DNA of 64,000 nt from Saccharomycopsis phalli (taxonomy: Eukaryota; Ascomycota; Saccharomycetes; Ascoideales; Saccharomycopsidaceae). The notes beneath the pieces were generated by a model. That model was not told the DNA's origin and did no database searches. It saw only the letters and a program-made list of their open reading frames with translations. Shown here one piece after another: positions 1-64,000 of this stretch (positions are counted from its first letter, which is position 1; the number at the start of each line of letters is the position of its first letter). The position numbers and the translations under genes are program-made. The stretch spans positions 1,488,001-1,552,000 of the forward strand of contig CP073214.1 of NCBI GenBank assembly GCA_020342235.1, given 5' to 3'.

Positions 1-700
1 AACCCTTACAATGGGGATAAAAACGTTTGCAAAATCACACCTGAGTATGTAGATTGAATAATCAATGGATTTGCTCATGTGGACGGTGATATTCAACAGC
101 TGTCTGTCATTTACGTGCCATGTGGATTTACTATTTTCGCAAGACTGGTGGATTCTAAAAATTTTTTGCAACAGAGGGTCTTAAAGGCAAGTGTGGGACT
201 AGTCGGTTGTCATTTGTTGAGGTTGAGCAGATTTACCATGACCGATACGGTTCATTACGCAAGACCAGAATACCCAATGGTTTTACATTGAGGTCAGGTG
301 GTCTGTAATTACGACGGCAATCTAGCAATCGTCTTGTACAGTTTTGGTAAACCAATATATGGGTTGAGGATATCAATGTATTTTATAATATACTAGATCA
401 GTCCCAGTGTGCTGCTGATGGGGGTTGTATAAGCAGAGAACATCAGTATTGGTACTGATGAAGAATATACCGAGGATACCAACAGTGATGAAGAATATAC
501 CGAGGATACCAGCAGTGATGAAGAATATACCGAAGATACTAATTATTATATTCCACAAGACTATACGATATTCCATTTGGCAGAGAAAGCAGATTCCATC
601 AGAATAGAGTACCAACACGATATTCGTTTACACGAATACCAATATGGTGATAGAGTAACCAAGATACGTGCGGATAACAGTATATATATTTGATTGACTA
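1..700 (+). pseudogene. broken reading frames of unknown origin
   Basis: Several open stretches on the + strand look coding-like but do not form one whole gene. One is open from about 79 to 288 and another from about 433 to 690 without a start codon. The second carries three copies of an acidic 8-residue unit (DEEYTEDT type, about 457-540) followed by a Tyr/Asp/Glu-rich tail. I do not recognise the family. It could be an old element or a decayed host gene; it is treated here as a fossil. The left end is cut by the window edge. Confidence 0.35.
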
Positions 701-777
701 TTTTCAAAGGTAGTGTATTGCAGTGGTAATGTAGATGCAATAAACAGATGACTTGTAAAATGATTACTGGATAACTT

Positions 778-945
778 GATTATTGGATAACTTGATTATT
801 GGATAACTTGATTACCGGACAACTTGATTATTGGATAACTTGATTATTGGATAACTTGATTACCGGACAACTTGATTACTGGACAACTTGATTATTGGAC
901 AACTTGATTATTGGAAAACTTGATTATTGGAAAACTTGATTCCTA
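778..945. repeat. minisatellite, 16-17 bp units
   Basis: About ten tandem copies of a unit like ACTTGATTATTGGATA, with variants reading TACCGGACA or TATTGGAAA in the second half. It lies about 160 bp upstream of the CSN3-like start and ends just before the probable core promoter. Confidence 0.9.
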
Positions 946-1101
946 GGTAATTTGATTTCTAAGAGCATAATATAGCTACAACCTTACATAAATATCATCA
1001 TTGTCATTAATCCCATTTCTTCCATCTCAAACCAGCTCTGCATCATCGCCAAACTTACCCGGCCGCAACAACATCTCTGGTGAACTACTTGCTCTTGACA
1101 G

Positions 1102-2610
1102 ATGCTGTTTAGTGACGTCGAAACCAGCACGAATCTCAAGGCAATTGGCTCGGCATGTGTTCGGGTGTTGGACGGGCAGCTCGGTGAACAACTCCACGAA
1201 GATTCGGAGACGGCAGTGAAGTACTGTGCGCTGTTTCTCCAAGGGTACAATTGCGGGTCCCACACGGTGTTGTGGTCGTTTGTGCTCAATAAATTGTTGC
1301 TCCGGCTCAAGAGCGACGCGCCGTTTGATCCGGAGGACGGCTTGATCCTGCTTTTATGGGCCTATGTCGAGAATGCGAACGTACAAGTGCTTGAATACGC
1401 AGTGGAGTACTACAGAAACGTGCTCGTGCTCGCGAGCAACCTCTTTCACGGGACAGAAGTGCTTCTGCGGTTCAACCGATTGATCTCCAGCACCATTGAG
1501 GGATATTCCGACCGGCCGATCTACGCCCTGTTGCGCGGAATCGTCGAGAAAAACTGGTACTCCATTGGAGCATATGTCTGGGCCCCGTACACTGGATATT
1601 CGCAGCAGCACGCGAGACAGTCGTTTGTGTTTGGCGGCCACAGTAGCCGGGCCGGGTTCTACGATGATCTGGTGGAATACTACTACTTTGCCGGCTTGAA
1701 TAGTCTTTTTGCCGGCGAGTATGCCACGGGCTTCCGGCACTTTCTCATGGTCTCCAAGATCCAGGCAGTGGTCTCCGCCGAGAAGGACCGTCGTGAGCTC
1801 CTGGAGAGCACGTATTTCCGTGCTCTGAGGCCGGACGACGACGCTGAGCGGCCCGGAGGCCTCACGGAGTTTCTCAACAAACGCGGCCGGACAGAGCCCC
1901 GGCGGCGCGAGTTTGTCTTTGTCTTTGACCGCCAGTTGGAGGTGTTCTTTGTGATTAGCGGATATCTTGTTGGAGAAGACTGGGGCCGCTTGGAACGGCC
2001 GGTGTTTGAGCACTTGCTTGCAGGTGGTCTGGGCGCGGTTTCAGGCTTCACACGGACGTTGGCGCAGTTGTGCAAACGGCACAGTCTCTTGGAGACTGCT
2101 GTTCCATTACGGGCCAAGGAAATCCGGTCAGAAACGGACTTTTTGCTCCATGTCATTGGTGCACTTGTGCGGAAGGATCTTGGGTGGTATCGGGAGATTC
2201 TCGCAAGAAGAGACGCGGTGGGCAAGAAAATCGCGTCGTTGGTGGCGACGGCGGTGTTTCCGCTGTTCCTAGTGCACTATATCCGGCTCACGGTGGCGAC
2301 GTCGGTGTCGAGCATCTCCGTGGGGGACTTGGCCCGGGAGTTGGAGCGCCGGGCGGGCGGGAGCCTTCCGGAGTTTGCGGAGATGCGCCGGTTTGTGGAG
2401 GAGCGGGCGGCGGCGGGGCAGTGGCTGGTGCAGGGGGAGAACGTGGTGTTTGGCGGGGTGCGGCGGCCGGTGTGGCGAGTGCCGCCGTGCGTGCCTGACG
2501 CGTTTCCTGAGTGGCTGTGGCGGTGCACGTCACAGGAGATTGCGCGTCTCAATTGGGAGTTGCAGGTTGAAATGAGTGAGATTGCGCAATCGACTAGTAT
2601 AAATATGTGA
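1102..2610 (+). CDS. COP9 signalosome subunit 3-like PCI protein
   Basis: This encodes 502 aa. The central part (around residues 190-215), with 'YDDLVEYYYFAGL' followed by a GEYATGFRHF helix, resembles the TPR-like repeat of CSN3, where a YYYYGGMIY stretch precedes an F-x-x-A-L-x-F-Y helix. The C-terminal third has the helix-then-winged-helix order of a PCI domain: SVSSISVGDLARELE, followed by an FVEERAAAGQWLVQGENVVF strand region. CSN3 is a scaffold subunit of the COP9 signalosome, which removes Nedd8 from cullins in nucleus and cytosol; a Cdc53-type cullin lies at 38-40 kb. The ATG at 1102 is the first in frame after AT-rich sequence. Overall similarity to CSN3 is weak by eye, and the related PCI subunit Rpn3 is the main alternative. 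Arg and Gly codons near the 3' end are very GC-rich. Confidence 0.6.
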   Translation: MLFSDVETSTNLKAIGSACVRVLDGQLGEQLHEDSETAVKYCALFLQGYNCGSHTVLWSFVLNKLLLRLKSDAPFDPEDGLILLLWAYVENANVQVLEYAVEYYRNVLVLASNLFHGTEVLLRFNRLISSTIEGYSDRPIYALLRGIVEKNWYSIGAYVWAPYTGYSQQHARQSFVFGGHSSRAGFYDDLVEYYYFAGLNSLFAGEYATGFRHFLMVSKIQAVVSAEKDRRELLESTYFRALRPDDDAERPGGLTEFLNKRGRTEPRRREFVFVFDRQLEVFFVISGYLVGEDWGRLERPVFEHLLAGGLGAVSGFTRTLAQLCKRHSLLETAVPLRAKEIRSETDFLLHVIGALVRKDLGWYREILARRDAVGKKIASLVATAVFPLFLVHYIRLTVATSVSSISVGDLARELERRAGGSLPEFAEMRRFVEERAAAGQWLVQGENVVFGGVRRPVWRVPPCVPDAFPEWLWRCTSQEIARLNWELQVEMSEIAQSTSINM

Positions 2611-2639
2611 GTGAATGAGGTGGAAGTTGTAGAAGAGAA

Positions 2640-2905
2640 GTAATTGGGAAATATAATTGAGCTAGTATAATTGAATAAGTATAATTGAGCTAGTATAATT
2701 GAATAAGTATAATTGAGCTGGTAAATTGAGCTAGTAAATTGAGCAAGTAAATTGAGCAAGTACAATCAAGCAAGTATAAATTGAGCTAGTATAATCGAGC
2801 GACTATAAATTGAGCGAGTTTAATTAACAAGTATAATTAAACAACTATAAACTGTGCAAGTAAATTGTGTGAGTTTAATTGAGCAAGTAAATTAAACAAG
2901 TTAAT
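2640..2905. repeat. minisatellite between CSN3-like and reductase genes
   Basis: Degenerate tandem units of 13-20 bp built on 'AATTGAGC(A/T)AGTA' and 'GAATAAGTATAATTG' fill almost the whole 334-bp spacer between the two + strand genes, leaving little room for a conventional promoter of the downstream gene. Confidence 0.85.
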
Positions 2906-2944
2906 ATTTGGTGATATATTTGATATTTGATATTTAGTGATATC

Positions 2945-3844
2945 ATGACTCGTCACTTTACCCTCGCAAATGGAAATAAAATCCCCTACGTCGGATTTGG
3001 AACCGGCACAAAGTGGTTCAAATCATCAAACCCGGACAAACTCGACCAGAAAACTGTCGACGCTTTGCTTCTCGCCTTGCAACTGGGCCAGTACCACATC
3101 GACACCGCAGAAGTATACAACACCCATTTGGAAGTCGCCACCGCCTTGAAACAGTTCCTTGCCCACTCACACGTCACCCGTGCCGACTTGTGGATCACCG
3201 ACAAGTTCTATCCCTCCAGCAAGTCTCCACTCAAGTCTGTCCCCGAGACATTGAGCCAATTGGGCACCGATTACTTGGACTTGTACTTGGTCCACACGCC
3301 ATTTCTCGAAAAGATTGGCGGCGATGCCTCGGTGACGTTGCAAAAAGTCTGGGGCGAGATCGAGCAATTGTACCACCAAGGCAAAATCAGAAACATTGGT
3401 GTGTCCAACTTCCGGGTCGAGGACTTGGAGCACTTGAACCTGTTTGCCAAGGTCAAGCCTGTGGTCAACCAGATTGAGTACAACTTGTTGTTGCAAGATC
3501 AGTCTCCTGGCGTGGTAGAGTACAGCCAGAAGCATGGGATCTTGTTGGAGGCGTACTCTCCATTGGCTCCGCTCTACAAGTCCAAAGACGACGAAAAACA
3601 CGCCGAGCTTGATGCCAAAATTGGGCAATTGGCCGAGAAGTACGGGAAAAGCAAAGGGCAGGTGGTGTTGCGCTGGGTGGTTCAGAATGGGGTTTTGCCA
3701 ATTACCACCAGTGAAAAGAAGGAGCGGATTGTCGAGAGTTTGGCCATTGATGATTTTGAGTTGACTGGCGAGGAGCAGAAGGAGTTGACTCGGATTGGCA
3801 AGGGTCTTCCGGAGGTGAGACAGTACTGGGAGGGTCTTTATTAA
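2945..3844 (+). CDS. aldo-keto reductase, alpha-keto amide reductase type (YDL124W-like)
   Basis: 299 aa, the usual AKR length. The catalytic tetrad is visible: Asp53 and Tyr58 in HIDTAEVY, Lys87 in ITDKF and His117 in LVHTP. Further family marks are the N-terminal NGNKIPYVGFGTG, KIRNIGVSNF and VVNQIEYN. The sequence follows S. cerevisiae YDL124W more closely than Gcy1 or Ypr1, for example G-TGT-W near the N terminus, 'EAYSPL-PL' and the C-terminal 'YW-LY'. It is expected to be a cytosolic NADPH-dependent carbonyl reductase acting on alpha-keto amides and related dicarbonyls. An in-frame ATG 18 bp upstream (2927) is less likely, because the family starts close to the first beta hairpin at MTRHFTL. 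It lies downstream of the CSN3-like gene on the same strand. Confidence 0.9.
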   Translation: MTRHFTLANGNKIPYVGFGTGTKWFKSSNPDKLDQKTVDALLLALQLGQYHIDTAEVYNTHLEVATALKQFLAHSHVTRADLWITDKFYPSSKSPLKSVPETLSQLGTDYLDLYLVHTPFLEKIGGDASVTLQKVWGEIEQLYHQGKIRNIGVSNFRVEDLEHLNLFAKVKPVVNQIEYNLLLQDQSPGVVEYSQKHGILLEAYSPLAPLYKSKDDEKHAELDAKIGQLAEKYGKSKGQVVLRWVVQNGVLPITTSEKKERIVESLAIDDFELTGEEQKELTRIGKGLPEVRQYWEGLY

Positions 3845-4309
3845 TGTGGATAGATGAGAGAGTCTTGGTGTGGATAGATGAGAATCTTAGTATGAATAGA
3901 TGTGTGTGATTTTGTAGTGAGATGGAGCAATTATACCACTGTTGAGAAGTAATTAGGTGGTTGTAGGGAGGTAATGTGAAATTATACCACTGGGGAATAA
4001 TGTGGTGCAGCAATTAGACCACTATGCTGAGTAATAATGAGACGTATTGTACTGAGAAAGTAATGAAGTGGTTGTAGTGAGGTAATGAGATGGATTGTAT
4101 TTGTATTACGAGTTGAATCAATGTAATGAAATCGGTTATATTGTAGTTGAAATGCGCCAAGAAATGACAAAGTGGAATATCACTAGAAAAGTACGCGTGC
4201 TCACTGCGCAATACCATCTAGCGTTTTAAATAATTTCTCTATATTACCTGGTATAGAGCTTGAACCTGTTTATAAATGAATAAACTGGAGTTTATCATCA
4301 TACTGTGCA

Positions 4310-4432
4310 TACAAAGGGGTTTAAACTGCAATGGTGCCTGGTGTTCCTGAGTGAAGATATTTTTGTCGAACAACTGTAATTCCGGAGGCAATATAGATAA
4401 ATACAAAAATAAATATTATTATTAAGGACAGA
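4310..4432 (+). mobile_element. LINE family A 3' end, 5'-truncated
   Basis: This matches the shared 3' end of family A: GCAATGGTGCCTG, TTCCTGAGTGAAGAT, a CCGGAGGCAATATA block, then ATACAAAAATAAAT and an (ATT)n tail. Only the last 120 bp or so are present. The rest of the 3845-5027 spacer shows no gene. Confidence 0.75.
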
Positions 4433-4624
4433 TGGAATTCTCGTAATATTTTGCTACAAAAATCTGGATAATTGGTCATTGGTGAATCAATGGTAGAATG
4501 TAATGCAATTTGCCAAGGCTCTACCATCATCCAAGATGTATAGTTTTAATTTATAGTGACTAAGCGAAACACAGTCGGAATATTAATAAGTTTTAATCAA
4601 TTACTTGATGACCATTGGACAAAC

Positions 4625-4700
4625 GTTGGATACTAAACTACTGAACTGAACAACTAAACTACTGAACTGAACAACTAAACTACTCAACTACCAAACTACT
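4625..4700. repeat. short tandem repeat, 21-bp unit
   Basis: Three to four copies of a unit like CTACTGAACTGAACAACTAAA, decaying to ACTACCAAACTACTAAATTA. It sits in the spacer upstream of the calnexin gene. Confidence 0.8.
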
Positions 4701-5027
4701 AAATTACTAAACGTTGACAACACTGACATTCTATAACACCTTACACCATTATATCATACACTTAACCGCCTACACCATTTACCATTCATTTTCTAGTAAC
4801 TCACGTAAATTGATAACCCATTGCAGGTGCATGTATTACTGAAAAATGGACATGAAACCAACAAATTTAATAATCCAAACTGATCTACCAAACTACATCA
4901 CCAGGAACATATTCATTGCGACACAATTACCACGAGCATACAATACCAATATTATCATACCTTGCTCTCTAAATATATATCCATATACCACCCACCGTAT
5001 CTTACCAAGAAAACGTCCCTATACACC

Positions 5028-5050
5028 CACGTGATATGACATGTCACGTG
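5028..5050. promoter_or_regulatory. paired CACGTG sites upstream of calnexin
   Basis: Two CACGTG cores (5028-5033 and 5045-5050) are arranged as an inverted pair, CACGTGA...TCACGTG, 17 bp centre to centre and 54-76 bp before the calnexin ATG. Such E-boxes bind bHLH factors (Cbf1/Pho4 type), and ACGTG cores also occur in some unfolded-protein-response elements. The function is inferred from the sequence and position only. Confidence 0.45.
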
Positions 5051-5103
5051 ATTCCGATCCTTGCCACGTTGAAATTCATTCTCGACTTGCCACTTTTAGT
5101 GAC

Positions 5104-6798
5104 ATGAGACTTGCAAGTATTTCTATTACTGTTGGCGCCTTGTTGGCTTTGGCTTCTGCGGAGACATTCAGCCCGTACCCAGTGTCGTCGGATGCGATTT
5201 TTGAGCAGTTTGACGACTCGTGGAGTAAGCGATGGAAAGTTTCCAAGGCCAAGCGCGATGGCCAATTTTCGTACGTGGGAAAGTGGGCGGTTGAGGAGAG
5301 CAAGATCTATCCAGCCATTGAGGGTGACAAGGGGCTTGTGTTGAAGTCTCCGGCGGCACACCATGCGATTTCATATGTGTTTGACGCTCCGTTTGACAAC
5401 AAGGGCAAGGACTTGGTGTTGCAGTACGAGGTGAAGCTCCAGGACCAATTGAACTGCGGCGGGGCATATGTGAAGTTGTTGTCGGCTGACGGCGACTTTG
5501 AGCTGGAGTTTTCCAACGACACCCCGTACCAAATCATGTTTGGACCAGACAAGTGTGGGTTGGTCAACAAGGTGCACTTCATTGTGCGCCGCAAGGACCG
5601 GGATACCGGAGAGTACATTGAGCGGCACCTCCGGACGACTCCAATGGCCAAAACATCGAAATTGACGTCGCTCTACACCTTGGTAATCAAGCAGGGTAAC
5701 ACCTTTGAGATCCGTATTAATGGCGAGGTGGTCAAGGCCGGGTCACTTCTCACCGAGTCGCTCTTTGAGCCGTCCTTCAACCCACCAAAGGAGATTGAGG
5801 ATGTTTCTGACACCAAGCCAGACGACTGGGTCGATGAGCAGGAGATTCCTGACCCTGAAAATACCGAAAAGCCAGCCGACTGGGACGAAAACGCGCCTCG
5901 GCAAATTCCAGACCCAGACGCAGTGAAACCAGACGACTGGGACGAAGACATGCCTGAATATATTCCTGATGCCGATGTCGAGAAGCCAGACGACTGGATC
6001 GATGAGGAAGATGGCGAGTTTGTGGCCATGGACATTCCAAACCCCGAGTGCGAGTCCCACGGCTGTGGTAAGTGGACAGCCCCACAAATCCCAAATCCAG
6101 CCTACAAGGGCAAATGGGTCCAGCCAATGGTGCCTAATCCAGAGTACAAGGGCGAATGGGCTCCTCGGAAGATTGCAAACCCTGGATATTACGAGGATTC
6201 GAACGCCGCGGACTTGGAGCCGATTGGCGGATTGGGCTTTGAGCTCTGGACGATGGAAAAGGATATTTTGTTTGACAACATCTACTTGGGCCATTCGTTG
6301 GAGGAGGCTGAGAAAATTGGCAACGCCACATTTGCCAAGAAGTTTGCCATTGAGTCGAAGTTGGCCGACAAGGATTCCGCCAAGGCCTCAACCCCAGAAA
6401 TGCCAGTCTTTGACTCCGAGGAGGAGGATTTCGTCGCTACCGCGTTGCGTTTCGTCGACCAGGGCAAGTTTTTGGCCGCGCAGTTTGTCCGCAACGCCAA
6501 CGAGTATTTGCTTGCTCTTGCCGAGAACCCACAACAAGTATTGGAGACCAGATTGTCAGAGGGATTGGTGTATGCTGGTGTGTTTGGGACTGGCGCTACT
6601 ATTTTCTTTGGGTTGTTTGCGATTTTGCTCTTGAAGCTTACTTCGGAGATGGACAACTCGGCTGATGCCAAGGTAGAGCCAAAGAAGGAGAAGAAGGAGG
6701 TGAAGAAGAAGGAGGAAGAGGAAGAGGAAGAGGAGGAGCCTCGTGCGAAGACTAGTTCTTCCAAAAAATCCGAAACCACTGCCACCAAGAGGGGGTAA
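5104..6798 (+). CDS. CNE1: calnexin, ER lectin chaperone
   Basis: 564 aa from the ATG at 5104, which opens a clear signal peptide (MRLASISITVGALLALASA). An in-frame ATG 63 bp upstream would bury that peptide and is rejected. The lumenal lectin domain is followed by a P-arm with repeats of 'KPDDWD(E)' (motif 1) and then 'P-IPNP-YKG-W' (motif 2), diagnostic of calnexin/calreticulin. A transmembrane helix (about residues 500-525) precedes a cytosolic tail with a Lys/Glu run (EEEEEEEEE). Calnexin binds monoglucosylated N-glycans and holds unfolded glycoproteins in the ER. S. cerevisiae Cne1 lacks a cytosolic tail, so this one is closer to the S. pombe and animal type. Upstream CACGTG sites may couple it to stress control. 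Confidence 0.95.
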   Translation: MRLASISITVGALLALASAETFSPYPVSSDAIFEQFDDSWSKRWKVSKAKRDGQFSYVGKWAVEESKIYPAIEGDKGLVLKSPAAHHAISYVFDAPFDNKGKDLVLQYEVKLQDQLNCGGAYVKLLSADGDFELEFSNDTPYQIMFGPDKCGLVNKVHFIVRRKDRDTGEYIERHLRTTPMAKTSKLTSLYTLVIKQGNTFEIRINGEVVKAGSLLTESLFEPSFNPPKEIEDVSDTKPDDWVDEQEIPDPENTEKPADWDENAPRQIPDPDAVKPDDWDEDMPEYIPDADVEKPDDWIDEEDGEFVAMDIPNPECESHGCGKWTAPQIPNPAYKGKWVQPMVPNPEYKGEWAPRKIANPGYYEDSNAADLEPIGGLGFELWTMEKDILFDNIYLGHSLEEAEKIGNATFAKKFAIESKLADKDSAKASTPEMPVFDSEEEDFVATALRFVDQGKFLAAQFVRNANEYLLALAENPQQVLETRLSEGLVYAGVFGTGATIFFGLFAILLLKLTSEMDNSADAKVEPKKEKKEVKKKEEEEEEEEEPRAKTSSSKKSETTATKRG

Positions 6799-7317
6799 TG
6801 TAGCTAGTTTATATGTTGAACAACGACGTCTCAGGATTTAGTATTACATATGTATTTGCATAATGGATTTCCTTTTGACACATTTGTCAGAAAGCATTCT
6901 CATCACAAAGATAATGGTCTGTCTAGTTGGCAGTCTCCAATGTACAATTGTAAACCTTGTAAATGGCAAAGAACTGGAAATGGTATTTTCCAATGCCAAT
7001 GGAGGTTTCTCTAGATATAGACAGACCTGACTACCATTACTCTTGAAAACTCTGACAGATGAAAACTTTCGACTAGAGCTAGTGGAAATATGCCTTCACA
7101 TGGATCTTTAGAGGTGCGGTGAATTGCGGGAAATTCGTACATGAAAATCATTAAAAAGTTAATTTGTAAATTATCATTAAATTGTAAGCTCTATAGCTAT
7201 ATATGTCGTGGATATTGATCTTAGTTGAACCTCGGGTGTTTTGTCCATTGTATGATTCCATTATATATAATCTCCAGCACACACGGATTTAGCATGAAAC
7301 TTATAAAGGCCACCAGA
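6799..7317. other. spacer without recognised gene
   Basis: AT-rich sequence after the calnexin stop. I see no long reading frame and no RNA gene. Confidence 0.5.
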
Positions 7318-7447
7318 CTATAATAATAATATTTATTTTTGTATTCAGATATATATCGTCTCTGGTATACGGTTATTTGACAAATATATCTTCACTCAGG
7401 GCATCGGAGCAACTAGACATTATACCTTACAGAGCCCAATGCGGTTA
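7318..7447 (-). mobile_element. LINE family A 3' end, inverted
   Basis: Reading on the - strand this is the family A terminus: an (ATT)n tail next to TATTTTTGTATTCAG on the + strand, then the TCTCTGG...ACGGTTATTTGAC block and CACTCAGG. It is more diverged than the copies at 13.2 and 22 kb. Confidence 0.65.
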
Positions 7448-7449
7448 TC

Positions 7450-7560
7450 CAGATCCTTAAGGAGCAAAACTCATTTGTAATTAAGTAAATATCTGAACAT
7501 AAGTTTGTAACAATGTCACACTATATCGACAAAGACATCAAAACCTTGATTAAGTATTAA
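7450..7560 (+). mobile_element. LTR-type repeat L1, fragment
   Basis: About 100 bp shared with the two copies at 35.2-35.85 kb, including the AAATATCTGAACATAAGTTT block. It is a fossil fragment of an LTR-retrotransposon-like family and is old and incomplete. The remaining sequence up to 8041 shows no gene. Confidence 0.55.
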
Positions 7561-8041
7561 TTAGTAAATAATTCCTCTCTAATGCGTAGTCTATATAATT
7601 TTAAAATGCTGCCGCATACACTTTTGACGGCTTGGAACCCCATAATACTCTTTTCTGAAAGACACAGGACTTGTGATACATTTGACGACTAAAAATGACC
7701 ATCAAAAACAATTTGCCGTGCTGAAATAGATCTTGGCACATATTAATATTTCTTGACTTTGAGTCGTCAAATGACCACATCTTTAGTTAATTTTTGATTT
7801 ATTTTCCGGTTGTATTATTATGCCCATGATAATCATAATTTAAATTGATTAATGTTTCGCCTCTCTTTATTTAAAAATAAAATTTCCATCTAGTGTGTTG
7901 TGATGCAAATCTTTAGATGCCCTGGAAACGTGAATCTGACATTGGCATCGAAATGGCAGCGGCATGAGGCATTAATAATACCCAAGCCGTATTATGGGAT
8001 TATTATAAATATTAACCATACCCATCTACTTGTAATTATCA

Positions 8042-9037
8042 ATGAACACTTTAACTATTTTTCATATCCTTTTAGCCATGCTCTTGATGGAGCTTGGCCT
8101 TGCGTCTCCAACCGCGGGTATCACCGTTGCTTACAACGGTAATGCCGACTATTCGCTCAAATCTGGAGCAATGACAGGCGCATATGCTCCTAATTCAACT
8201 CGGGCTTATAAATGTTTCATGTATTGTTATAATGAAGAAGTCAAAAATGTGGTGCTTGCATATAACTTTCTGCCCAAAGACAAACAGCTCTTTATCCATG
8301 GATTATGGAACAATACATACGAGACAAATGCTACCAGCTCAAGATTTTTACCTAACCAAGACATCAAAACGTTATTTCTGCCAAAAGCACAAATTTGGAA
8401 CTCTAGCTGGTTGACCAACTTTTGGGAACATCCTTACCAGGACACTCCAGTCAACGAGATTCTCCGCCATGTTGATGATTTCACATCTTTGAGACTGGAA
8501 TGTTATGATCAGAGCACCATGTGAGAAAAGAACTATGTATACGAATATTTGGACCAACTAAAGAGTAACAACAATTTGTCGCCAGAACAGTCCAAGGAGT
8601 TTTCCAGAATAATTGCCCAAGGAGAATCCGACTCGCTTCAAAGAGAAATTATTCAAGATTACATTACAGCAGTTGGGAAGCTTTTCATGGATGGAGAACA
8701 GCTTCGTGACCAAGAGACATTTAAAAAGACATTTAAATTTGGTAAGATTTACAGCCAGCAAAAGTTTAAGAGAAGGTTAGAATGGTTCCCAAATGCGCAT
8801 GTCATTGGGAAAACTACCACGGGCAAAAAAAACAAGCCTCTTTGCGTGATTGATAAGGTATTAATTTTCTACAGTCTCCAGGGTCTTTGTGAAATCATGG
8901 GAGATCGTGTCTCAGTTGTGTCACGACCGGCTCCAGAAGTCAGTGAGCGGGCAAACGGAGAAGAATGTATGGGCAATCTCGCGTCGATGGACCCCATTAA
9001 TTTCTGTTTCCCAGATAAGTCTGGAAAATGCAAATGA
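8042..9037 (+). pseudogene. secreted RNase T2-like gene, interrupted
   Basis: A signal peptide (MNTLTIFHILLAMLLMELGLAS) leads into a protein with an F-I-H-G-L-W motif (about residues 84-89), the first catalytic site (CAS I) of RNase T2, followed by 'SSWLTNFWEH' where CAS II would begin. The usual HE-x-x-KHG-T-C is not recognisable there. The last part contains KPLCVID...LQGLCEI, which fits the conserved Cys-strand and L-x-E-I region near the family's C terminus. The frame continues in phase across one in-frame TGA (8522-8524), leaving a 160-aa front and a 170-aa rear part. T2 RNases are secreted or vacuolar RNA-degrading enzymes. The loss of CAS II plus the stop suggest a pseudogene. Readthrough cannot be excluded, because the rear part stays open for about 510 nt. 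Confidence 0.5.
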
Positions 9038-9224
9038 GACTTGAATTTAGCAGGCCTAAATGGAGCATCATGTGGCAGAAAATCTTATCAATAAGACCAA
9101 TAATATTTTAGGGTAAAAGAAGGTAAGGCAAATTATTTGGGATACTATGAGAAGTGCGGATACCCCATTTTTGACTGAGTTAAAAGGAAATCATATGTTA
9201 AAACAAAAAATCAATCAATGAGCA

Positions 9225-9708
9225 CTTATGGCCTTTCGGGCCCAAGAACATATACACAAAGAATCACCATTGCTAATTAAGCCTGCATCTTCCCAGATAT
9301 AGCGAAGCTTAAAAAAATTATAGATTCTACTGGTTTGTGCTGGACAGGTAGTTTTCTTTTTGCTACAGCATGTTAGGAGGCAACAGTACAATGTACTTTG
9401 GAACTGGAGTGGCTCAAGTCATCTATGGCCTAGCCAAAGCACATTGCTTCCCGAATGCCCAATCTTCTACTTTTACGCCATTACCAGTGGGACGTTTCAT
9501 TGTTGCAGAGTTTTTTCCAACTACATGGCCGTCATGAGTTGTAGACAGCAAATTCACTGCCTCTACGTAGATGCAAAATTAGCGGCGCCGTCTTTAATTT
9601 TTTAAACGGTGAAATATCAATTTCCCTGAGGGCCTAATATAGCTATAGAATTAAATAAATATATTATATTATAGTTATAGCCTTTAATATTATTATTATA
9701 CTACTGTA
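9225..9708 (+). mobile_element. LINE family B 3' region
   Basis: Shares with the copies at 41.1 and 52.0 kb a coding-like start (W-P-F-x-P-K), the AGATATAGCGAAGCTTAAA block, GTGCTGGAC-GGTAG, 'TTGCAGAGTTTT', GCGGCGCCGTC and the terminal TATAGCTATAG followed by AATAAATATATTA. The internal length differs between copies. It is 5'-truncated and the reading frame is not intact. Confidence 0.6.
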
Positions 9709-9714
9709 ATGCTT

Positions 9715-9931
9715 AGTGACGACCCGAGACAAATGCTCAGGCTGTCCAAACAAAAGCTCAGGCTGTCCATAAAAACTACCAACTACTCAATCTCGCTTGG
9801 AGTTTTACCCATCCAAGGGTTTTATCTGAGCAACATATATAGCGGTGTCATCCCTAGTCTTGGATGGCAAAGTATCAATCTCTCCGAAGCCGAAGCATAG
9901 CTATAGCCTTGATAAAATAATACAATACTAC
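9715..9931 (+). mobile_element. LINE family B 3' fragment
   Basis: A second family B terminus directly behind the first: CTAGTCTTGGATGG, CAAAGTATCAATCTC, then ATAGCTATAGCCTTGATAAA and an A/T-rich tail. The 5' part holds a short direct repeat (AAGCTCAGGCTGTCCA type, two copies). Confidence 0.55.
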
Positions 9932-10077
9932 TGTAATGAAGAGAAAAAAGGGTTGCACAAAATTCCAGGTACCGTCTGGCTTACAGGAAATGAACTAGCT
10001 AGACCATTTCCTCTACACAATAGCATTACTTTTACTCATGACCTCTGACCACTGACAAGATCTTCATTGCTCTCGAA

Positions 10078-10542
10078 GTTAAGTATATTTAGTTCTGTAT
10101 TTAGCTATATATTGTCTCCGGAAACACGGTGATTCGACAGATATATTTTCACTCAGGAACATCCTGAGGCAGCATTCTATTGAAGAAAACCCTTTATAAC
10201 CCTAAACGGTTATATGGGCTGAAAAACTTCAATGGGAGCAGTGTTGTTAGTGGTTTAACGTGACTGGCTATTGGTTATGCGAGAAGCCTGGCCATCCTTC
10301 GGCTAAATGCCGGCGCTATCCGGCCGCTGAATCTCGTGACGATGGGCGCACGACTCGTCGGGGTCGTTCATTGCTCGTTTGCGAGACTTCCTTGTATTGC
10401 CCTTCTGAGGCGTAGTGTGCTCTTTCTGGAGACTTTCTTGAGTATTGGGGCGGTTTGGTGGGGCTCGAACCCGGTAACTACCTCATGATGCGCCCTCCAT
10501 AAGGCATGAGGTGTTTTCCATTCGGCCAAACCTCCTGCCCCT
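10078..10542 (-). mobile_element. candidate tRNA-headed SINE sharing the LINE-A 3' end
   Basis: On the - strand the element starts with a tRNA-like head (consensus pol III A and B boxes), runs through about 250 bp of GC-richer body without similarity to anything else in the window, and ends in about 105 bp (10090-10197) nearly identical to the family A LINE terminus, including CTCAGGATGTTCCTGAG, which can fold as a 7-bp stem with a 3-nt loop. An 11-bp direct repeat, TTGCTCTCGAA, flanks it (10067-10077 and 10543-10553). The uninterrupted LTR at 34.7 kb shows the matching empty site (TTATTGCTCTCCTGGAAACT). Head, unrelated body, LINE tail and target duplication are the defining layout of a SINE mobilised by a partner LINE. 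Only one full copy is seen here. Confidence 0.7.
10452..10532 (-). promoter_or_regulatory. tRNA-like head with pol III A and B boxes
   Basis: On the - strand, TGGCCGAATGG (10518-10528) fits the A-box consensus and GGTTCGAGCC (10462-10471) fits the B box exactly. GGTTTGG and CCAAACC pair as a perfect 7-bp closing stem, and GGGGC/GCCCC just outside could extend it. Only three pairs form in the T stem and the A box overlaps the closing stem, so it does not fold as a normal tRNA. Its length (81 nt) suggests descent from a class II tRNA (Leu/Ser). It is best read as the promoter of the SINE-like element. Confidence 0.65.
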
Positions 10543-10788
10543 TTGCTCTCGAAACTTTGTTCTTTAACCTGTTTTGTCTTTTAAACTTGCCATTGATTCA
10601 ATTTCTTAGTCAAAGGTAATGACAATTCCATTCTATTGAGCCATAGAATATGTCATACTTTTCCAGATATAATAGTCAGATTATTTGTTGAATAGTAAGC
10701 GATAAGTAGTATTTTCGTCTTGTAGCTTACTGCGTCGTGTATCCCGGGTAACACTGCTAGAAAATTAAAGTGAATTTCTGGAGCCTCA

Positions 10789-13029
10789 ATGTCCAGCCGA
10801 GATACTTTTGCAGCTGCGGTTTTAGCGGTCAGAGGTGGCGAAACCGATAAAATGTCGCAGGAGGATGTTCTAGCGGCGCTCGACGGCGCTCTAGGGGATT
10901 TGAGTGAGGAGACGTATGCCGGGATGGTGAGCATGCTTGAGCAAGGCGACATTGGAGCAGAGTGCCTTGTGCGGGTTTTGCGGTACTTTGAGACGGTGTT
11001 CTATGGCGACGAGGCGAGCACGGGGTACAAGGAAGCGCATTGCGGGGCAGTTGTTGGTCCATTGTGCGTGTTGGTGGAGAAACACGCGTGTTTGCGCGAC
11101 ACCCGGGTGTTTTGCGCGACGCTCCGGCTTGCGAGCGCGGTGTTTCCGCTTGCCTTTAGCGAGGTTGTGCACATGCGGGGCGAGTGGGAATCACTCTGGG
11201 CGAGTTTGGACGCGCTCCGGCGGATTCTCGTGGAGAAATGGGGCACAGGGTTCCCCCACAATGACACGCCTAGTCGCGGCATGGTGGGGGTCCAGCTCCG
11301 GCTTCTCAAGTTTATTGGCGTGGTGATCCAGATCTACGTGCCTGCTCCGCCTCGGGACCCGCGAAAACGCGAGCGGAACCCGGTGGTGGACATTTCAAGC
11401 GGCATGGCGTCGGGGCATCTGTTGATCAACGAGGAGCTTCGGGAGGAGGGCCAGCGGCTTTTGGCGCGGATGGTGGGTGCCGTTGGCGACGGGAAGGTGT
11501 TGGAGTGCCAGACGACGAGCTGCACGCTCCAGATATTGAGCGGGTTGATGCGCAAACGGCCGTCGTTGGTGCAGCCTGTTCTCAAGGGATTGCAGGGGTA
11601 CGACTCGACGAAGCGGCTTGTGGAGGAGCCGATTGCCGACGCGGTGGAGCCGAGCTTGAAGGACAAGCTTGTGCGGCGGTTCAGCGACCGGCTGTTCAAG
11701 GTGTTTTTGAACGCGCTCTTCAAGTCCGGAGTGCTTGTGTCGGCAAGCAAGAACCGCACGGACGACCCGGAGAACGTGTCGCATAAGTACTATAATAAAA
11801 TACTGACCATCATCCTGTACCAAGACAAGCAGCGCAAGGCCAAGAACTTGGCAATCGACTTGCCGGAGGACGCAGCCCACCTCCGCTTCTTGAAACGGTA
11901 CCAGCAGGACCAGCAGCGCGAGCAGGAGCTTGCTGAGGTGATGCGGGTCTCGGGATTGGCTCGTGGCGACATTGAGGGTTTCCAGCGGCACTTCCCCGAG
12001 CTCACGTGTGCGCAGCTTGTTCGTCCGCTGGGAAACGGATACGACCAGTTGTTCCAGTTGGTCGACAACGACTTGACGCAGTTTGATGCCAACTTGTTGA
12101 ACAACGACATCTTGATGCAGTTGATTGTCTTGGGTCTCTCCAACACCAGTGCCGACTCGCTTGCAGCTGGACTCGGCATCGCCGCCTGTCGCTATCAGGC
12201 ATCGTCGGAAGACGGCTCCAGCAAGCGAATCAAGCTCGACACATCCGCGTCGCTCGACTACGTGCTTCCTCCGCCTGTGAAGTTCTCGCCTGACCAGAAA
12301 CGCGACCACGTCCAGTACATTATCGCCAACTTTCTCGCGCTCTCACAGTCCCAGGAGCTCCGCGACTTTGTGGCCAACCAGGAGGACCTCACGGTCCGCT
12401 TGTCTCCCGAGGAACACGCGCGTTTCCGCATCTCCAAGACCGCCATCTCCAAATGGGAGCGCAACTCTTGGTGCGTCATCTTGATCCGACTCGCCACGCG
12501 TGGCCTTGCTGGTAATCAGGAGCTTGCCGATCTCGTGCGCCACGGCTTGTTTAGCTACTGCTTGGAGAACATCCAGGCCCGGATCGACGTCGCCATTGAG
12601 TGGTTGAACGAGGAGTGGTACTCGGAGTATGTCAATGAGGAAGCCTCCCTTGCCGAGTCGCAGCCCGAGTTGTCTGATGCCGAGTGCTTTGCGCAAATCG
12701 CCACGCCAACGTATATTCTCTGGGCCAGCAAGCTCTTGGACGCTCTTGTGCCGTCGCTTGAGTCCAAGGACAGGAAGATTTTCATTCGGCTTTTGAGTGA
12801 CCTTCCTTACTTGACCAAGGAGATTATCGCCAAACTAAAGCCACTCTGTTTGGACGCCCTCCGGTTTAGTCTCGGGGTGCAAAGCTTGCAGTACTTGATC
12901 ATGTTCCGGCCTCCGGTGAAGCAGGCCTGTATTGAGATTTTGCGCGAGTTGCGGCAGACGGCTAATGATGATAATCAGGAGATGATAGCCTCGGTGGATA
13001 AGTTGTTGGAGAAGTATGGGAGTGGGTAA
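10789..13029 (+). CDS. PTA1: Pta1/symplekin, mRNA 3'-end processing scaffold
   Basis: 746 aa, close to yeast Pta1 (785 aa). The N-terminal HEAT-type helices contain the symplekin/Pta1 signature region (VQLRLLKFIGVVIQIYVP around residues 165-182, then a basic RDPRKRERNP stretch), followed by LLINEELREEGQRLL and LQILSGLMRKRPSLV. The C-terminal half has PTYILWASKLLDALVPSLE and SLGVQSLQYLIMFRPPVKQ helices typical of the Pta1 C domain. Pta1 is the scaffold of the cleavage and polyadenylation factor, bridging Ssu72, Ysh1 and the polymerase module in the nucleus, and is also needed for snoRNA and pre-tRNA processing. Single exon, with a GC-rich first half. The ATG at 10789 is the first in frame and is followed by MSSRDTF. 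Confidence 0.85.
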   Translation: MSSRDTFAAAVLAVRGGETDKMSQEDVLAALDGALGDLSEETYAGMVSMLEQGDIGAECLVRVLRYFETVFYGDEASTGYKEAHCGAVVGPLCVLVEKHACLRDTRVFCATLRLASAVFPLAFSEVVHMRGEWESLWASLDALRRILVEKWGTGFPHNDTPSRGMVGVQLRLLKFIGVVIQIYVPAPPRDPRKRERNPVVDISSGMASGHLLINEELREEGQRLLARMVGAVGDGKVLECQTTSCTLQILSGLMRKRPSLVQPVLKGLQGYDSTKRLVEEPIADAVEPSLKDKLVRRFSDRLFKVFLNALFKSGVLVSASKNRTDDPENVSHKYYNKILTIILYQDKQRKAKNLAIDLPEDAAHLRFLKRYQQDQQREQELAEVMRVSGLARGDIEGFQRHFPELTCAQLVRPLGNGYDQLFQLVDNDLTQFDANLLNNDILMQLIVLGLSNTSADSLAAGLGIAACRYQASSEDGSSKRIKLDTSASLDYVLPPPVKFSPDQKRDHVQYIIANFLALSQSQELRDFVANQEDLTVRLSPEEHARFRISKTAISKWERNSWCVILIRLATRGLAGNQELADLVRHGLFSYCLENIQARIDVAIEWLNEEWYSEYVNEEASLAESQPELSDAECFAQIATPTYILWASKLLDALVPSLESKDRKIFIRLLSDLPYLTKEIIAKLKPLCLDALRFSLGVQSLQYLIMFRPPVKQACIEILRELRQTANDDNQEMIASVDKLLEKYGSG

Positions 13030-13069
13030 AATAGTAGATGGTATTAAGTAGTAGATGGAGAGGAAAGTG

Positions 13070-13410
13070 AATAGATGATTGAGTGAGTAGATGGAGAGTA
13101 GATGGGGAGTAGATGGAGAGTAGATGGAGAGTAGATGGAGAGTAGATGGAGAGTAGATGGGGAGTAGATGGAGAGTAGATAGTATTATAATAATAATAAT
13201 ATTTATTTTTGTATTTAGCTATATATTGTCTCCGGCAATACGGTTATTCGACAGTAGATAGTATTAAGTACTAGATGTAGAGGAAAAGTGAATAGATGAT
13301 TGAGTGAGCAGATGGAGAGTAGAGTGGAGGTTTTACGTAGTAGAGCGAATGGATAGTAAAAAGAGGGAATAGATGTATCTTGTGAGTAGAGTAGAGTAGA
13401 TGGAGAGTAG
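13070..13410. repeat. minisatellite, GTAGATGGAGA units
   Basis: About ten 11-12 bp units of AGTAGATGGAG/GAGTAGATGGGG (13070-13180), then a degenerate second block (13270-13410). It sits directly after the PTA1 stop. A LINE-A stub has inserted between the two blocks. Confidence 0.9.
13188..13252 (-). mobile_element. 65-bp LINE-A stub with perfect target duplication
   Basis: Only the last 65 bp of family A are present, in inverse orientation: the tail of ATT triplets adjoins TATTTTTGTATTTAGC on the + strand and the copy stops after ACGGTTATTCGAC. AGTAGATAGTATTA (14 bp) occurs on both sides (13174-13187 and 13253-13266). This shows that family A inserts with a triplet tail and a target duplication, as expected for target-primed reverse transcription. 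Confidence 0.85.
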
Positions 13411-13499
13411 AGAGTGGTGTGCATAGTGTAGTCAATATAGATGGTGTGAATAATTCACAACAGATTAATCATACACCATTAATCAACAACTCAGAAACA

Positions 13500-13710
13500 A
13501 TACGCAATGACCTCTAACCAGAGCACAAATCCGTCGCCTCTTCAGACGCAAAATTAGTTCATTCGCTTAGAAGATTCTACACGTGCTGGATGAGTAGAGT
13601 CCTTTTACCCTACACCATCTCAAGGTCCTAAGAGCAAGACTATCGCTCCTCTGAGTCATTTCCCTGGGGTGCCTAATATAAATATAGAAGTAAATAAACA
13701 TATTATTATA
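13500..13710 (+). mobile_element. LINE family B 3' end, diverged
   Basis: Shares 'AGATTCTAC...GTGCTGGA', 'TTTTACCCTACACCATC' and a CCTAATATAAATATAGAAGTAAATAAA terminus in split form with other family B copies. It is 5'-truncated with no usable frame. Confidence 0.5.
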
Positions 13711-13859
13711 TTAATCAACTTGTCAATCCAGTGCAAATGTTAAACATCTCCATACCAATGTCATCCATTTGTATCAGCAACATCAACCGTTACATCATCT
13801 ATAGACTGCCCTCTACAAAATAAAACATAGCATCGACCAACTCCCCGTCAATATTTGTG

Positions 13860-13985
13860 AAAATAAGCAACTCAGTCTAGATTATGCTGAGAAATATCAA
13901 AAATAAGTAACGCAACCTAGATCATGCTCTGAGAAACATGAAAGCCAGTAACCCAGTCTAGACTATGCTCTGAGAAACATGACTC
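13860..13985. repeat. tandem repeat, about 53-bp unit
   Basis: Two and a half copies of a unit containing AGTAACCCAGTCTAGA and TATGCTCTGAGAAACATGA. The surrounding 13710-14560 stretch shows no gene. Confidence 0.7.
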
Positions 13986-14653
13986 CACAAAGATCACCAT
14001 ATACAACCAAAGACTACCGTCATTTAGTTGCCAAAGAAATCCCGCATAGACAATAACCCCATGCTAGCCCTTGTGCAAACAATGAGCTTTTGCATACACC
14101 GCTGGACCTTGGATGTCCCAGTCCGCATCAGCGCCCTCCAAATGACTATAACCCACCAGCAATAACCAGAATCTCATGAACTTAGTCTAATTTGAAATAA
14201 TAGACAGTCCCACTCAAATCTCAACCGTTGTACCTTTCATGAAACGTTGACGATGCAGGGTCCCAACGCTGCTGTCTTGCAAAGGGTCCATGGGACGGAC
14301 CCAAGGAAATCATAAATCATTTTAATCCGCGATACTTTAAAGAAATATGACGCAATACACATTTATCAATATAGGCGTATGGAGATACCACAGAAACCAT
14401 CGAATTCAACGTTTTCTGAACCTCGAAACAACTGAGACATGCCTAAACAGTACGCATTGCGGCATGGTAACTTCGTACGAGACAAAAAAAGACTGAAAAA
14501 CAATCGGAAACAAGTGAGCTAAGAATTTCATTACAGAATTCTTGTTCCTATTCCGCTCAATGTGTGATTGCTATTGGTAACTCACCAATGAGAAAGTGCA
14601 GCATACCAACAGCTATTATTGAGACCCTGAAACGGGCACTAGTCATTTTCAAC

Positions 14654-14661
14654 TATAAAAG
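14654..14661 (+). promoter_or_regulatory. TATA box of the small secreted precursor gene
   Basis: TATAAAAG lies 46 bp before the ATG at 14700. The leader between them (ATCAACATCAAGAAATCAAAT just before the ATG) is A-rich, as in well-expressed yeast genes. The spacing is short but usual for yeasts with compact leaders. Confidence 0.55.
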
Positions 14662-14699
14662 AGACGCCATTTTCTTGAATCAACATCAAGAAATCAAAT

Positions 14700-15011
14700 A
14701 TGCAATTCCAAACTCTCTTCACCATCTTCTCTATTGCCTTGACTGCCGCTGCTGCTCCTACTGGCGAAACCACCACCTTGGCTCCTTCCTTGGACCAAGT
14801 CGCTACTGGAGCTCCTGTTGCTCCATTGGACCAAGCTGATAATGAAATTCCTGCTGCCTCTGACGATTCTGTTGACACTTCAGACTCTGATGATGTCCAA
14901 GAGAAAAAATGGGGACGTAGATTCAAACATGCTGGTACTGCTGTTGGAATTGCTGCCGATCTCACTGGAATAGGCTCCGACATTGCTCAAATTGTCAGTG
15001 GAAGTCAATAA
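14700..15011 (+). CDS. small secreted precursor with cationic amphipathic tail
   Basis: 103 aa in three parts. Residues 1-19 are a signal peptide (MQFQTLFTIFSIALTAAAA). Residues 20-68 are an acidic, Ser/Thr/Pro/Ala-rich propeptide with no Lys or Arg. Residues 69-103 begin KKWGRRFKHAG and continue into an Ala/Gly/Ile-rich helix-prone stretch (GIAADLTGIGSDIAQIV). A basic Trp-containing N-terminal helix followed by a hydrophobic one is the layout of cecropin-type antimicrobial peptides, and an acidic pro-part that masks a basic mature part is common in such precursors. KK (69-70) or RR (73-74) could be cut by Kex2-like proteases. I do not recognise a family by sequence. Alternatives are an orphan secreted peptide or a single-copy pheromone-like precursor. 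A TATA box and good start context support expression. Confidence 0.6.
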   Translation: MQFQTLFTIFSIALTAAAAPTGETTTLAPSLDQVATGAPVAPLDQADNEIPAASDDSVDTSDSDDVQEKKWGRRFKHAGTAVGIAADLTGIGSDIAQIVSGSQ

Positions 15012-15499
15012 ACAGTATATAGGGTAAATATGTTATGCTGCTGGTTGGCATAGATATACAAATAGATTTACAATACGTGTAAGCATCATTTAAAAGAAAA
15101 TGCGGATATAGTAGATGTGCAATATGTTGCAGGTCTACAATAATCATGACATTTTCTAGAACCCAAGAAATGTGTCTACAATACGGGAGCTCTCTGGTCA
15201 TTTTCCGCAACATGCCCACAGAGACACTCTGAGTCTGTTAACAGAAGGTTAATCACTCAAACGTGAATTTACCTTATTCTAGCTTACTATTTAACTTCAG
15301 AGTGAACTTTGCTCTTTTACCAAGCACCAAACATTGTCCAAGATGCGCCGTACTGCTAAACAAATAAGGTACTTAAGCCGAATGACACGAGGAACCACGG
15401 GACGTACCACGATAAATAATATTGTTCAAAACGTGTGCAGTCCCAATCATATCGTATGGACTCGAGGTGCTCTATAACAGCATGACAAAAACCCAATGG

Positions 15500-16627
15500 G
15501 GTCAGGTCAGTGTGATATTCAACTCAATCCTATGACTGACGATAGGTCTCCTCAGACCCACGCGTCCACCCGATCATCTATATCGAAAGTGGTATTCCAC
15601 CACCAACGATCCTACTCAAGTCCTTGGCAATAATGAAATCCATGAGATGGTTCATGAATACATCACGCCAAAACCCAGTCCGCTCAAGTTTGTTCCAAAC
15701 TACCACGATCAATGGAAGCACGAGAATCACAATCCCCAAACGCCCTCTTATCCAGGACATGTTACAGGCAACAGCCTCCCACAACCCAGATATCAGAACG
15801 TTTGATGCAGTCGCCCGTTTACTTGAACAACGAGCGGATTATGCACTAGAGGAACAGCAACTCGAAGACGACCCACCAGCGATACAAGATCTACAGCGGT
15901 CTCGCATCCAGATGCTCAAGAAAATGGCCTCAGAAACGGATACCAAAGAGTGGCAGGAAATGGTCGCCTCTACCAGTGACTCACTTCCAAGCCACTATAG
16001 AAAAACACGCAAAATCAGCGCCATGCCGATCAAAGTGCACTGAGACAAAACCAAGCTCCTCCTCACGGAAACGCTTGCAGGTCCCAAGGCAATCCTCAGT
16101 TTGGAATCACAACTACTCAGTGGAAAGAGCCTGACAGACGGCTCGTTGCTTAAACTATTTGGCAACAATGACCCAAAGTGCAAAAGATGCGGGATTCATT
16201 CCCCCTCCATCATACATGACCTCCGATGTCCAGAGCTCTTGGAAGCTCGAATTCTATCACGCATCGATGACATACTAGATTCCACTCATGGCATGCGCAA
16301 TACGCTTGGAAAAGTGTTTGCCAATCAGTCCACAAACTCCTTGAGTTCTACCAGAACGTGTTGGAATATGATTCATCCAACACACGATGAGATTCAGCGG
16401 TCACATTCGACAACAAGAGTGACCAGGCTTCTTACACAATCAATACAAGCACCAAATACCAATAATACGACTGCTCCCATTGAAGTTTTTAATCCCAAGC
16501 AACCAAGTGAGGGTTGACAAAGGGTTTTCAACAGCAATGGTGCCTGATGTTCCTGAGTGACGATATATTTGTCAAATAACCGTATACCAGAGACGATATA
16601 TAGCTGAATACAAAAATAAATATTATT
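15500..16627 (+). mobile_element. LINE family A, 5'-truncated, ORF2 C-terminal part
   Basis: The longest family A copy in the window. Two open blocks (15624-16040 and 16101-16514) cover the C-terminal part of a LINE protein. The second contains C-x2-C-x8-H-x3-C (16179-16231, from KCKRCG to DLRC), the zinc knuckle found at the C terminus of L1/Zorro/Ylli-type ORF2 proteins. The protein end is followed by the family A 3' UTR (CAATGGTGCCTGATGTTCC, a CAGAGACGATATATAGC block, ATACAAAAATAAAT) and a tail. The reverse transcriptase domain is missing and the frame is interrupted, so the copy is dead. Sequence from 15012 to 15500 shows no gene; its right part may be more of the element. Confidence 0.75.
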
Positions 16628-16699
16628 TGTATCAATTCCAAAGGAGCAATATAACATACATGGTACCCCATATCTAATTAGCAACACCTGGTTTTAATT

Positions 16700-17000
16700 C
16701 TAACCGATCTAGAAAATAAAGTATTTTCTTGACAAAAGCCGGACCAATCTACCTTTAATTTTCGTAATGACCAGCATCAAATTATGGATATTACCGAGAG
16801 CCGCAGCCTTGTCCTATGGTGCCAGACTTGATGAGCCATCCATTTATAATTGTCGTAATTTATAGATCACTCTTTGTCAGTCATGGTATACTGTGAACTA
16901 CAAACTACTTGATTATATGTTTTATTCCATTAGGACTTGGATAACCGAATTGAACTTTGCTAGATACGGGGATCTAGCTGAATTGTAAACTCCAACTTAT
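16700..17000. repeat. diverged interspersed repeat related to 35 and 54 kb
   Basis: Segments such as GTGAACTACAAACTACTTGA and GATCTAGCTGAATTGTAAAC recur near 35.17-35.62 kb and, inverted, near 54.19-54.26 kb, next to the L1 LTR-like repeats. It is probably old LTR-element sequence. No gene is seen up to 17152. Confidence 0.45.
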
Positions 17001-17152
17001 TCTGCGGTGGTTCAGAAATCACGACAAAACACTACGCAAATGGTATAACATAATTCTAGTATCGTTCATTCAAAATTACGCAAATGGTACATTTCTAATC
17101 GCTCATTCAAAACTACGCAAATGGTACATTTCTAATCGTTCATTTCAGTTCG

Positions 17153-18280
17153 TCACAAGAGAATATCCGAAGTATGGTGCTGGTGGTAGTTCAACACCGT
17201 CTGATTGTTCAATGCCCGTCTCTCCCTCAACTGCTGCTGCTTGTTGGTCTCCCTCAACATATTTTTAAACTGCCGGTCGTACTGCTTCACTGAAAGCCCG
17301 CCCAAATTCACCAAACGCCGGTCCGCAGCATTCACCGTGTCCTCAGACTCCTTCCGCACCAACTGCGTCTTCAAATTCTGCTTGTAGTACCGTTGCATCG
17401 ACCGGTGCCCGATCTTGTAGCCACCAGGCAACGCAAGCTCAATGCCCAACAGATCCACTGTCAAATTCACCGGCTCAGGCTGTTCTGGATACGTATAGAA
17501 CTGGGCAAAAAACTGCTTCTGCTCGGGGTATTCATATGGTACCCGACAATGCGACTTCGAGATGCAGTGGTCCTGGATACTTTCCAAGCTCTTGCCCTGG
17601 AACGCACAGCAAATACACTCGTGGTCGATGCTAATGATTTTCCAGAGAAATCTCACTAGCAGCTCCGTGTCGCAGTACTCCTGATCGGGAATGTACAACC
17701 CATGTCTTTTGAACATGTGCTCCAAGGCCAACGGCATGGTCTCGTGCGGAGCGTTGCAGTACATGCAATTGTGGTGGGCAAAAATGTCATATTCCTCGTC
17801 GTCGGAATACTCGCCCTCTGAAATAAGCTCAAACGACTCGCAGTCAGACTCGACTTCCGACCGGGTCGCCATGCTCGACTCGACCTCGGTCTGCTCGTCC
17901 ACACTGCCACCCATTGAGAATTGCGATCCGTCTGCACCAGTGTCGACACTGGCGGTATCCAAGTCGATTTCCGCATGGTTCCGGCGCATCTGGTTGCTGA
18001 TCCGCTTGAGATCCTTCTTTGTCATCTGCCGCTCGCCCTGCTCTTTTCTCTGGTGGATATGGAACCCGTACTCGTCCTCGGTGGGAGCTTTGCCAGGGGC
18101 ATGTGCCACTTTCTCCATAAAGAGGTCCAACGTCAACCGGGGCAAGTTTGCGACCCGGCGCTTCAAGTTGTACCTGTGCCACTCTGACTTCATGTGGTAT
18201 CTTTGTGAGTCTGACGTGGAGAACGTGGCGCCACAACTGTTGCAGTCAAACAGTTTTCCGGTGGTCTGGAACCCTGCCAT
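17153..18280 (-). CDS. REI1: Rei1-type zinc finger, 60S ribosome maturation
   Basis: 375 aa from MAGFQTTGKLFDC. An upstream in-frame start would add 23 residues that are not family-like. The first C2H2 finger is at residues 13-35 (C13, C16, H29, H35), followed by the family's YNLKRRVANLPRLT. Two more Cys/His fingers occur later (HNCMYCN...HMFKRHG and HECICC...HCISKSHC). Acidic/Ser stretches separate them, and the C-terminal part keeps 'LALPGGYKIGHRSMQRYYKQNL'-type sequence, a Rei1/Reh1 hallmark. Rei1 is a cytosolic factor that probes the nascent-chain exit tunnel of pre-60S particles and promotes release and recycling of Arx1-Alb1 and Tif6. Rei1 and the paralogue Reh1 cannot be told apart by eye. 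Confidence 0.9.
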   Translation of the reverse strand: MAGFQTTGKLFDCNSCGATFSTSDSQRYHMKSEWHRYNLKRRVANLPRLTLDLFMEKVAHAPGKAPTEDEYGFHIHQRKEQGERQMTKKDLKRISNQMRRNHAEIDLDTASVDTGADGSQFSMGGSVDEQTEVESSMATRSEVESDCESFELISEGEYSDDEEYDIFAHHNCMYCNAPHETMPLALEHMFKRHGLYIPDQEYCDTELLVRFLWKIISIDHECICCAFQGKSLESIQDHCISKSHCRVPYEYPEQKQFFAQFYTYPEQPEPVNLTVDLLGIELALPGGYKIGHRSMQRYYKQNLKTQLVRKESEDTVNAADRRLVNLGGLSVKQYDRQFKNMLRETNKQQQLRERRALNNQTVLNYHQHHTSDILL

Positions 18281-18342
18281 GGTATAGTTTGATGTGAAAG
18301 ATTGATTGAGTGACACGGTTTGAGTAAATGTGGTTGACAAAG

Positions 18343-18480
18343 TAATCAAGTGTTGCTCGAGTTGTCAAATGTTGCTCGAGTTGTCAAATGTTGCTCGAGT
18401 TGTCAAATGTTGCTCGAGTTGTCAAATGTTGCTCGAGTTGTCAAATTCTTGGTCAAGTTTCAATACTTGGTCAAGTTTCA
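18343..18480. repeat. minisatellite in the REI1 promoter
   Basis: Five units of TTGCTCGAGTTGTCAAATG (19 bp), then two of TTGGTCAAGTTTCAA type. It starts about 60 bp upstream of the REI1 ATG. Each unit contains a CTCGAG box, so the copy number could affect binding of a factor. Confidence 0.9.
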
Positions 18481-18559
18481 AGTGTAATTTTCGACTTTTC
18501 TTTGTAGCTGTGTTGTGGAGATTTAAATCCAGGCGCTGTGGTTTATATAGCAAGTGAAA

Positions 18560-19739
18560 AGTAATCATCCATGTTTGTGTTTTTCATCTGAACATCTGCA
18601 TGAAACCCGATTACTTATCGAGATTGCTGCAAGAATTTTCTTTCGAAGCCCAAGGAATTGAGATGCAGATTGACATAAGAGGGAATGACAAGACTGAATT
18701 AATATGTAATTATAGTGAAACGACTGATTAATTGAATAAGTGATGGAAGTGACATTACTGGATTAATTATTGAGCTGAAGAGGCTGGATTATTGAGTCAA
18801 TGACGGAAATGACAAGGCTGAATTAATTATCAAGTCAATGGTTTTGGTACCACTACTCTCCCAGGTCACTACAAAATTACACCAAAAACCAATTCACAAA
18901 CCTACCACTTGCAAAGATAAACTTCTCTCTCAAGCCACGTACAATCAATATTTCAACCATTTCCAACTACTTGGTGGAAAGATTTTAGCAAAACCATTAG
19001 CAGTTTAATCCAACTAGTAATCCCACGTAACCCATTACGAGAATCCCTCTCCAACATTTCACAATCCATCATTCCACTCTTGGAGGTATTTAATACTAGA
19101 AAACGATAGGCAAGGTTTACAAAAAAAAGTCCAGATTTGCCTTTATAGATGAAATCAGTACACAATCTTATTTGATTCTACATTACAGTTGGATGAGTAG
19201 ATTTTCCTCTTCTCAACGGCATAAAAATGGCAACTTGACATGTATCCCTAGATGCAAAAATCATTTCTCTGAGAATTCTTTAATGTTTTATTCTCATCTG
19301 GCTAGATCATTGACTGACAATTTAATACCTTGACAAAGTATGGATGCAAGAATGGAGTGGAAAGTGAAGGTTTTCGACATGATACACCTTACAATCATCA
19401 CTTGATGAAACATTATGTTTCGTATATAATACATATTCCATTTCTCATAATGCATGTCCCCTGTAAAGTCCGTGGCTACCTTGATTCTTTCTGATACAAG
19501 ACTCAAACTCACACGACTAGTATTGGAAAATTGCCCTAAACATGTCTTTGACCAGTTGATGCGACACTGAGGCAGCCAAGCCGTACACTCAGGTGTCTTC
19601 TTTCCTGGCTCTTTCAACACGTATCTGGTTATTATTTTATCGACACGTATTTTGGTTACTATATTAAATCCCATATAATACCATCCATTCACATACACAT
19701 CCATTCTCATACACATCCATTCCCATATATAATACATAT
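18560..19739. other. spacer without recognised gene
   Basis: Contains degenerate repeats of 'AATGACAAGGCTGAATTAATT' in two or three copies (18680-18840) and possible LINE-B debris near 19185-19290. A frame of 147 codons on the - strand (19294-19737) has no features of a gene and is not called. Confidence 0.5.
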
Positions 19740-19865
19740 TTATGTCTCATATAATACACATCCACCTCTCATATAATACCATCCATTCTCATATAATAAC
19801 ATCCTCATACATCATCCTCATACATCATCCTCATACATAATCCTCATACATCATCCTCATACCCT
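19740..19865. repeat. CATCCTCATA-type tandem repeat
   Basis: About six copies of ATCATCCTCATAC (13 bp), preceded by looser repeats of CATCCATTCTCATATAATAC. It ends about 15 bp before the stop of the CorA gene, so it lies in the 3' UTR. Confidence 0.85.
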
Positions 19866-19879
19866 TCACCAATTCCATC

Positions 19880-21748
19880 CTAAGCCACCCCGATTTTCCG
19901 GGCAATGACAAACAATACAAAGGCAAAGAAAAACATCCCCCCGGTGATACTCACAAACCACAACAATCCAGGAACGTCCTGCCCTGGGACAAACACGTTC
20001 ATCCCCCAGAGCCCCGTGATGACGTTCATAGGCAAGACAATGGTTCCTAAGATGGTGATCTTGCCCAAGGCGTCGTTTGTGTCGTTGTTGACCTTGGTCA
20101 TGTCGATGTTGATTTGCGCCAAGTAGTTCAGGTGCAGCCGGGCAAGCAACTTTTCAAAATGGTTCAACGACTGCACCATGGTGATGATGTGGTCCTGGAT
20201 GTCGCCCAAGTACATGCCGATTTCCGACGTGGGCGCAACCTCGAAGTTGTCCTTGCACTTTTTCGCAAACCCCTTGATGACGTCGGCCTTGTTGCCAAGC
20301 AACCGGAGCAATCCCATGACTTTTTTCCGGCACTCGCCGATCCGCCGGAGCATGTCGCCCTTTTTGCGCCAGCGTCTCGTCTCGTGGCTCGAGCCGCTGC
20401 TGCTGCTTGATCCGCTCATCACCAGCCGTTCGTCGTCGGAGTCAGTTTCTGCATCGCTGTCGCTTTGCATGCGGATGATCTCGTCTTCAATTGCCGTCAC
20501 CTCGACCTCAACCAACTCAATCATCGGTCCAAACGAGTCGGTGACGTCGTCAATCAACGCATACGCGATCCAGTCGCTCGATACCGTCAAATAGTCCCGA
20601 AGCATCCGGCACCGGCGGCGCACATTCACCGGGTGCGGTGTCGGCGCAAAATGGAACGTGAGAATGCCCTCTTTGAACACCACAATGTAGATGTTCAACG
20701 GCTGGAGCTCGTCGGTTTTGCGTGTGCCGGAACGGGCGCCTGATGCCGCGTCAAATGACCGGCGCCGCTGGTTGAAGCCGGGAAGCCACGACTCGCGGCT
20801 CCGCTGCTGGATCTTGAGCTTCTCTCGGACAATGTCAAACGACCGGAAGCAGATGAAGTAGTAGTCGTGGAAAAGCTCAACCTTTTCGCGGCTCTCGCCC
20901 AAGAAGATGTCCTCGCTGGTCAATGGGTGGATGCCAAATGCCTTGCTGAGCACCTTCATTTCGTCCTCGGTCGGATTGAGGCAGTCGAGCCAGAACACCG
21001 GTTTTTCCTCGGACGACGGCGCGCCAAACAAGTCGCCAAACGACTGTCCGGGCCGGAGAAGCCCAGACACCGTCGCCGCGTGGATTGTTGCGGTCATGTC
21101 CTCGCGGAAATACGCAAACCGAAACTGGTCCGCCAATCGCGCATCACTCGTCTCCCAGGGAAGAATCTTTGGCGGACGAATGCCCGTCAAGCCCTCGACC
21201 TCGTTGATACGCCGCGATTCGAGAAGCGACGGCCGGTCCGCGTCGACTTTGCTAATGAGCGGCGACTGGAACCCAACTGCGTGTGGCAGGCCGGAGTCGG
21301 ACTCATTATCACGGAGCATCAGTCTCCGGGCTTGTGACGCGTTGCTCTCGGCAAACTCGGCCAACGCGTCGGTCTCCTGAAGATAAAACTCCTGGAGCAC
21401 CCGGAAATCGGGCCAGGTGCGCACCTCGTCGGCTGGAGGCACACAGACATCATATACCCCGGGCCCAGGTTCGTTTTCGTCGGCAGGCTGCGACCCCTCG
21501 CTGTCAAACAAGTCGTCAAAGTTGTCAATGGACTTGTTGACATAGTAGTCGTAATTGTGGCCGACGGACGAGATGGTGCGCTTGGCCTGGTACGAAAGAC
21601 TGGTGTCCTCCTGTTTGCGGGTCGGCTGCTCAAACACCCGCTGGTCGATGATGGGGTAGTTTTCGAGCCGCGACGACGAGTCAAAGTCGTCCTGTGGGAT
21701 GTCGAAGATGTTGGAAAATGTGGAACGGCGTTTGAATTGTTTGGGCAT
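19880..21748 (-). CDS. CorA-type Mg2+ transporter, Alr1/Mnr2 family
   Basis: 622 aa from the ATG at 21748 (MPKQFKRRSTFSN). The cytosolic domain has the family's WLDCLNPTEDEM, 'HPLTSEDIF', REKVELFHDYYFICFRSF and SDWIAYALIDDVTDSF stretches. A Ser-rich loop follows, then two transmembrane helices at the C terminus, with the diagnostic GMN tripeptide after the first (about 582-584, in ITGLWGMNVF). CorA proteins are pentameric Mg2+ channels. In yeasts Alr1 is at the plasma membrane and Mnr2 at the vacuole. The long N-terminal part fits both, and the protein is shorter than S. cerevisiae Mnr2 or Alr1. Directly upstream is a perfect palindrome. Confidence 0.85.
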   Translation of the reverse strand: MPKQFKRRSTFSNIFDIPQDDFDSSSRLENYPIIDQRVFEQPTRKQEDTSLSYQAKRTISSVGHNYDYYVNKSIDNFDDLFDSEGSQPADENEPGPGVYDVCVPPADEVRTWPDFRVLQEFYLQETDALAEFAESNASQARRLMLRDNESDSGLPHAVGFQSPLISKVDADRPSLLESRRINEVEGLTGIRPPKILPWETSDARLADQFRFAYFREDMTATIHAATVSGLLRPGQSFGDLFGAPSSEEKPVFWLDCLNPTEDEMKVLSKAFGIHPLTSEDIFLGESREKVELFHDYYFICFRSFDIVREKLKIQQRSRESWLPGFNQRRRSFDAASGARSGTRKTDELQPLNIYIVVFKEGILTFHFAPTPHPVNVRRRCRMLRDYLTVSSDWIAYALIDDVTDSFGPMIELVEVEVTAIEDEIIRMQSDSDAETDSDDERLVMSGSSSSSGSSHETRRWRKKGDMLRRIGECRKKVMGLLRLLGNKADVIKGFAKKCKDNFEVAPTSEIGMYLGDIQDHIITMVQSLNHFEKLLARLHLNYLAQINIDMTKVNNDTNDALGKITILGTIVLPMNVITGLWGMNVFVPGQDVPGLLWFVSITGGMFFFAFVLFVIARKIGVA

Positions 21749-21806
21749 GGACAGTACAAGAGGGATTGGCAAGATGAAGGGCAGTTACCCGGGTGTCTAG
21801 TAGCAG

Positions 21807-21840
21807 CTGTACATACCTTGTATATACAAGGTATGTACAG
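21807..21840. repeat. perfect 34-bp palindrome
   Basis: The left arm CTGTACATACCTTGTAT is followed at once by its exact reverse complement, with no spacer. It lies 59-92 bp upstream of the CorA ATG, in its promoter or leader. In RNA it would form a long hairpin. Confidence 0.95.
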
Positions 21841-22035
21841 AGTACTATACAATGTACTATTTACACATTATAATAAGTACTACTTTACTTCACACAAGTA
21901 CTACATCACACTTTACAATAATTATTGTATTAGCTAGTCCCTCAGGACTGGTCATTGGACCGTACATTTGACTACCATCAATCCGTAGTACTGACATTGG
22001 ACAAATCGCCTTGCAAATCCGCCTCTGGATCTAAT

Positions 22036-22327
22036 AATAATAATAATAATACTTATTTTTGTATTTAGCTATATATTGTCTCCGGCAATACGGTTGTTCG
22101 ACAGATATATTTTCACTCAGGAACATCCTGAGGCAGCATTGCTGTTGAAGAAAACCCTTTGTCAAGAAAACTACAGAAAAACATTAAACACATGCTGGTG
22201 ATTATCCAGAGTAATGGACATTGGTGTAGATTTTCAAGCTTTTTCTCATCTGAAAAGAGCGGGCTTGGTTCCTTGATCAATGGTGATTCATTTGTGAAAC
22301 TGTTCTTGGGCTCAAAAGGCCAAGAAT
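22036..22327 (-). mobile_element. LINE family A insertion with 15-bp target duplication
   Basis: The sequence is flanked by GCCTCTGGATCTAAT on both sides (22021-22035 and 22328-22342). On the - strand it starts within a coding-like stretch (WPFEPKNSFTNESP) and ends in the family A 3' UTR and a tail of ATT triplets. It is 292 bp long and 5'-truncated. The 5' part resembles the start of family B copies, which links the two families. Confidence 0.85.
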
Positions 22328-22429
22328 GCCTCTGGATCTAATCATGGGGAATCGTGTTCCAGCACTCTGTTGCAAATCCTGGCGTGGTAGTTGACTGATG
22401 CCATAGGTAAGTGGCCAACAGTAGGCTGT

Positions 22430-22600
22430 AGTAGCTTTAGCTGTAGTAGCTGTAGCTTATAATAGTTTTACTAGTCTATAATAGTCGTAGTTTATAGTTT
22501 TACTAGTCTATAATAGTCGTTGCTTATAGTTTTACTAGTCTATAATAGTCGTAGCTTATAGTTTTACTAGTCTATAATAGTCGTAGCTTATAGTTATACC
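22430..22600. repeat. tandem repeat, about 32-bp unit
   Basis: Four copies of a unit containing GTAGCTTATAGTTTTACTAG and TCTATAATAGTC, with shorter GTAGCTGTAG units before it. It lies in a gene-free stretch. Confidence 0.9.
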
Positions 22601-22739
22601 TTGTAGTTGCGCCTTACAATAACTGCCTATCTGATAATAGCTATAGCCAAGATACCTTGTAATATCACTAGTCTATAGCTGCAACCTACAATAACTGCAC
22701 TTAATAGCCAAATAGTCAAGTCAACTTCCATCATATTTA

Positions 22740-23510
22740 CATAGTGGTTCATGGCAAGGGCCAGTGGGTCAGTGTACTATTAACTCGATCCTACTCAAGT
22801 CGTCGGACATGATAAAACCATGTGATGGTTCATCATCACATCAAGAAAGCTAGTTCGCTTTGCATTGTTTCCAACACCCAGATTGACAAACCCAAGAGTC
22901 ACAATTCCGTATGTCTCTATCTGAATATGCCAAACCCACATTCCAGATGCCTAGGAAAAAGTAAAAGGAAACAGACTCTTTGCAACTCTTTTTAACCAGG
23001 CCAAGGCGATTTTCGGTGCAACGTGCCAATTACTCGGAGAACCCTCATGGATGTAGTTGCCTGACCATTTGACAATGAGCAGAATATAAGCAATGTGGAT
23101 ACATTAGCCAATGTACAATGTAATGAAAATGACAAGATACTATAGGTTTATGGCATACGAGCGATTATAGCGACATTGCAGCTGTCTGACCAGGCATTGC
23201 TGCGAAGCTACCATCTGCTGGGTTATGGCTGAATGCTTCCAAGTTGGAATATATGCTAGAAAGCAATGATTTACTTCTTGCCCATTTTATATGGATACGA
23301 ACAAGGCACTTTGTGCCGCTGGACCATATTTACTATCGTGGGCTCTTTTAAAAAGGTTTGGGTTCGGTTGGTGTTTGCCAATTATCGACAAGGTTGAAAG
23401 TGTTCCTGGGCAAGATGGTCTATAGCTAGGAATTTTATCGGAACGTGCTGGAATATGATTCCTTTAGCACATGATGATCAGCAGTCAACTGGTTGAGACT
23501 TGTCTGTCGA
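22740..23510 (+). mobile_element. strongly decayed LINE family A sequence
   Basis: Blocks such as 'ACTCGATCCTACTCAAGT', 'ATGATAAAACCATG' and 'GGAACGTGCTGGAATATGAT' match positions 15.58-16.37 kb of the long family A copy in the same order. No frame survives. The rest of 22.6-24.0 kb holds no gene. Confidence 0.5.
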
Positions 23511-23709
23511 CAAGTACTACGAATTGATAATGTGTATCAATATACATACGAGGTGATATTTGAGATGATTTAGATGAGATTTGAGGTAATGTAGGTGAAT
23601 GGAAATTAAATATTGCCATGTGCAATGTCAGTGCCAATGGATGTGAAATTTCATTTTTCAAATGGATGAGTATGGAGAAGTAGCTATGGAATGTCAAGAT
23701 ATCAAGATG

Positions 23710-23790
23710 AGAATAAATATCTATATATAATGTAATATATAATATATAATATAATATATAATATATAATCTAATATACAATCTGACGTTA
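23710..23790. repeat. TA-rich simple repeat
   Basis: Runs of TATAATATATAA and variants. It is low complexity with no function visible. Confidence 0.8.
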
Positions 23791-24004
23791 TCTAAATTAT
23801 CCAAATTTCCAAATTATCTAATCTATCTAATCTATCACACCAGTTGGATGTACTAATGACGTCATGCCATTCTAGAGGTACAAATTACCAGCATTGTCAT
23901 ATTTCACACATACTAGCACTTATCCTGTCGTATATCCATACAATAGTCACCCCATCATCTTCATACCTAGCCACACTCGTTATTCTCTCCATATTATATC
24001 ATCA

Positions 24005-24088
24005 ATAGCCATTATACATACCATTATACATACCATTATACATACCATTATACATACCATTATACATACCATTATACATACCATTATA
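24005..24088. repeat. minisatellite CATTATACATAC x7
   Basis: Seven exact 12-bp units, 80 bp upstream of the ATG at 24169 and therefore in the promoter of the unknown gene. Confidence 0.95.
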
Positions 24089-24168
24089 CAATAGCCACAC
24101 CTCTTGCCGTTGCATGGCACCCCCCATTCCGTGACGTGCATGTTTGGATGTAAAAAACTCCTTTCCCA

Positions 24169-24981
24169 ATGGCATACCACCAGCTCCAAAACCAAGAGTA
24201 CGACCAGGAACTCGCGTCGTTCCAGGGGTCAGACAAGTACTTGTCGTCGACAGCAGCATCGATAGCCTCCTCTGACGATAAACAGTGGCGCTCCTCGTCG
24301 CGAGGAAGCAGCAGCGGCAAGGAGGAACTGTTTTTTCGCGACGACGACGACGACGCAGATAGCTGTGTTCTGGGCATTGTCTCAGAGCGGCGGCGGCGGA
24401 TCATCAACATTAACGACAACAGCGTGCGGAAGCGCTGGACCATCACCTCGTCGCCATTATCCAGAGATGTCCCTTATAGCGACACCAGCAGCAACCATAC
24501 CGCCAAGTTCCAGAACGTGTCGAATTTGTCCGTGTCGTCGTCGATGGTGAACCATTCGTCTGTGTCGCTCACGCGTTTGGTGCCCAACGAGCCGCCCATT
24601 ACGCTCAGCGAGAAAATCAACTTGTTGCGCCCAGGCAATTCCGCCAAACGGCTCCAGCCGTTGATTGGCTCGCCCAAGGAGGGACATCTGCACAACAACA
24701 GTCTTAGCAACATCAACGCCATGATGATTGCCAACAATATTATTGTCGACGACACCGAGTTGCCGCGCGACAAGCGCAGCGAGAAGCTCGATGCGAATTA
24801 TGACCAGATCAACGGCGGGGGTTATCCGCCGTTGACGTTCAATCGGCTAGCTCACATGACGAGCTTGAGCACGGTTGGGGGGATGAGTGATTTTGAGGAT
24901 GACGAGAGTGGGTTGGCCAATCAGATGTTTCAGGAGAATTTGCCAAATTCAGTTCCGGAGTTGGATAGTTCGAAGACCTGA
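24169..24981 (+). CDS. unknown Ser/Asp/Asn-rich protein
   Basis: 270 aa with no family recognised. The N-terminal third has clustered Ser and an acidic run (DDDDDD, about residues 58-63), then RRRRIININD. The middle has PPITLSEKINLLRPG and many potential phosphorylation sites. The C-terminal part has RLAHMTSLSTVGGMSDFEDDESGLANQMFQENL. No membrane segment, signal peptide or catalytic motif is visible. It is likely a disordered cytosolic or nuclear regulatory protein. Codon use is like the neighbouring genes and the frame is long and GC-rich, which supports it as real. A tandem array after the stop appears to derive from its own last codons. Confidence 0.65.
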   Translation: MAYHQLQNQEYDQELASFQGSDKYLSSTAASIASSDDKQWRSSSRGSSSGKEELFFRDDDDDADSCVLGIVSERRRRIININDNSVRKRWTITSSPLSRDVPYSDTSSNHTAKFQNVSNLSVSSSMVNHSSVSLTRLVPNEPPITLSEKINLLRPGNSAKRLQPLIGSPKEGHLHNNSLSNINAMMIANNIIVDDTELPRDKRSEKLDANYDQINGGGYPPLTFNRLAHMTSLSTVGGMSDFEDDESGLANQMFQENLPNSVPELDSSKT

Positions 24982-24984
24982 GTG

Positions 24985-25105
24985 GTTGATCAGATGTTCA
25001 GGAGATTACCAATCAGATGTTCAGGAGATTGCCAATCAGATGTTCAGGAAATTTTCTAATCAGATGTTCAGGAAATTTTCCTATCAGATGTTCCGGGTTG
25101 GATGT
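24985..25105. repeat. tandem repeat derived from the preceding gene's 3' end
   Basis: Five units of about 20-24 bp (AATCAGATGTTCAGGAGATT and variants) follow the stop. The coding sequence itself carries the same block (24918-24940, encoding NQMFQENL). The array ends with a copy of the TGGATAGTTCGAAGACCTGAGTGG region as GGATGTTCCAAGACATGAGT. Confidence 0.8.
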
Positions 25106-25424
25106 TCCAAGACATGAGTAGTTGATGCCCGGGGCTGAATTCAGTTGTTACAAGGCATCTATACTTTACTTCCTAGTATCTGGTTACATTAAACACTCCA
25201 GCGAGGAGGTGGAGTTGACCTACTGATTATGTCTGAATTTCGCACTAGTGACTGAATTTTACACTCGCATGAAGTGCATTTGTTTGGCACAATGACACAC
25301 AATATGATTCCTAGCAAGCATCGAGACGAATCATTGCGTGTACCCTAGTACTGTTTCTAGAAATGCACACTTGAAACTTTGACTCTTGTACTATTGCTGG
25401 AAATGCCAATTGACACTTTGACTC

Positions 25425-25495
25425 AATGGCCATAATACAGTGACTTTGACTCAATGGCCATAATACAGTGACTTTGACTCAATGGCCACAATTAT
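25425..25495. repeat. 27-bp tandem repeat, three copies
   Basis: The unit contains GTGACTTTGACTCAATGGCC followed by ATAATACA. The stretch 25105-25900 is otherwise without a recognised gene. Confidence 0.85.
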
Positions 25496-25922
25496 AGGTA
25501 CCAGCCAAGTATTGAATTGCACATTTCCTCAATTCTTCACTATATCATTGACTTGACTTGACACTTGCTGCTTCAAAACAGGTTGCATTGTCCTGTAGCT
25601 CAATGGACTTGTTAAACTCTACAAACAGATTACCAAGTCCACCAATGACGGTTCAAATGGGTCGAATCAGCTGTTGAATCATCTACATCTCTTGGAGGAA
25701 TATACCATGGCAGCTTTGAATGTACAATTTCACCGTTTTGAAACTGCAATCCTTCTATGCCGCAGTTTGAAGGTATAATAAATCCCGGTACTAGTTATAT
25801 TCTCTTTATCCGTTTAATGTACGTGTTGACTTGCGATTATTAGGCCTTGTTTATACCAATCCTATTTGCAGTATATATCATCCGCTTAGATTACAAGTTT
25901 AAAGAATTGGAACTGTGTTTTT

Positions 25923-26273
25923 ATGGATTCATCATTGTGTAGCCAAGTAGATTTTTTCTGGTATTTATACTGTGGTCAAGCCAACAATTGGAACAAATGT
26001 GATGGACCAGTTTCACCGATGATGCCAAACTTTATTGATTTCTCATTCGGTCATAACAAATGGGAATTCATTGAGTATAAAAGGGAATTCATTGAGTATA
26101 AAAGGGAATTCATTGAGTATAAAAGGGAATTCATTGAGTATAAAAGGGAATTCATTCAAGGTATTAAAGGGAACTATCATGGCTCTAGCTATTTACATCA
26201 ACTCGTGGTTCAGCCAATAGCAGTTCATTGCACAATTAGTCCTGTAATCAAGAGCAATTCGTCAACTCTATAA
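25923..26273 (+). CDS. uncertain small ORF with heptapeptide repeats
   Basis: 116 codons starting with ATG. The middle encodes five near-identical copies of a 7-residue unit (YKREFIE), made by a 21-bp tandem repeat (26060-26155, unit GGGAATTCATTGAGTATAAAA). Because the unit is a multiple of three, the frame stays open through the array. There is no signal peptide and no family match. It may be a lineage-specific gene or simply an open frame over a minisatellite; the codon use is AT-rich and unlike the confident genes. Confidence 0.2.
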   Translation: MDSSLCSQVDFFWYLYCGQANNWNKCDGPVSPMMPNFIDFSFGHNKWEFIEYKREFIEYKREFIEYKREFIEYKREFIQGIKGNYHGSSYLHQLVVQPIAVHCTISPVIKSNSSTL

Positions 26274-27148
26274 CCTAAATACTTGGCTCAGTCCATGACT
26301 CACGGAGTTTTTCTAAATGGAGCACGACGCTTCTGACACTAGTGAAACCACCGTGTTTCAAATGCAATGGTGCTAAATACAAAATGACTCGTGGAGTATT
26401 GGCCAATGCCGAAGGAATAAAGATGTTGTTGGGATAAATTGTTATGTAAGATGATTAGCTATTGATAGGAACAATTAGTTATTGACAAGAATGGTTATTT
26501 TCAATTGCAATTATTGTTTATAATGATAGTGGGTGAGCAGGTGAAATGGCAGCTGCTGTAATCCTTGATCGAAAAAGGTTTGCACTTGAGTAAATATATA
26601 TTTACTTCCCAACTCAAAATACTTTTACTTTAGCATATACCTATTCACTCTATCTCACTCAAAATACTCGTACAAGACCCTGGTCTGGTAAAATAAAAGT
26701 GCACCTGGTGAGACCACACATTAAAAGAACCTAAAGTAACAAAAAAACCAAAGCAACAGATAAGCCAAAGCAACTTACTAAAAGAATCAAAACCAACACA
26801 TAAAAAAAAACGACAATCCAAGTCAGCGTCACTTGTTGAATATTTCCCGTTTATCCATTTACATCGGCTTTCTACGCCATTTCCCTACACCAAATCAACC
26901 AGCTACGTAAATTTACAAACCTCAGCTTTTTTATTTGACCAAATCCACGCCTATTATTTCCAACTCTTAAACTTACCATCCTCTTATTTCCACCTCTTGA
27001 CATTTGTTACGTAATTCCACCGCAATTTGTACTCATGCATGTCTGTATTCCCACTTTGCAAATCCAAAAACACACACACAGTTGCTGTTCCGCCTCTTGT
27101 TTTATACCGCACCAGAGTCGCCAATACGCGAAAAAAAGACACCCCAAC

Positions 27149-28147
27149 ATGACTAAAGAGGACACAAACGTCAACCACTATAATTTCGAGCCGTGTGTCG
27201 TCCCCCCATATGTCTTGGACAGCATTGCTCAAGCACACCCTGAAGATGACACCCTGACAAAGGACTTGTTCATTTCCTCAATCAACGGTAACTGGAACGC
27301 GTTTCTCAACACCATCGAGACGAAAAACTCCCACTTGGTCAAAAGCAAGACCATCCTGTGGAATACAGACACAACCCTGGAGTACAAGGCTCCAGACTTG
27401 AGTGGCTCCTGGGAAGGTGACGAACGGCTCCGGAAGATCTTGAACGACGAGGCAACGATCCAGCAGGAAAAGTCGACCAAGGGCTTTTTTTCCGGACTCT
27501 TTTCCACCAAAAGCAACAGCCAAGATGCCCCAAAGGTCCGGTCCTCAGCAAAGTACTGGATGTCCACCGAACAAAGAGGTGCTTGGCAGCCCCAGGTCAA
27601 GCGAGTCTTGTTGTTCAGCCCATATCTTTTGGTCACCATGCGTTCTGTGATGTTTGTTTTTGGAGTCGTGGCTCTTGCGTTGGCTTGTTCGGTTTACAAG
27701 GACACAAACGATACAAAACTAGACGGAATCGGCCAGCAGCCCAGTACAATCATGGCTATAGTTGTTCAGACCACAGCTCTTGTGTATTTGGTGTATATTA
27801 CGTGGGACGAATATAGCGGGAAGCCAATTGGCCTCCGAAACCCCGTCGACAAGATCAAGTTGATTCTTCTTGACTTGTTGTTTATCATCTTCTCGTCAGC
27901 GAACTTGTCCTTGGCTTACAACACCTTGTTTGACGATCGGTGGGTCTGTGTCCAGGAAAAGGTCCTTGAAACCCGGAGCATCGTGAAGCGTATTCTTCTG
28001 AGCGAAATGACGTCTAAGATCCATTCCATTTGCGAAAAGCAGCGCGGGTTGTCTGCTTTTTTGTTCATTATGTTGTGCATGTGGGTTTTCACCTTTACCA
28101 TGAGTATTTTTCGAATCGTCAATCGGGTCAGTTCTCCAAACAGCTGA
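27149..28147 (+). CDS. four-helix membrane protein, Srf1-like phospholipase D regulator
   Basis: 332 aa from MTKEDTNVNHYNF. A longer in-frame start at 27035 adds a Cys/His-rich segment unlike the rest. The N-terminal 150 residues are soluble and contain SGSWEGDERLRK. The C-terminal half carries four hydrophobic segments: SVMFVFGVVALALACSVY, TTALVYLVYITW, LLDLLFIIFSSANLSLAY and FLFIMLCMWVFTFTMSIF. The YWMSTEQRGAWQPQVKRVLL stretch before the first helix looks like the family-defining region of fungal Srf1 homologues, which in S. cerevisiae activate the phospholipase D Spo14. The assignment rests on memory of that region and on topology, so it is tentative. Confidence 0.5.
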   Translation: MTKEDTNVNHYNFEPCVVPPYVLDSIAQAHPEDDTLTKDLFISSINGNWNAFLNTIETKNSHLVKSKTILWNTDTTLEYKAPDLSGSWEGDERLRKILNDEATIQQEKSTKGFFSGLFSTKSNSQDAPKVRSSAKYWMSTEQRGAWQPQVKRVLLFSPYLLVTMRSVMFVFGVVALALACSVYKDTNDTKLDGIGQQPSTIMAIVVQTTALVYLVYITWDEYSGKPIGLRNPVDKIKLILLDLLFIIFSSANLSLAYNTLFDDRWVCVQEKVLETRSIVKRILLSEMTSKIHSICEKQRGLSAFLFIMLCMWVFTFTMSIFRIVNRVSSPNS

Positions 28148-28516
28148 TTCCAAAGTCCTGATGTTCCGGGATTATTTTCTGTAGCCTGAGAATATTGGTA
28201 GTTGCAGCTATGGAAATCATTCTTGGAAAGGCCTATTGTGGGTTGTTTAGACACGACTGGGACGTGTCAAACTGCCATGTGCTTCAGATATTTGGGATCC
28301 GCACCAGAGTCGTGAGAAGCATGATTATAGAATCACTGTTGCTTTATATGGTCATTGATTTTATCCGCATTCCCATTTACAACACTTTATTGCATCAACT
28401 GTTGGATTTTTTGTTTACTTTGATAATAAAAATTTTTACATTTGTACTTCACTTTTGAATGGTATTTGACTACACATTACATTTTTATACAGCTCTCAAA
28501 TATCCCTCAACCACAT

Positions 28517-28675
28517 TGTAATAATAAAGTCCATTTCCTTCCCACGGCAACGCTGTATTTTTCTCTGTTGTTATTTCCTGCCCTTTTTCAAGTATAAATA
28601 GTCAGACTTCTTTGAATTGCCAAGCGAATATATTTTAGCTATTTTACCAACTCGTATCCTAGTTACTATATTACA
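28517..28675 (+). mobile_element. solo LTR of family L2, short
   Basis: Starts TGTAAT and ends ATTACA, with the TATAAATAGTCAGACTT promoter block in the middle. The flanking 5-mers CACAT and CCCAT differ by one base, so the target duplication is nearly intact. It is a short version of the LTR, without internal sequence. Confidence 0.65.
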
Positions 28676-29705
28676 CCCATCAAGGTATTTTGTTAATTGT
28701 TGTAAAACTATATTGCCAACTTAGAAGTTACCTGATACAGGTTAACTAGGTACTATCCTAACCTCGATAGTACCAACAGAGATGAAATTTTTTTAGCTAG
28801 TGTTTATGCAATCGTAGTGTAAGTAGAACTTTGAGCTTTATGAGCTTTCGCCTAGATTTTTGGTGATCTTAGTCGCATCTGGTCCGGCATACAATTATGG
28901 TAGCCATCCTAATGTGCTATACGGAAAAGTAATCAACTAGTCCAGCACTGACGAGTAGAGTACCATGAGCTTTAACCCCTACTTTTTTTTGCAAACAAGA
29001 GACGAGCTTGATTGACGAATGATATACTTTGTAGATCTGTTCCGGGTTCAGAGAGCCAGGTGTGGTGGGCATGTAAAGCCGTAACGATTATGATACAGGG
29101 TTCTCGTTGATTTTAGGACCAGCATGATTTGGCGTTGAATAATGAATTTCTTTTGAGTGATACCAGGCCTCTAAGTAGTTGGCCGTTTTACTTAGTGCTC
29201 GTTTAGGTAATACTAGGGCTGGGAGTGTTTCAATAAAGAAACATTTATTCGCTGAAAATACCAAAAACCTTGTTCTGCGTAAAATATATGATTGCTTGAA
29301 TGTTGGGCTTTCAAAACACTTAAATCACCATATTCACAATGCGATTCGAGTAGCCATTGCCAGTACTCAAAGTACGGCAACATGATCGGACCAGAGAATT
29401 GCGAGGCTGAAACTGGTGAAAAAAAGAGTCTGGGCATTGATCCATTTGGAAAATTAATTCATGTGGCTTGTGGATTAGTTTTCAGTGTCCTGAATAGTAT
29501 CAATGTCATGGCATATTAAAGGGTAGATATGAATCTCCATACACCATGTATTTATGGAGGAAATTTGTTTCCGTGGGGCAAGTTGCAAGTCTTGGGAGTA
29601 GTTATTTGGTACTTTTGAGTCAATTTGCGAGTGAATTTTGTGGGTTTTTATTAATCTAAATGTACACTTGTAGTGGAGTAAAGTGGATGGACCAACCAAA
29701 AATAG
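28676..29705. other. spacer with possible LINE-B debris
   Basis: A block near 28.93-28.98 kb (ACTAGTCCAGCACTGACGAG) resembles inverted family B sequence. No gene is recognised. Confidence 0.4.
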
Positions 29706-29709
29706 AGTC

Positions 29710-30030
29710 TAGTAGAAATGCTAGATAATAGAGAAGTATTAATGATAATTTTCTTCTATAGCTATACTAGATAATAGAGAAGTATTAATGATAATTTTCT
29801 TCTATAGCTATACTAGATTCTCCTGGAAGGAGAGAAGTATATTTCACCGTCTAAAAACGGCGCTGCTAAATGGGCCGAGAGAAAACCTGGGCATGAAAAC
29901 TTTTATTTATGTAAAGACTGTTAAGACATGACTCAGAATGAGCTATGGAGAAATGCCCTTGTGATGCTGTGGGGAAACAGGATTTACTTGTCCAGCACTA
30001 ATGTGTAGAATCTATGAGTGGACTGGTTTG
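29710..30030 (-). mobile_element. LINE family B 3' region, inverted
   Basis: On the + strand it reads TTCTATAGCTATACTAGATT, then TTTCACCGTCTAAAAACGGC and further blocks shared with the 40.87-41.08 kb copy, ending in CTTGTCCAGCACTAATG. Its tail side carries a 46-bp tandem duplication (29717-29815). It is 5'-truncated and old. Confidence 0.6.
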
Positions 30031-30469
30031 CGTCTGTCAAGAGGGAAACTTGGATTCGGGACAAGACTTTATCCATTGATTACTGATTTGGGAATACTTC
30101 TAAATGTGGCATGATAGGTCATGGAAGATTGTTGCGAGGTATTCTGGTAATTGACACTTGGGGTCATGATTTGGGTTGGGGTCGCGATTTGGGTTAAATT
30201 GTTTGTGCCGTATGGTACCAAGCCTTTCACCAAGTTGATTAATCAGAGAAAGATTTCATTGATTAGCAGAGGCTTGAGAAGTAAGTTCATCATTGACGGA
30301 ACCATTGGTGAGTTGTGTAGCGACTCGGGAGAGTCATTTTCAAGTATCAAAAGTTTGCCATTTTGGTGTTGTTTGATTTTAAGGCCCATCCTTGCGTCTA
30401 GTGATGGAGGAGTAGATGGACAATGACGAGAGTTTTGGTGGTGTACCAAATGACACCAAGGGCATGGTG

Positions 30470-30595
30470 TAGGTTAAATAATATCAATGGTATTGGTGTG
30501 TAGGTTAAATAATATCAATGGTATTGGAGTGTAGGTTAAATAATATCAATGGTATTGGAGTGTAGGTTAAATAATATCAATGGTATTGAGGAATT
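30470..30595. repeat. tandem repeat, about 31-bp unit x4
   Basis: Units contain GTAGGTTAAATAATATCAAT and GGTATTGGAGT. A nearby open stretch on the + strand (about 30150-30426) lacks an ATG start and family features and is not called. Confidence 0.9.
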
Positions 30596-30894
30596 GCAAA
30601 TACGGACCTCAAATAATAACAATGATGATATTATTTAGGTGAAATTGCTATGGAATTCAGATGCCTTTACGCTGCGTCACTGCACTACACAGCATCCATC
30701 ATTGGGAAAGCTGTAGGCAATTTATAAATATTTAGCGACGGAAATTATACGCGTTTAAACTATTGATGCTGATTTGTAGTGGACATTCAATGTCCCATGG
30801 GGTGTGACACTGGTTTCAGCCGTGCTTGAATACGGTTGACCAATGATGTGGTGAATTGTGATTTCTGGGTATTGGTAAGTTGCATGGGTTGTTT

Positions 30895-31150
30895 CGTTGC
30901 CTTTTTTGTATATTTTCTGGGCTCTTTTTTGTATATTTTCTGGGCTCTTTTCTGTATATTTTCTGGGCTCTTTTCTGTATATTTTCCTGGATTTCTTTTC
31001 CTGGATTCTTTCCTGGGTTCCTTTTTCTGGACTCCTGATCCCTGATCTCTTATTTCTGATTTCTTATTCCTGATCTTTTATTCCTGATCCCTTTCCTAAT
31101 TCCTTTCCTGATCTCTTATTACTTTCCTGATCTCTTATTCCTTTCCTGTA
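30895..31150. repeat. pyrimidine-rich minisatellites
   Basis: Four 24-bp units (TGTATATTTTCTGGGCTCTT plus TTTC), followed by degenerate 'CCTGATCTCTTATTCCTTTC' units. It lies in the long spacer upstream of the KRE6/SKN1 gene. Confidence 0.85.
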
Positions 31151-31464
31151 CTTACCTGTTTTCAATTTCGCTACATTCCACGTAATTTCAGGCGATTGAA
31201 TGGTAAATCACATTACGGATCGCTGCAAAAGTCTACGTGACATTACATACAGACCAATAAACACGATGCTAAACATGCAAAGACGATGCTAAAGGCGATG
31301 CTAAAGGCGATCTAAATACCTCTGTACACTCTCTGTACACCAATGCTCTATACAGTGATTTCTTGAGGATTGAGATTGAATGTGGCAGTGTTGATTTGCG
31401 GGAATGAGCTACAGTATAATGAGTATGATAAATGCATTACAATAAATGCACGGTAATACACTAC

Positions 31465-31570
31465 AAATATACTACAAATATACTACAAATATACTACAAA
31501 TATACCTCCAATATACCTCCAATATACCCCAAATATACCCCAAATATACCCCAAATATACCTCAAATACA
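31465..31570. repeat. 11-bp minisatellite upstream of KRE6/SKN1
   Basis: About nine units drifting from AAATATACTAC to CTCCAATATAC to CCCAAATATAC. It is about 330 bp before the start codon. Confidence 0.9.
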
Positions 31571-31893
31571 CTACACTACACCCAATCATCATTCAACTGT
31601 TCATTCCTGTCCATCTTGGCTTAGATGCATGCATCTACGACCCACAACACAACACACACTACACTACACTTGAATCAACCAATATCCAATACCACACCAC
31701 TAGTCACCCAAATCCACCCAAATCCACCTTAATCCCTCCAATTATCCACCCTAATAGCTCCATTTATTCACCCAGCGTCGTAGTACCGCTGCCAACACTG
31801 CCCCTTCCAGTTACCCGCCCGACAAGGCGAGAAAATTGCACGCTTGATTTTCACCGTACCTTTTCTACCCTTGCCCTTGTTTGTTACGGGAAC

Positions 31894-33936
31894 ATGTCTA
31901 GAAGAAACTTGACTTCTGGCTCACCGACCTCCCTTGACGACGAGCACAATCCCTTCATCGACGAGCACTCGTTCTCGGACTCCGACTCCGAGTTTAATGC
32001 CTCCGGCTCGCGCCCCGACATGAACAACGTCCACAACCCGGCCACGGCCATCGCAGAAGGCAGCAACAGCAAGCCGTACATTGACTACTCGGGGTTCTAC
32101 TCGCAGCAGAACTCGCGCCTGAACGTCAACTCCATCAACAACAGCGCGCACAACGTCGGAGACGTGTATACGCCGCGGAGCCCCAACAGCCCGCACAACC
32201 CGCTGGAGAACTTGATTCCCGCAGAGTATGACCGGTATCCGTCGTTGGGCAACCAGCGCGTGACGTCGCTAGCCGCGCTGGTGACCTCCAAAGGCCTGCT
32301 TCTTGGCGGCGGCCCGATGCACAAGTCCGACATGTCCGACACCAGTTCCACCAGCGATCGCCTGACAAACCCGTTTCTCATTGACACAGACTTCTCGCCC
32401 TTTGGCGGGTACCCGGCCTCGTCCTTCCCGTTGCACATTGACGAGAAGGAGCCGGACGACTACCTCCATAATCCAGACCCAATTGAGGACGCAAAGTATG
32501 ACCAGAACCACTTCATGTACGACCTCAAGACCCTCGACCGGCGAGCTGGAGCCGGCTTGTTTGGCTTTGTCGTGCTTCTCATTGGTGCTGTGTTGGTTTT
32601 TGTCGTGTATCCGGTGTTGACATACTCCGGAGTCATTGACCACGGCCCGCCAGACCGATTTGAGATTCTTAGCAGGTACCGCTATCCACAGCTCTCTGCG
32701 ATCCGCACGGCTTTGGTTGATCCTGATACCCCCAGCAGCGCATTGTCGCGAAAAGCCCGTGACGGCTCCTCATGGCAATTGACGTTTTCAGACGAGTTCA
32801 ACAAGGTCGGGCGCACGTTTTACCCTGGCGATGACCAGTTTTGGACCGCACCAGACATTCACTATGCCGCGACACGCGATTTGGAGTGGTACGACCCCGA
32901 CGCGTCGTCGACCGGCAACGGCACGCTCAATCTCCGCTTGGACGCGTTCAAGAACCACGATCTCTTTTACCGGTCGGGAATGATCCAGTCCTGGAACCAA
33001 ATGTGCTTTACCGAGGGTGTCATTGAGGTCAGCGTGCGGCTTCCAAACTTTGGAAACGTCACTGGACTCTGGCCAGGTATTTGGACCATGGGCAACTTGG
33101 GCCGGCCTGGGTTCTTGGCAACCACCGAAGGTGTCTGGCCGTATTCCTACGAGGCCTGTGACGCAGGAATCACCGCAAACCAGTCGTCGCCAGACGGAAT
33201 CAGCTATCTCCCAGGACAACGACTCAACTCGTGCACTTGCAAAGGCGAAGACCATCCAAACCGAGGAGTGGGCCGCGGAGCACCCGAGATTGATGCGCTA
33301 GAAGGCGAAATCAACACCGTGGTTGGCGTCGGAGTCGCGTCGCAGTCGTTGCAAATCGCCCCATATGACATTTGGTACTACCCCGACTACGAGTTTGTGG
33401 AGCTCTTCAACGCGTCCATCTCGTCCATGAATACCTACACCGGCGGACCGTTCCAGCAGGCTGTTTCCGCGACGTCGACGCTCAACACCACGTGGTACGA
33501 GCGTGGCGGAGGGGGAGTGAACCAGTTCCAGAAAGTCGGGTTTGAGTATCTCAACGACAACGACAATGGATACTGCCAGTGGTTTGTCGGTGACGACCCG
33601 ACGCTCACGGTTCACGCAAAGGCGCTCCATCCAAACGGGAACGTCGACTGGCGACGAATCTCCAAGGAACCCATGTCCATCATCCTCAATCTCGGCATCT
33701 CCAACGCATGGGCGTACATTGACTGGAACTCATTGGACTTTCCCATGACCATGCGAATCGACTACGTGCGCATCTACCAGCCGCAAGGCGCATCCCTCGG
33801 GTGTGATCCAGACGACTATCCGACGGCGGAGTACATCAAGAACCACTTGAATGCATACACGAACGCAAACTTGACGTCCTGGAAGGACGCGGGTTATACG
33901 TTTCCAAAGAACAAATTGACTGGTGGGTGTACATAG
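31894..33936 (+). CDS. KRE6: Kre6/Skn1 beta-1,6-glucan synthesis protein
   Basis: 680 aa from MSRRNLTSG at 31894. The frame is open 462 bp further upstream, but that part encodes minisatellite-derived Tyr/Ile/Pro repeats and is not believed. It is a type II membrane protein: an acidic/Ser/Asn-rich cytosolic N-terminal part, one transmembrane helix (about 221-245) and a lumenal GH16-like domain. The domain contains DEFNKVGRTFYPGDDQFWTA and the active-site region PEIDALEGE (E465, D467 and E470 by position), followed by the family's ASQSLQIAPYDIWYYPDY. Kre6 and Skn1 act in the ER/Golgi and at the plasma membrane in cell-wall beta-1,6-glucan formation. The two paralogues cannot be separated by eye, so the symbol is the family's lead member. 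Confidence 0.9.
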   Translation: MSRRNLTSGSPTSLDDEHNPFIDEHSFSDSDSEFNASGSRPDMNNVHNPATAIAEGSNSKPYIDYSGFYSQQNSRLNVNSINNSAHNVGDVYTPRSPNSPHNPLENLIPAEYDRYPSLGNQRVTSLAALVTSKGLLLGGGPMHKSDMSDTSSTSDRLTNPFLIDTDFSPFGGYPASSFPLHIDEKEPDDYLHNPDPIEDAKYDQNHFMYDLKTLDRRAGAGLFGFVVLLIGAVLVFVVYPVLTYSGVIDHGPPDRFEILSRYRYPQLSAIRTALVDPDTPSSALSRKARDGSSWQLTFSDEFNKVGRTFYPGDDQFWTAPDIHYAATRDLEWYDPDASSTGNGTLNLRLDAFKNHDLFYRSGMIQSWNQMCFTEGVIEVSVRLPNFGNVTGLWPGIWTMGNLGRPGFLATTEGVWPYSYEACDAGITANQSSPDGISYLPGQRLNSCTCKGEDHPNRGVGRGAPEIDALEGEINTVVGVGVASQSLQIAPYDIWYYPDYEFVELFNASISSMNTYTGGPFQQAVSATSTLNTTWYERGGGGVNQFQKVGFEYLNDNDNGYCQWFVGDDPTLTVHAKALHPNGNVDWRRISKEPMSIILNLGISNAWAYIDWNSLDFPMTMRIDYVRIYQPQGASLGCDPDDYPTAEYIKNHLNAYTNANLTSWKDAGYTFPKNKLTGGCT

Positions 33937-34235
33937 AAGTATCGAGGCTCGTTAGGCCAGTCTAGGTTAATATATATGGTGTTATTTGTAAGGGATGGAG
34001 GTGGATGGTGATATAAGAGTGTAACTGATTTGTGAATGGTGAATATGGAGTGTAGCTGATATGTGAATGGTGAATATGGAGTGTATATTGATGAAAATAC
34101 GTAAATGGGTGGATACTAATGATAAATCCATGTCAAATCAGGTAGTCAATCACCAGTTGGTCTCTCAATCAAACCCAGTATACTCTTGGTCATTCCAACA
34201 ATGCCCATCCAATGCCATCCAATCATCGGCACCGT

Positions 34236-34583
34236 TGTAATAAAAGGTTATATTTCTTTTTAAGCTAATCCGCAGTTTCTCATGCTTGGCTACTCGCCAT
34301 TTCACTTTTTTCCAGTATGCTCAATCTTACTTTCCAGTATGCTCAATCTTCACCTGCTCCCGGTATGCTCGTCTTGTCAATTGTCTCGTACTATCAATTG
34401 TCTCGTACTATCAATTGTCTCGTACTATCAATCTTCTCATTCTCCATTGTGCTACATCTCTTCCGGAAACCATTAAAAGTTATAAACAATAGGCCGTTCT
34501 CACAAATGGTATTTCATTTCATTCAAGTATAATTAGCCGACTCTTCTCTGAATAGTCAAGCAAATATATTTCGCTATATTACA
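34236..34583 (+). mobile_element. solo LTR L2 with 5-bp target duplication
   Basis: Starts TGTAAT and ends ATTACA. ACCGT lies directly before (34231-34235) and after (34584-34588). It contains a 19-bp internal tandem repeat (TCAATTGTCTCGTACTA, three copies, 34375-34440) and the AAGTATAATTAGCCGACTC block. It is an LTR-retrotransposon fossil with no internal region. Confidence 0.8.
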
Positions 34584-34588
34584 ACCGT

Positions 34589-35026
34589 TGCAATAAAGGG
34601 TACCTAAAAATCTATTCACCGTCTGTTTGGCTCTCAGGAAATGGTCTAGCCAAGTCCATTTCCTCTGCACAACACCGCGTTTATCGTCACTTCCTATCAT
34701 TGTCAAGATCTTTATTGCTCTCCTGGAAACTTTGTTTTCTTTGTCTTTGATACTTGCTTTTGACCCAATCTCCTAGTCAAAGTCTACCAATCCCATTCCC
34801 TTTGACCAAAGAATGTATCTTTTCTTTTCCAAATATAAATATCCGACTCTTTTCCGAATCGTCAAGCAAATATATTTTGCCACTTGACAACACATATCCT
34901 AGTTTCACGTTAGGAGGAGTGCCGCCCTTGGTCTTGGACGGAAAGTATAAATGGCCTAGCAAGCCCATTCCAAGTATATAGTCAAGCAAATATACTTCAC
35001 CCGCTCGTATCCTAGTTATTACATCA
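34589..35026 (+). mobile_element. second LTR L2, adjoining the first
   Basis: Begins TGCAATAAAGGG immediately after the shared ACCGT and ends near 35026. It holds the uninterrupted version of the site where the SINE-like element sits at 10 kb, and a partly duplicated promoter/R-like block (AGTCAAGCAAATATA occurs twice). Fossil. Confidence 0.7.
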
Positions 35027-35039
35027 CAATAACATCATA

Positions 35040-35860
35040 ATTCAACCTATAGACTGAATCCGTAGATAACAAAACTGTCATAGTTTATATTTCTGCCCGA
35101 GATATTTTTCGAGCTTTTAATTCGGCTTCGAAATTAGGCGTTACTGTCGTAGTTCATAGTTTCGTCTGGAATAGGCATAGTATTATGGTGAACTATAAAC
35201 TACTTAATTATTTGTTTTGTTGAGGTTGAGAACCACAAGTAAGACACCTATAACGGAGAAGCAATTCTACGTTGTAATGTACTCACTGAGTAAGACAACT
35301 AAGCGGTTATGCTGTTGTAATAACCAGTGAAACTCATAACAATAGGATCTTATAAGGGAATATTATCTCCTACAAAGAGAGGATATTTCCGTAGTTCAAG
35401 GGAACAACTAAATCAATCCAATCATCACTACCGTTCCGATTATTCACTTATAAAGGAACAAAAACTCATCTATAATTAACTAAATATCTGAGTATAAGTT
35501 TGTAACGATGTCACACTCAATGGACGAGGATTTAGACATCGACATGTTTTGTTCCTTTAGGTTCTAGATAACCGGATTGGGCTCCGCTAGACATATTGTC
35601 TAGCTGAAATGTTCAGTTGTGACGTAATGTGAAACTCATGACGATAGGCTCTTATAAGGGAATATCTATCCTATAAAGGGGCGATATTTCCGTAATTAAA
35701 AGCATCGAAGAATATCAATTCAATCATCACTACCGTTTCAATTATTCAATTACAAAGGAACAAAACTCATCTATAATTAACTAAATATCTGAACATAAGC
35801 TTGTAACGATGTCACACTCAATAGAAGAGGAATTCGACATTGACATATTTATCCTCCAAT
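35040..35860 (+). mobile_element. LTR-type repeat L1, two nearby copies
   Basis: Two related units, about 35219-35550 and about 35616-35850, share AACTCATGACGATAGG-type, 'TCTTATAAGGGAATAT', 'CAATCATCACTACCGTT' and AAATATCTGA blocks. The first begins TGTTGAGGTTGAGAACCAC. The same family appears at 7.45 kb and 37.34 kb. It looks like LTR plus short adjoining sequence of an LTR retrotransposon. Incomplete and old; no whole element is present. Confidence 0.55.
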
Positions 35861-35891
35861 AGTATTGTTTCCAATGTTAATTGATGATTTC

Positions 35892-37013
35892 TTTGTCAAC
35901 CACAAATCAGTCCCAGCACAAGCTTTTAGTGTCAAATAGTTACAAGAGAGCGAATTTAGAATTTTCTTTATTACTATGAACTTAGTCACTTGTTCAAACC
36001 ATGTTTGCTTCGTTAGACATCGTTTGAACTACCGAAAACTTTGCACATAAAAGACAGTCTCTACCGAGTCTTTTCCAGAAAGTACCTCGGACAAGATTAA
36101 TGAAGAATATCATAATGTGAAATGTAAGCAATTAAATTCATTTTAGTGACAAGACTACTGTAAACCAAATTCCAGGTAACATCATAATGGAAGCACCCAT
36201 AGACAATACCGTTAGATATTCCCCGAGATTTAGCCACTCCGCCATTCTTGTTACCGGTTTCTTCTTCATAGAACTGATTGATTCTGTCAATATATTTCGG
36301 GTGGTAATTTTCCATTTCCTCATTTTGCCGATTGTTTAAATATGTAATAATTGTATTTATCTCTTCATTGGTGACTTCTGGTTTAAATTGGACTTTAATG
36401 AGAGTCAGCCGAAATGTAGCGACATGAGAGCTCTTCGTTTTCTCTTTAATGGCAGATAGGTCTGCATCTGAATATTTTCCCGTTGATTTGTCATATGGGG
36501 CAAGTGGACTGACCCCCTCTTGCCGCTTATGCTTCTTATTCAAGGATGGAGCTTTAATATTAGCCGCTTGGATTCCAAGAATAAAGAATGCAAAAAAGAA
36601 TAAAAATTTCATGGCAGGTTTATGATTTTAGAATGAAATTCGGTCATTTATATACTTTTAACAGATACCTTGTCATGATGCACAACGGATGTGGCATCCA
36701 AATTACAAGGAGCTCAAAATAAATGCCTTGCAATGTACTAACAGTAGAATGAGCACTATGATGAAACAAATGGAAGCAGATCAGAGGTAGTGGCGAAAAT
36801 CAATGTATGATACAATGAATCCTTTGGACTTTACAAAATTGCAAAATGTCAAGACAAAGAAATGGACCAAATATGTCAATGCAATGCCTAGTAAATATTT
36901 GTCTATTAATAAAATTGATAGCCTTGTACAGGAGTCATCTACAGCACGTATCCATGAAAAGAATTAGTGCCGTACTAAAGACGTCGTAATATCCAGAGCC
37001 GTGCTATATGTAT
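35892..37013 (-). repeat. inverted segmental duplication, copy 1
   Basis: The same segment recurs inverted at 52489-54029. The non-coding flanks match almost base for base: about 159 bp after the gene (35941-36099 against 53820-53979) show no difference that I can see, and the 5' flank differs at only a few percent of positions. The segment carries one secreted-protein gene. Confidence 0.95.
36097..36612 (-). CDS. small secreted protein, duplicated family (copy 1)
   Basis: 171 aa, intact, and of no family I recognise. Residues 1-16 are a signal peptide (MKFLFFFAFFILGIQA). A dibasic KR (29-30, in KKHKRQE) is a likely Kex2 site that would release a mature part of about 140 aa. The mature part is hydrophilic, has FKPEVTNEEI and YHPKYIDRI helices, one Cys (YGCFHYDVTW) and no membrane segment. 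The promoter has a TATATAAATG element about 45 bp upstream. The paralogue at 53.3 kb is about 68% identical, with most differences charge-changing, although the flanks of the two copies are nearly identical. The role is unknown; the pattern suggests a recognition or conflict function at or outside the cell surface. Confidence 0.8.
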   Translation of the reverse strand: MKFLFFFAFFILGIQAANIKAPSLNKKHKRQEGVSPLAPYDKSTGKYSDADLSAIKEKTKSSHVATFRLTLIKVQFKPEVTNEEINTIITYLNNRQNEEMENYHPKYIDRINQFYEEETGNKNGGVAKSRGISNGIVYGCFHYDVTWNLVYSSLVTKMNLIAYISHYDILH

Positions 37014-37330
37014 GATACCCAAGGCTCCTAGTGGGACACCCTTCCCTTTCATAATATGCAACCTCAGATGCTCAGATCTCATAGGAGCCAGAATTCTATC
37101 ACGCATTGATGAAACACTAGACTCCACTCATGAATACGCATCATGCTTGGACAAGTGTTTTCCAGTTAGTCCATAAACTAGCAGAGTTTTATCAGAATAT
37201 TGTGAAGTCTGAGTCCGTAGGATATGACACAAATGACATCCCGCCGTGAACCATCCTCAGCGGAGTATGTCAAAGCCAGTCTAGATGGTGAATCTGATAA
37301 CTATAAATAGGGATCAGATTACAGTATAGA
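37014..37330 (+). mobile_element. decayed LINE family A fragment
   Basis: CCAGAATTCTATCACGCATT and 'AGACTCCACTCATG' and 'TTGGACAAGTGTTTTCC' match 16.24-16.33 kb in order. No frame survives. Confidence 0.55.
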
Positions 37331-37334
37331 GGGA

Positions 37335-37675
37335 CAATTCAATTGAATATGTTGAGGTTGAACACCATAAGTAAGTCACCAATAACGGAGATCTTGTCTC
37401 CGTTAGAATGAACTCCGTTAGGAGGGCTACCGAATTAGTACCTTGGGGAGGGGGTGGTGAAAGCCACCTCTAAAGATCTAGGCGAAAAACTCATTGCCCC
37501 TCCAATGCTCATTACCTTACATATTTACAAGCTCTGATCGAAAGTTTTTTATCTCTATTGCAGAGTTTTCTTTCGACGACTATATAGTAGCACCGTCCTT
37601 AGTCTTGGACGAAGTATAAATCTCCTCTGGGAGCCTAGTATAGCTATAGCCTTGATAAATATTATTATTATAGAC
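37335..37675 (+). mobile_element. L1 LTR start followed by LINE family B 3' end
   Basis: TGTTGAGGTTGAACACCATA (L1-type start) is followed after about 60 bp by family B sequence, nearly identical to 52.22-52.48 kb: GCTACCGAATTAGTACC, GGTGGTGAAAGCCACC, 'GAAAGTTTTTTATCTC' and the terminal TATAGCTATAGCC plus ATT triplets. Confidence 0.65.
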
Positions 37676-37914
37676 TATAGTGAAGATGAAATGGCCAAGA
37701 AGCATGTAGAAACGGAGGAGTGTAGGTTGGGAAAGAATGTACCTTTTACGGTTTTGCAGAAGGTGCAACCAGATGATTTGAAACGAGTGGGACGATGTAT
37801 TGCATGGTGAAGGTAATGGTTGAACAAGTGGTGATATTTGCCGAGGATATTTCACTAGTGATGTGATAATACACATGGTATCATTACACGTAGTATCTAC
37901 ATGGACCATAATGT

Positions 37915-38040
37915 ATCATGACCATAGATGTATCATGCCCATAGATATATATGACCATAGATATATATGACCATAGATATATATGACCATAGATATATAT
38001 GACCATAGATATATATGACCATAGATATATATGACCATTA
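37915..38040. repeat. 16-bp minisatellite in the cullin promoter
   Basis: Seven to eight units of GACCATAGATATATAT. The last unit ends about 100 bp before the cullin ATG. Confidence 0.95.
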
Positions 38041-38141
38041 ATATTCCACCACACCATTACTCTCAACCTTTTGCATTTCAACTCCACCTCCACCCGGGTA
38101 ACCACGCTACACTAAACAGCCAACCACTATACAATTCAGCA

Positions 38142-40469
38142 ATGTCACTACTGTCATCAGGGGATTTGGAAAGCACATGGGCGTTTATCGAGCCGAATCT
38201 CTACAAGATTCTCGGCACCGAAGATGTCCGTGAGGGCATTCGGGCCGAAGAGTTTATGGAAACCTACACTGCAATTTACAACTTCTGTGTGTCCCGGCTG
38301 CGCAACAGCTCAGTGGCGGGAAATGGGCTTGGCCCAGACTCTGGAACGCGGCTGGTGGTGCTTGTGGGCGGGGAGTTGTACCAGAAGTTGGAGCAGTTTC
38401 TTGTGCGGTACATTGGCCAATTGGCCAAGAAGCCTGACGAGACGTTTCTCGAGTTTTATGTCCGCAAGTGGCGACGGTTCCAGATCGGACTGGGATATTT
38501 GAACAACGTGTTTGATTACATGAACCGGTACTGGGTGCTCAAGGAGCGGAGCGATGGGCGACGGGATATTTATGATGTGAGCACCTTGGCCTCGATCTCG
38601 TGGCGCGACCATCTCTTCTACAAGAACAGCGAGTTGCTCATTGGCGAGATTCTCGAGCTGATCCGGCTCCAGCGAACAAACCAGCCGGTAGACCCTGCTC
38701 TTCTTTCCTACTCTGTGCAGTCGTTTGTCGAGTTGGGAATCGACATGCAGGACTTGAAGCGACGGCATTATGGCATCTACATTGACGACTTTGAGACGCC
38801 GTTTCTCGAGGCGACGCGTCAGTTTTACGCAAAGGAGAGCAGCGAGTACTTGAAGGAGCACAATGTCATTGATTATGTGCACCGGGCGGAGATTCGAATC
38901 GCCGAAGAGGTTGCCCAAGCCAATGGGTACTTGGATGAGCGCAGCCGGATCCTCTTGCTCGACACCATGAACCAATCGATGATCCAGGACCATGCTCCAG
39001 CAATGTACGAGGAGTTTGAGCACATGCTTGCGCGGCGAGATGTGGCACATATCCACAACATGTACTGCTTGTTGAAGAAAGTGTCACAGGCAGTACTTCT
39101 TCCGCTCTCGCGGCTGTTTGAGGCACATGTCAAGGAGGACGGACTCCGAGAGATGGAGAACCTCAAAGCCCGGCAAAAAGCCCCCGAGGAATACGTGGAA
39201 GTTGGTCGGCGGAACATGGCGTTGATTGCATCGGTGGACCCAAAGACCTATGTCAAGACGTTGATTTCCGTGTACGACCGGTATGCGGAGATTGTCCGCA
39301 TAGCCTTTGAAAACGACTCGCTTCTCATCACCGCGTTGCACACCGCGTTCACCCATGTCACCAACAGCAACAGCATCGCCAGTCCGGCTGGTTATACCGG
39401 GACATCCAAGACCCCCGAGTATCTTGCCAAGTATGGGGACTTGTTGATGAAGCGCAAGTCGGAGGAAGCCGGCGACATGTCGGTGGAGGACATTATGAAG
39501 ATCTTCAAGTTCATCCAGGACAAGGACGCGTTTGAGACGCACTACCGCAAGTTGCTCGCCAAGCGATTGATCTACGGCACGTCGGCATCGTTTGAGACCG
39601 AGGAGAGTCTCATTACCCAGCTCCAGATTGAAAACTCCGCGCAGTACACGTCCAGAATGGCCAAGATGTTCCAGGACATGAAGGCGTCCACCGAGCTCCA
39701 GCATGCGTTTGACGAGTATAGCCGCGGACATCCTGACAAGGCTGTCTTGGACGACTTTCTGATCTATGTGCTCGCCGAAACCATGTGGCCGTTCTCGTCG
39801 TTCAAGCACGACTTTGCCGTTCCTCAGGAGTTGGTGCCGACCTACGAGCGCTTGGAGAAGTTGTACAATGAAAAACACTCGGGTCGCCAGCTCAAGTGGA
39901 TCTGGAACTTGTGTCGTGGCGACATCCGCGCAAACATCGCCAAGCCAGGCAAACCGCCGTTCTTGCTCACCATGACAACAATCCAAATGGCCATCGTGTT
40001 GCCCTACAACACCCGCGATAGCTACACGTTTGCCGAGATCTGTGCCCATACTAAGTTGCCCGAGGAACAGGTCCGTGGCAACATCGGGCCGTTGGTCAAG
40101 TTCCGTCTCCTCCAGCAGTCCTCCGAGCACATTTCCAACGATACCGTCTTCACTGTGGTAAAAGAGTATCGCTCCAAGCGTGTCAAGGTGAACTTTGCGT
40201 CCAACGTCCGCATCGAACAGCGCTCCGAGTTGGTCGAAACAACAAGAGAGTTGTACAAGGACCGAGCCTTGTTCTTGCACGCCTGTATTGTGCGCATCAT
40301 GAAGGCCAAGCAGGAACTCAACCATGTGATGTTGGTCAACGAGGTCATCCAGCAGTCGCACACGCGATTCCGCGCCAGCATGGCCGATATAAAGAAGGCC
40401 ATTGAGGAAATGTTGGAGCAGGGTTACATCTCCCGTGTGGGACTCAACTCCTACCAGTATATTGCATAG
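38142..40469 (+). CDS. CDC53: cullin 1 / Cdc53, SCF ubiquitin ligase scaffold
   Basis: 775 aa from MSLLSSGDLESTWAFIEPN. An upstream in-frame ATG (38031) lies inside the minisatellite and is rejected. The N-terminal repeats have the Cul1 pattern (TYTAIYNFCV, GGELYQKLEQFL). The cullin-homology domain has FETHYRKLLAKRLIYG. The C-terminal winged helix holds the neddylation motif IVRIMKAKQELNH, with the acceptor Lys at about 721, and the protein ends SRVGLNSYQYIA as cullins do. Cdc53 bridges Skp1/F-box proteins and the RING protein Hrt1 to ubiquitylate cell-cycle and nutrient regulators in nucleus and cytosol. Nedd8 is removed by the COP9 signalosome, a subunit of which may be encoded at 1.1 kb. 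Cul3 and Cul4 types are less likely from the N terminus. Confidence 0.9.
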   Translation: MSLLSSGDLESTWAFIEPNLYKILGTEDVREGIRAEEFMETYTAIYNFCVSRLRNSSVAGNGLGPDSGTRLVVLVGGELYQKLEQFLVRYIGQLAKKPDETFLEFYVRKWRRFQIGLGYLNNVFDYMNRYWVLKERSDGRRDIYDVSTLASISWRDHLFYKNSELLIGEILELIRLQRTNQPVDPALLSYSVQSFVELGIDMQDLKRRHYGIYIDDFETPFLEATRQFYAKESSEYLKEHNVIDYVHRAEIRIAEEVAQANGYLDERSRILLLDTMNQSMIQDHAPAMYEEFEHMLARRDVAHIHNMYCLLKKVSQAVLLPLSRLFEAHVKEDGLREMENLKARQKAPEEYVEVGRRNMALIASVDPKTYVKTLISVYDRYAEIVRIAFENDSLLITALHTAFTHVTNSNSIASPAGYTGTSKTPEYLAKYGDLLMKRKSEEAGDMSVEDIMKIFKFIQDKDAFETHYRKLLAKRLIYGTSASFETEESLITQLQIENSAQYTSRMAKMFQDMKASTELQHAFDEYSRGHPDKAVLDDFLIYVLAETMWPFSSFKHDFAVPQELVPTYERLEKLYNEKHSGRQLKWIWNLCRGDIRANIAKPGKPPFLLTMTTIQMAIVLPYNTRDSYTFAEICAHTKLPEEQVRGNIGPLVKFRLLQQSSEHISNDTVFTVVKEYRSKRVKVNFASNVRIEQRSELVETTRELYKDRALFLHACIVRIMKAKQELNHVMLVNEVIQQSHTRFRASMADIKKAIEEMLEQGYISRVGLNSYQYIA

Positions 40470-40729
40470 CGTGTGCTGTTCATGATACAGTGGTATGGGC
40501 AGTCACTCCCACCCAGTGAAATCAGCCCGTGTACAGCAATGTCAAGTGTAGTTGGTCGGACTGGAGTAGTCAAGCGGTGGTATTTAGCTACTTGTATCTA
40601 GTCAGTGTTATATTGGTGATTTAATTCGCATGGCCTTATGGAAATATTGTAATTGGTAAGTACAATGGTATAACTGATGGCAATGGGCCAGCAGATGTGG
40701 ACATGAATGTGGTGTAATGTGGAATTGCT

Positions 40730-40805
40730 GTAATGTAAATTGTACTGTAAATTGTACTGTAAATTGTATTGTAATGTAAATTGTACTGTAAAATTGTACT
40801 GTAAT
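40730..40805. repeat. short tandem repeat ATTGTACTGTAA
   Basis: About five degenerate 12-16 bp units in the spacer after the cullin gene. Confidence 0.8.
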
Positions 40806-40867
40806 ATTCATCAAAGTTTAAATTACCAGCACAGTTGGCCATGATTAATTAGATTATGTATTACTTC

Positions 40868-41085
40868 TTAATTATAATAATAATATGTTTATTTACTTCT
40901 ATAGCTATACTAGGCTCCCCAGAAGAGTGAGATTGATATTTCACCGTCTAAAAAACAAAGGACGGCGCCGCTAATTTTGGAGTTGAGAGAAAAACCTTTG
41001 AATGGGGATAAAAACCTTCGACTTGATCTTTAAGAAACTGTTGAAGAGAGATGACTCAAAAGGAGCTATGGAAACTTCTTAATTA
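40868..41085 (-). mobile_element. LINE family B 3' region, inverted
   Basis: The + strand reads TAATAATAATATGTTTATTT, then TTCTATAGCTATACTAGG, 'TTTCACCGTCTAAAAA', ACGGCGCCGCTAATTTT and 'AATGGGGATAAAAACC'. The last block also appears at the very start of the window. Confidence 0.65.
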
Positions 41086-41129
41086 TTTGTTATATATTGA
41101 ATAACCCAGCGCAATGGCTAAACGATAAT

Positions 41130-41465
41130 TGTCCCATAACCTAGCGGAAATCCCTAATAGAACATTACCTGCCCACCACTATTGGTCTTTCGACCTCAAG
41201 AACAGATACACAAAGGATTACCAACGCTACTAAAACCTGTGTCCATTTCTCAGATATAGCAAAGCTTCAACTTGTCAAATTCAACTCGTATGTGCTGGAC
41301 TGATAGGTTCCTTTTTGCTACACCATCACTAGTGGGAAGTTTCTAGTCTGTTGTAGAGTTTCCGACTACATAGCCGTCCTTTGTCTTGGACAACAAAGTA
41401 TAAATCTCCCTGGGAGACAACTATATCTATAGCCTTGAATAAATATTATTACTATATAAGATGGT
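41130..41465 (+). mobile_element. LINE family B 3' region
   Basis: Starts in a coding-like stretch (WSFDLKNRYTKDY), continues with CAGATATAGCAAAGCTTCAA, 'GTGCTGGACTGATAGG', 'TAGCCGTCCTTTGTCTTGG' and ends ATAGCCTTGAATAAATATTA. It faces the inverted copy just upstream, so the two are arranged head to head. No gene is seen from 41465 to 42251. Confidence 0.65.
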
Positions 41466-42251
41466 TGATCTTCATACATAACAGGGATTATCTTGCTAGG
41501 TAATAATTTCTGCGCCATCATTGATTTGGAGCTTAGTATCTACGGGCTCAGACGGTAAACGGCTGAACCACGACAAATTGTACGGTAAATACCAAAATTG
41601 TGGTGTAAAAATTTCAATTAATTTGACAATGGAATTCGAATGAAACTTGGTAGTAAAATGAAAATGGAATTTAATACAATGTTAAAATAGTCACCCATCT
41701 TCGGGATTTGCCTCTTGGCACTATCTACATCAAACCACTCATTAGCCTTCGGGATTTGTATGTGCAGTTGCAAAGTCTGCACCTGCATGTCACGTGATGC
41801 TAAGGCATGATGCATGAGTAATGAGTAGGTTTCAACGTCTGACCGTTGAAGAACACACTCAGAAAGGTTCTGCAAAGATTGTACAATAAAATAATCTATA
41901 TACAAGTAGCAAGAAATAAGCATGGGAAATTATGGAAGGTAGGAAAAGTATGGAAAGTAGAAAAAGTATGGAAAGTAGGAAAACCAAGTAAAAAACCAAC
42001 ATAACATACAACCCAATGTAATGACCAAGTCACTCTGTTTACCATCTGGACTTGACGATGTATATTTTCTGCATTTCAACCTTACGTGCTTACAAATAAC
42101 CAGCCTGGAACAATTAAAAATTGCTCACAGTGCAAGGTAACTCTGTATAACGGCTGACACCGGGAAAGATCAAACCCCGTCATGTGTTTCGGAACTTTCA
42201 GGCTGAGCATATAAATGGTCAAGAAACGGAGAAAGATGGTAAAAAAAAATC

Positions 42252-43265
42252 ATGCTTACAATTAAACAATTACCCAAGCAATTACAGTGTCGATTAAACG
42301 GCCATTCCAAGCTCTTTGGAGTACGATTCATGACCATCATCACCGACCAAAAGGCACACCCCCAACTTACCCGATCTGACAGACAAGATGCCTACATTGA
42401 TCCAGAGACCGACGCCATTTACACGAAAAACACGTTCCCGCACCCTCTGTTTTCTAGTGACGAGTTGAGGTCCATAGACGTCACCCATCGAGAAACAAAA
42501 CGGCTCAGTGACGTTTGGGCATTGGCATTGGTGCGTCTTCTTCGGTTTGGATTTGATATTGCAACTGGGTACCGAGTCCCAAAGAAAAACGAGACTGTCA
42601 CTGCAGAAAACTACAAATTGAGTGCAGAAAAATGGCTTCTGCGGTTTATTTTCCTTGAAAGCGTCGCTGGAGTCCCAGGAATGGTGGCTTCGTTCATCCG
42701 GCACCTCCACTCATTACGCATGTTAAAACGAGACAAAGCTTGGATAGAGACGCTTTGTGATGAGGCTTACAACGAACGAATGCACTTACTTACCTTCATC
42801 AAGCTCGGCCGGCCCGGATTTTTTACTCGTGTGTTTTTAATTGGTGCACAAGGCGTGTTTGCCAACTTGTTCTTCCTTTCCTACTTGGTTACTCCAAAAA
42901 CCTGTCACCGGTTTGTGGGATATTTGGAAGAAGAGGCAGTACGAACCTACAGTCATTGCCTCGAGGACTTGGAAAAGGGCCTTTTGCCCGAATTGGAACA
43001 TATCCAAGTTCCTGACATTGCCCTTGCCTACTGGAACATGAGCCCCGACGCCACATTCAAGGACTTGATCTATTACGTAAGAGCTGACGAAGCAAAGCAC
43101 CGGGAGGTGAATCACACCTTGGCGAACATCAGGGCTTCGGACCGCAATCCGTATGCGTATGTTGCTGACGAGACTGTGCCGCAACCTAGAAACGATTTCC
43201 GATATACCAAACCACATGGATGGGAGAGACTGGACATTATCAAGGTCACGGAAACCTCGGGCTAG
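42252..43265 (+). CDS. AOX1: mitochondrial alternative oxidase
   Basis: 337 aa. The N-terminal 26 residues are basic and hydroxylated, fitting a mitochondrial presequence. The four di-iron ligand regions are present: E136 in FLESVAGVPG, E175-x2-H178 in NERMHLL, the LEEEAV segment (E226-228) and E280-x2-H283 in RADEAKHREVNH. Two hydrophobic helices anchor it to the matrix side of the inner membrane. AOX oxidises ubiquinol and reduces oxygen to water without proton pumping, bypassing complexes III and IV. Its presence excludes Saccharomyces and close relatives. Single exon, with CACGTG motifs shortly after the stop (about 43280-43310). Confidence 0.97.
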   Translation: MLTIKQLPKQLQCRLNGHSKLFGVRFMTIITDQKAHPQLTRSDRQDAYIDPETDAIYTKNTFPHPLFSSDELRSIDVTHRETKRLSDVWALALVRLLRFGFDIATGYRVPKKNETVTAENYKLSAEKWLLRFIFLESVAGVPGMVASFIRHLHSLRMLKRDKAWIETLCDEAYNERMHLLTFIKLGRPGFFTRVFLIGAQGVFANLFFLSYLVTPKTCHRFVGYLEEEAVRTYSHCLEDLEKGLLPELEHIQVPDIALAYWNMSPDATFKDLIYYVRADEAKHREVNHTLANIRASDRNPYAYVADETVPQPRNDFRYTKPHGWERLDIIKVTETSG

Positions 43266-44275
43266 TTTACCCTGTATATATGCACGTGAAATGGTCACAT
43301 TTTATGCACGTGATTTCCTGTAGAGTATATATTGTGGGGTAGGTCATTTTTCTCCATACACTTTTTTCCATAATGAGAGCTAAATGGAGAAAGAAGAGAG
43401 TTAGAAGACTTAAGAGAAAGAGACGGAAGGTTAGAGCCAGATCCAAATAAGCAAGCAGATGAGGATTTGTGGTATTTATAATTAAGGAGAGATGTTGCAA
43501 TTGACGAGATTGCTATTGATGAAATTGCCATTGATGAGACTTGGTTTGGTATTACGAATTGCCATTTATTGAGAGTATTGTGAATAAATGTTCTGCATGT
43601 GAGTGTGTAAGATCGTTCAGTTGTCCTGGCTGAATAATTGTGTGTTTCTGTGTTGTGCCCAGCAGTCAATTAGTGTATTATTGTAGTCCCTCTTATGGGA
43701 ATATGCATCTATCATCCTGAGCAATGTGTAGTTTATTTCAAGGGGAGATGCGGCAAATTAATCAAATCTATGTCGATTATCTCAGCCTAGTTGGTATATG
43801 TTAACTTGCTTTTCAGGTACAATTGAGCAATGTACATGAGTATGTGGTCAGCAACGATGCGATATACTTTGCAATCGATTTTGTTTATTTTTGTGGGTTG
43901 TATTAAACAATCTAGCCTTTTCTCTTATAGGAATAATCGATATCTCTATTTTTAGATGCACCTATTCTCCATTGCCTATTCTCCACTGCGTATTTTCATT
44001 TACATAGCTCTTGAACCACAAGATTTGTTCAGTTATTTGAAATCTTTAGTTATAGAATTCTATTGATCAATGTGTCTTGTGTTGTATTCCAGTAGTATTA
44101 ACCCGTCAATTTGGCCCATATCACAATTGACGATTCTCACAAACTCTTGCTGTCCAACTGATTTCCAACAATTTTACGGTACCACTTGATTTATTTCCAT
44201 TGCAATTCATTTCAACCTATTAGCCATTCAACCACTGCCACTCAGTTACTTCTCCACAACTTTCCATCACCTCCA
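43266..44275. other. spacer without recognised gene
   Basis: Contains two GCACGTGA motifs near 43282 and 43309. A short stretch near 43685 ('CTCTTATGGGAATATGC') may be L1-LTR-like. No gene is recognised. Confidence 0.5.
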
Positions 44276-45196
44276 TCAATCACTCTTTTTATCGTCCCCA
44301 GATCTTCCCTCTGGACTTCTCTTGCCCGCTTCTTGAGTCAAGACCTTCTTCAATGCCGCACTCATGTCAAATCCTTCTATCTGGTTGATTTTGTCTGCCA
44401 TTTCCTGGGTCAATACACTTTGATCTTTATAAATCACATTCAACTCCTCACAATCCACAAACTGGAGATGACCACTGTCGGTCAAATACTTCAAATGATT
44501 CAATCCCCGGAGAACATTGTAGTGGCAGTAAACCCTATATGCCAAATAAAAACCCGGGATGTTTGGTATCACCGGCACAAGTGCAAATGGAAGCGACACC
44601 GGGATACCCAAGAAACAGTAGATCATGTACTTGCGGTGCAACTTGTAATATTTCGTCTGGAGCTCTTCCAAAAACTGGCTGATTTCATCGATACTCATGT
44701 GCGATCCAGGGTAGTAAACCGGAATAGGCTTCAATTTGTGCTCCCCAACATCCTGCTGGTGGACCAAATGAGGAAGCTCGGTAGCAATGCTCTTTTCCTT
44801 GAGAAACGCCATTCGCCGTTCGTGCTTCTCCAAGATTGTAGGGTCAACTTTTTCGATATGCTCCAACTCTCTGAGAATTGTGTTGGTGGAAGGAACCGAG
44901 GAAAGACACGTTTCAAACCAGTTTATGCGGTCCACTAGCAGCTGGGTGAACTGATATACTTTTCTCACCCAGCCGTACTTGGAGGTTTTCATTTCCAAGT
45001 ACGTGGATTGGAGCTTGGCCACGGTCTTTGTGGCTAGAAGCTGGGCTTTGTTAAGCTCAAGAGTATCGACATAGGTGTTGTCGCTGTATGACGGGTGATA
45101 GTTGTAGTAGAGGAACGTTTTCTGTTTAGCAACGGGGAGAATCACCAAGTTGAGCGGAGATATGGGCAACGTTAGTTTGCGGGCGAGACTAGTCAT
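44276..45196 (-). CDS. mitochondrial K+/H+ exchange-related membrane protein
   Basis: 306 aa from MTSLARKL. Near the N terminus it has LVILPVAKQKTFLYYNYHP, resembling the family-typical 'LP...+.FYYYH' entry of the Mit_KHE1 family (yeast YDL183C/Mrx19 and fungal homologues). Downstream lie a long helical region and one strong hydrophobic hairpin, YMIYCFLGIPVSLPFALVP followed by PGFYLAYRVYCHYNVLRGL. The family sits in the mitochondrial inner membrane and is implicated in K+/H+ exchange and volume control. The start codon lies inside the last codons of the upstream same-strand gene (8-nt overlap), which is unusual for a yeast. Confidence 0.75.
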   Translation of the reverse strand: MTSLARKLTLPISPLNLVILPVAKQKTFLYYNYHPSYSDNTYVDTLELNKAQLLATKTVAKLQSTYLEMKTSKYGWVRKVYQFTQLLVDRINWFETCLSSVPSTNTILRELEHIEKVDPTILEKHERRMAFLKEKSIATELPHLVHQQDVGEHKLKPIPVYYPGSHMSIDEISQFLEELQTKYYKLHRKYMIYCFLGIPVSLPFALVPVIPNIPGFYLAYRVYCHYNVLRGLNHLKYLTDSGHLQFVDCEELNVIYKDQSVLTQEMADKINQIEGFDMSAALKKVLTQEAGKRSPEGRSGDDKKSD

Positions 45197-46222
45197 GGTT
45201 GAAGAATCGGAAATTTGGATAGTGGTTTTTCAAGCCCACATGCCGGGACAATGTTCTTCTGCTGGTTGACGCGAGAATGTGTTCAGTGGTGAGCTGGAGA
45301 GAGTGGCAGTGGAGTTTATTGAGGATGGAATGGATTGGTTGTGGGATATTTGTTTGTTTTTTCTCGTGCTCTTTTTGCTCTTCCTTCTCTTCTTTCTGCT
45401 CATCTCTTGTCAAGATATCCAGTAGCCGTATGGAACACTGATAATTGTGGAGAAAACACTACATTAGCATCAGAATAAACACCACATACTCACCTTGCGG
45501 GCAAAATACGAAAACACAAACGGATACTTGCTTTCCATCGCCAAGACATGACTGTAGAATCCGTGGTTCAACGCCTGGATCGTTTCCACCCGGTCAAATT
45601 GCCGACTATATATTTTAAGCTCATAGAGCAACTCCCGGTACTCAGGAACCTGTACATTGCGTAATTCCTGACTAAATACCTGACACTGGATCGTCACTGG
45701 TTAGTTGAAATCTACATGTCGGCTACTCACTATTGATGCTGCACGAGTTTCCCTGATGAGCAGTGACTTGATATTGTAAGCTATTCCATGCCTATGTTAG
45801 TGCAATTCACCTGTCGAGTACTTACAGCTTCACTGATTGAGAGGAGAATCAAATGCACAAGTTCGTTCTGGACCATTAATGAGTCGTTGTAAAAGACGTT
45901 TAATCGGATCTTTGTTAGGTACGAAATGTAATTTAGCACTTACATTGATTGACTGTCCTGGAAAAACCACGGCGCTTGATTCCCGTTTTGACTTGCTTAA
46001 TCCATTTGACTCGCTTAATTCATTTGATCCATTTTCTTCCTTTACTCCTTTTGATTCGCCTAATCCATCTTCTTCCTTTAATATACGGATCCTCTCTATT
46101 CCATTTACTTCCCCTATTCCATTTAGCTCCTCCTTAACATTCTCTGTTTGCCTCTTCTCTTTTTCACTCACAGTGTCACGAAATTCAGCACTATATAGCG
46201 ATCTTGTGCCACGAAAGTACAT
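45189..46222 (-). CDS. spliced gene of unknown function with 34-nt introns
   Basis: Five exons give 291 aa: 46222-45944, 45909-45826, 45791-45731, 45696-45494 and 45437-45189. Introns are 34, 34, 34 and 56 nt with donors GTAAGT or GTGAGT. In the first three, CTAAC lies 1-2 nt before the acceptor AG; the fourth has GCTAAT further away. Exon 1 is Ser/Glu/Asn-rich. Exon 2 reads MVQNELVHLILLSISEA, and exons 4-5 read FYSHVLAMESKYPFVFSYF and CSIRLLDILTRDEQ, clearly coding in register across introns. In exon 3 a second frame also looks coding (YNIKSLLIRETRAAS), so the exact ends of introns 2 and 3 are uncertain. An acceptor at 45686 is an alternative for intron 3. I do not recognise the family. The stop overlaps the start of the next gene. 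Confidence 0.6.
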
Positions 46223-46803
46223 GTTGAAATATGCCGCGTGAGTCCTTTTATATAAAGTTCAGGTGCATGTAGGCCAGACGGACATATCCAAGTGAATGTA
46301 TGATATTTTGTTTACTTAGCAGCTTGTCACTTGTGTGGGTTAAATAGTTTGGAACATGTTATTTAGTGTGAAATGTATAGATCCAGAGATCCTTGAGACC
46401 AGTAATATGACTAGTGATATGCCAGCAGGAAACTGCTCTATTCCATTGGAGTTGAGTTTTGCCACATGGACATTATTCTCACGAAATGAAACCGGAATAG
46501 TATTATCCATGTTGCATCAACTTTGCAATAAAGAGGCGCTTCAACCTATCACAAACATATACAAGGTACATCAACTTTGACTTTTTTTGTCGTTGGTTTC
46601 TGACTCGCAAGTTCACTAGATGCACGCTCATTTTACAATAGTACAAGCCATTACCAACAATATATTATATAAATGCTTCTGCAAATCCCTACAATCTTTT
46701 CAGCAAATTTCTATAACCTCTTCGCACTTTTAAGTTCCGATAAGACCACACACAGTCTGCATCCTCTGTACTTGTATTGTATTTAAAAAAATTTGAACAA
46801 GCG

Positions 46804-46876
46804 GCCTAGTTAGCACAATCGGTAGTGCATTCGACTCTTAATCGAAAGGTTGCGGGTTCGAGCCCCGCATTGGGCT
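46804..46876 (+). tRNA. tRNA-Lys(CTT)
   Basis: 73 nt. The acceptor stem GCCTAGT pairs with ATTGGGC, and the D arm AGCACAATCGGTAGTGC, the anticodon arm with loop CTCTTAA (anticodon CTT) and the T arm GCGGGTTCGAGCCCCGC are all standard. No intron. A T-run (TTTTCTTTTT) follows as the pol III terminator. Confidence 0.97.
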
Positions 46877-48727
46877 TTTCTTTTTGCACTTTATTGATAT
46901 TTTTTATATCTTCTTTTTGCTGTAATTAATGGGTATTGCCGACATAAGGTAATGAACATATAGGATGACAGACCTCGTATTTACGGGGCCACTTTAAGTT
47001 GATGATGGTAGTTTTTTTGGCAAAAGTATCGGTGTTGAGTCGTTCACAATGCACGAATTACAGCCGTAATACATGTATAATGATATATAAAATTTTGCTA
47101 CTCGATTTAGCGGATATCCTGTCCTTTAAATACTAATTGCATACCTCGTATCTGTGACATCATTTTATCCCGGATCTCCTAATATTGATTTATCCTTGTT
47201 CTTTGCACAGCCCGTATTTCTTCGTGCATATATAATATGTACGTCACAGGATAAAAGTTTCAAGTAGGTGAGAGGCTAGACAAGGGCAGTATAATCAATA
47301 CAGCAATAAAACAAACACCAAAATAGATGATGAAAAAAGACACAAAATGTAACTAGATCTGCTTATAACTAGATCTGCTTATAACTAAATCTACTTACAA
47401 TTAGATCCGCTGTAAACAAAGAGGATACATTGAGGCGACTCACTATTATATAAGCGTCGCCATATTGCTCAGTATCGGTAGTGTATGAAAGTGCTATAAA
47501 TTCGTTCAGTTATATCAATTATATACGAGCTTTGTTCCTCTTGTTTGAATAATCAGAAACGATGGTAATGATTGCAGAAATGAGCAATTTCTCTTCTTTG
47601 CCAAAAATATTTCCTCGTTATTAGGGCGAGACGGACCTGTTCCAAAAAGTACCTGTTAGCAGTTGGATTCACATGTTCTTGTGTGTTAATGAATAGCTAA
47701 TTCTGTTATGTTCGTCCCAGCCACGGTTGGCAACCTCAACACACCTTATTTTCTAAAAAGAATTCCCTGGCCTTTTGATTCGTGTTGTTTGAAGTTTCAT
47801 CCAGTGTCACAAATTATTCCACGGGAAGGAACTCTCTAAGGAGACTGTTCATAGCAATTGTATCGTCCAATAAACTATGGTTCGTGTAGGACTTGTGACA
47901 TTTAAAGTTCAATAACGTCTTTATCATAACCCACTAAAAGGCCCGTATGGTGCTCACAGACTCCAAGCAATCTTCTTCGAAGTAAGATCTTGCTTAATGG
48001 TTCAGTGGCTAGATGACCATCAAAATGCCATAACGATGATAGCAAACGTCCTTGGATTGTGCGGATTTCACAAGGAAATCTTACTACGGTGAATACGGCC
48101 GACAAGGTTGTTTAGCATCATAGGCAATGTAATACTTATGCGTCGGACATAAGCACATCAAACATGGTCGTGACGCCAAGAGTGTTGATCTATACTTCTA
48201 GGAAACATGAATTAGCCACAAGATTGAGGAATCAGCCAAGAGATTCAGAATGTATGGGTATAGAAAGACGTAAGTACATTATAATCTGTAGTTTATATAT
48301 ATTATATTTTGTTGGTAGTATATTCTGGTGTCACCGATATTACATATACACTTGATCTCACTCCATTTATTATTGAGGCTCCTAGTGTAGGGCTCCCCAT
48401 CAAAGAGGAGATCACTCTACGTACGTGATATATTTGACCCAAAGATAATACATTTCTAAAAGGCATTATAAGCTAAGAAGTTTTGGTATTGCCGTCCAAC
48501 ATGATACACATGGGTCTGCAAAAAGTGGCTTCGAGATGAGATACGCTCCGTAGACACGCTTTAATTTCTGTAGATATATCAGCTCCCATAGCTCACTGAT
48601 TCTGTTACTCTCTGGTGTAATATTTCACATGTGTTTGTCAGTATGGATGCTTGAAACAACAAAAGGCGAGATCTCTATTTGGAAAACGGCCAATGTATAC
48701 CCCACCGACTCGAAAAATTTTCAAGCG
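46877..48727. other. gene-free stretch between the two tRNA-Lys genes
   Basis: No convincing reading frame. A 15-bp tandem repeat (AACTAGATCTGCTTAT type, about four copies) lies at 47340-47415. Stretches around 47.1-47.3 and 47.5-48.4 kb have the look of very old inserted sequence, as is common next to yeast tRNA genes, but I cannot assign them. Confidence 0.45.
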
Positions 48728-48800
48728 GCCTAGTTAGCACAATCGGTAGTGCATTCGACTCTTAATCGAAAGGTTGCGGGTTCGAGCCCCGCATTGGGCT
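48728..48800 (+). tRNA. tRNA-Lys(CTT), second identical copy
   Basis: Identical over all 73 nt to the copy 1.92 kb upstream. Identity extends to CAAGCGGCCTAG before and GGGCTTTTCTTTTTG after the gene, showing recent duplication or gene conversion. Confidence 0.97.
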
Positions 48801-49104
48801 TTTCTTTTTGAACTTTGTAGTTTATATATATTTTTGTAAAAGTTGAATAGAGTGGAGCGTACCGGTTTTTCTATAGGCCTACGAGACATGCGTCAGGGGA
48901 ATATGAATAGTGAGACGCACGTCAAGGAAGAATAAAGTAGACAGAATGGTCCAAAGAGGATGAATAGTAGTATGTAGATGTATGTTATGATGGCTGAAGT
49001 AAATTCGTAGGCGATTCTGTGGGCATCTGACTATCGCAATGGAGAAGTGACGAGTTTGTAATGTGTAGCTAGGAAGAGGATGGAGCAAGGTGGGATATTT
49101 GATT

Positions 49105-49305
49105 TTCATTGAGATATGTTGGTGGCTATGATTGAGATATGTTGGTGGCTATGATTGAGATATGTTGGTGGCTATGATTGAGATATGTTGGTGGCTATGA
49201 TTGAGATATGTTGGTGGCTATGATTGAGATATGTTGGTGGCTATGATTGAGATATGTTGGTGGCTATGATTGAGATATGTTGGTGGCTATGATTGAGGTG
49301 ATGGA
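49105..49305. repeat. 22-bp minisatellite x9
   Basis: Nearly exact units of GAGATATGTTGGTGGCTATG plus ATT. It is 320 bp upstream of PRS, and the homogeneity suggests recent expansion. Confidence 0.95.
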
Positions 49306-49484
49306 TTTCTATATCAACGATATTACAGGTCTTGTGATTACATTATTGACATTTCCATATCAGTGGTTTATACCAATGTATATTTTACCCAATGCATTAC
49401 CAAGGCATGACTTGTTCAATGCCATAATACATAAGTTTGTCCATCTCCATTATTTCATCATCTCCATTCTCATTTGTCCATCCT

Positions 49485-49556
49485 ATTTGTCCATCCTATT
49501 TGTCCATCCTATTTGCCATCCTATTTGCCATCCTATTTGCCATCCTATTTGTCATC
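49485..49556. repeat. tandem repeat in the PRS leader
   Basis: Units of CCATCCTATTTG (with GT before them in the first ones), seven copies, ending 70 bp before the PRS start. Confidence 0.9.
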
Positions 49557-49626
49557 TCATATCTTCAACCCGTGACTGGCGATGGTACATGCAGATATTT
49601 TCAAAAGCCCAAACCATTTTTCGCCC

Positions 49627-50598
49627 ATGAAGACCGAATCATCCAACGAAATCAAGGTGCTAGCCGGAAACTCGCACATAGCCTTGGCAAACTCCATTGC
49701 GGCACAGCTTGGAATAAAAGTCAGCCGGATAATGACCAACCGGTCGAGCAACGACGAGTCGATCATCACGGTCGGCGAGACACTCCGTGACGAGGACATT
49801 TACATTGTGCAGACTGGAAGCGGCGAAAATGACATCAACGACCACCTTATGGAGTTGCTCATGATGATCCGGGCATGCCGCAACGCCTCTGCCCGGCGAA
49901 TAACCGCAGTGGTGCCGAGTTTTCCCTATGCGCGACAGGACAGAAAGGACAAGAGCCGGGCGTGTATCACGGCAAAACTCGTGGCAAACTTGCTCCAGAC
50001 CAGTGGTGCCGACCATGTCATCACCATGGACCTCCATGCCTCCCAGATCCAGGGTTTTTTCCGCATTCCCGTGGACAATTTGTATGGCGAGCCCAGCGTG
50101 ATTGCCTACATCAAGGAAAACGTGGCGTATCGCGACGCCATTATCATTTCTCCCGACGCAGGGGGCGCAAAGCGGGCTGCGTCGCTTGCCGACAAGCTTG
50201 ACTTGAAGTTTGCGCTCATCCACAAGGAGCGGCAGAAGGCCAACGAGGTGCTGAAAATGGTGCTTGTCGGCGACGTGCGTGGGAAAATATGTATAATCGT
50301 CGACGACATGGCAGACACGTGTGGCACGTTGGCCAAAGCCGCAGAGACGTTGCTTTCCCACGGGGCAAATCACGTCATGGCGATTGTCACCCACGGGATT
50401 CTCAGTGGGAATGCCATTGACAACATCAACCAGAGCAAGTTGGACAGAGTGGTGTGCACCAACACCGTGCCGTTTGACGACAAGATGCGCCAGTGCAAGA
50501 AGTTGGCCAAGATCGATGTCAGTCCGACGTTGGCAGAGGCGATTCGACGGTTACACAACGGAGAGAGTGTGTCCTACTTGTTTAACCATTCTCTCTAG
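49627..50598 (+). CDS. PRS4: ribose-phosphate pyrophosphokinase, Prs2/Prs4 type
   Basis: 323 aa from [14 protein letters not shown] at 49627. An in-frame ATG 45 bp upstream adds residues not seen in the family. Hallmarks are [19 protein letters not shown] (ATP loop), [11 protein letters not shown] (Mg/PRPP region), PDAGGAKRA and the PRPP-binding loop [11 protein letters not shown]. The C terminus, SYLFNHSL, matches Prs2/Prs4 rather than the long Prs1/Prs5 subunits, which carry inserts. The enzyme makes PRPP from ribose 5-phosphate and ATP for purine, pyrimidine, His and Trp synthesis in the cytosol. Prs2 and Prs4 cannot be told apart here. ZWF1, the oxidative pentose-phosphate entry enzyme, lies 13 kb away, probably by chance. 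Confidence 0.92.
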
Positions 50599-50689
50599 GT
50601 GGAGGGGTTTGGTGTGGGTTAAGGTCTAATTTGATGCAGCTGATGAATTATTATAGGTGGATGACTTGTATTGGTAGTATTTGTAGTAT

Positions 50690-50940
50690 TAAGAATTATG
50701 TATGTATTACTATGACTTGCCATCACTATGTATTGCTATCATGTATTGCTATCATGTATTGCTATCGTGTATTGCTATCATGTATTGCTATCATGTATTG
50801 CTATCGTGTATTGCTATCGTGTATTGCTATCATGTATTGCCATCATTATGAATTGCCATCACTATGAATTGCCATCACTATGAATTGCCATCACTATGAA
50901 TTGCCATCACTATGAATTGCCATCACTATGAATTGCTACC
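50690..50940. repeat. 15-bp minisatellites after PRS
   Basis: Nine units of ATGTATTGCTATC with A/G variation, then six of ATGAATTGCCATCACT. It begins about 90 bp after the PRS stop. Confidence 0.95.
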
Positions 50941-51179
50941 AACTACATATACCTCGTTTACTCATTAGATTACCGTATTCACCGACTACTTATAAATCAA
51001 CATAGACACATCACTTCTCTTCTCATGTCTTGCCCATGATTTACCCATAACCACCATGCCCAATCCCATCGTCAAGTCCATCGCTAATTTATCCTACAGC
51101 TTTCCACTAAACTGTAAATATCAACATTCCAGCATTAAATCTTATCCATCACTAACATTTCAATGACTGTGAAGCTACT

Positions 51180-51620
51180 GTATTTAGAACCGTCAGTCTC
51201 TGAGTGACAATTTCAAGTTGGCATGCCAAGCTCTTGGAAGCCCAAATCCTATCACAATTTGATAAATATTGACTCCTCAGTAGAATACACACTTGAAATT
51301 GCCAATCCATTCACTTGGTTCTACTCAACGTGTTGAGCACAATTCCTCCAACATGCGTAATTCAGCCATCAAACTATTTACACTTTAACTACTGGAATTG
51401 ATAATACCGCTCAAAAAGTTTAATTTCAGACAATTATGTGAGTGCTGTCGTGGGATTTCTCAATAGCTACCCAGGTTGTTCCTGACTAAACATGCACTGG
51501 TACAGTAACTGTATTTCGGAGACAAATGCTGTGACAATACTATCTATTCATGGCTATAGCTACTAGGCTCAAAGAGATGTATACTTTATCGTCTACAACA
51601 AGGACGGTGCATCAAATGGC
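51180..51620. mobile_element. decayed LINE A and B fragments
   Basis: AGCTCTTGGAAGCCCAAATC and following blocks match 16.23-16.37 kb. TTCATGGCTATAGCTACTAG with TTTATCGTCTACAACAAGGA is an inverted family B piece. All are short and old. Confidence 0.45.
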
Positions 51621-51639
51621 TAATTAGGTACCATGACCT

Positions 51640-52016
51640 CTGATGCCCACAGCTCTTGGATGAAATACTAGATTCTACTCATGGATTACGCAACACGCTT
51701 GGAAACTGTTTGCCAATCGATTCATACGATTAGTGTTACCAGACCGTGTTGGAACATGATTGCTCCAACACATGGTTTGATTCAGCGGCCAGGCTTACAC
51801 AACCAATACAAGTACTAAGTATCAACAATAAAACCACTCACATTGAGATTTTTAATCCCAAGCAACCGAATGAGGCTGATAAAGGGTTTTCTTTAGCAAT
51901 GGTGCCTCAGGATTTTCTTCAGCAATGGTGCCTGATGTTCCTGAGTGAAAATATGTTGAATATCTGTAACGCCGGAGACAATATATAGCTAAATACAAAA
52001 ATAAATATTATTATTA
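51640..52016 (+). mobile_element. LINE family A 3' end
   Basis: Matches 16.23-16.63 kb: ATACTAGATTCTACTCATGG, a protein end reading IEIFNPKQPNE, then the 3' UTR with a duplicated TTCTTCAGCAATGGTGCCT-type segment, CCGGAGACAATATATAGC and the ATT tail. The C-terminal protein end is the best preserved in the window after the 16-kb copy. Confidence 0.75.
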
Positions 52017-52044
52017 TGAAAGGGGGGGTCTCACGAGGAGCCCT

Positions 52045-52490
52045 GCGTATAATATATATATCACTTGCTCGATACTATTGGACTCTCGAGCCCAAGCACA
52101 GATTCCTGAAGGAATTACCAACGCTACTCAAGCCCGTGTCTTATTCTCAGATACAGCAAAGCTTAAAAATCTTATAGGATTCTACTCGTCGATGCTGGAC
52201 CGGTAGTTTTCCCTTTTTGTTACAGCACGTTAGGAGAGCTACCGAGTTAGTACCTTGGGGAGGGGGTGGCTAAAGCCACCTCTAAAGATCTAGGCGAAAA
52301 ACTCATTGCCCCTCCAATGCTCATTACCTTACATATTTACAAGCTCTGATCGAAAGTTTTTTATCTCTGTTGCAGAGTTTTCTTTCGACGACTATATAGC
52401 AGCACCGTCCTTTGTCATAGACCGCGAAGTATAAATCTCCCCTGGGAGCCTAGTATAGCCATAGCCTTAAATGAATGTTATTATTATAAT
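52045..52490 (+). mobile_element. LINE family B 3' region, longest copy
   Basis: Starts in a coding-like stretch ending in stop (WTLEPKHRFLKELPTLLKP, then SYSQIQQSLKIL), followed by the 3' UTR, which includes a 170-bp block shared only with the 37.4-kb copy, and a terminus TAGCCATAGCC with ATT triplets. It abuts the left end of inverted-duplication copy 2. Confidence 0.7.
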
Positions 52491-52778
52491 ACATATAGCA
52501 CGGCTCTGGATATTACGACGTCTTTAGTACGGCACTAATTCTTTTCATGGATACGTGCTGTAGATGACTCCTGTACAAGGCTATCAATTTTATTAATAGA
52601 CAAATATTTACTAGGCATTGCATTGACATATTTGGTCCATTTCTATGTCTTGATATTTTGCAATTTTGTAAAGTCCAAAGGATTCATTGTATTATACAAA
52701 CAAACAACAAAACACTGTACAGTCTCTAATGATCATTGAAAGATCTGTCAGGCTATGGATATTTTCTACGTAATGATA

Positions 52779-53048
52779 TGTAATGAAGAAGAAGGTTTAC
52801 CCTTAATTTTTGTAACTCGGATCGTCCTTGAATTCCTTTTAGAGGATTAGGACTTTCCCTTTTTAATTGTTATTTCCTATCTGGCTCTTGTTCCTCCTTA
52901 AGTGAAGTTGCCCCAACCGGTTCAACTCCACTTTACTCCGATCATAAGCCCTTTGTTATCAAGTATAAATAGTCAGACTTTTCTTTGAATAGTCAAGCAA
53001 ATATATTTTAGCTATTTTACCAACTCGTATCGTAGTTACTATATTACA
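52779..53048 (+). mobile_element. solo LTR L2 with 5-bp target duplication
   Basis: 270 bp, TGTAAT to ATTACA, flanked on both sides by TGATA (52774-52778 and 53049-53053). It carries the AAGTATAAATAGTCAGAC promoter block. It looks whole as an LTR and is absent from the other duplication copy, so it is younger than the duplication. Confidence 0.85.
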
Positions 53049-53315
53049 TGATATAATTAGTATATGTATGTATCAGGGGATCAGAGCTTGAGATGCCATC
53101 AATCAAAATCTGTCATGTCATACATTGTTTTTTGTCGTTACCTCTGATCTGCTTCCATTTGTTTCATCATAGTGCTCATTCTACTGTTAGTACATTGCAA
53201 GGCATTTATTTTGAGCTCCTTGCAATTTGGATGCCGCATCCGTTGTGCATCATGACAAGGCATCTATTAAAAGTATATAAATGACCAGATTTCATTCTAA
53301 AATCATAAACCTGCC

Positions 53316-53822
53316 ATGAAATTTTTATTCTTTTTTACATTCTTTATTCTTGGAATCCAAGCGGCTAATATTAAAGCTCCATTCTTGAATAAGCGGCAAA
53401 AGGAGGCCAGTCCACTTGTCCCATATGACAAATCAACGGGAAAATATTCAGAAACAGACCTATATGCCATTAACAAGAAAGCGGATGACTCGCATGTCAC
53501 TACATATTGGCTGACGTTCATTAGATTCGAATTTAAACCAGAAGTCACCAATGAAGAGATAGATACAATTATTGCATATTTAGACAAACGGCAAAATGAG
53601 GAGTTGAAAAAGTACCACCCGAAATATATTAACAGAGTCAAGCTGTTCTATAAAAAATACACCGGTAACGAAAATGGCGGAGTGGATAGATCTTGGTCAA
53701 TATATGACAATATTCTCTATGGGTGCTTCCATTATGATGTTACCTGGGATTTGGTTTACAGTAGCCTTGTCACTGAAATTTATGTAGTTGCTCACATTTC
53801 ACATTATGAGGATCCTCATTAA
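53316..53822 (+). CDS. small secreted protein, duplicated family (copy 2)
   Basis: 168 aa, intact. The signal peptide MKFLFFFTFFILGIQA differs by one residue from copy 1. The KR of the likely Kex2 site is kept in LNKRQK, though three residues before it are missing. By eye I count about 54 replacements against copy 1, many reversing charge (E/K, K/E, D/N, N/D, E/Y), but only about five silent changes. Conserved islands are PYDKSTGKYS, FKPEVTNEEI, YHPKYI, NGGV and YGCFHYDVTW. The TATATAAATGACC promoter and untranslated flanks match copy 1. The function is unknown. Confidence 0.8.
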   Translation: MKFLFFFTFFILGIQAANIKAPFLNKRQKEASPLVPYDKSTGKYSETDLYAINKKADDSHVTTYWLTFIRFEFKPEVTNEEIDTIIAYLDKRQNEELKKYHPKYINRVKLFYKKYTGNENGGVDRSWSIYDNILYGCFHYDVTWDLVYSSLVTEIYVVAHISHYEDPH

Positions 53823-54224
53823 TCTTGTCCGAGGTACTTTCTGGAAAAGACTCGGTAGAGACTGTCTTTTATGTGCAAAGTTTTCGGTAGTTCAAACGAT
53901 GTCTAACGAAGCAAACATGGTTTGAACAAGTGACTAAGTTCATAGTAATAAAGAAAATTCTAAATTCGCTCTCTTGTAACTGTTTGTGATTAAAATCTTG
54001 TGCTGGGACTGATTTGTGGTTGACAAAGACCTTTTAAAGTGCGTGGTAGAGATACTTTAACAAAAATGGAAATCTTTCTTAATAATATAATATATTATTC
54101 CTTTGGACTAGAATGATTGAATTAATGATCAATTCCCAGCCTTGTTATAATAGAAAATGATCCCCTTTAATAGTTTTCATTTTACCATTATTGTCGTGGT
54201 TTCTCAACCACTGGAGAATAAGTT

Positions 54225-54440
54225 GGAGTTTACAAGTGAGATCTATAAACTACGACACTTGTAAATGGAGGGCTACCTAAGTCAGGTATCATGGAATAAG
54301 GCAGTAACTCGAAGACGACCCACCGAAGCAAGACCTACAGGGGTCCCGCCTCCAGATACCCAAGAGAATGGCCTCAGAAACGGTAACCAAAGAGTGACAA
54401 GAAATGGACACCTCTACCAGTGACTCACTTGGACTCGGGG
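54225..54440 (+). mobile_element. decayed LINE family A fragment
   Basis: 'AACTCGAAGACGACCCACC', ATGGCCTCAGAAACGG and 'CTCTACCAGTGACTCACTT' match 15.86-15.99 kb. The preceding block near 54.19 kb matches 16.98 kb inverted. No gene is seen from here to 55015. Confidence 0.6.
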
Positions 54441-54779
54441 TGACAGGAGGGCGGTATGTAGTGATAAAGAGGTGTAGGATACAAGTTGGTAAAATAGCTA
54501 ATGCATTTATCTGATTTTCAATAATCTGGGTATACTTGGATACTCTTTCTGAAACGAAAATGGGCTAGACCGTTGTCTTGTAGATCTGATGTACTTGAAG
54601 ACGAAAGGTGGTGAAACAGCAAGAGATGTATAGTGAGATGTAACGCACTTAGGATGCAATACAGTGAGGATGCAATACCCTTGCAATACAACAAGACAAT
54701 ATAATAATTGTACTATTCAAATCAGACTACTTGAAAAGACTCGTATTGGTAAAATGGGAGTGGCAGTGAGATCTAAGAT

Positions 54780-54850
54780 GACTGTGGTAGATGGATTGTG
54801 GTAGATGGATTGTGGTAGATGGATTGTGGTAGATGAACCGTGGTAGATGA
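54780..54850. repeat. 14-bp minisatellite x5
   Basis: Units of GTAGATGGATTGTG with GAACCGTG variants, about 170 bp after the UBC6 stop. Confidence 0.9.
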
Positions 54851-55015
54851 ACCGTGGCAAAGTCAAACACATACTTTCCACACCACACCAAGTAGAAAAT
54901 AATACAATGAAACACCGTGTAATCGATAATCCCACACAACACCCGGAAAACCTACAATCCACATACTCAATACTCCCGTCTGTAGAATTCACATATAACC
55001 AAAAGCCTCGGCCAG

Positions 55016-55711
55016 TTACTTCCACAACTTGAGCCCCACGGCAAAAAAAAGCACCACGGCAATCCCCACATACATCCGGGCCCATCCGTCACCCCCCAGT
55101 TTGTCACCAAGAAGCTGGGCAGCACGTAATCTGTCCTCGGGATCCGAGATCTTGTCCAAGTCTACAATGGACGTCTCGCGGGACTCGCGTGCGGTTTTTT
55201 CCGCCTGTTCCTCGGCCTGACGGCGCAATATGTCCAGCCGATTCGCTGCCACCAACTCGGGAAACAACTTGGCGAACATTGCGTCGTTGTCAATGTTCCA
55301 CTTCTTGCTTTCGCGGGCCAACTTGCGCCGCACCAGGTCAGTTGCCTGGATCGACCCCGTGGTGGTTTCGTCGCCCGTCATGAAGCTGAGAAGCCCAGTG
55401 AGCATCGTCGACACGCTCCAGGCGGGATTCCACGTATCTGGGTGGTAGTCGCTCATGCTAAGACACAATCGCGTGTTTGTGCGGAAACGACCAGATGGAG
55501 TTGTCATCCGAATGGCCGGCGGCGTAAATGGATAGTCCCGTTGGAAGGTGAGTGTCCCATGGTACTGCCCACCATCGTACACTGTCTGAGGCGGACCGGT
55601 GATGACGTAGTGCCACTCGAGAATGTTGTCCTCGTTGGGACGAGCCACGATATATGGAGGGGGGTTTTCACAGAGGTTTTTATACTCGCGTGCTAGTCTT
55701 CTCTGAGCCAT
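55016..55711 (-). CDS. UBC6: tail-anchored ubiquitin-conjugating enzyme Ubc6
   Basis: 231 aa. The UBC fold begins RRLAREYKNLCENPPPYI. The catalytic Cys is C83 in TNTRLCLSMSDYHPDTWNP, where the HPN motif is replaced by a TPSGR entry, as usual for Ubc6. A charged linker (about 150-208) leads to a C-terminal hydrophobic anchor (MYVGIAVVLFFAVGL) followed by two Lys, fitting insertion into the ER membrane. Ubc6 works with the Doa10 ligase in ER-associated degradation, priming substrates on Ser/Thr/Lys. The ATG at 55711 starts directly with the family's first helix. Confidence 0.95.
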   Translation of the reverse strand: MAQRRLAREYKNLCENPPPYIVARPNEDNILEWHYVITGPPQTVYDGGQYHGTLTFQRDYPFTPPAIRMTTPSGRFRTNTRLCLSMSDYHPDTWNPAWSVSTMLTGLLSFMTGDETTTGSIQATDLVRRKLARESKKWNIDNDAMFAKLFPELVAANRLDILRRQAEEQAEKTARESRETSIVDLDKISDPEDRLRAAQLLGDKLGGDGWARMYVGIAVVLFFAVGLKLWK

Positions 55712-55764
55712 GGTTCAAGAGTGAAAAAGACAACGAGTCATGCAGTGAGGTACATTGCAGGATG

Positions 55765-55890
55765 GGGTGGATGAATATAAGGTGGAAATATAAGGTGGAA
55801 ATATCAGGTGGAAATATAAGATGTAAATATAAGATGTAAATGTAAATATAAGATGTAAATGTAAATATAAGGTGAAAATATAATATGGAG
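55765..55890. repeat. 13-18 bp minisatellite in the UBC6 promoter
   Basis: Units of ATAAGGTGGAAAT and ATAAGATGTAAATGTAA, starting about 55 bp upstream of the UBC6 start. Confidence 0.9.
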
Positions 55891-56108
55891 ATACGATGGA
55901 AATGGAAATGGATGGAAAGATATACAATGGTGACGGTGATGGTGATATACAATGGTGATGATGATATATGTAAATACATCAACAGACAATCAAATTGTAT
56001 CAACCCATGGCATCATAGATTACATCCATTCCTACAATCACTACATGGCCAATCTCACCTCCACCAATTATCATACATACTCCAATACCCATTATATATT
56101 CCAAACTC

Positions 56109-56561
56109 CTATATATTCCGAAGCCCATCTTGATACCACGGATAATCTTTATTGTGCATCATTTGCTCCCTTATAAACATATCAACATCCCCATACACCA
56201 TAGTCGTCCCAATCAGCTTCAATTGCACATGCTCCGCCAACCGAATCGCATATTTCCCCTCACATCGGACCCTTGGGACCCTATCCAATACCGTGACATG
56301 TACTCCAGACTCCACCGCTGATTGGCTTGTTTCCCTCTTTGCCAATCTCCTTGTCCCATGTTCAATAATCGTAACCGTGTCTCGACTCTTGGCCGTTTTC
56401 TCGGCCATGTCTTGGCCATTTGGATCTTTCAAGGTTAAAGAGCATTTGCCCGGCATCCCTGGACTTTTGCCAGAGTAGTGGAGCAGTATAACATTTTCTG
56501 GAGAACAGCCCCGCAAAATATTTTCTTTGCAAGCCATCTTCTGTTGCCGAGTGATACTCAT
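56109..56561 (-). CDS. small basic protein, possibly OB-fold (Ten1/Rpa3-like)
   Basis: 150 aa, intact, with an ATG in good context. Short beta-prone segments (ENVILLHYSG, GKCSLTLKDPNG, DTVTIIEHG, VHVTVLDRVPRV, VQLKLIGTTMVYGD) are followed by one helix, VDMFIREQMMHNKDYP. Five strands plus a C-terminal helix ending in 'IREQ' recall the single OB fold of Ten1 (telomere CST complex), whose C-terminal helix has a similar A-IREQ pattern. The match is by eye and weak; Rpa3 or an unrelated lineage-specific protein are alternatives. It lies between UBC6 and UBP9/13 on the same strand. Confidence 0.45.
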   Translation of the reverse strand: MSITRQQKMACKENILRGCSPENVILLHYSGKSPGMPGKCSLTLKDPNGQDMAEKTAKSRDTVTIIEHGTRRLAKRETSQSAVESGVHVTVLDRVPRVRCEGKYAIRLAEHVQLKLIGTTMVYGDVDMFIREQMMHNKDYPWYQDGLRNI

Positions 56562-56629
56562 GATGTCTATATGTCCGCTCGTCTATATGTTCTGTTCTTA
56601 CTCTGTTCTAGTTTGTTGTTATATTCTTG

Positions 56630-56725
56630 TTATATTCTGTCCCTCTGTATTCTGTTCTTATTCTATTCTTCTGTTCTATTCTTCTGTTCTATTCTTCTGT
56701 TCTATTCTTCTGTTCTGTTCGTCCT
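56630..56725. repeat. TCTGTTCTATTCT minisatellite
   Basis: About seven 12-13 bp units and variants, in the promoter side of the small 56.1-kb gene. The 56760-57262 stretch shows no gene. Confidence 0.85.
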
Positions 56726-57262
56726 TATTCTGCCCTATTTCGTATCTCTATTTAAAATACTTCTTCTTTGAAACACTTGTAATCAGCACAAACTGCCTTG
56801 CAATCTCACCAAATTCACAATAAATTCAAGAGTTCCATCTAATCTGTGCCATTGAAAATCCACAAATCATAGTCCAGAATGCCTACAAACAGCTGCGTCA
56901 AGTTTGCAAAGATAAACAACACTCCCGCACCATTAAACATAATATTCCCCAAAGAAGTCAGACAGCAAAGGCTCGGCCTCCTTGATTTAGTCGGCCGAGC
57001 CTAAATTTACATTGTTGATAAATTAACCGTAGCTCTATCCCGCTGCATTTAATTTCAAAAAGACAGAACGCGGACAATTCAGTATATTGCCAGCGGATAC
57101 TATATTATAATGTCATTTATTATCTTCCAGTCAATATTTTAATCTAAGTCCACGTTTATTAATCTAAATTATCACACATTGCCAGGCCCCCAGGTCATCT
57201 GCTGACCCACTGGTAAACCTATCAATGTCCACCAACCTAATAGGCATTTTCAGCATGGATCC

Positions 57263-59092
57263 TTACTTCTTTTGCTTGGGCATTTTAAACCCAAAGATGC
57301 TCTTTCTTCTGGTCTCGTCCTCACCGTTTTCCAAGAACTTGAACGAGTTGCCAAGCGGCGACTTCAAGCTAATGGACTTTGATCTGCCCTTGAACAGATT
57401 GCCGTTTCGTTGTTCGGGCTCAGGAACAGGTTCAGGAGAGCCTGAGTCTGACGACGACGACGAAGGTCCAACGAATTCGGGCTTGGAGTAGTCTGGCTTG
57501 GTAAATTCGGGCTTGGTATAATCAGGCTTGGTGAATTCAGGCTTGGTGAATTCAGGCTTGGTGAATTCAGGCTTGGCAAATTCCGGCTTGTCGGCTTTTC
57601 CATTGGCCTCTTGCTGGTTTTCAAAGCTCAAATCGTTGCTGTACAATGTCTTGTTGAGGTACTCTTCCTCTGAAATTTGCTGGTAAAACAAGATGTATGC
57701 ACAGGCCAAGCCCGGTCCGTCGCCGAAAAAGCGGAGCACAAAGTTCTCATCAATGCTCTCGACGGTCTCATCATCGAAAAGAAGCCATCCCGAGTGATCT
57801 GTCTTGACTAGAGACACGTAGTGCCCATGGTAAGGTCCACCGCCAATGTGGACCACGACGGAATAGAGCTCGTATACGACGTCTCCGTCGCTCAAGGTGT
57901 TGAAGAGACGGAGGTAGAGCGGGTAGGATACTCTGTGGAAGAGCTTTGTGTTGCGGTTCAACTGCTCCGAGTACTTGAAGCGCTTCAAGTGGAGGGTCAA
58001 GATGCGGGGCAACTTCTTGATGACCATGCGCTTGGTTGCTTCCTGGAGGAGGGAGCAGTTTTCACAAAAGAACTTGTTGTCCTGGCAGAGGATTTCGTTT
58101 GCGGAAAACTGCCTGAGACACGCGGTGATGGAGGTGTTATCCTCGAGGTCGATGCTCAAGTCAAGGAACTTTTCGTCGCGCAGGCTGATTTTCTCGCAGC
58201 AGAGGCACTTTGTTTGGGACGTGAGGAGGCCCTCGAAGAGACCATTGGCAAAGGAGATCTCACGGTCGAGTCCTGGGGACGTTGCAAGCGTCTTGTGGTA
58301 CTGGTCCAAGGACTCAAACACGCTGTTGATGAGGAAGTTGAAGAACTCGTGGGCGTCCTGGTGCATCATGCTGCGGAACATCTCGTTCTCCTGCTTCAAC
58401 ACCAGGATAAGGTGGCTTGGGCTGACGATTCCCGTCTGGGAGCTGTGTTCGACCATGCACTCGAAGATGTCCTTCAACGCAGCCAACATCGAGCCGTGTG
58501 CGGTTAGAGCGTGGTCGATGTTCAAGATCGGCCCGTCGACCAACGCCTTGCGCTTTCTCTGCTCGGATGTCGCCGCCGGGTCGTCGCAAATGCCTACCAC
58601 TGTGACGTTGCGGTTCGGGGCCGCGTACCCGAGGCGGAGGTCGCGGAGCCCGGGGAGCTGCAGCGTGGCGCGGACGAGTTCCAGCGGGTCTGCGGGCCGC
58701 TCTGGCGGGCGGTCGCCGTCCAGGTCCTCGGGGGCGCTGCTTGGGCGGGGCTCGGGCTTCTTCTTGCCGAAAAACGACATGCGCCGGCGGCCCTGTTCCG
58801 GCGGGTCCTCCTCCTCGGGAGGCTGCACGGAGTTGTTCTGGAGCGAGCTGAGAAAGTGGTGGGTCTTTTCGCCCGGCATCTCGAGCTTCTGGCGGGGGTT
58901 TTCCGACGGGAGGCTGAGCATGTAGCGGCGGAACAACTTGGTGTAGTAGAGACTCTGGACGATGGAGTTGCAGTAGCAGCTGGCACCAAAGTTTTCCATG
59001 CCAAAGATTTTCATTTCTCCGTCTCCGTAGGGGAGGTCGAACTGCGGCGGGTCGCTATCAAAGGGGCTTCCCCTAGAGCTGATGGATGTCAT
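57263..59092 (-). CDS. UBP9: ubiquitin-specific protease Ubp9/Ubp13 (USP12/46 type)
   Basis: 609 aa. The Cys box is NFGASCYCNSIVQSLYY, with nucleophile C39. The domain then has QDAHEFFNFLINS, two zinc-binding pairs (CLCC near EKIS and FFCENC) and the His box GGGPYHGHYVSLVKTDHSGWLLFDDETVE. The CYCNSIVQSLY wording and the position of the inserts fit Ubp9/Ubp13, the partner of WD40 activators (Duf1 type), rather than other yeast USPs. It removes ubiquitin from proteins in the cytosol. An insert of about 70 aa after the first helices is Pro/Glu/Arg-rich. Near the C terminus a run of about eight PEFTK/PDYTK pentapeptides is encoded by a 15-bp in-frame repeat. Confidence 0.88.
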   Translation of the reverse strand: MTSISSRGSPFDSDPPQFDLPYGDGEMKIFGMENFGASCYCNSIVQSLYYTKLFRRYMLSLPSENPRQKLEMPGEKTHHFLSSLQNNSVQPPEEEDPPEQGRRRMSFFGKKKPEPRPSSAPEDLDGDRPPERPADPLELVRATLQLPGLRDLRLGYAAPNRNVTVVGICDDPAATSEQRKRKALVDGPILNIDHALTAHGSMLAALKDIFECMVEHSSQTGIVSPSHLILVLKQENEMFRSMMHQDAHEFFNFLINSVFESLDQYHKTLATSPGLDREISFANGLFEGLLTSQTKCLCCEKISLRDEKFLDLSIDLEDNTSITACLRQFSANEILCQDNKFFCENCSLLQEATKRMVIKKLPRILTLHLKRFKYSEQLNRNTKLFHRVSYPLYLRLFNTLSDGDVVYELYSVVVHIGGGPYHGHYVSLVKTDHSGWLLFDDETVESIDENFVLRFFGDGPGLACAYILFYQQISEEEYLNKTLYSNDLSFENQQEANGKADKPEFAKPEFTKPEFTKPEFTKPDYTKPEFTKPDYSKPEFVGPSSSSSDSGSPEPVPEPEQRNGNLFKGRSKSISLKSPLGNSFKFLENGEDETRRKSIFGFKMPKQKK

Positions 59093-59099
59093 GAGGTGG

Positions 59100-59430
59100 G
59101 ATGGGGTGTGTGGGGTGTGTGAGGTAGGAGTAGTGTGTGGGGTGTGTGAAGTAGTGTGAAGTAGTGTGAAGTAGTGTGTATGGTATGTATTATTCCGTGT
59201 GGTGTGGACTATTCTGTGTGGTGTGGATTATCCCGTGTGTAGTGTATGGTGTGTGGTATAGTGGAGTGTTGTGGTATAAAAGTTTCGATCGGAAGTCTGC
59301 TCGAGGATCGCGTAGACTGCAAAGCCAGGAATGGTGGCACGAAGGATGAGAATGGGATGAGAGTGGGATGAGAGTGGGATGAGAATGGGAAGAAAATGGG
59401 AAGAAAATGAGAAGAAAATGGATAATGGAT
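59100..59430. repeat. GT-rich and GA-rich minisatellites upstream of UBP9/13
   Basis: Three blocks: GTGTGGGGTGTGTGAAGTA types (59100-59180), TTCTGTGTGGTGTGGA types (59190-59250) and 10-bp GAGTGGGATG/GAAAATGGGA units (59345-59420). A GACAGACGGAA block follows at 59535-59570. Confidence 0.85.
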
Positions 59431-59744
59431 AATATGAGCAGGACAACGAATAATACGATAGCAAATGTAATGCCGATGATGCACATGAATAGGCCCAGTA
59501 CGGCTCAAGACAGGTGCAGGTTGATGTGGCAGGCGGAAGACAGACGGAAGACAGACGGAAGACAGACGGATGGAATGGTCAACCCTGATTACGAGGATTG
59601 TGGAATATGATTGTTTGTAGCGATGGTGGGATGGATATCTGGGGATTGTACGGTCATGCACCAACCAAGTAAGGTTTATTAGTCAGACGATCTAGTTGGT
59701 TTTCTTTTCGTATTGTTTCTTTCGTCTTTGTTTTTGCTTCGTAT

Positions 59745-59811
59745 TTCTTGTTTCTTTGTTCTTTCTTTGTTCTTTCTTTGTTCTTTGTTCTTTCTTTGTT
59801 CTTGTTCTTTC
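59745..59811. repeat. TTCTTTGTTCTTTC repeat
   Basis: A pyrimidine-rich tandem repeat of 7-11 bp units immediately before the stop of the small ORF on the - strand, so in its 3' UTR. Confidence 0.85.
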
Positions 59812-60129
59812 TCATGGTATATCGTCAATTAGCACCATGAGCTCATTGTCAAGTGTATACTTGCCACCAGTGGGAACGTAATTCACACGATATTGATGCC
59901 GTTGAAACAATGTGCACAACCAAACCGACTTGCAAGTTGGAATCCAACGGGAATGGCCAAGTACAATTTGTGCAGAGTTATTCCGGTGCCAAAACTTTAT
60001 TCTGCCCTCTGGATTTGGAAATCTTGGATATTCCAGATGTGCATCTGGAAAGATATGGATGTCTGTGAATAGATGAGTGAGTTGGAAATGGTCAATCGAG
60101 TTGGTTATAGAGTGGTTGTAAATGACCAT
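59812..60129 (-). CDS. hypothetical small protein
   Basis: 105 aa starting with ATG. Composition is protein-like, rich in His/Tyr/Trp/Pro (YPRFPNPEGRIKFWHRN, SRWIPTCKSVWLCTLF, NYVPTGGKYTLDNELMVLI), unlike translated spacer sequence. It has no signal peptide, no membrane helix and no family I recognise. It fills the gap between UBP9/13 and AST1 on the same strand, with minisatellites on both sides as for other genes here. The start could lie in an unseen upstream exon. Confidence 0.4.
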   Translation of the reverse strand: MVIYNHSITNSIDHFQLTHLFTDIHIFPDAHLEYPRFPNPEGRIKFWHRNNSAQIVLGHSRWIPTCKSVWLCTLFQRHQYRVNYVPTGGKYTLDNELMVLIDDIP

Positions 60130-60154
60130 AAGGTTATTGTATCACCTACATTGT

Positions 60155-60425
60155 CAATATACCATCTACCATCTACCATCTACCATCTACACCCATTGAT
60201 ACATGTATTTTCACTTGTCCAACATCACCATGATTACATGTATTTCACTTGTCCAACATCACCATGATTACATGTATTTTACTTGTCCAACATCACCATG
60301 ATTACATGTATTTTACTTGTCCATCTACAATTAATTACACCCATTTCACTCACCATCTACAATTAATTACACCCATTTCACTCACCATCTACACATCAAT
60401 TACACCTATATCACTCACTACATAC
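60155..60425. repeat. 34-bp and 28-bp tandem repeats after AST1
   Basis: Three units with ATGATTACATGTATTTTACT plus TGTCCAACATCACC, then three units with CTACAATTAATTACACCCAT plus TTCACTCAC. It ends about 25 bp from the AST1 stop. Confidence 0.92.
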
Positions 60426-60445
60426 CTCCCACCATTGATACCAAG

Positions 60446-61786
60446 CTAAAAATCATCCACCTCAACCAAAACCTTGCCCAACGCATGCTGGGTCTTGACC
60501 TTCTTCAAAGCACTCTCAATGTCGTCAAACTTATACACACTATTCACCGTCACCGACAACTGGCCCTGCTTAATCAAGTCGTGCCCCTTCTTCAACAAAC
60601 TCACCATCTCCTTCACGTTGGAGTAGTCAAAGTTCACCATCCGGTAGTTCAACCCGAGCAACTGGTTGCCAAACGTGTTCCGCAAGTAGTTCCCCGGCGT
60701 CCCGTAGATAAACGTCTTGTCGTTACGATAGTTTGCCCGGACGTCCCCCACCGTGGTCAAATACGTCGAGTTCTTGTCATTGAGGATCTTCAGGTGGTTC
60801 TCAATCAACTGGTACCCGCCCAAAAAGTCTAGCACAATGTCAAACTTCTTGTCCGGATACAACACCTCGACCTCGTTGCCGTGCCGATCGGTGATGGTTT
60901 TCTTGCCGTTGGTGAGGAGAATGGTAATCGCCTTGATAATGTCCAACTCCTTCTTGTAGTCCACCACAATCGATGCCCCACAGCTCGTCACCAAGTCGCT
61001 CGCGGTTCCAGAGCAAATCGCCACAATGTTGTCCACATGGAAGTAGTTCTTGAGAATCTGGATCGCCATCATGCCCGTTCCCGTCGATGCTCCGTTCACC
61101 AACACCGTACTTTCCGAGTTGAGCCCGCCCGTTTGGATCGAGTTGAGAACCTGGAACGCAACCACGTAGTTGAGGCACCAGGCAGCCAACTTCTGGTCGG
61201 AAAAGAGCCCGGCCACAATGTCGTCCACGGCTATCATCGGATCGCGGCTGGTGTCCACCAAAATGTGCGACGCACTGCATCCTTTGTGGAACAAGTGGTA
61301 GTAGATCCCACACACCTTGTCTCCAACCTGGAACAGACTGTCGTCGGCAACTTCATACACCTCGCCCGAAAACTCGCGGCCAAATCCCTTGAGTGCTCCC
61401 GTGATGTCCGACGTGTAGTAGTTCCACATTTTCAAGTCGATTGGGTTGATGGCAAAGTACTTGACGTGCACAATCACCGTCCCTGGCTTGAGCGGAAACT
61501 TGATCTTGTCGTAGCTGAACTTGGGGAAAATGTGGTTGTTGTTGTATGTCACCTCTTTCGTCGGCTTGTGCTTCACGTGTCGTAGCGGACGGGCCACCCG
61601 GATTCGTTTTGGGAACTTTGGTTCTTGCACTAGTTCCTTGGGACTGGTGATGGGCGGAGCTTCTTGTACTGGGTCGATGTACGGATTGACTTTGTCGTCG
61701 AGCTCTTCCAACGACATGATTTCGTCGTTGACGTTGACTGACCGCGGGAATTGGACGTCTGAGTCGGAAAAGGTTACTTTGGGCAT
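60446..61786 (-). CDS. AST1: Ast1/Ast2, plasma-membrane ATPase targeting factor
   Basis: 446 aa, close to Ast1 (429 aa). After an acidic N-terminal stretch the protein is a quinone-oxidoreductase-like MDR fold: HVKYFAINPIDLKMWNYY, GFGREFSGEVYEV and the nucleotide-binding VLVNGASTGTGMMAIQILK. The zinc ligands of alcohol dehydrogenases are absent. Ast1 family wording is visible in FPKRIRVARPLRHVKHKP and in the C-terminal NQLLGLNYRMVNFDYSN. In S. cerevisiae Ast1 is a peripheral membrane protein needed to deliver the proton pump Pma1 to the cell surface through lipid-raft domains. Single exon. Confidence 0.9.
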   Translation of the reverse strand: MPKVTFSDSDVQFPRSVNVNDEIMSLEELDDKVNPYIDPVQEAPPITSPKELVQEPKFPKRIRVARPLRHVKHKPTKEVTYNNNHIFPKFSYDKIKFPLKPGTVIVHVKYFAINPIDLKMWNYYTSDITGALKGFGREFSGEVYEVADDSLFQVGDKVCGIYYHLFHKGCSASHILVDTSRDPMIAVDDIVAGLFSDQKLAAWCLNYVVAFQVLNSIQTGGLNSESTVLVNGASTGTGMMAIQILKNYFHVDNIVAICSGTASDLVTSCGASIVVDYKKELDIIKAITILLTNGKKTITDRHGNEVEVLYPDKKFDIVLDFLGGYQLIENHLKILNDKNSTYLTTVGDVRANYRNDKTFIYGTPGNYLRNTFGNQLLGLNYRMVNFDYSNVKEMVSLLKKGHDLIKQGQLSVTVNSVYKFDDIESALKKVKTQHALGKVLVEVDDF

Positions 61787-61809
61787 GTTGGATGGTTGTT
61801 GATGGGTTG

Positions 61810-61910
61810 ATTGGGTCTTGCTATGTTCTGTTAATCTGTCTTGCTATGTTCTGTTATCTGCCTTGCTATGTTCTGTTATCTGCCTTGCTATGTTCTATTA
61901 TCTACCTTGC
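61810..61910. repeat. 22-bp minisatellite in the AST1 promoter
   Basis: Four to five units of CTTGCTATGTTCTGTTATCTGC, starting 25 bp upstream of the AST1 ATG. Confidence 0.95.
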
Positions 61911-62079
61911 TAATTTTGGCACCACGGTTTTTATATCGTACTTTTCAGCTTATTCTGTGCTAGTACCCAGTTAGTTGCTGATGATGTAAAAATGTGACTA
62001 GAAAATTTATGCCGCTCGGAACGGTGGGAACGCAAGGCTTGGATATGCACTGGACAAGTATGGAAATTTATTTGAGTGA

Positions 62080-62240
62080 TATAGACGAAATTTATGAATA
62101 ATAAAGACGAAATTTATGAGTAATAAAGACGAAATTTATGAGTAATAAGACGAAATTTATTTGAGTAATAAGACGAAATTTAGAATAATCAGACGGAAAT
62201 TCACTCTAGATTGTAATATTAAGACGAAATTCACTCTACA
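62080..62240. repeat. AAGACGAAATTTATGAGTAAT repeat
   Basis: About six degenerate 19-22 bp units. The rest of 62240-62904 shows no gene. Confidence 0.9.
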
Positions 62241-62904
62241 CTGTATATTCATGCCAATGGTTTACAATTTCTACTCATCACGCTTATTTCGTATAGATCC
62301 GAAACTTTGGATACCGGTTTACCACCGGTTTGCATCAAGACATGTAAATATAAAGTACGTAGTGTATCATTCGTGTTTTGGATTCTAATCATGTGTATAT
62401 GCCTCGGTCATTTCATGCTGGTATTAATCACTACAGGTATTTATCTCATGTAATGTGTCATCCTCGCACCACAGGTCATTCATCGTCTATATATTAATGA
62501 GTGAATTATGTTGGAATTAACGTCATTTATGATATACCTGGATTTGTAGCATGGTACTCTTGATATTATGTGCTGTGAAACTGTACTGTACTGTCTTACT
62601 CTGATATTTTATTACTCCTCATTACACTCTTTGATTCCCATGTTACTATACATATGTCTATACACCGTCAAGCCTTGAACTTTTACAATCCATTTCTTTT
62701 TCCTCAGACTTTTTTAAAATCCATTTCTTTTCCTTTGACTATTACCTTAATTTGTAATTTTCCAGTGCCAAAATTAATCTCCGTAGTCTCGAACCAAACT
62801 GACAAATCTTTCAGGCACCATCTCCAACTCACCAAGCCTCTCCTCCACTTCTCTCTCCTCTCACTCCTCTCACTCTCCTCTCACTCTCCCCGCCTCCTCT
62901 CTCC

Positions 62905-63111
62905 CTATTGATACTCCTTCAAATCCTCCGGCTCAAAAATCACCTGAACCATCAAACTGCACGTCGGACATACGGCAATCTCCTCCCCATCAATCAAGTC
63001 ATCCAAGCTGATTTGAAACCGATCACCACATGGACAGGGGTAATGGAATAGCCTAGTATCCTCGTCGTATGTAAAGTCTTCGATTTCAACCTGGTCGTAA
63101 ACCGCCTCCAT
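62905..63111 (-). CDS. DPH3: Dph3/Kti11, CSL zinc-finger diphthamide factor
   Basis: 68 aa from MEAVYDQVEIEDF. The frame is open further upstream, but the family begins here. The CSL zinc ligands are C26 and C28 (PCPCGDRF) and C48 and C51 (AVCPTC), with the DDLIDGEEI linker typical of Dph3. Dph3 supplies electrons to the Dph1-Dph2 radical enzyme in diphthamide synthesis on eEF2 and also supports Elongator-dependent tRNA modification. It is cytosolic and nuclear. It is transcribed divergently from ZWF1. Confidence 0.97.
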   Translation of the reverse strand: MEAVYDQVEIEDFTYDEDTRLFHYPCPCGDRFQISLDDLIDGEEIAVCPTCSLMVQVIFEPEDLKEYQ

Positions 63112-63199
63112 GAAAATTTTCAGTGAAAAAACTGCAAATCGCAGGCGACAAGTGAGGGGAACCAGCGCACGATACCAGCAAAAGATGCGTTGAAGATGG

Positions 63200-63410
63200 T
63201 TGAAGATTAGGGCAAGATTAGGGCAAGATTGGGGCAAGATTGGGACAAGATTAGGGCAAGATTGGGACTAGATTAGGGCAAATATTGAAAGGTAAATGGT
63301 TGGTTAATTAGAAGTAAATAGTTGGTTAATTAGAAGTAAATGGCTGGCCAGTTACAAGTAAACGGTTGACTAGTAAATGGTTAGAAGTAAGTGGTTGGCA
63401 CTAAATGACC
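63200..63410. repeat. minisatellites between DPH3 and ZWF1
   Basis: About eight units of AAGATTAGGGC/AAGATTGGGAC (10-11 bp, 63205-63285), then units of GGTTAATTAGAAGTAAAT (63295-63400). They sit in the shared divergent promoter region. Confidence 0.92.
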
Positions 63411-63842
63411 AGTCAACTGCTCAATTCTACAGTTGCCAGAATACCAGAGAATTTTTCACCACCAAATTAGTCCATGTCCAAGTGCAATTACAGGTTAGCA
63501 ACCTACATTTTCACAACCTACACCAAACCCAAGTTGTCCTACTAGTCTATAAAACGGTTGCTCAGAAAAGGCTTGCTATCCCCACAAAAGTCGGTACAGG
63601 TCTGTAATTTTGATCATCACCGCAACCATCAAATGGCACAATCACACATTTGGAGGCCTCCAAATGTCTCATTGAACCACTTGCCCACTATCCAAACTAA
63701 CTCGGCCTTTTATACTTTTCCCATAGTTACCCGCACGTTGCGAGCCCCCGCACATCGCATCGCAGGCTAACGAGCTCCGATGGCAATCGACTAGGTTTCC
63801 GACAATCCCTATTTAAGCAGGCGATTCCGGAAAATTTTTGCC

Positions 63843-64000
63843 ATGACAAAAGTATTTCAGGGGGAAACCACCATTGTGGTCTTTGGTGCCAGCGGCGACT
63901 TGGCAAAAAAGAAAACGCTCCCAGCACTCTTTGGCCTCTTTCGTGAGAAGGAATTGCCATCTCCTGTTTCGATTATAGGCTACGCGCGGTCGAAGCTTTC
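63843..64000 (+). CDS. ZWF1: glucose-6-phosphate dehydrogenase, N-terminal part
   Basis: The first 52 codons are present; the gene runs off the window. [20 protein letters not shown] continues with [19 protein letters not shown] and [18 protein letters not shown] is the NADP+-binding loop of G6PDH and the match to yeast Zwf1 is close throughout. It catalyses the first, NADPH-producing step of the oxidative pentose phosphate pathway in the cytosol. TATTTAAG at about 63809 is a likely TATA element. Confidence 0.95.

What the first reader, a model, noticed from the sequence alone, without database searches (positions are those of the whole stretch)
35892..54029. Inverted gene pair: near-identical flanks, fast-changing secreted protein
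Seen: two inverted copies (35892-37013 and 52489-54029). The 159 bp after the stop codons are identical by eye and the 5' flanks differ at a few percent, yet the coding regions differ by about 54 of 168 amino acids, with only about five silent differences. Replacements cluster in the mature part and often reverse charge; the signal peptide and a few islands are kept. Known: such an excess of replacement over silent and flanking change is the mark of diversifying selection, or of conversion that homogenises flanks but spares the gene. Inferred: an intact secreted protein family in a recognition or conflict role. I found no known family.
Basis: partly seen in the sequence, partly recalled or inferred. 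Interest (0 to 1): 0.92.

Follow-up and report, generated by a model that had tools for sequence, protein, structure and literature searches.

The report
Fast-diverging secreted yeast gene pair
A yeast carries two copies of a gene for a secreted protein in which changes that alter the protein outnumber silent changes far beyond chance, which suggests that the protein is kept changing by some conflict, although what it does is not known.

Summary
Two inverted ~1.1-kb units (35890-37017, 52485-54029) each carry one intact secreted-protein ORF (171 and 168 aa). They differ in residue at 54 of 168 aligned codons but by only 5 silent changes. dN is 0.17, dS 0.048, omega about 3.5; 0 of 5000 neutral simulations gave so few silent changes. 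Replacement sites differ more than the flanks (15.3% against 3.2%, p=1e-11), while silent sites and flanks do not differ (p=0.57). That points to diversifying selection and against conversion that merely spared the gene. The 159 bp after the stop are identical, perhaps a small conversion tract (p=0.022). The host looks like an intron-poor budding yeast that reads CUG as serine (p=6e-5). Each protein has a signal peptide and a Kex2-type KR|Q site before a 141-aa mature part with one cysteine. No known family matched. Two fold models are poor; one resembled Aspergillus protease propeptides, but the I9 profile test failed. Best reading: a secreted antagonist, killer-toxin-like or inhibitor-like. 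The selection is well supported; the role is inferred. Interest is moderate.

The parts
35890..37017 (-). Duplicated unit, copy A
   Evidence: Inverted repeat arms I1-I3; blastn of the two regions
52485..54029 (+). Duplicated unit, copy B, interrupted by an insertion at 52699-53117
36097..36612 (-). Gene A: secreted protein, 171 aa
   Evidence: Intact ORF
53316..53822 (+). Gene B: secreted protein, 168 aa
   Evidence: Intact ORF; 54 of 168 aligned residues differ from A
36562..36612 (-). Signal peptide of A (about 17 residues, end judged by eye)
   Evidence: Hydrophobic stretch, best 9-residue mean 3.1; 1 of 17 codons replaced between copies
53316..53366 (+). Signal peptide of B (about 17 residues, end judged by eye)
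   Evidence: Best 9-residue mean 2.82
36523..36528 (-). Lys-Arg (KHKR|Q), Kex2-type processing site of A
   Evidence: Read from the translation; motif recalled, cleavage not tested
53391..53396 (+). Lys-Arg (NKR|Q), Kex2-type processing site of B
   Evidence: Read from the translation; a 3-codon gap here shortens the propeptide of B
36100..36522 (-). Mature part of A, 141 residues, one Cys (C140), pI 6.2
53397..53819 (+). Mature part of B, 141 residues, one Cys (C137), pI 5.7
   Evidence: 63% identical to A
53586..53591 (+). Second Lys-Arg (DKR|Q) inside mature B; A has NNRQ there
   Evidence: Read from the translation; possible second Kex2 cut, not tested
36613..36810 (-). Near upstream flank of A with TATATAAA before the ATG
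   Evidence: 11 of 198 positions differ from B
53118..53315 (+). Near upstream flank of B with TATATAAA before the ATG
35938..36096 (-). 159 bp after the stop of A, identical in B, with AATAAA
   Evidence: 0 of 159 differ; first mismatch at +160
53823..53981 (+). 159 bp after the stop of B, identical in A
52699..53117 (.). ~420-bp insertion upstream of gene B, with an imperfect 7-base direct repeat at its ends (by eye) and similarity to repeats at 28585-28675 and 34523-34904

Best explanation
A gene for a small secreted protein was duplicated not long ago into an inverted pair 16 kb apart in a budding yeast of the CUG-Ser kind. The protein is made with a signal peptide, probably trimmed by Kex2 after a Lys-Arg, and released as a 141-residue mature protein. 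Since the duplication, diversifying selection has fixed replacements in the mature part about 3.5 times faster per site than silent changes, while secretion and processing signals were kept. Most likely the mature protein is an antagonist that touches a changing partner outside the cell, such as a killer-toxin-like protein aimed at rival yeasts or an inhibitor of a foreign enzyme, and the two copies were kept because different surfaces help against different partners. Shown: duplication, intact ORFs, excess of replacements. Read from sequence: signal peptide, Lys-Arg site. Inferred: Kex2 cutting, release, antagonism.
For: Counting gives dN 0.171 and dS 0.046, or 0.169 and 0.048 with CUG as Ser; YN00 and ML give 0.18 and 0.04. 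Fisher p for replacement against silent is 0.002 and 0.003. 0 of 5000 neutral simulations gave 5 or fewer silent changes (mean 16.9). Of six reading frames tested, only the gene's own has no stops, and its omega is the highest. Replacement sites 60/392 against flanks 20/619, p=1e-11. Charge reversals 8/54 against 4.9% expected, p=0.0045. Signal peptide and KR|Q kept in both copies. CUG read as Ser: CTG codons face L/I/V/M/F in 3 of 13 aligned places, other Leu codons in 117 of 147.
Against: Only one pair from one genome: no population data, no third copy, no polarity. No homologue was found, but no fungal genome collection was at hand. Neither fold model is confident (mean pLDDT 52 and 47). 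The known K1 and K28 toxins have several Kex2 cuts and disulfide bonds (passages); this has one shared KR site and one Cys. KKT killer-toxin paralogues in print have gene-wide dN/dS of 0.23-0.72 with only local peaks above 1 (PMC7888664, passages), unlike this pair. No expression data.
Confidence: 0.5

Rival explanations
1. Gene conversion keeps the flanks of an old gene pair alike but spares the coding region, so the gene looks fast only by comparison.
For: The 159 bp after the stop are identical while sites just beyond differ (5 of 48); so long an identical stretch has p=0.022, and the flank segments differ in rate (chi-square p=0.0005).
Against: Spared coding DNA would be diverged at silent sites too. 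Silent sites (5/112) are as alike as flanks (20/619), p=0.57. Conversion of the 3' end may have happened, but it does not explain the replacements.
Confidence: 0.06
2. Relaxed constraint or a decaying copy: one or both genes are free to change.
For: AT-rich genes without known family (GC 0.36 against 0.46-0.58 in 11 conserved neighbours) beside repeats.
Against: Relaxation brings omega to 1, not 3.5; both ORFs are intact, and signal peptide, KR site and the only Cys are kept.
Confidence: 0.05
3. A secreted stand-alone protease inhibitor of the subtilisin-propeptide (I9) fold, in an arms race with a foreign protease.
For: Both models place a strand, then helices, then a last strand.
Against: No hit has E below 0.001 and the model is poor. 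With the second model no protease propeptide is among the 50 of 61 matches listed. Profile comparison with I9 domains scored 10.05 over 4 aligned columns; 116 of 200 column shuffles did as well and the reversed alignment scored 10.64, while yeast Pbi2 and POIA1 as positive controls scored 20-38. Pfam gave no I9 hit.
Confidence: 0.12
4. An effector of a parasitic or host-associated yeast, diversified by pressure from the animal or plant host.
For: Secreted, without known family, positively selected, beside repeats, as many fungal effectors are (recalled). The CUG-Ser genus Metschnikowia (CUG use recalled) includes an animal parasite (PMC9234493, passages).
Against: The organism is not identified; nothing here shows a host.
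Confidence: 0.2
5. A recognition protein between cells of the same yeast, such as a mating or kin signal.
For: Secreted, Kex2-type site, fast change, two versions in one genome.
Against: Too large for an alpha-factor-type peptide, no internal repeats seen in the translation; nothing positive points to mating.
Confidence: 0.1

Closest known systems
K1-like killer toxins (KKT genes) of Saccharomycotina, PMC7888664 (passages read)
   Same: Chromosomal yeast genes for secreted precursors, duplicated in the genome with similar flanks (83-94% over ~2,000 bp in K. africana).
   Different: Three KKT paralogue pairs have gene-wide dN/dS 0.72, 0.41 and 0.23, with a few local peaks above 1; this pair has about 3.5 overall. 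KKT genes are mostly subtelomeric; this pair sits among conserved genes. No direct sequence comparison with KKT proteins was made.
SMKT, Klus/Ksino and KP4/KP6 killer toxins (PMC13211469, PMC12875307, passages read)
   Same: Small secreted toxins, several chromosomal, one (SMKT) from Millerozyma farinosa, a yeast that I recall as CUG-Ser.
   Different: phmmer against all PDB chains gave only 3 and 1 unrelated chance-level hits, and no killer-toxin family came up in Pfam; one Cys only; single shared KR site.
Inhibitor_I9: subtilisin propeptides, yeast Pbi2, Pleurotus POIA1
   Same: Weak structural resemblance of one poor model.
   Different: Profile comparison no better than shuffles; longer helical part; secreted, whereas Pbi2 is cytosolic (recalled).
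Candidate secreted effectors of powdery mildews
   Same: Secreted paralogues with fast-changing mature parts (kind recalled; search listing only).
   Different: The host looks like an intron-poor CUG-Ser yeast, not a mildew; the Y-x-C motif here lies near the C-terminus, not after the signal peptide (family rule recalled).

Membership tests
Gene under diversifying selection | dN significantly above dS | tested here: met
   omega 3.5-3.7, Fisher p 0.002-0.003; 0 of 5000 neutral simulations
Gene under diversifying selection | Replacement rate above linked non-coding rate | tested here: met
   60/392 against 20/619, p=1e-11
Gene under diversifying selection | Recurrent across a phylogeny or population | not testable with these tools
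   No fungal genomes at hand; no genome held for the window
CUG-Ser clade yeast | CUG codons stand where relatives have Ser/Thr, not hydrophobic residues | tested here: met
   CTG faces hydrophobics in 3 of 13, Ser/Thr in 6 of 13; other Leu codons face hydrophobics in 117 of 147 (p=6e-5); log-likelihood 6.5 units better as Ser. The 13 are all aligned CTG of the 19 in four genes (43 in 11 genes); one relative per gene; PTA1 was tried and had no PDB match.
CUG-Ser clade yeast | tRNA-Ser with anticodon CAG | not tested
   Not in this window (only tRNA-Lys found); the rest of the genome is not held
Yeast killer toxin | Signal peptide and Kex2-type processing site | tested here: met
   By sequence motif only
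Yeast killer toxin | Sequence similarity to a solved killer toxin | tested here: not met
   phmmer of both proteins against all PDB chains, E up to 10: 3 and 1 unrelated hits
Yeast killer toxin | Several Kex2 cuts and disulfide-linked chains, as in K1 and K28 | tested here: not met
   One KR site common to both copies, one Cys; B alone has a second KR. I do not know that all killer toxins share this feature.
Yeast killer toxin | Kills or inhibits other yeasts | not testable with these tools
   Needs an assay
Inhibitor_I9 | Match to the family profile | tested here: not met
   Pfam no hit; hhalign score 10.05, 116 of 200 shuffles as good
Inhibitor_I9 | Ferredoxin-like propeptide fold | tested here: inconclusive
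   Weak hits with one poor model, not with the other
Powdery mildew secreted effectors | Mildew host with standard code and introns | tested here: not met
   13 of 13 Pfam-matched neighbours read in one open frame over the matched domain (chosen as long ORFs, so genes with introns were less likely to be picked); CUG read as Ser

The most novel reading that the evidence does not exclude
An undescribed family of secreted yeast antagonists, single-cysteine and Kex2-processed, whose whole mature domain evolves under positive selection strong enough to see from one paralogue pair; copy B even has a second KR|Q site, absent from A, that could turn it into a two-chain protein. It could be a new class of killer toxin or a secreted enzyme inhibitor in an arms race.
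Probability: 0.27. Interest if true: 0.65.

Novelty: new member of a known kind. Interest (0 to 1): 0.42.

Why it matters
Fast-evolving secreted paralogues are a known kind in fungi, but a gene-wide omega well above 1 from a single pair is strong: the three published yeast killer-toxin paralogue pairs that I could read about are below 1 (PMC7888664, passages). The two copies with near-identical promoters and 3' ends are a clean natural experiment: almost everything that differs is the mature surface. If it is an antagonist, swapping assays between A and B would show what the changes buy.

Tried and rejected
Powdery mildew or other plant pathogen as source: first guess, dropped after the intron-free genes and the CUG test. 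Targeted hypermutation or conversion from a distant copy: both would raise silent change as well, which is not seen. A selected gene on the opposite strand or in another frame: all five other frames have 7-19 stops. ARD family hit of copy A in Pfam (E 0.0065-0.01, below the cut-off, absent in B): taken as chance. I9 protease inhibitor: raised, not borne out. Viral proteins: none of 139 matches in BFVD reached E 0.001, 50 listed. Relatives in bacteria, archaea or viruses: 468 and 111 stretches matched short peptide patterns, none was confirmed. Three peptides of the protein in the full text of the held papers: 0 papers. Literature used: passages of PMC13211469, PMC12875307, PMC7888664, PMC9234493; other papers were seen only in search listings.

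Rows left out; 30 of the 50 loci were taken (L001-L019 and 11 of L021-L050); L020 and 19 others, mostly shorter matches, were not; a domain with an internal stop would have been dropped and the final number was not printed; L025 is probably the same gene as L001; the short first domain of the UBP alignment and the poorly aligned middle and last residues of REH1 were not entered; they hold no CTG codon; the two upstream segments overlap by 7 bases of copy A, which were counted twice. An earlier count said 118 of 147; the right count is 117.
Full report
What is there. Two inverted copies of a unit of about 1.1 kb lie about 16 kb apart at 35890-37017 (minus) and 52485-54029 (plus); copy B is interrupted by a ~420-bp insertion at 52699-53117 that, by eye, carries an imperfect 7-base direct repeat at its ends and resembles other repeats in the window. 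Each unit holds one intact ORF: A, 36097-36612, 171 aa; B, 53316-53822, 168 aa. No further copy is in the window (tblastn, other hits at E 1.2 or worse). On both sides of both units lie repeats of families that occur elsewhere in the window.

The numbers. Aligned codon by codon, 54 of 168 residues differ. There are 60 replacement and 5.0 silent differences, at 392 and 112 sites: dN 0.171, dS 0.046, omega 3.7; YN00 and ML give 4.0 and 4.5. With CUG read as serine omega is 3.5. Differences fall 35, 16 and 14 on codon positions 1, 2 and 3. Fisher's test of replacement against silent gives p=0.002 (0.003 with CUG as Ser). Placing 65 changes at random with the same transition share and no stops gave a mean of 16.9 silent changes and never 5 or fewer in 5000 runs. 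The five other reading frames hold 7-19 stops each and give omega of 0.2-1.5.

Flanks against silent sites. The flanks differ at 20 of 619 positions (3.2%): 4/214 far upstream, 11/198 near upstream, 0/159 after the stop and 5/48 beyond. Silent sites differ at 5/112, not distinguishable (p=0.57), while replacement sites differ at 60/392 (p=1e-11). If conversion had kept flanks alike and spared an old gene, silent sites in that gene would be old too; they are not. The three classes together are what positive selection on the protein predicts. The 159-bp identical stretch is longer than expected (p=0.022) and the flank segments are uneven (chi-square p=0.0005), so a small conversion tract at the 3' end, or constraint on the 3' UTR, is possible.

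Which changes. The signal peptide has one replacement in 17 codons. Replacements are clustered (runs test p=0.006), though the identical islands are not longer than chance (p=0.50). Eight replacements reverse charge, against 4.9% expected (p=0.0045); charge changes of any kind are 25 of 54 (p=0.051).

Anatomy of the protein. A hydrophobic start is followed by a short propeptide ending in Lys-Arg before Gln in both copies (KHKR|QEG and NKR|QKE), the usual form of a Kex2 site (recalled); a three-codon gap falls just before it. The mature part is 141 residues with one cysteine in the invariant stretch YGCFHYDVTW. Copy B has a second KR|Q where A has NNRQ. A TATATAAA box lies before both start codons and an AATAAA in both 3' ends.

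Which organism. Thirteen ORFs match Pfam families (calreticulin, symplekin/PTA1, CorA, SKN1/KRE6, cullin, UCH, ADH, aldo/keto reductase, zf-C2H2, AOX, Mit_KHE1, ribose-phosphate pyrophosphokinase, UBC), a fungal set; the nearest solved chains are cullin-1, REH1, USP12 and AOX. All 13 are single open frames over the matched domain, and at least eight matches span nearly the whole profile (the UBC match stops at 113 of 140). I chose long ORFs, so genes with introns were less likely to be picked. CTG is 7% of leucine codons while GTG is 50% of valine codons. Where four proteins could be aligned to a solved relative, CTG faced L, I, V, M or F in 3 of 13 places and Ser or Thr in 6 of 13, while other Leu codons faced hydrophobics in 117 of 147 (p=6e-5). 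This is most likely a CUG-Ser budding yeast. A gene spacing near 3.2 kb (my rough count of 20 genes), few introns and CUG-Ser fit a Metschnikowia-like yeast (M. bicuspidata: 16.13 Mb, 5,567 genes, 1.17 exons per gene, LINEs, GC 47.65%; passages read; this window has about 44% GC), but the species is not shown.

Search for kin. No Pfam family reached its cut-off, no PDB chain matched by sequence beyond chance, and pattern-seeded scans of 84,980 bacterial and archaeal genomes and of IMG/VR confirmed none. No collection of fungal genomes was at hand, so 'no family' means only 'not found here'.

Fold. Two AlphaFold2 models from two-sequence alignments are poor (A full length, mean pLDDT 52, pTM 0.44; mature B with CUG as Ser, 47 and 0.37). 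With the first, the four best PDB hits were chains of 91-95 residues from Aspergillus alkaline protease entries (E 0.06-0.32; none of 402 matches at E 0.001), probably its I9 propeptide. I tested that lead: Pfam gives no I9 hit, the second model does not show it among the 50 of 61 matches listed, and the pair's profile scores 10.05 against I9 domains, matched by 116 of 200 column shuffles, while Pbi2 and POIA1 score 20-38. The lead is not excluded but has no sequence support. BFVD gave nothing convincing. The second structural aligner was not available.

How it most likely works. Shown: a recent duplication, two intact genes, strong excess of replacements in the mature part. Read from motifs: secretion and Kex2-type maturation. 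Inferred: the mature protein meets a partner that itself changes, and the copies are kept for different surfaces. A killer-toxin-like role is a natural guess for a secreted Kex2-type protein of a yeast, and new chromosomal toxins are still being found (PMC12875307, passages); yet three published KKT toxin paralogue pairs have gene-wide dN/dS of 0.23-0.72 (PMC7888664, passages), and this protein lacks the chain and disulfide layout of K1 and K28. A host-directed effector or an enzyme inhibitor remain close rivals.

Verdict. A real and well-supported case of diversifying selection on a secreted yeast protein of unknown family; a new member of a known kind, of moderate interest until homologues or an assay give it a partner.

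Noticed in passing
window 8042-9037 (+): An ORF with a signal-peptide-like start ends at a TGA at 8522-8524, and the same frame stays open to 9037. 'LFIHGLW' recalls an RNase T2 active-site motif (recalled), but Pfam matches neither piece.
   Followed up: partly
window, whole: CUG seems to be read as serine in this genome, so any translation of the window under the standard code is slightly wrong.
   Followed up: yes
window 46803-46877 and 48727-48801 (+): Two tRNA-Lys(CTT) genes about 1.9 kb apart inside a 110-nt repeat of 93% identity.
   Followed up: no
window 35327-35549 and 35629-35850: A pair of ~224-bp direct repeats (85% alike) beside copy A, with a related stretch at 7459-7530; may be truncated ends of a mobile element.
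   Followed up: no
window 10080-10176, 13194-13290, 22044-22140 and 51951-52017 (inverted): A dispersed repeat; two of the three direct copies begin with TAATAATA, perhaps the tail of a LINE-like element. Two ORFs beside a related repeat (15546-16043, 16044-16517) gave no Pfam match above cut-off.
   Followed up: partly
window 14700-15011 (+): A 103-aa ORF with a signal-peptide-like start and no Pfam match: another possible small secreted protein.
   Followed up: no
window 740-947, 22462-22621, 30467-30588, 49108-49291: Short tandem repeat arrays with units of 16, 32, 31 and 23 bp.
   Followed up: no
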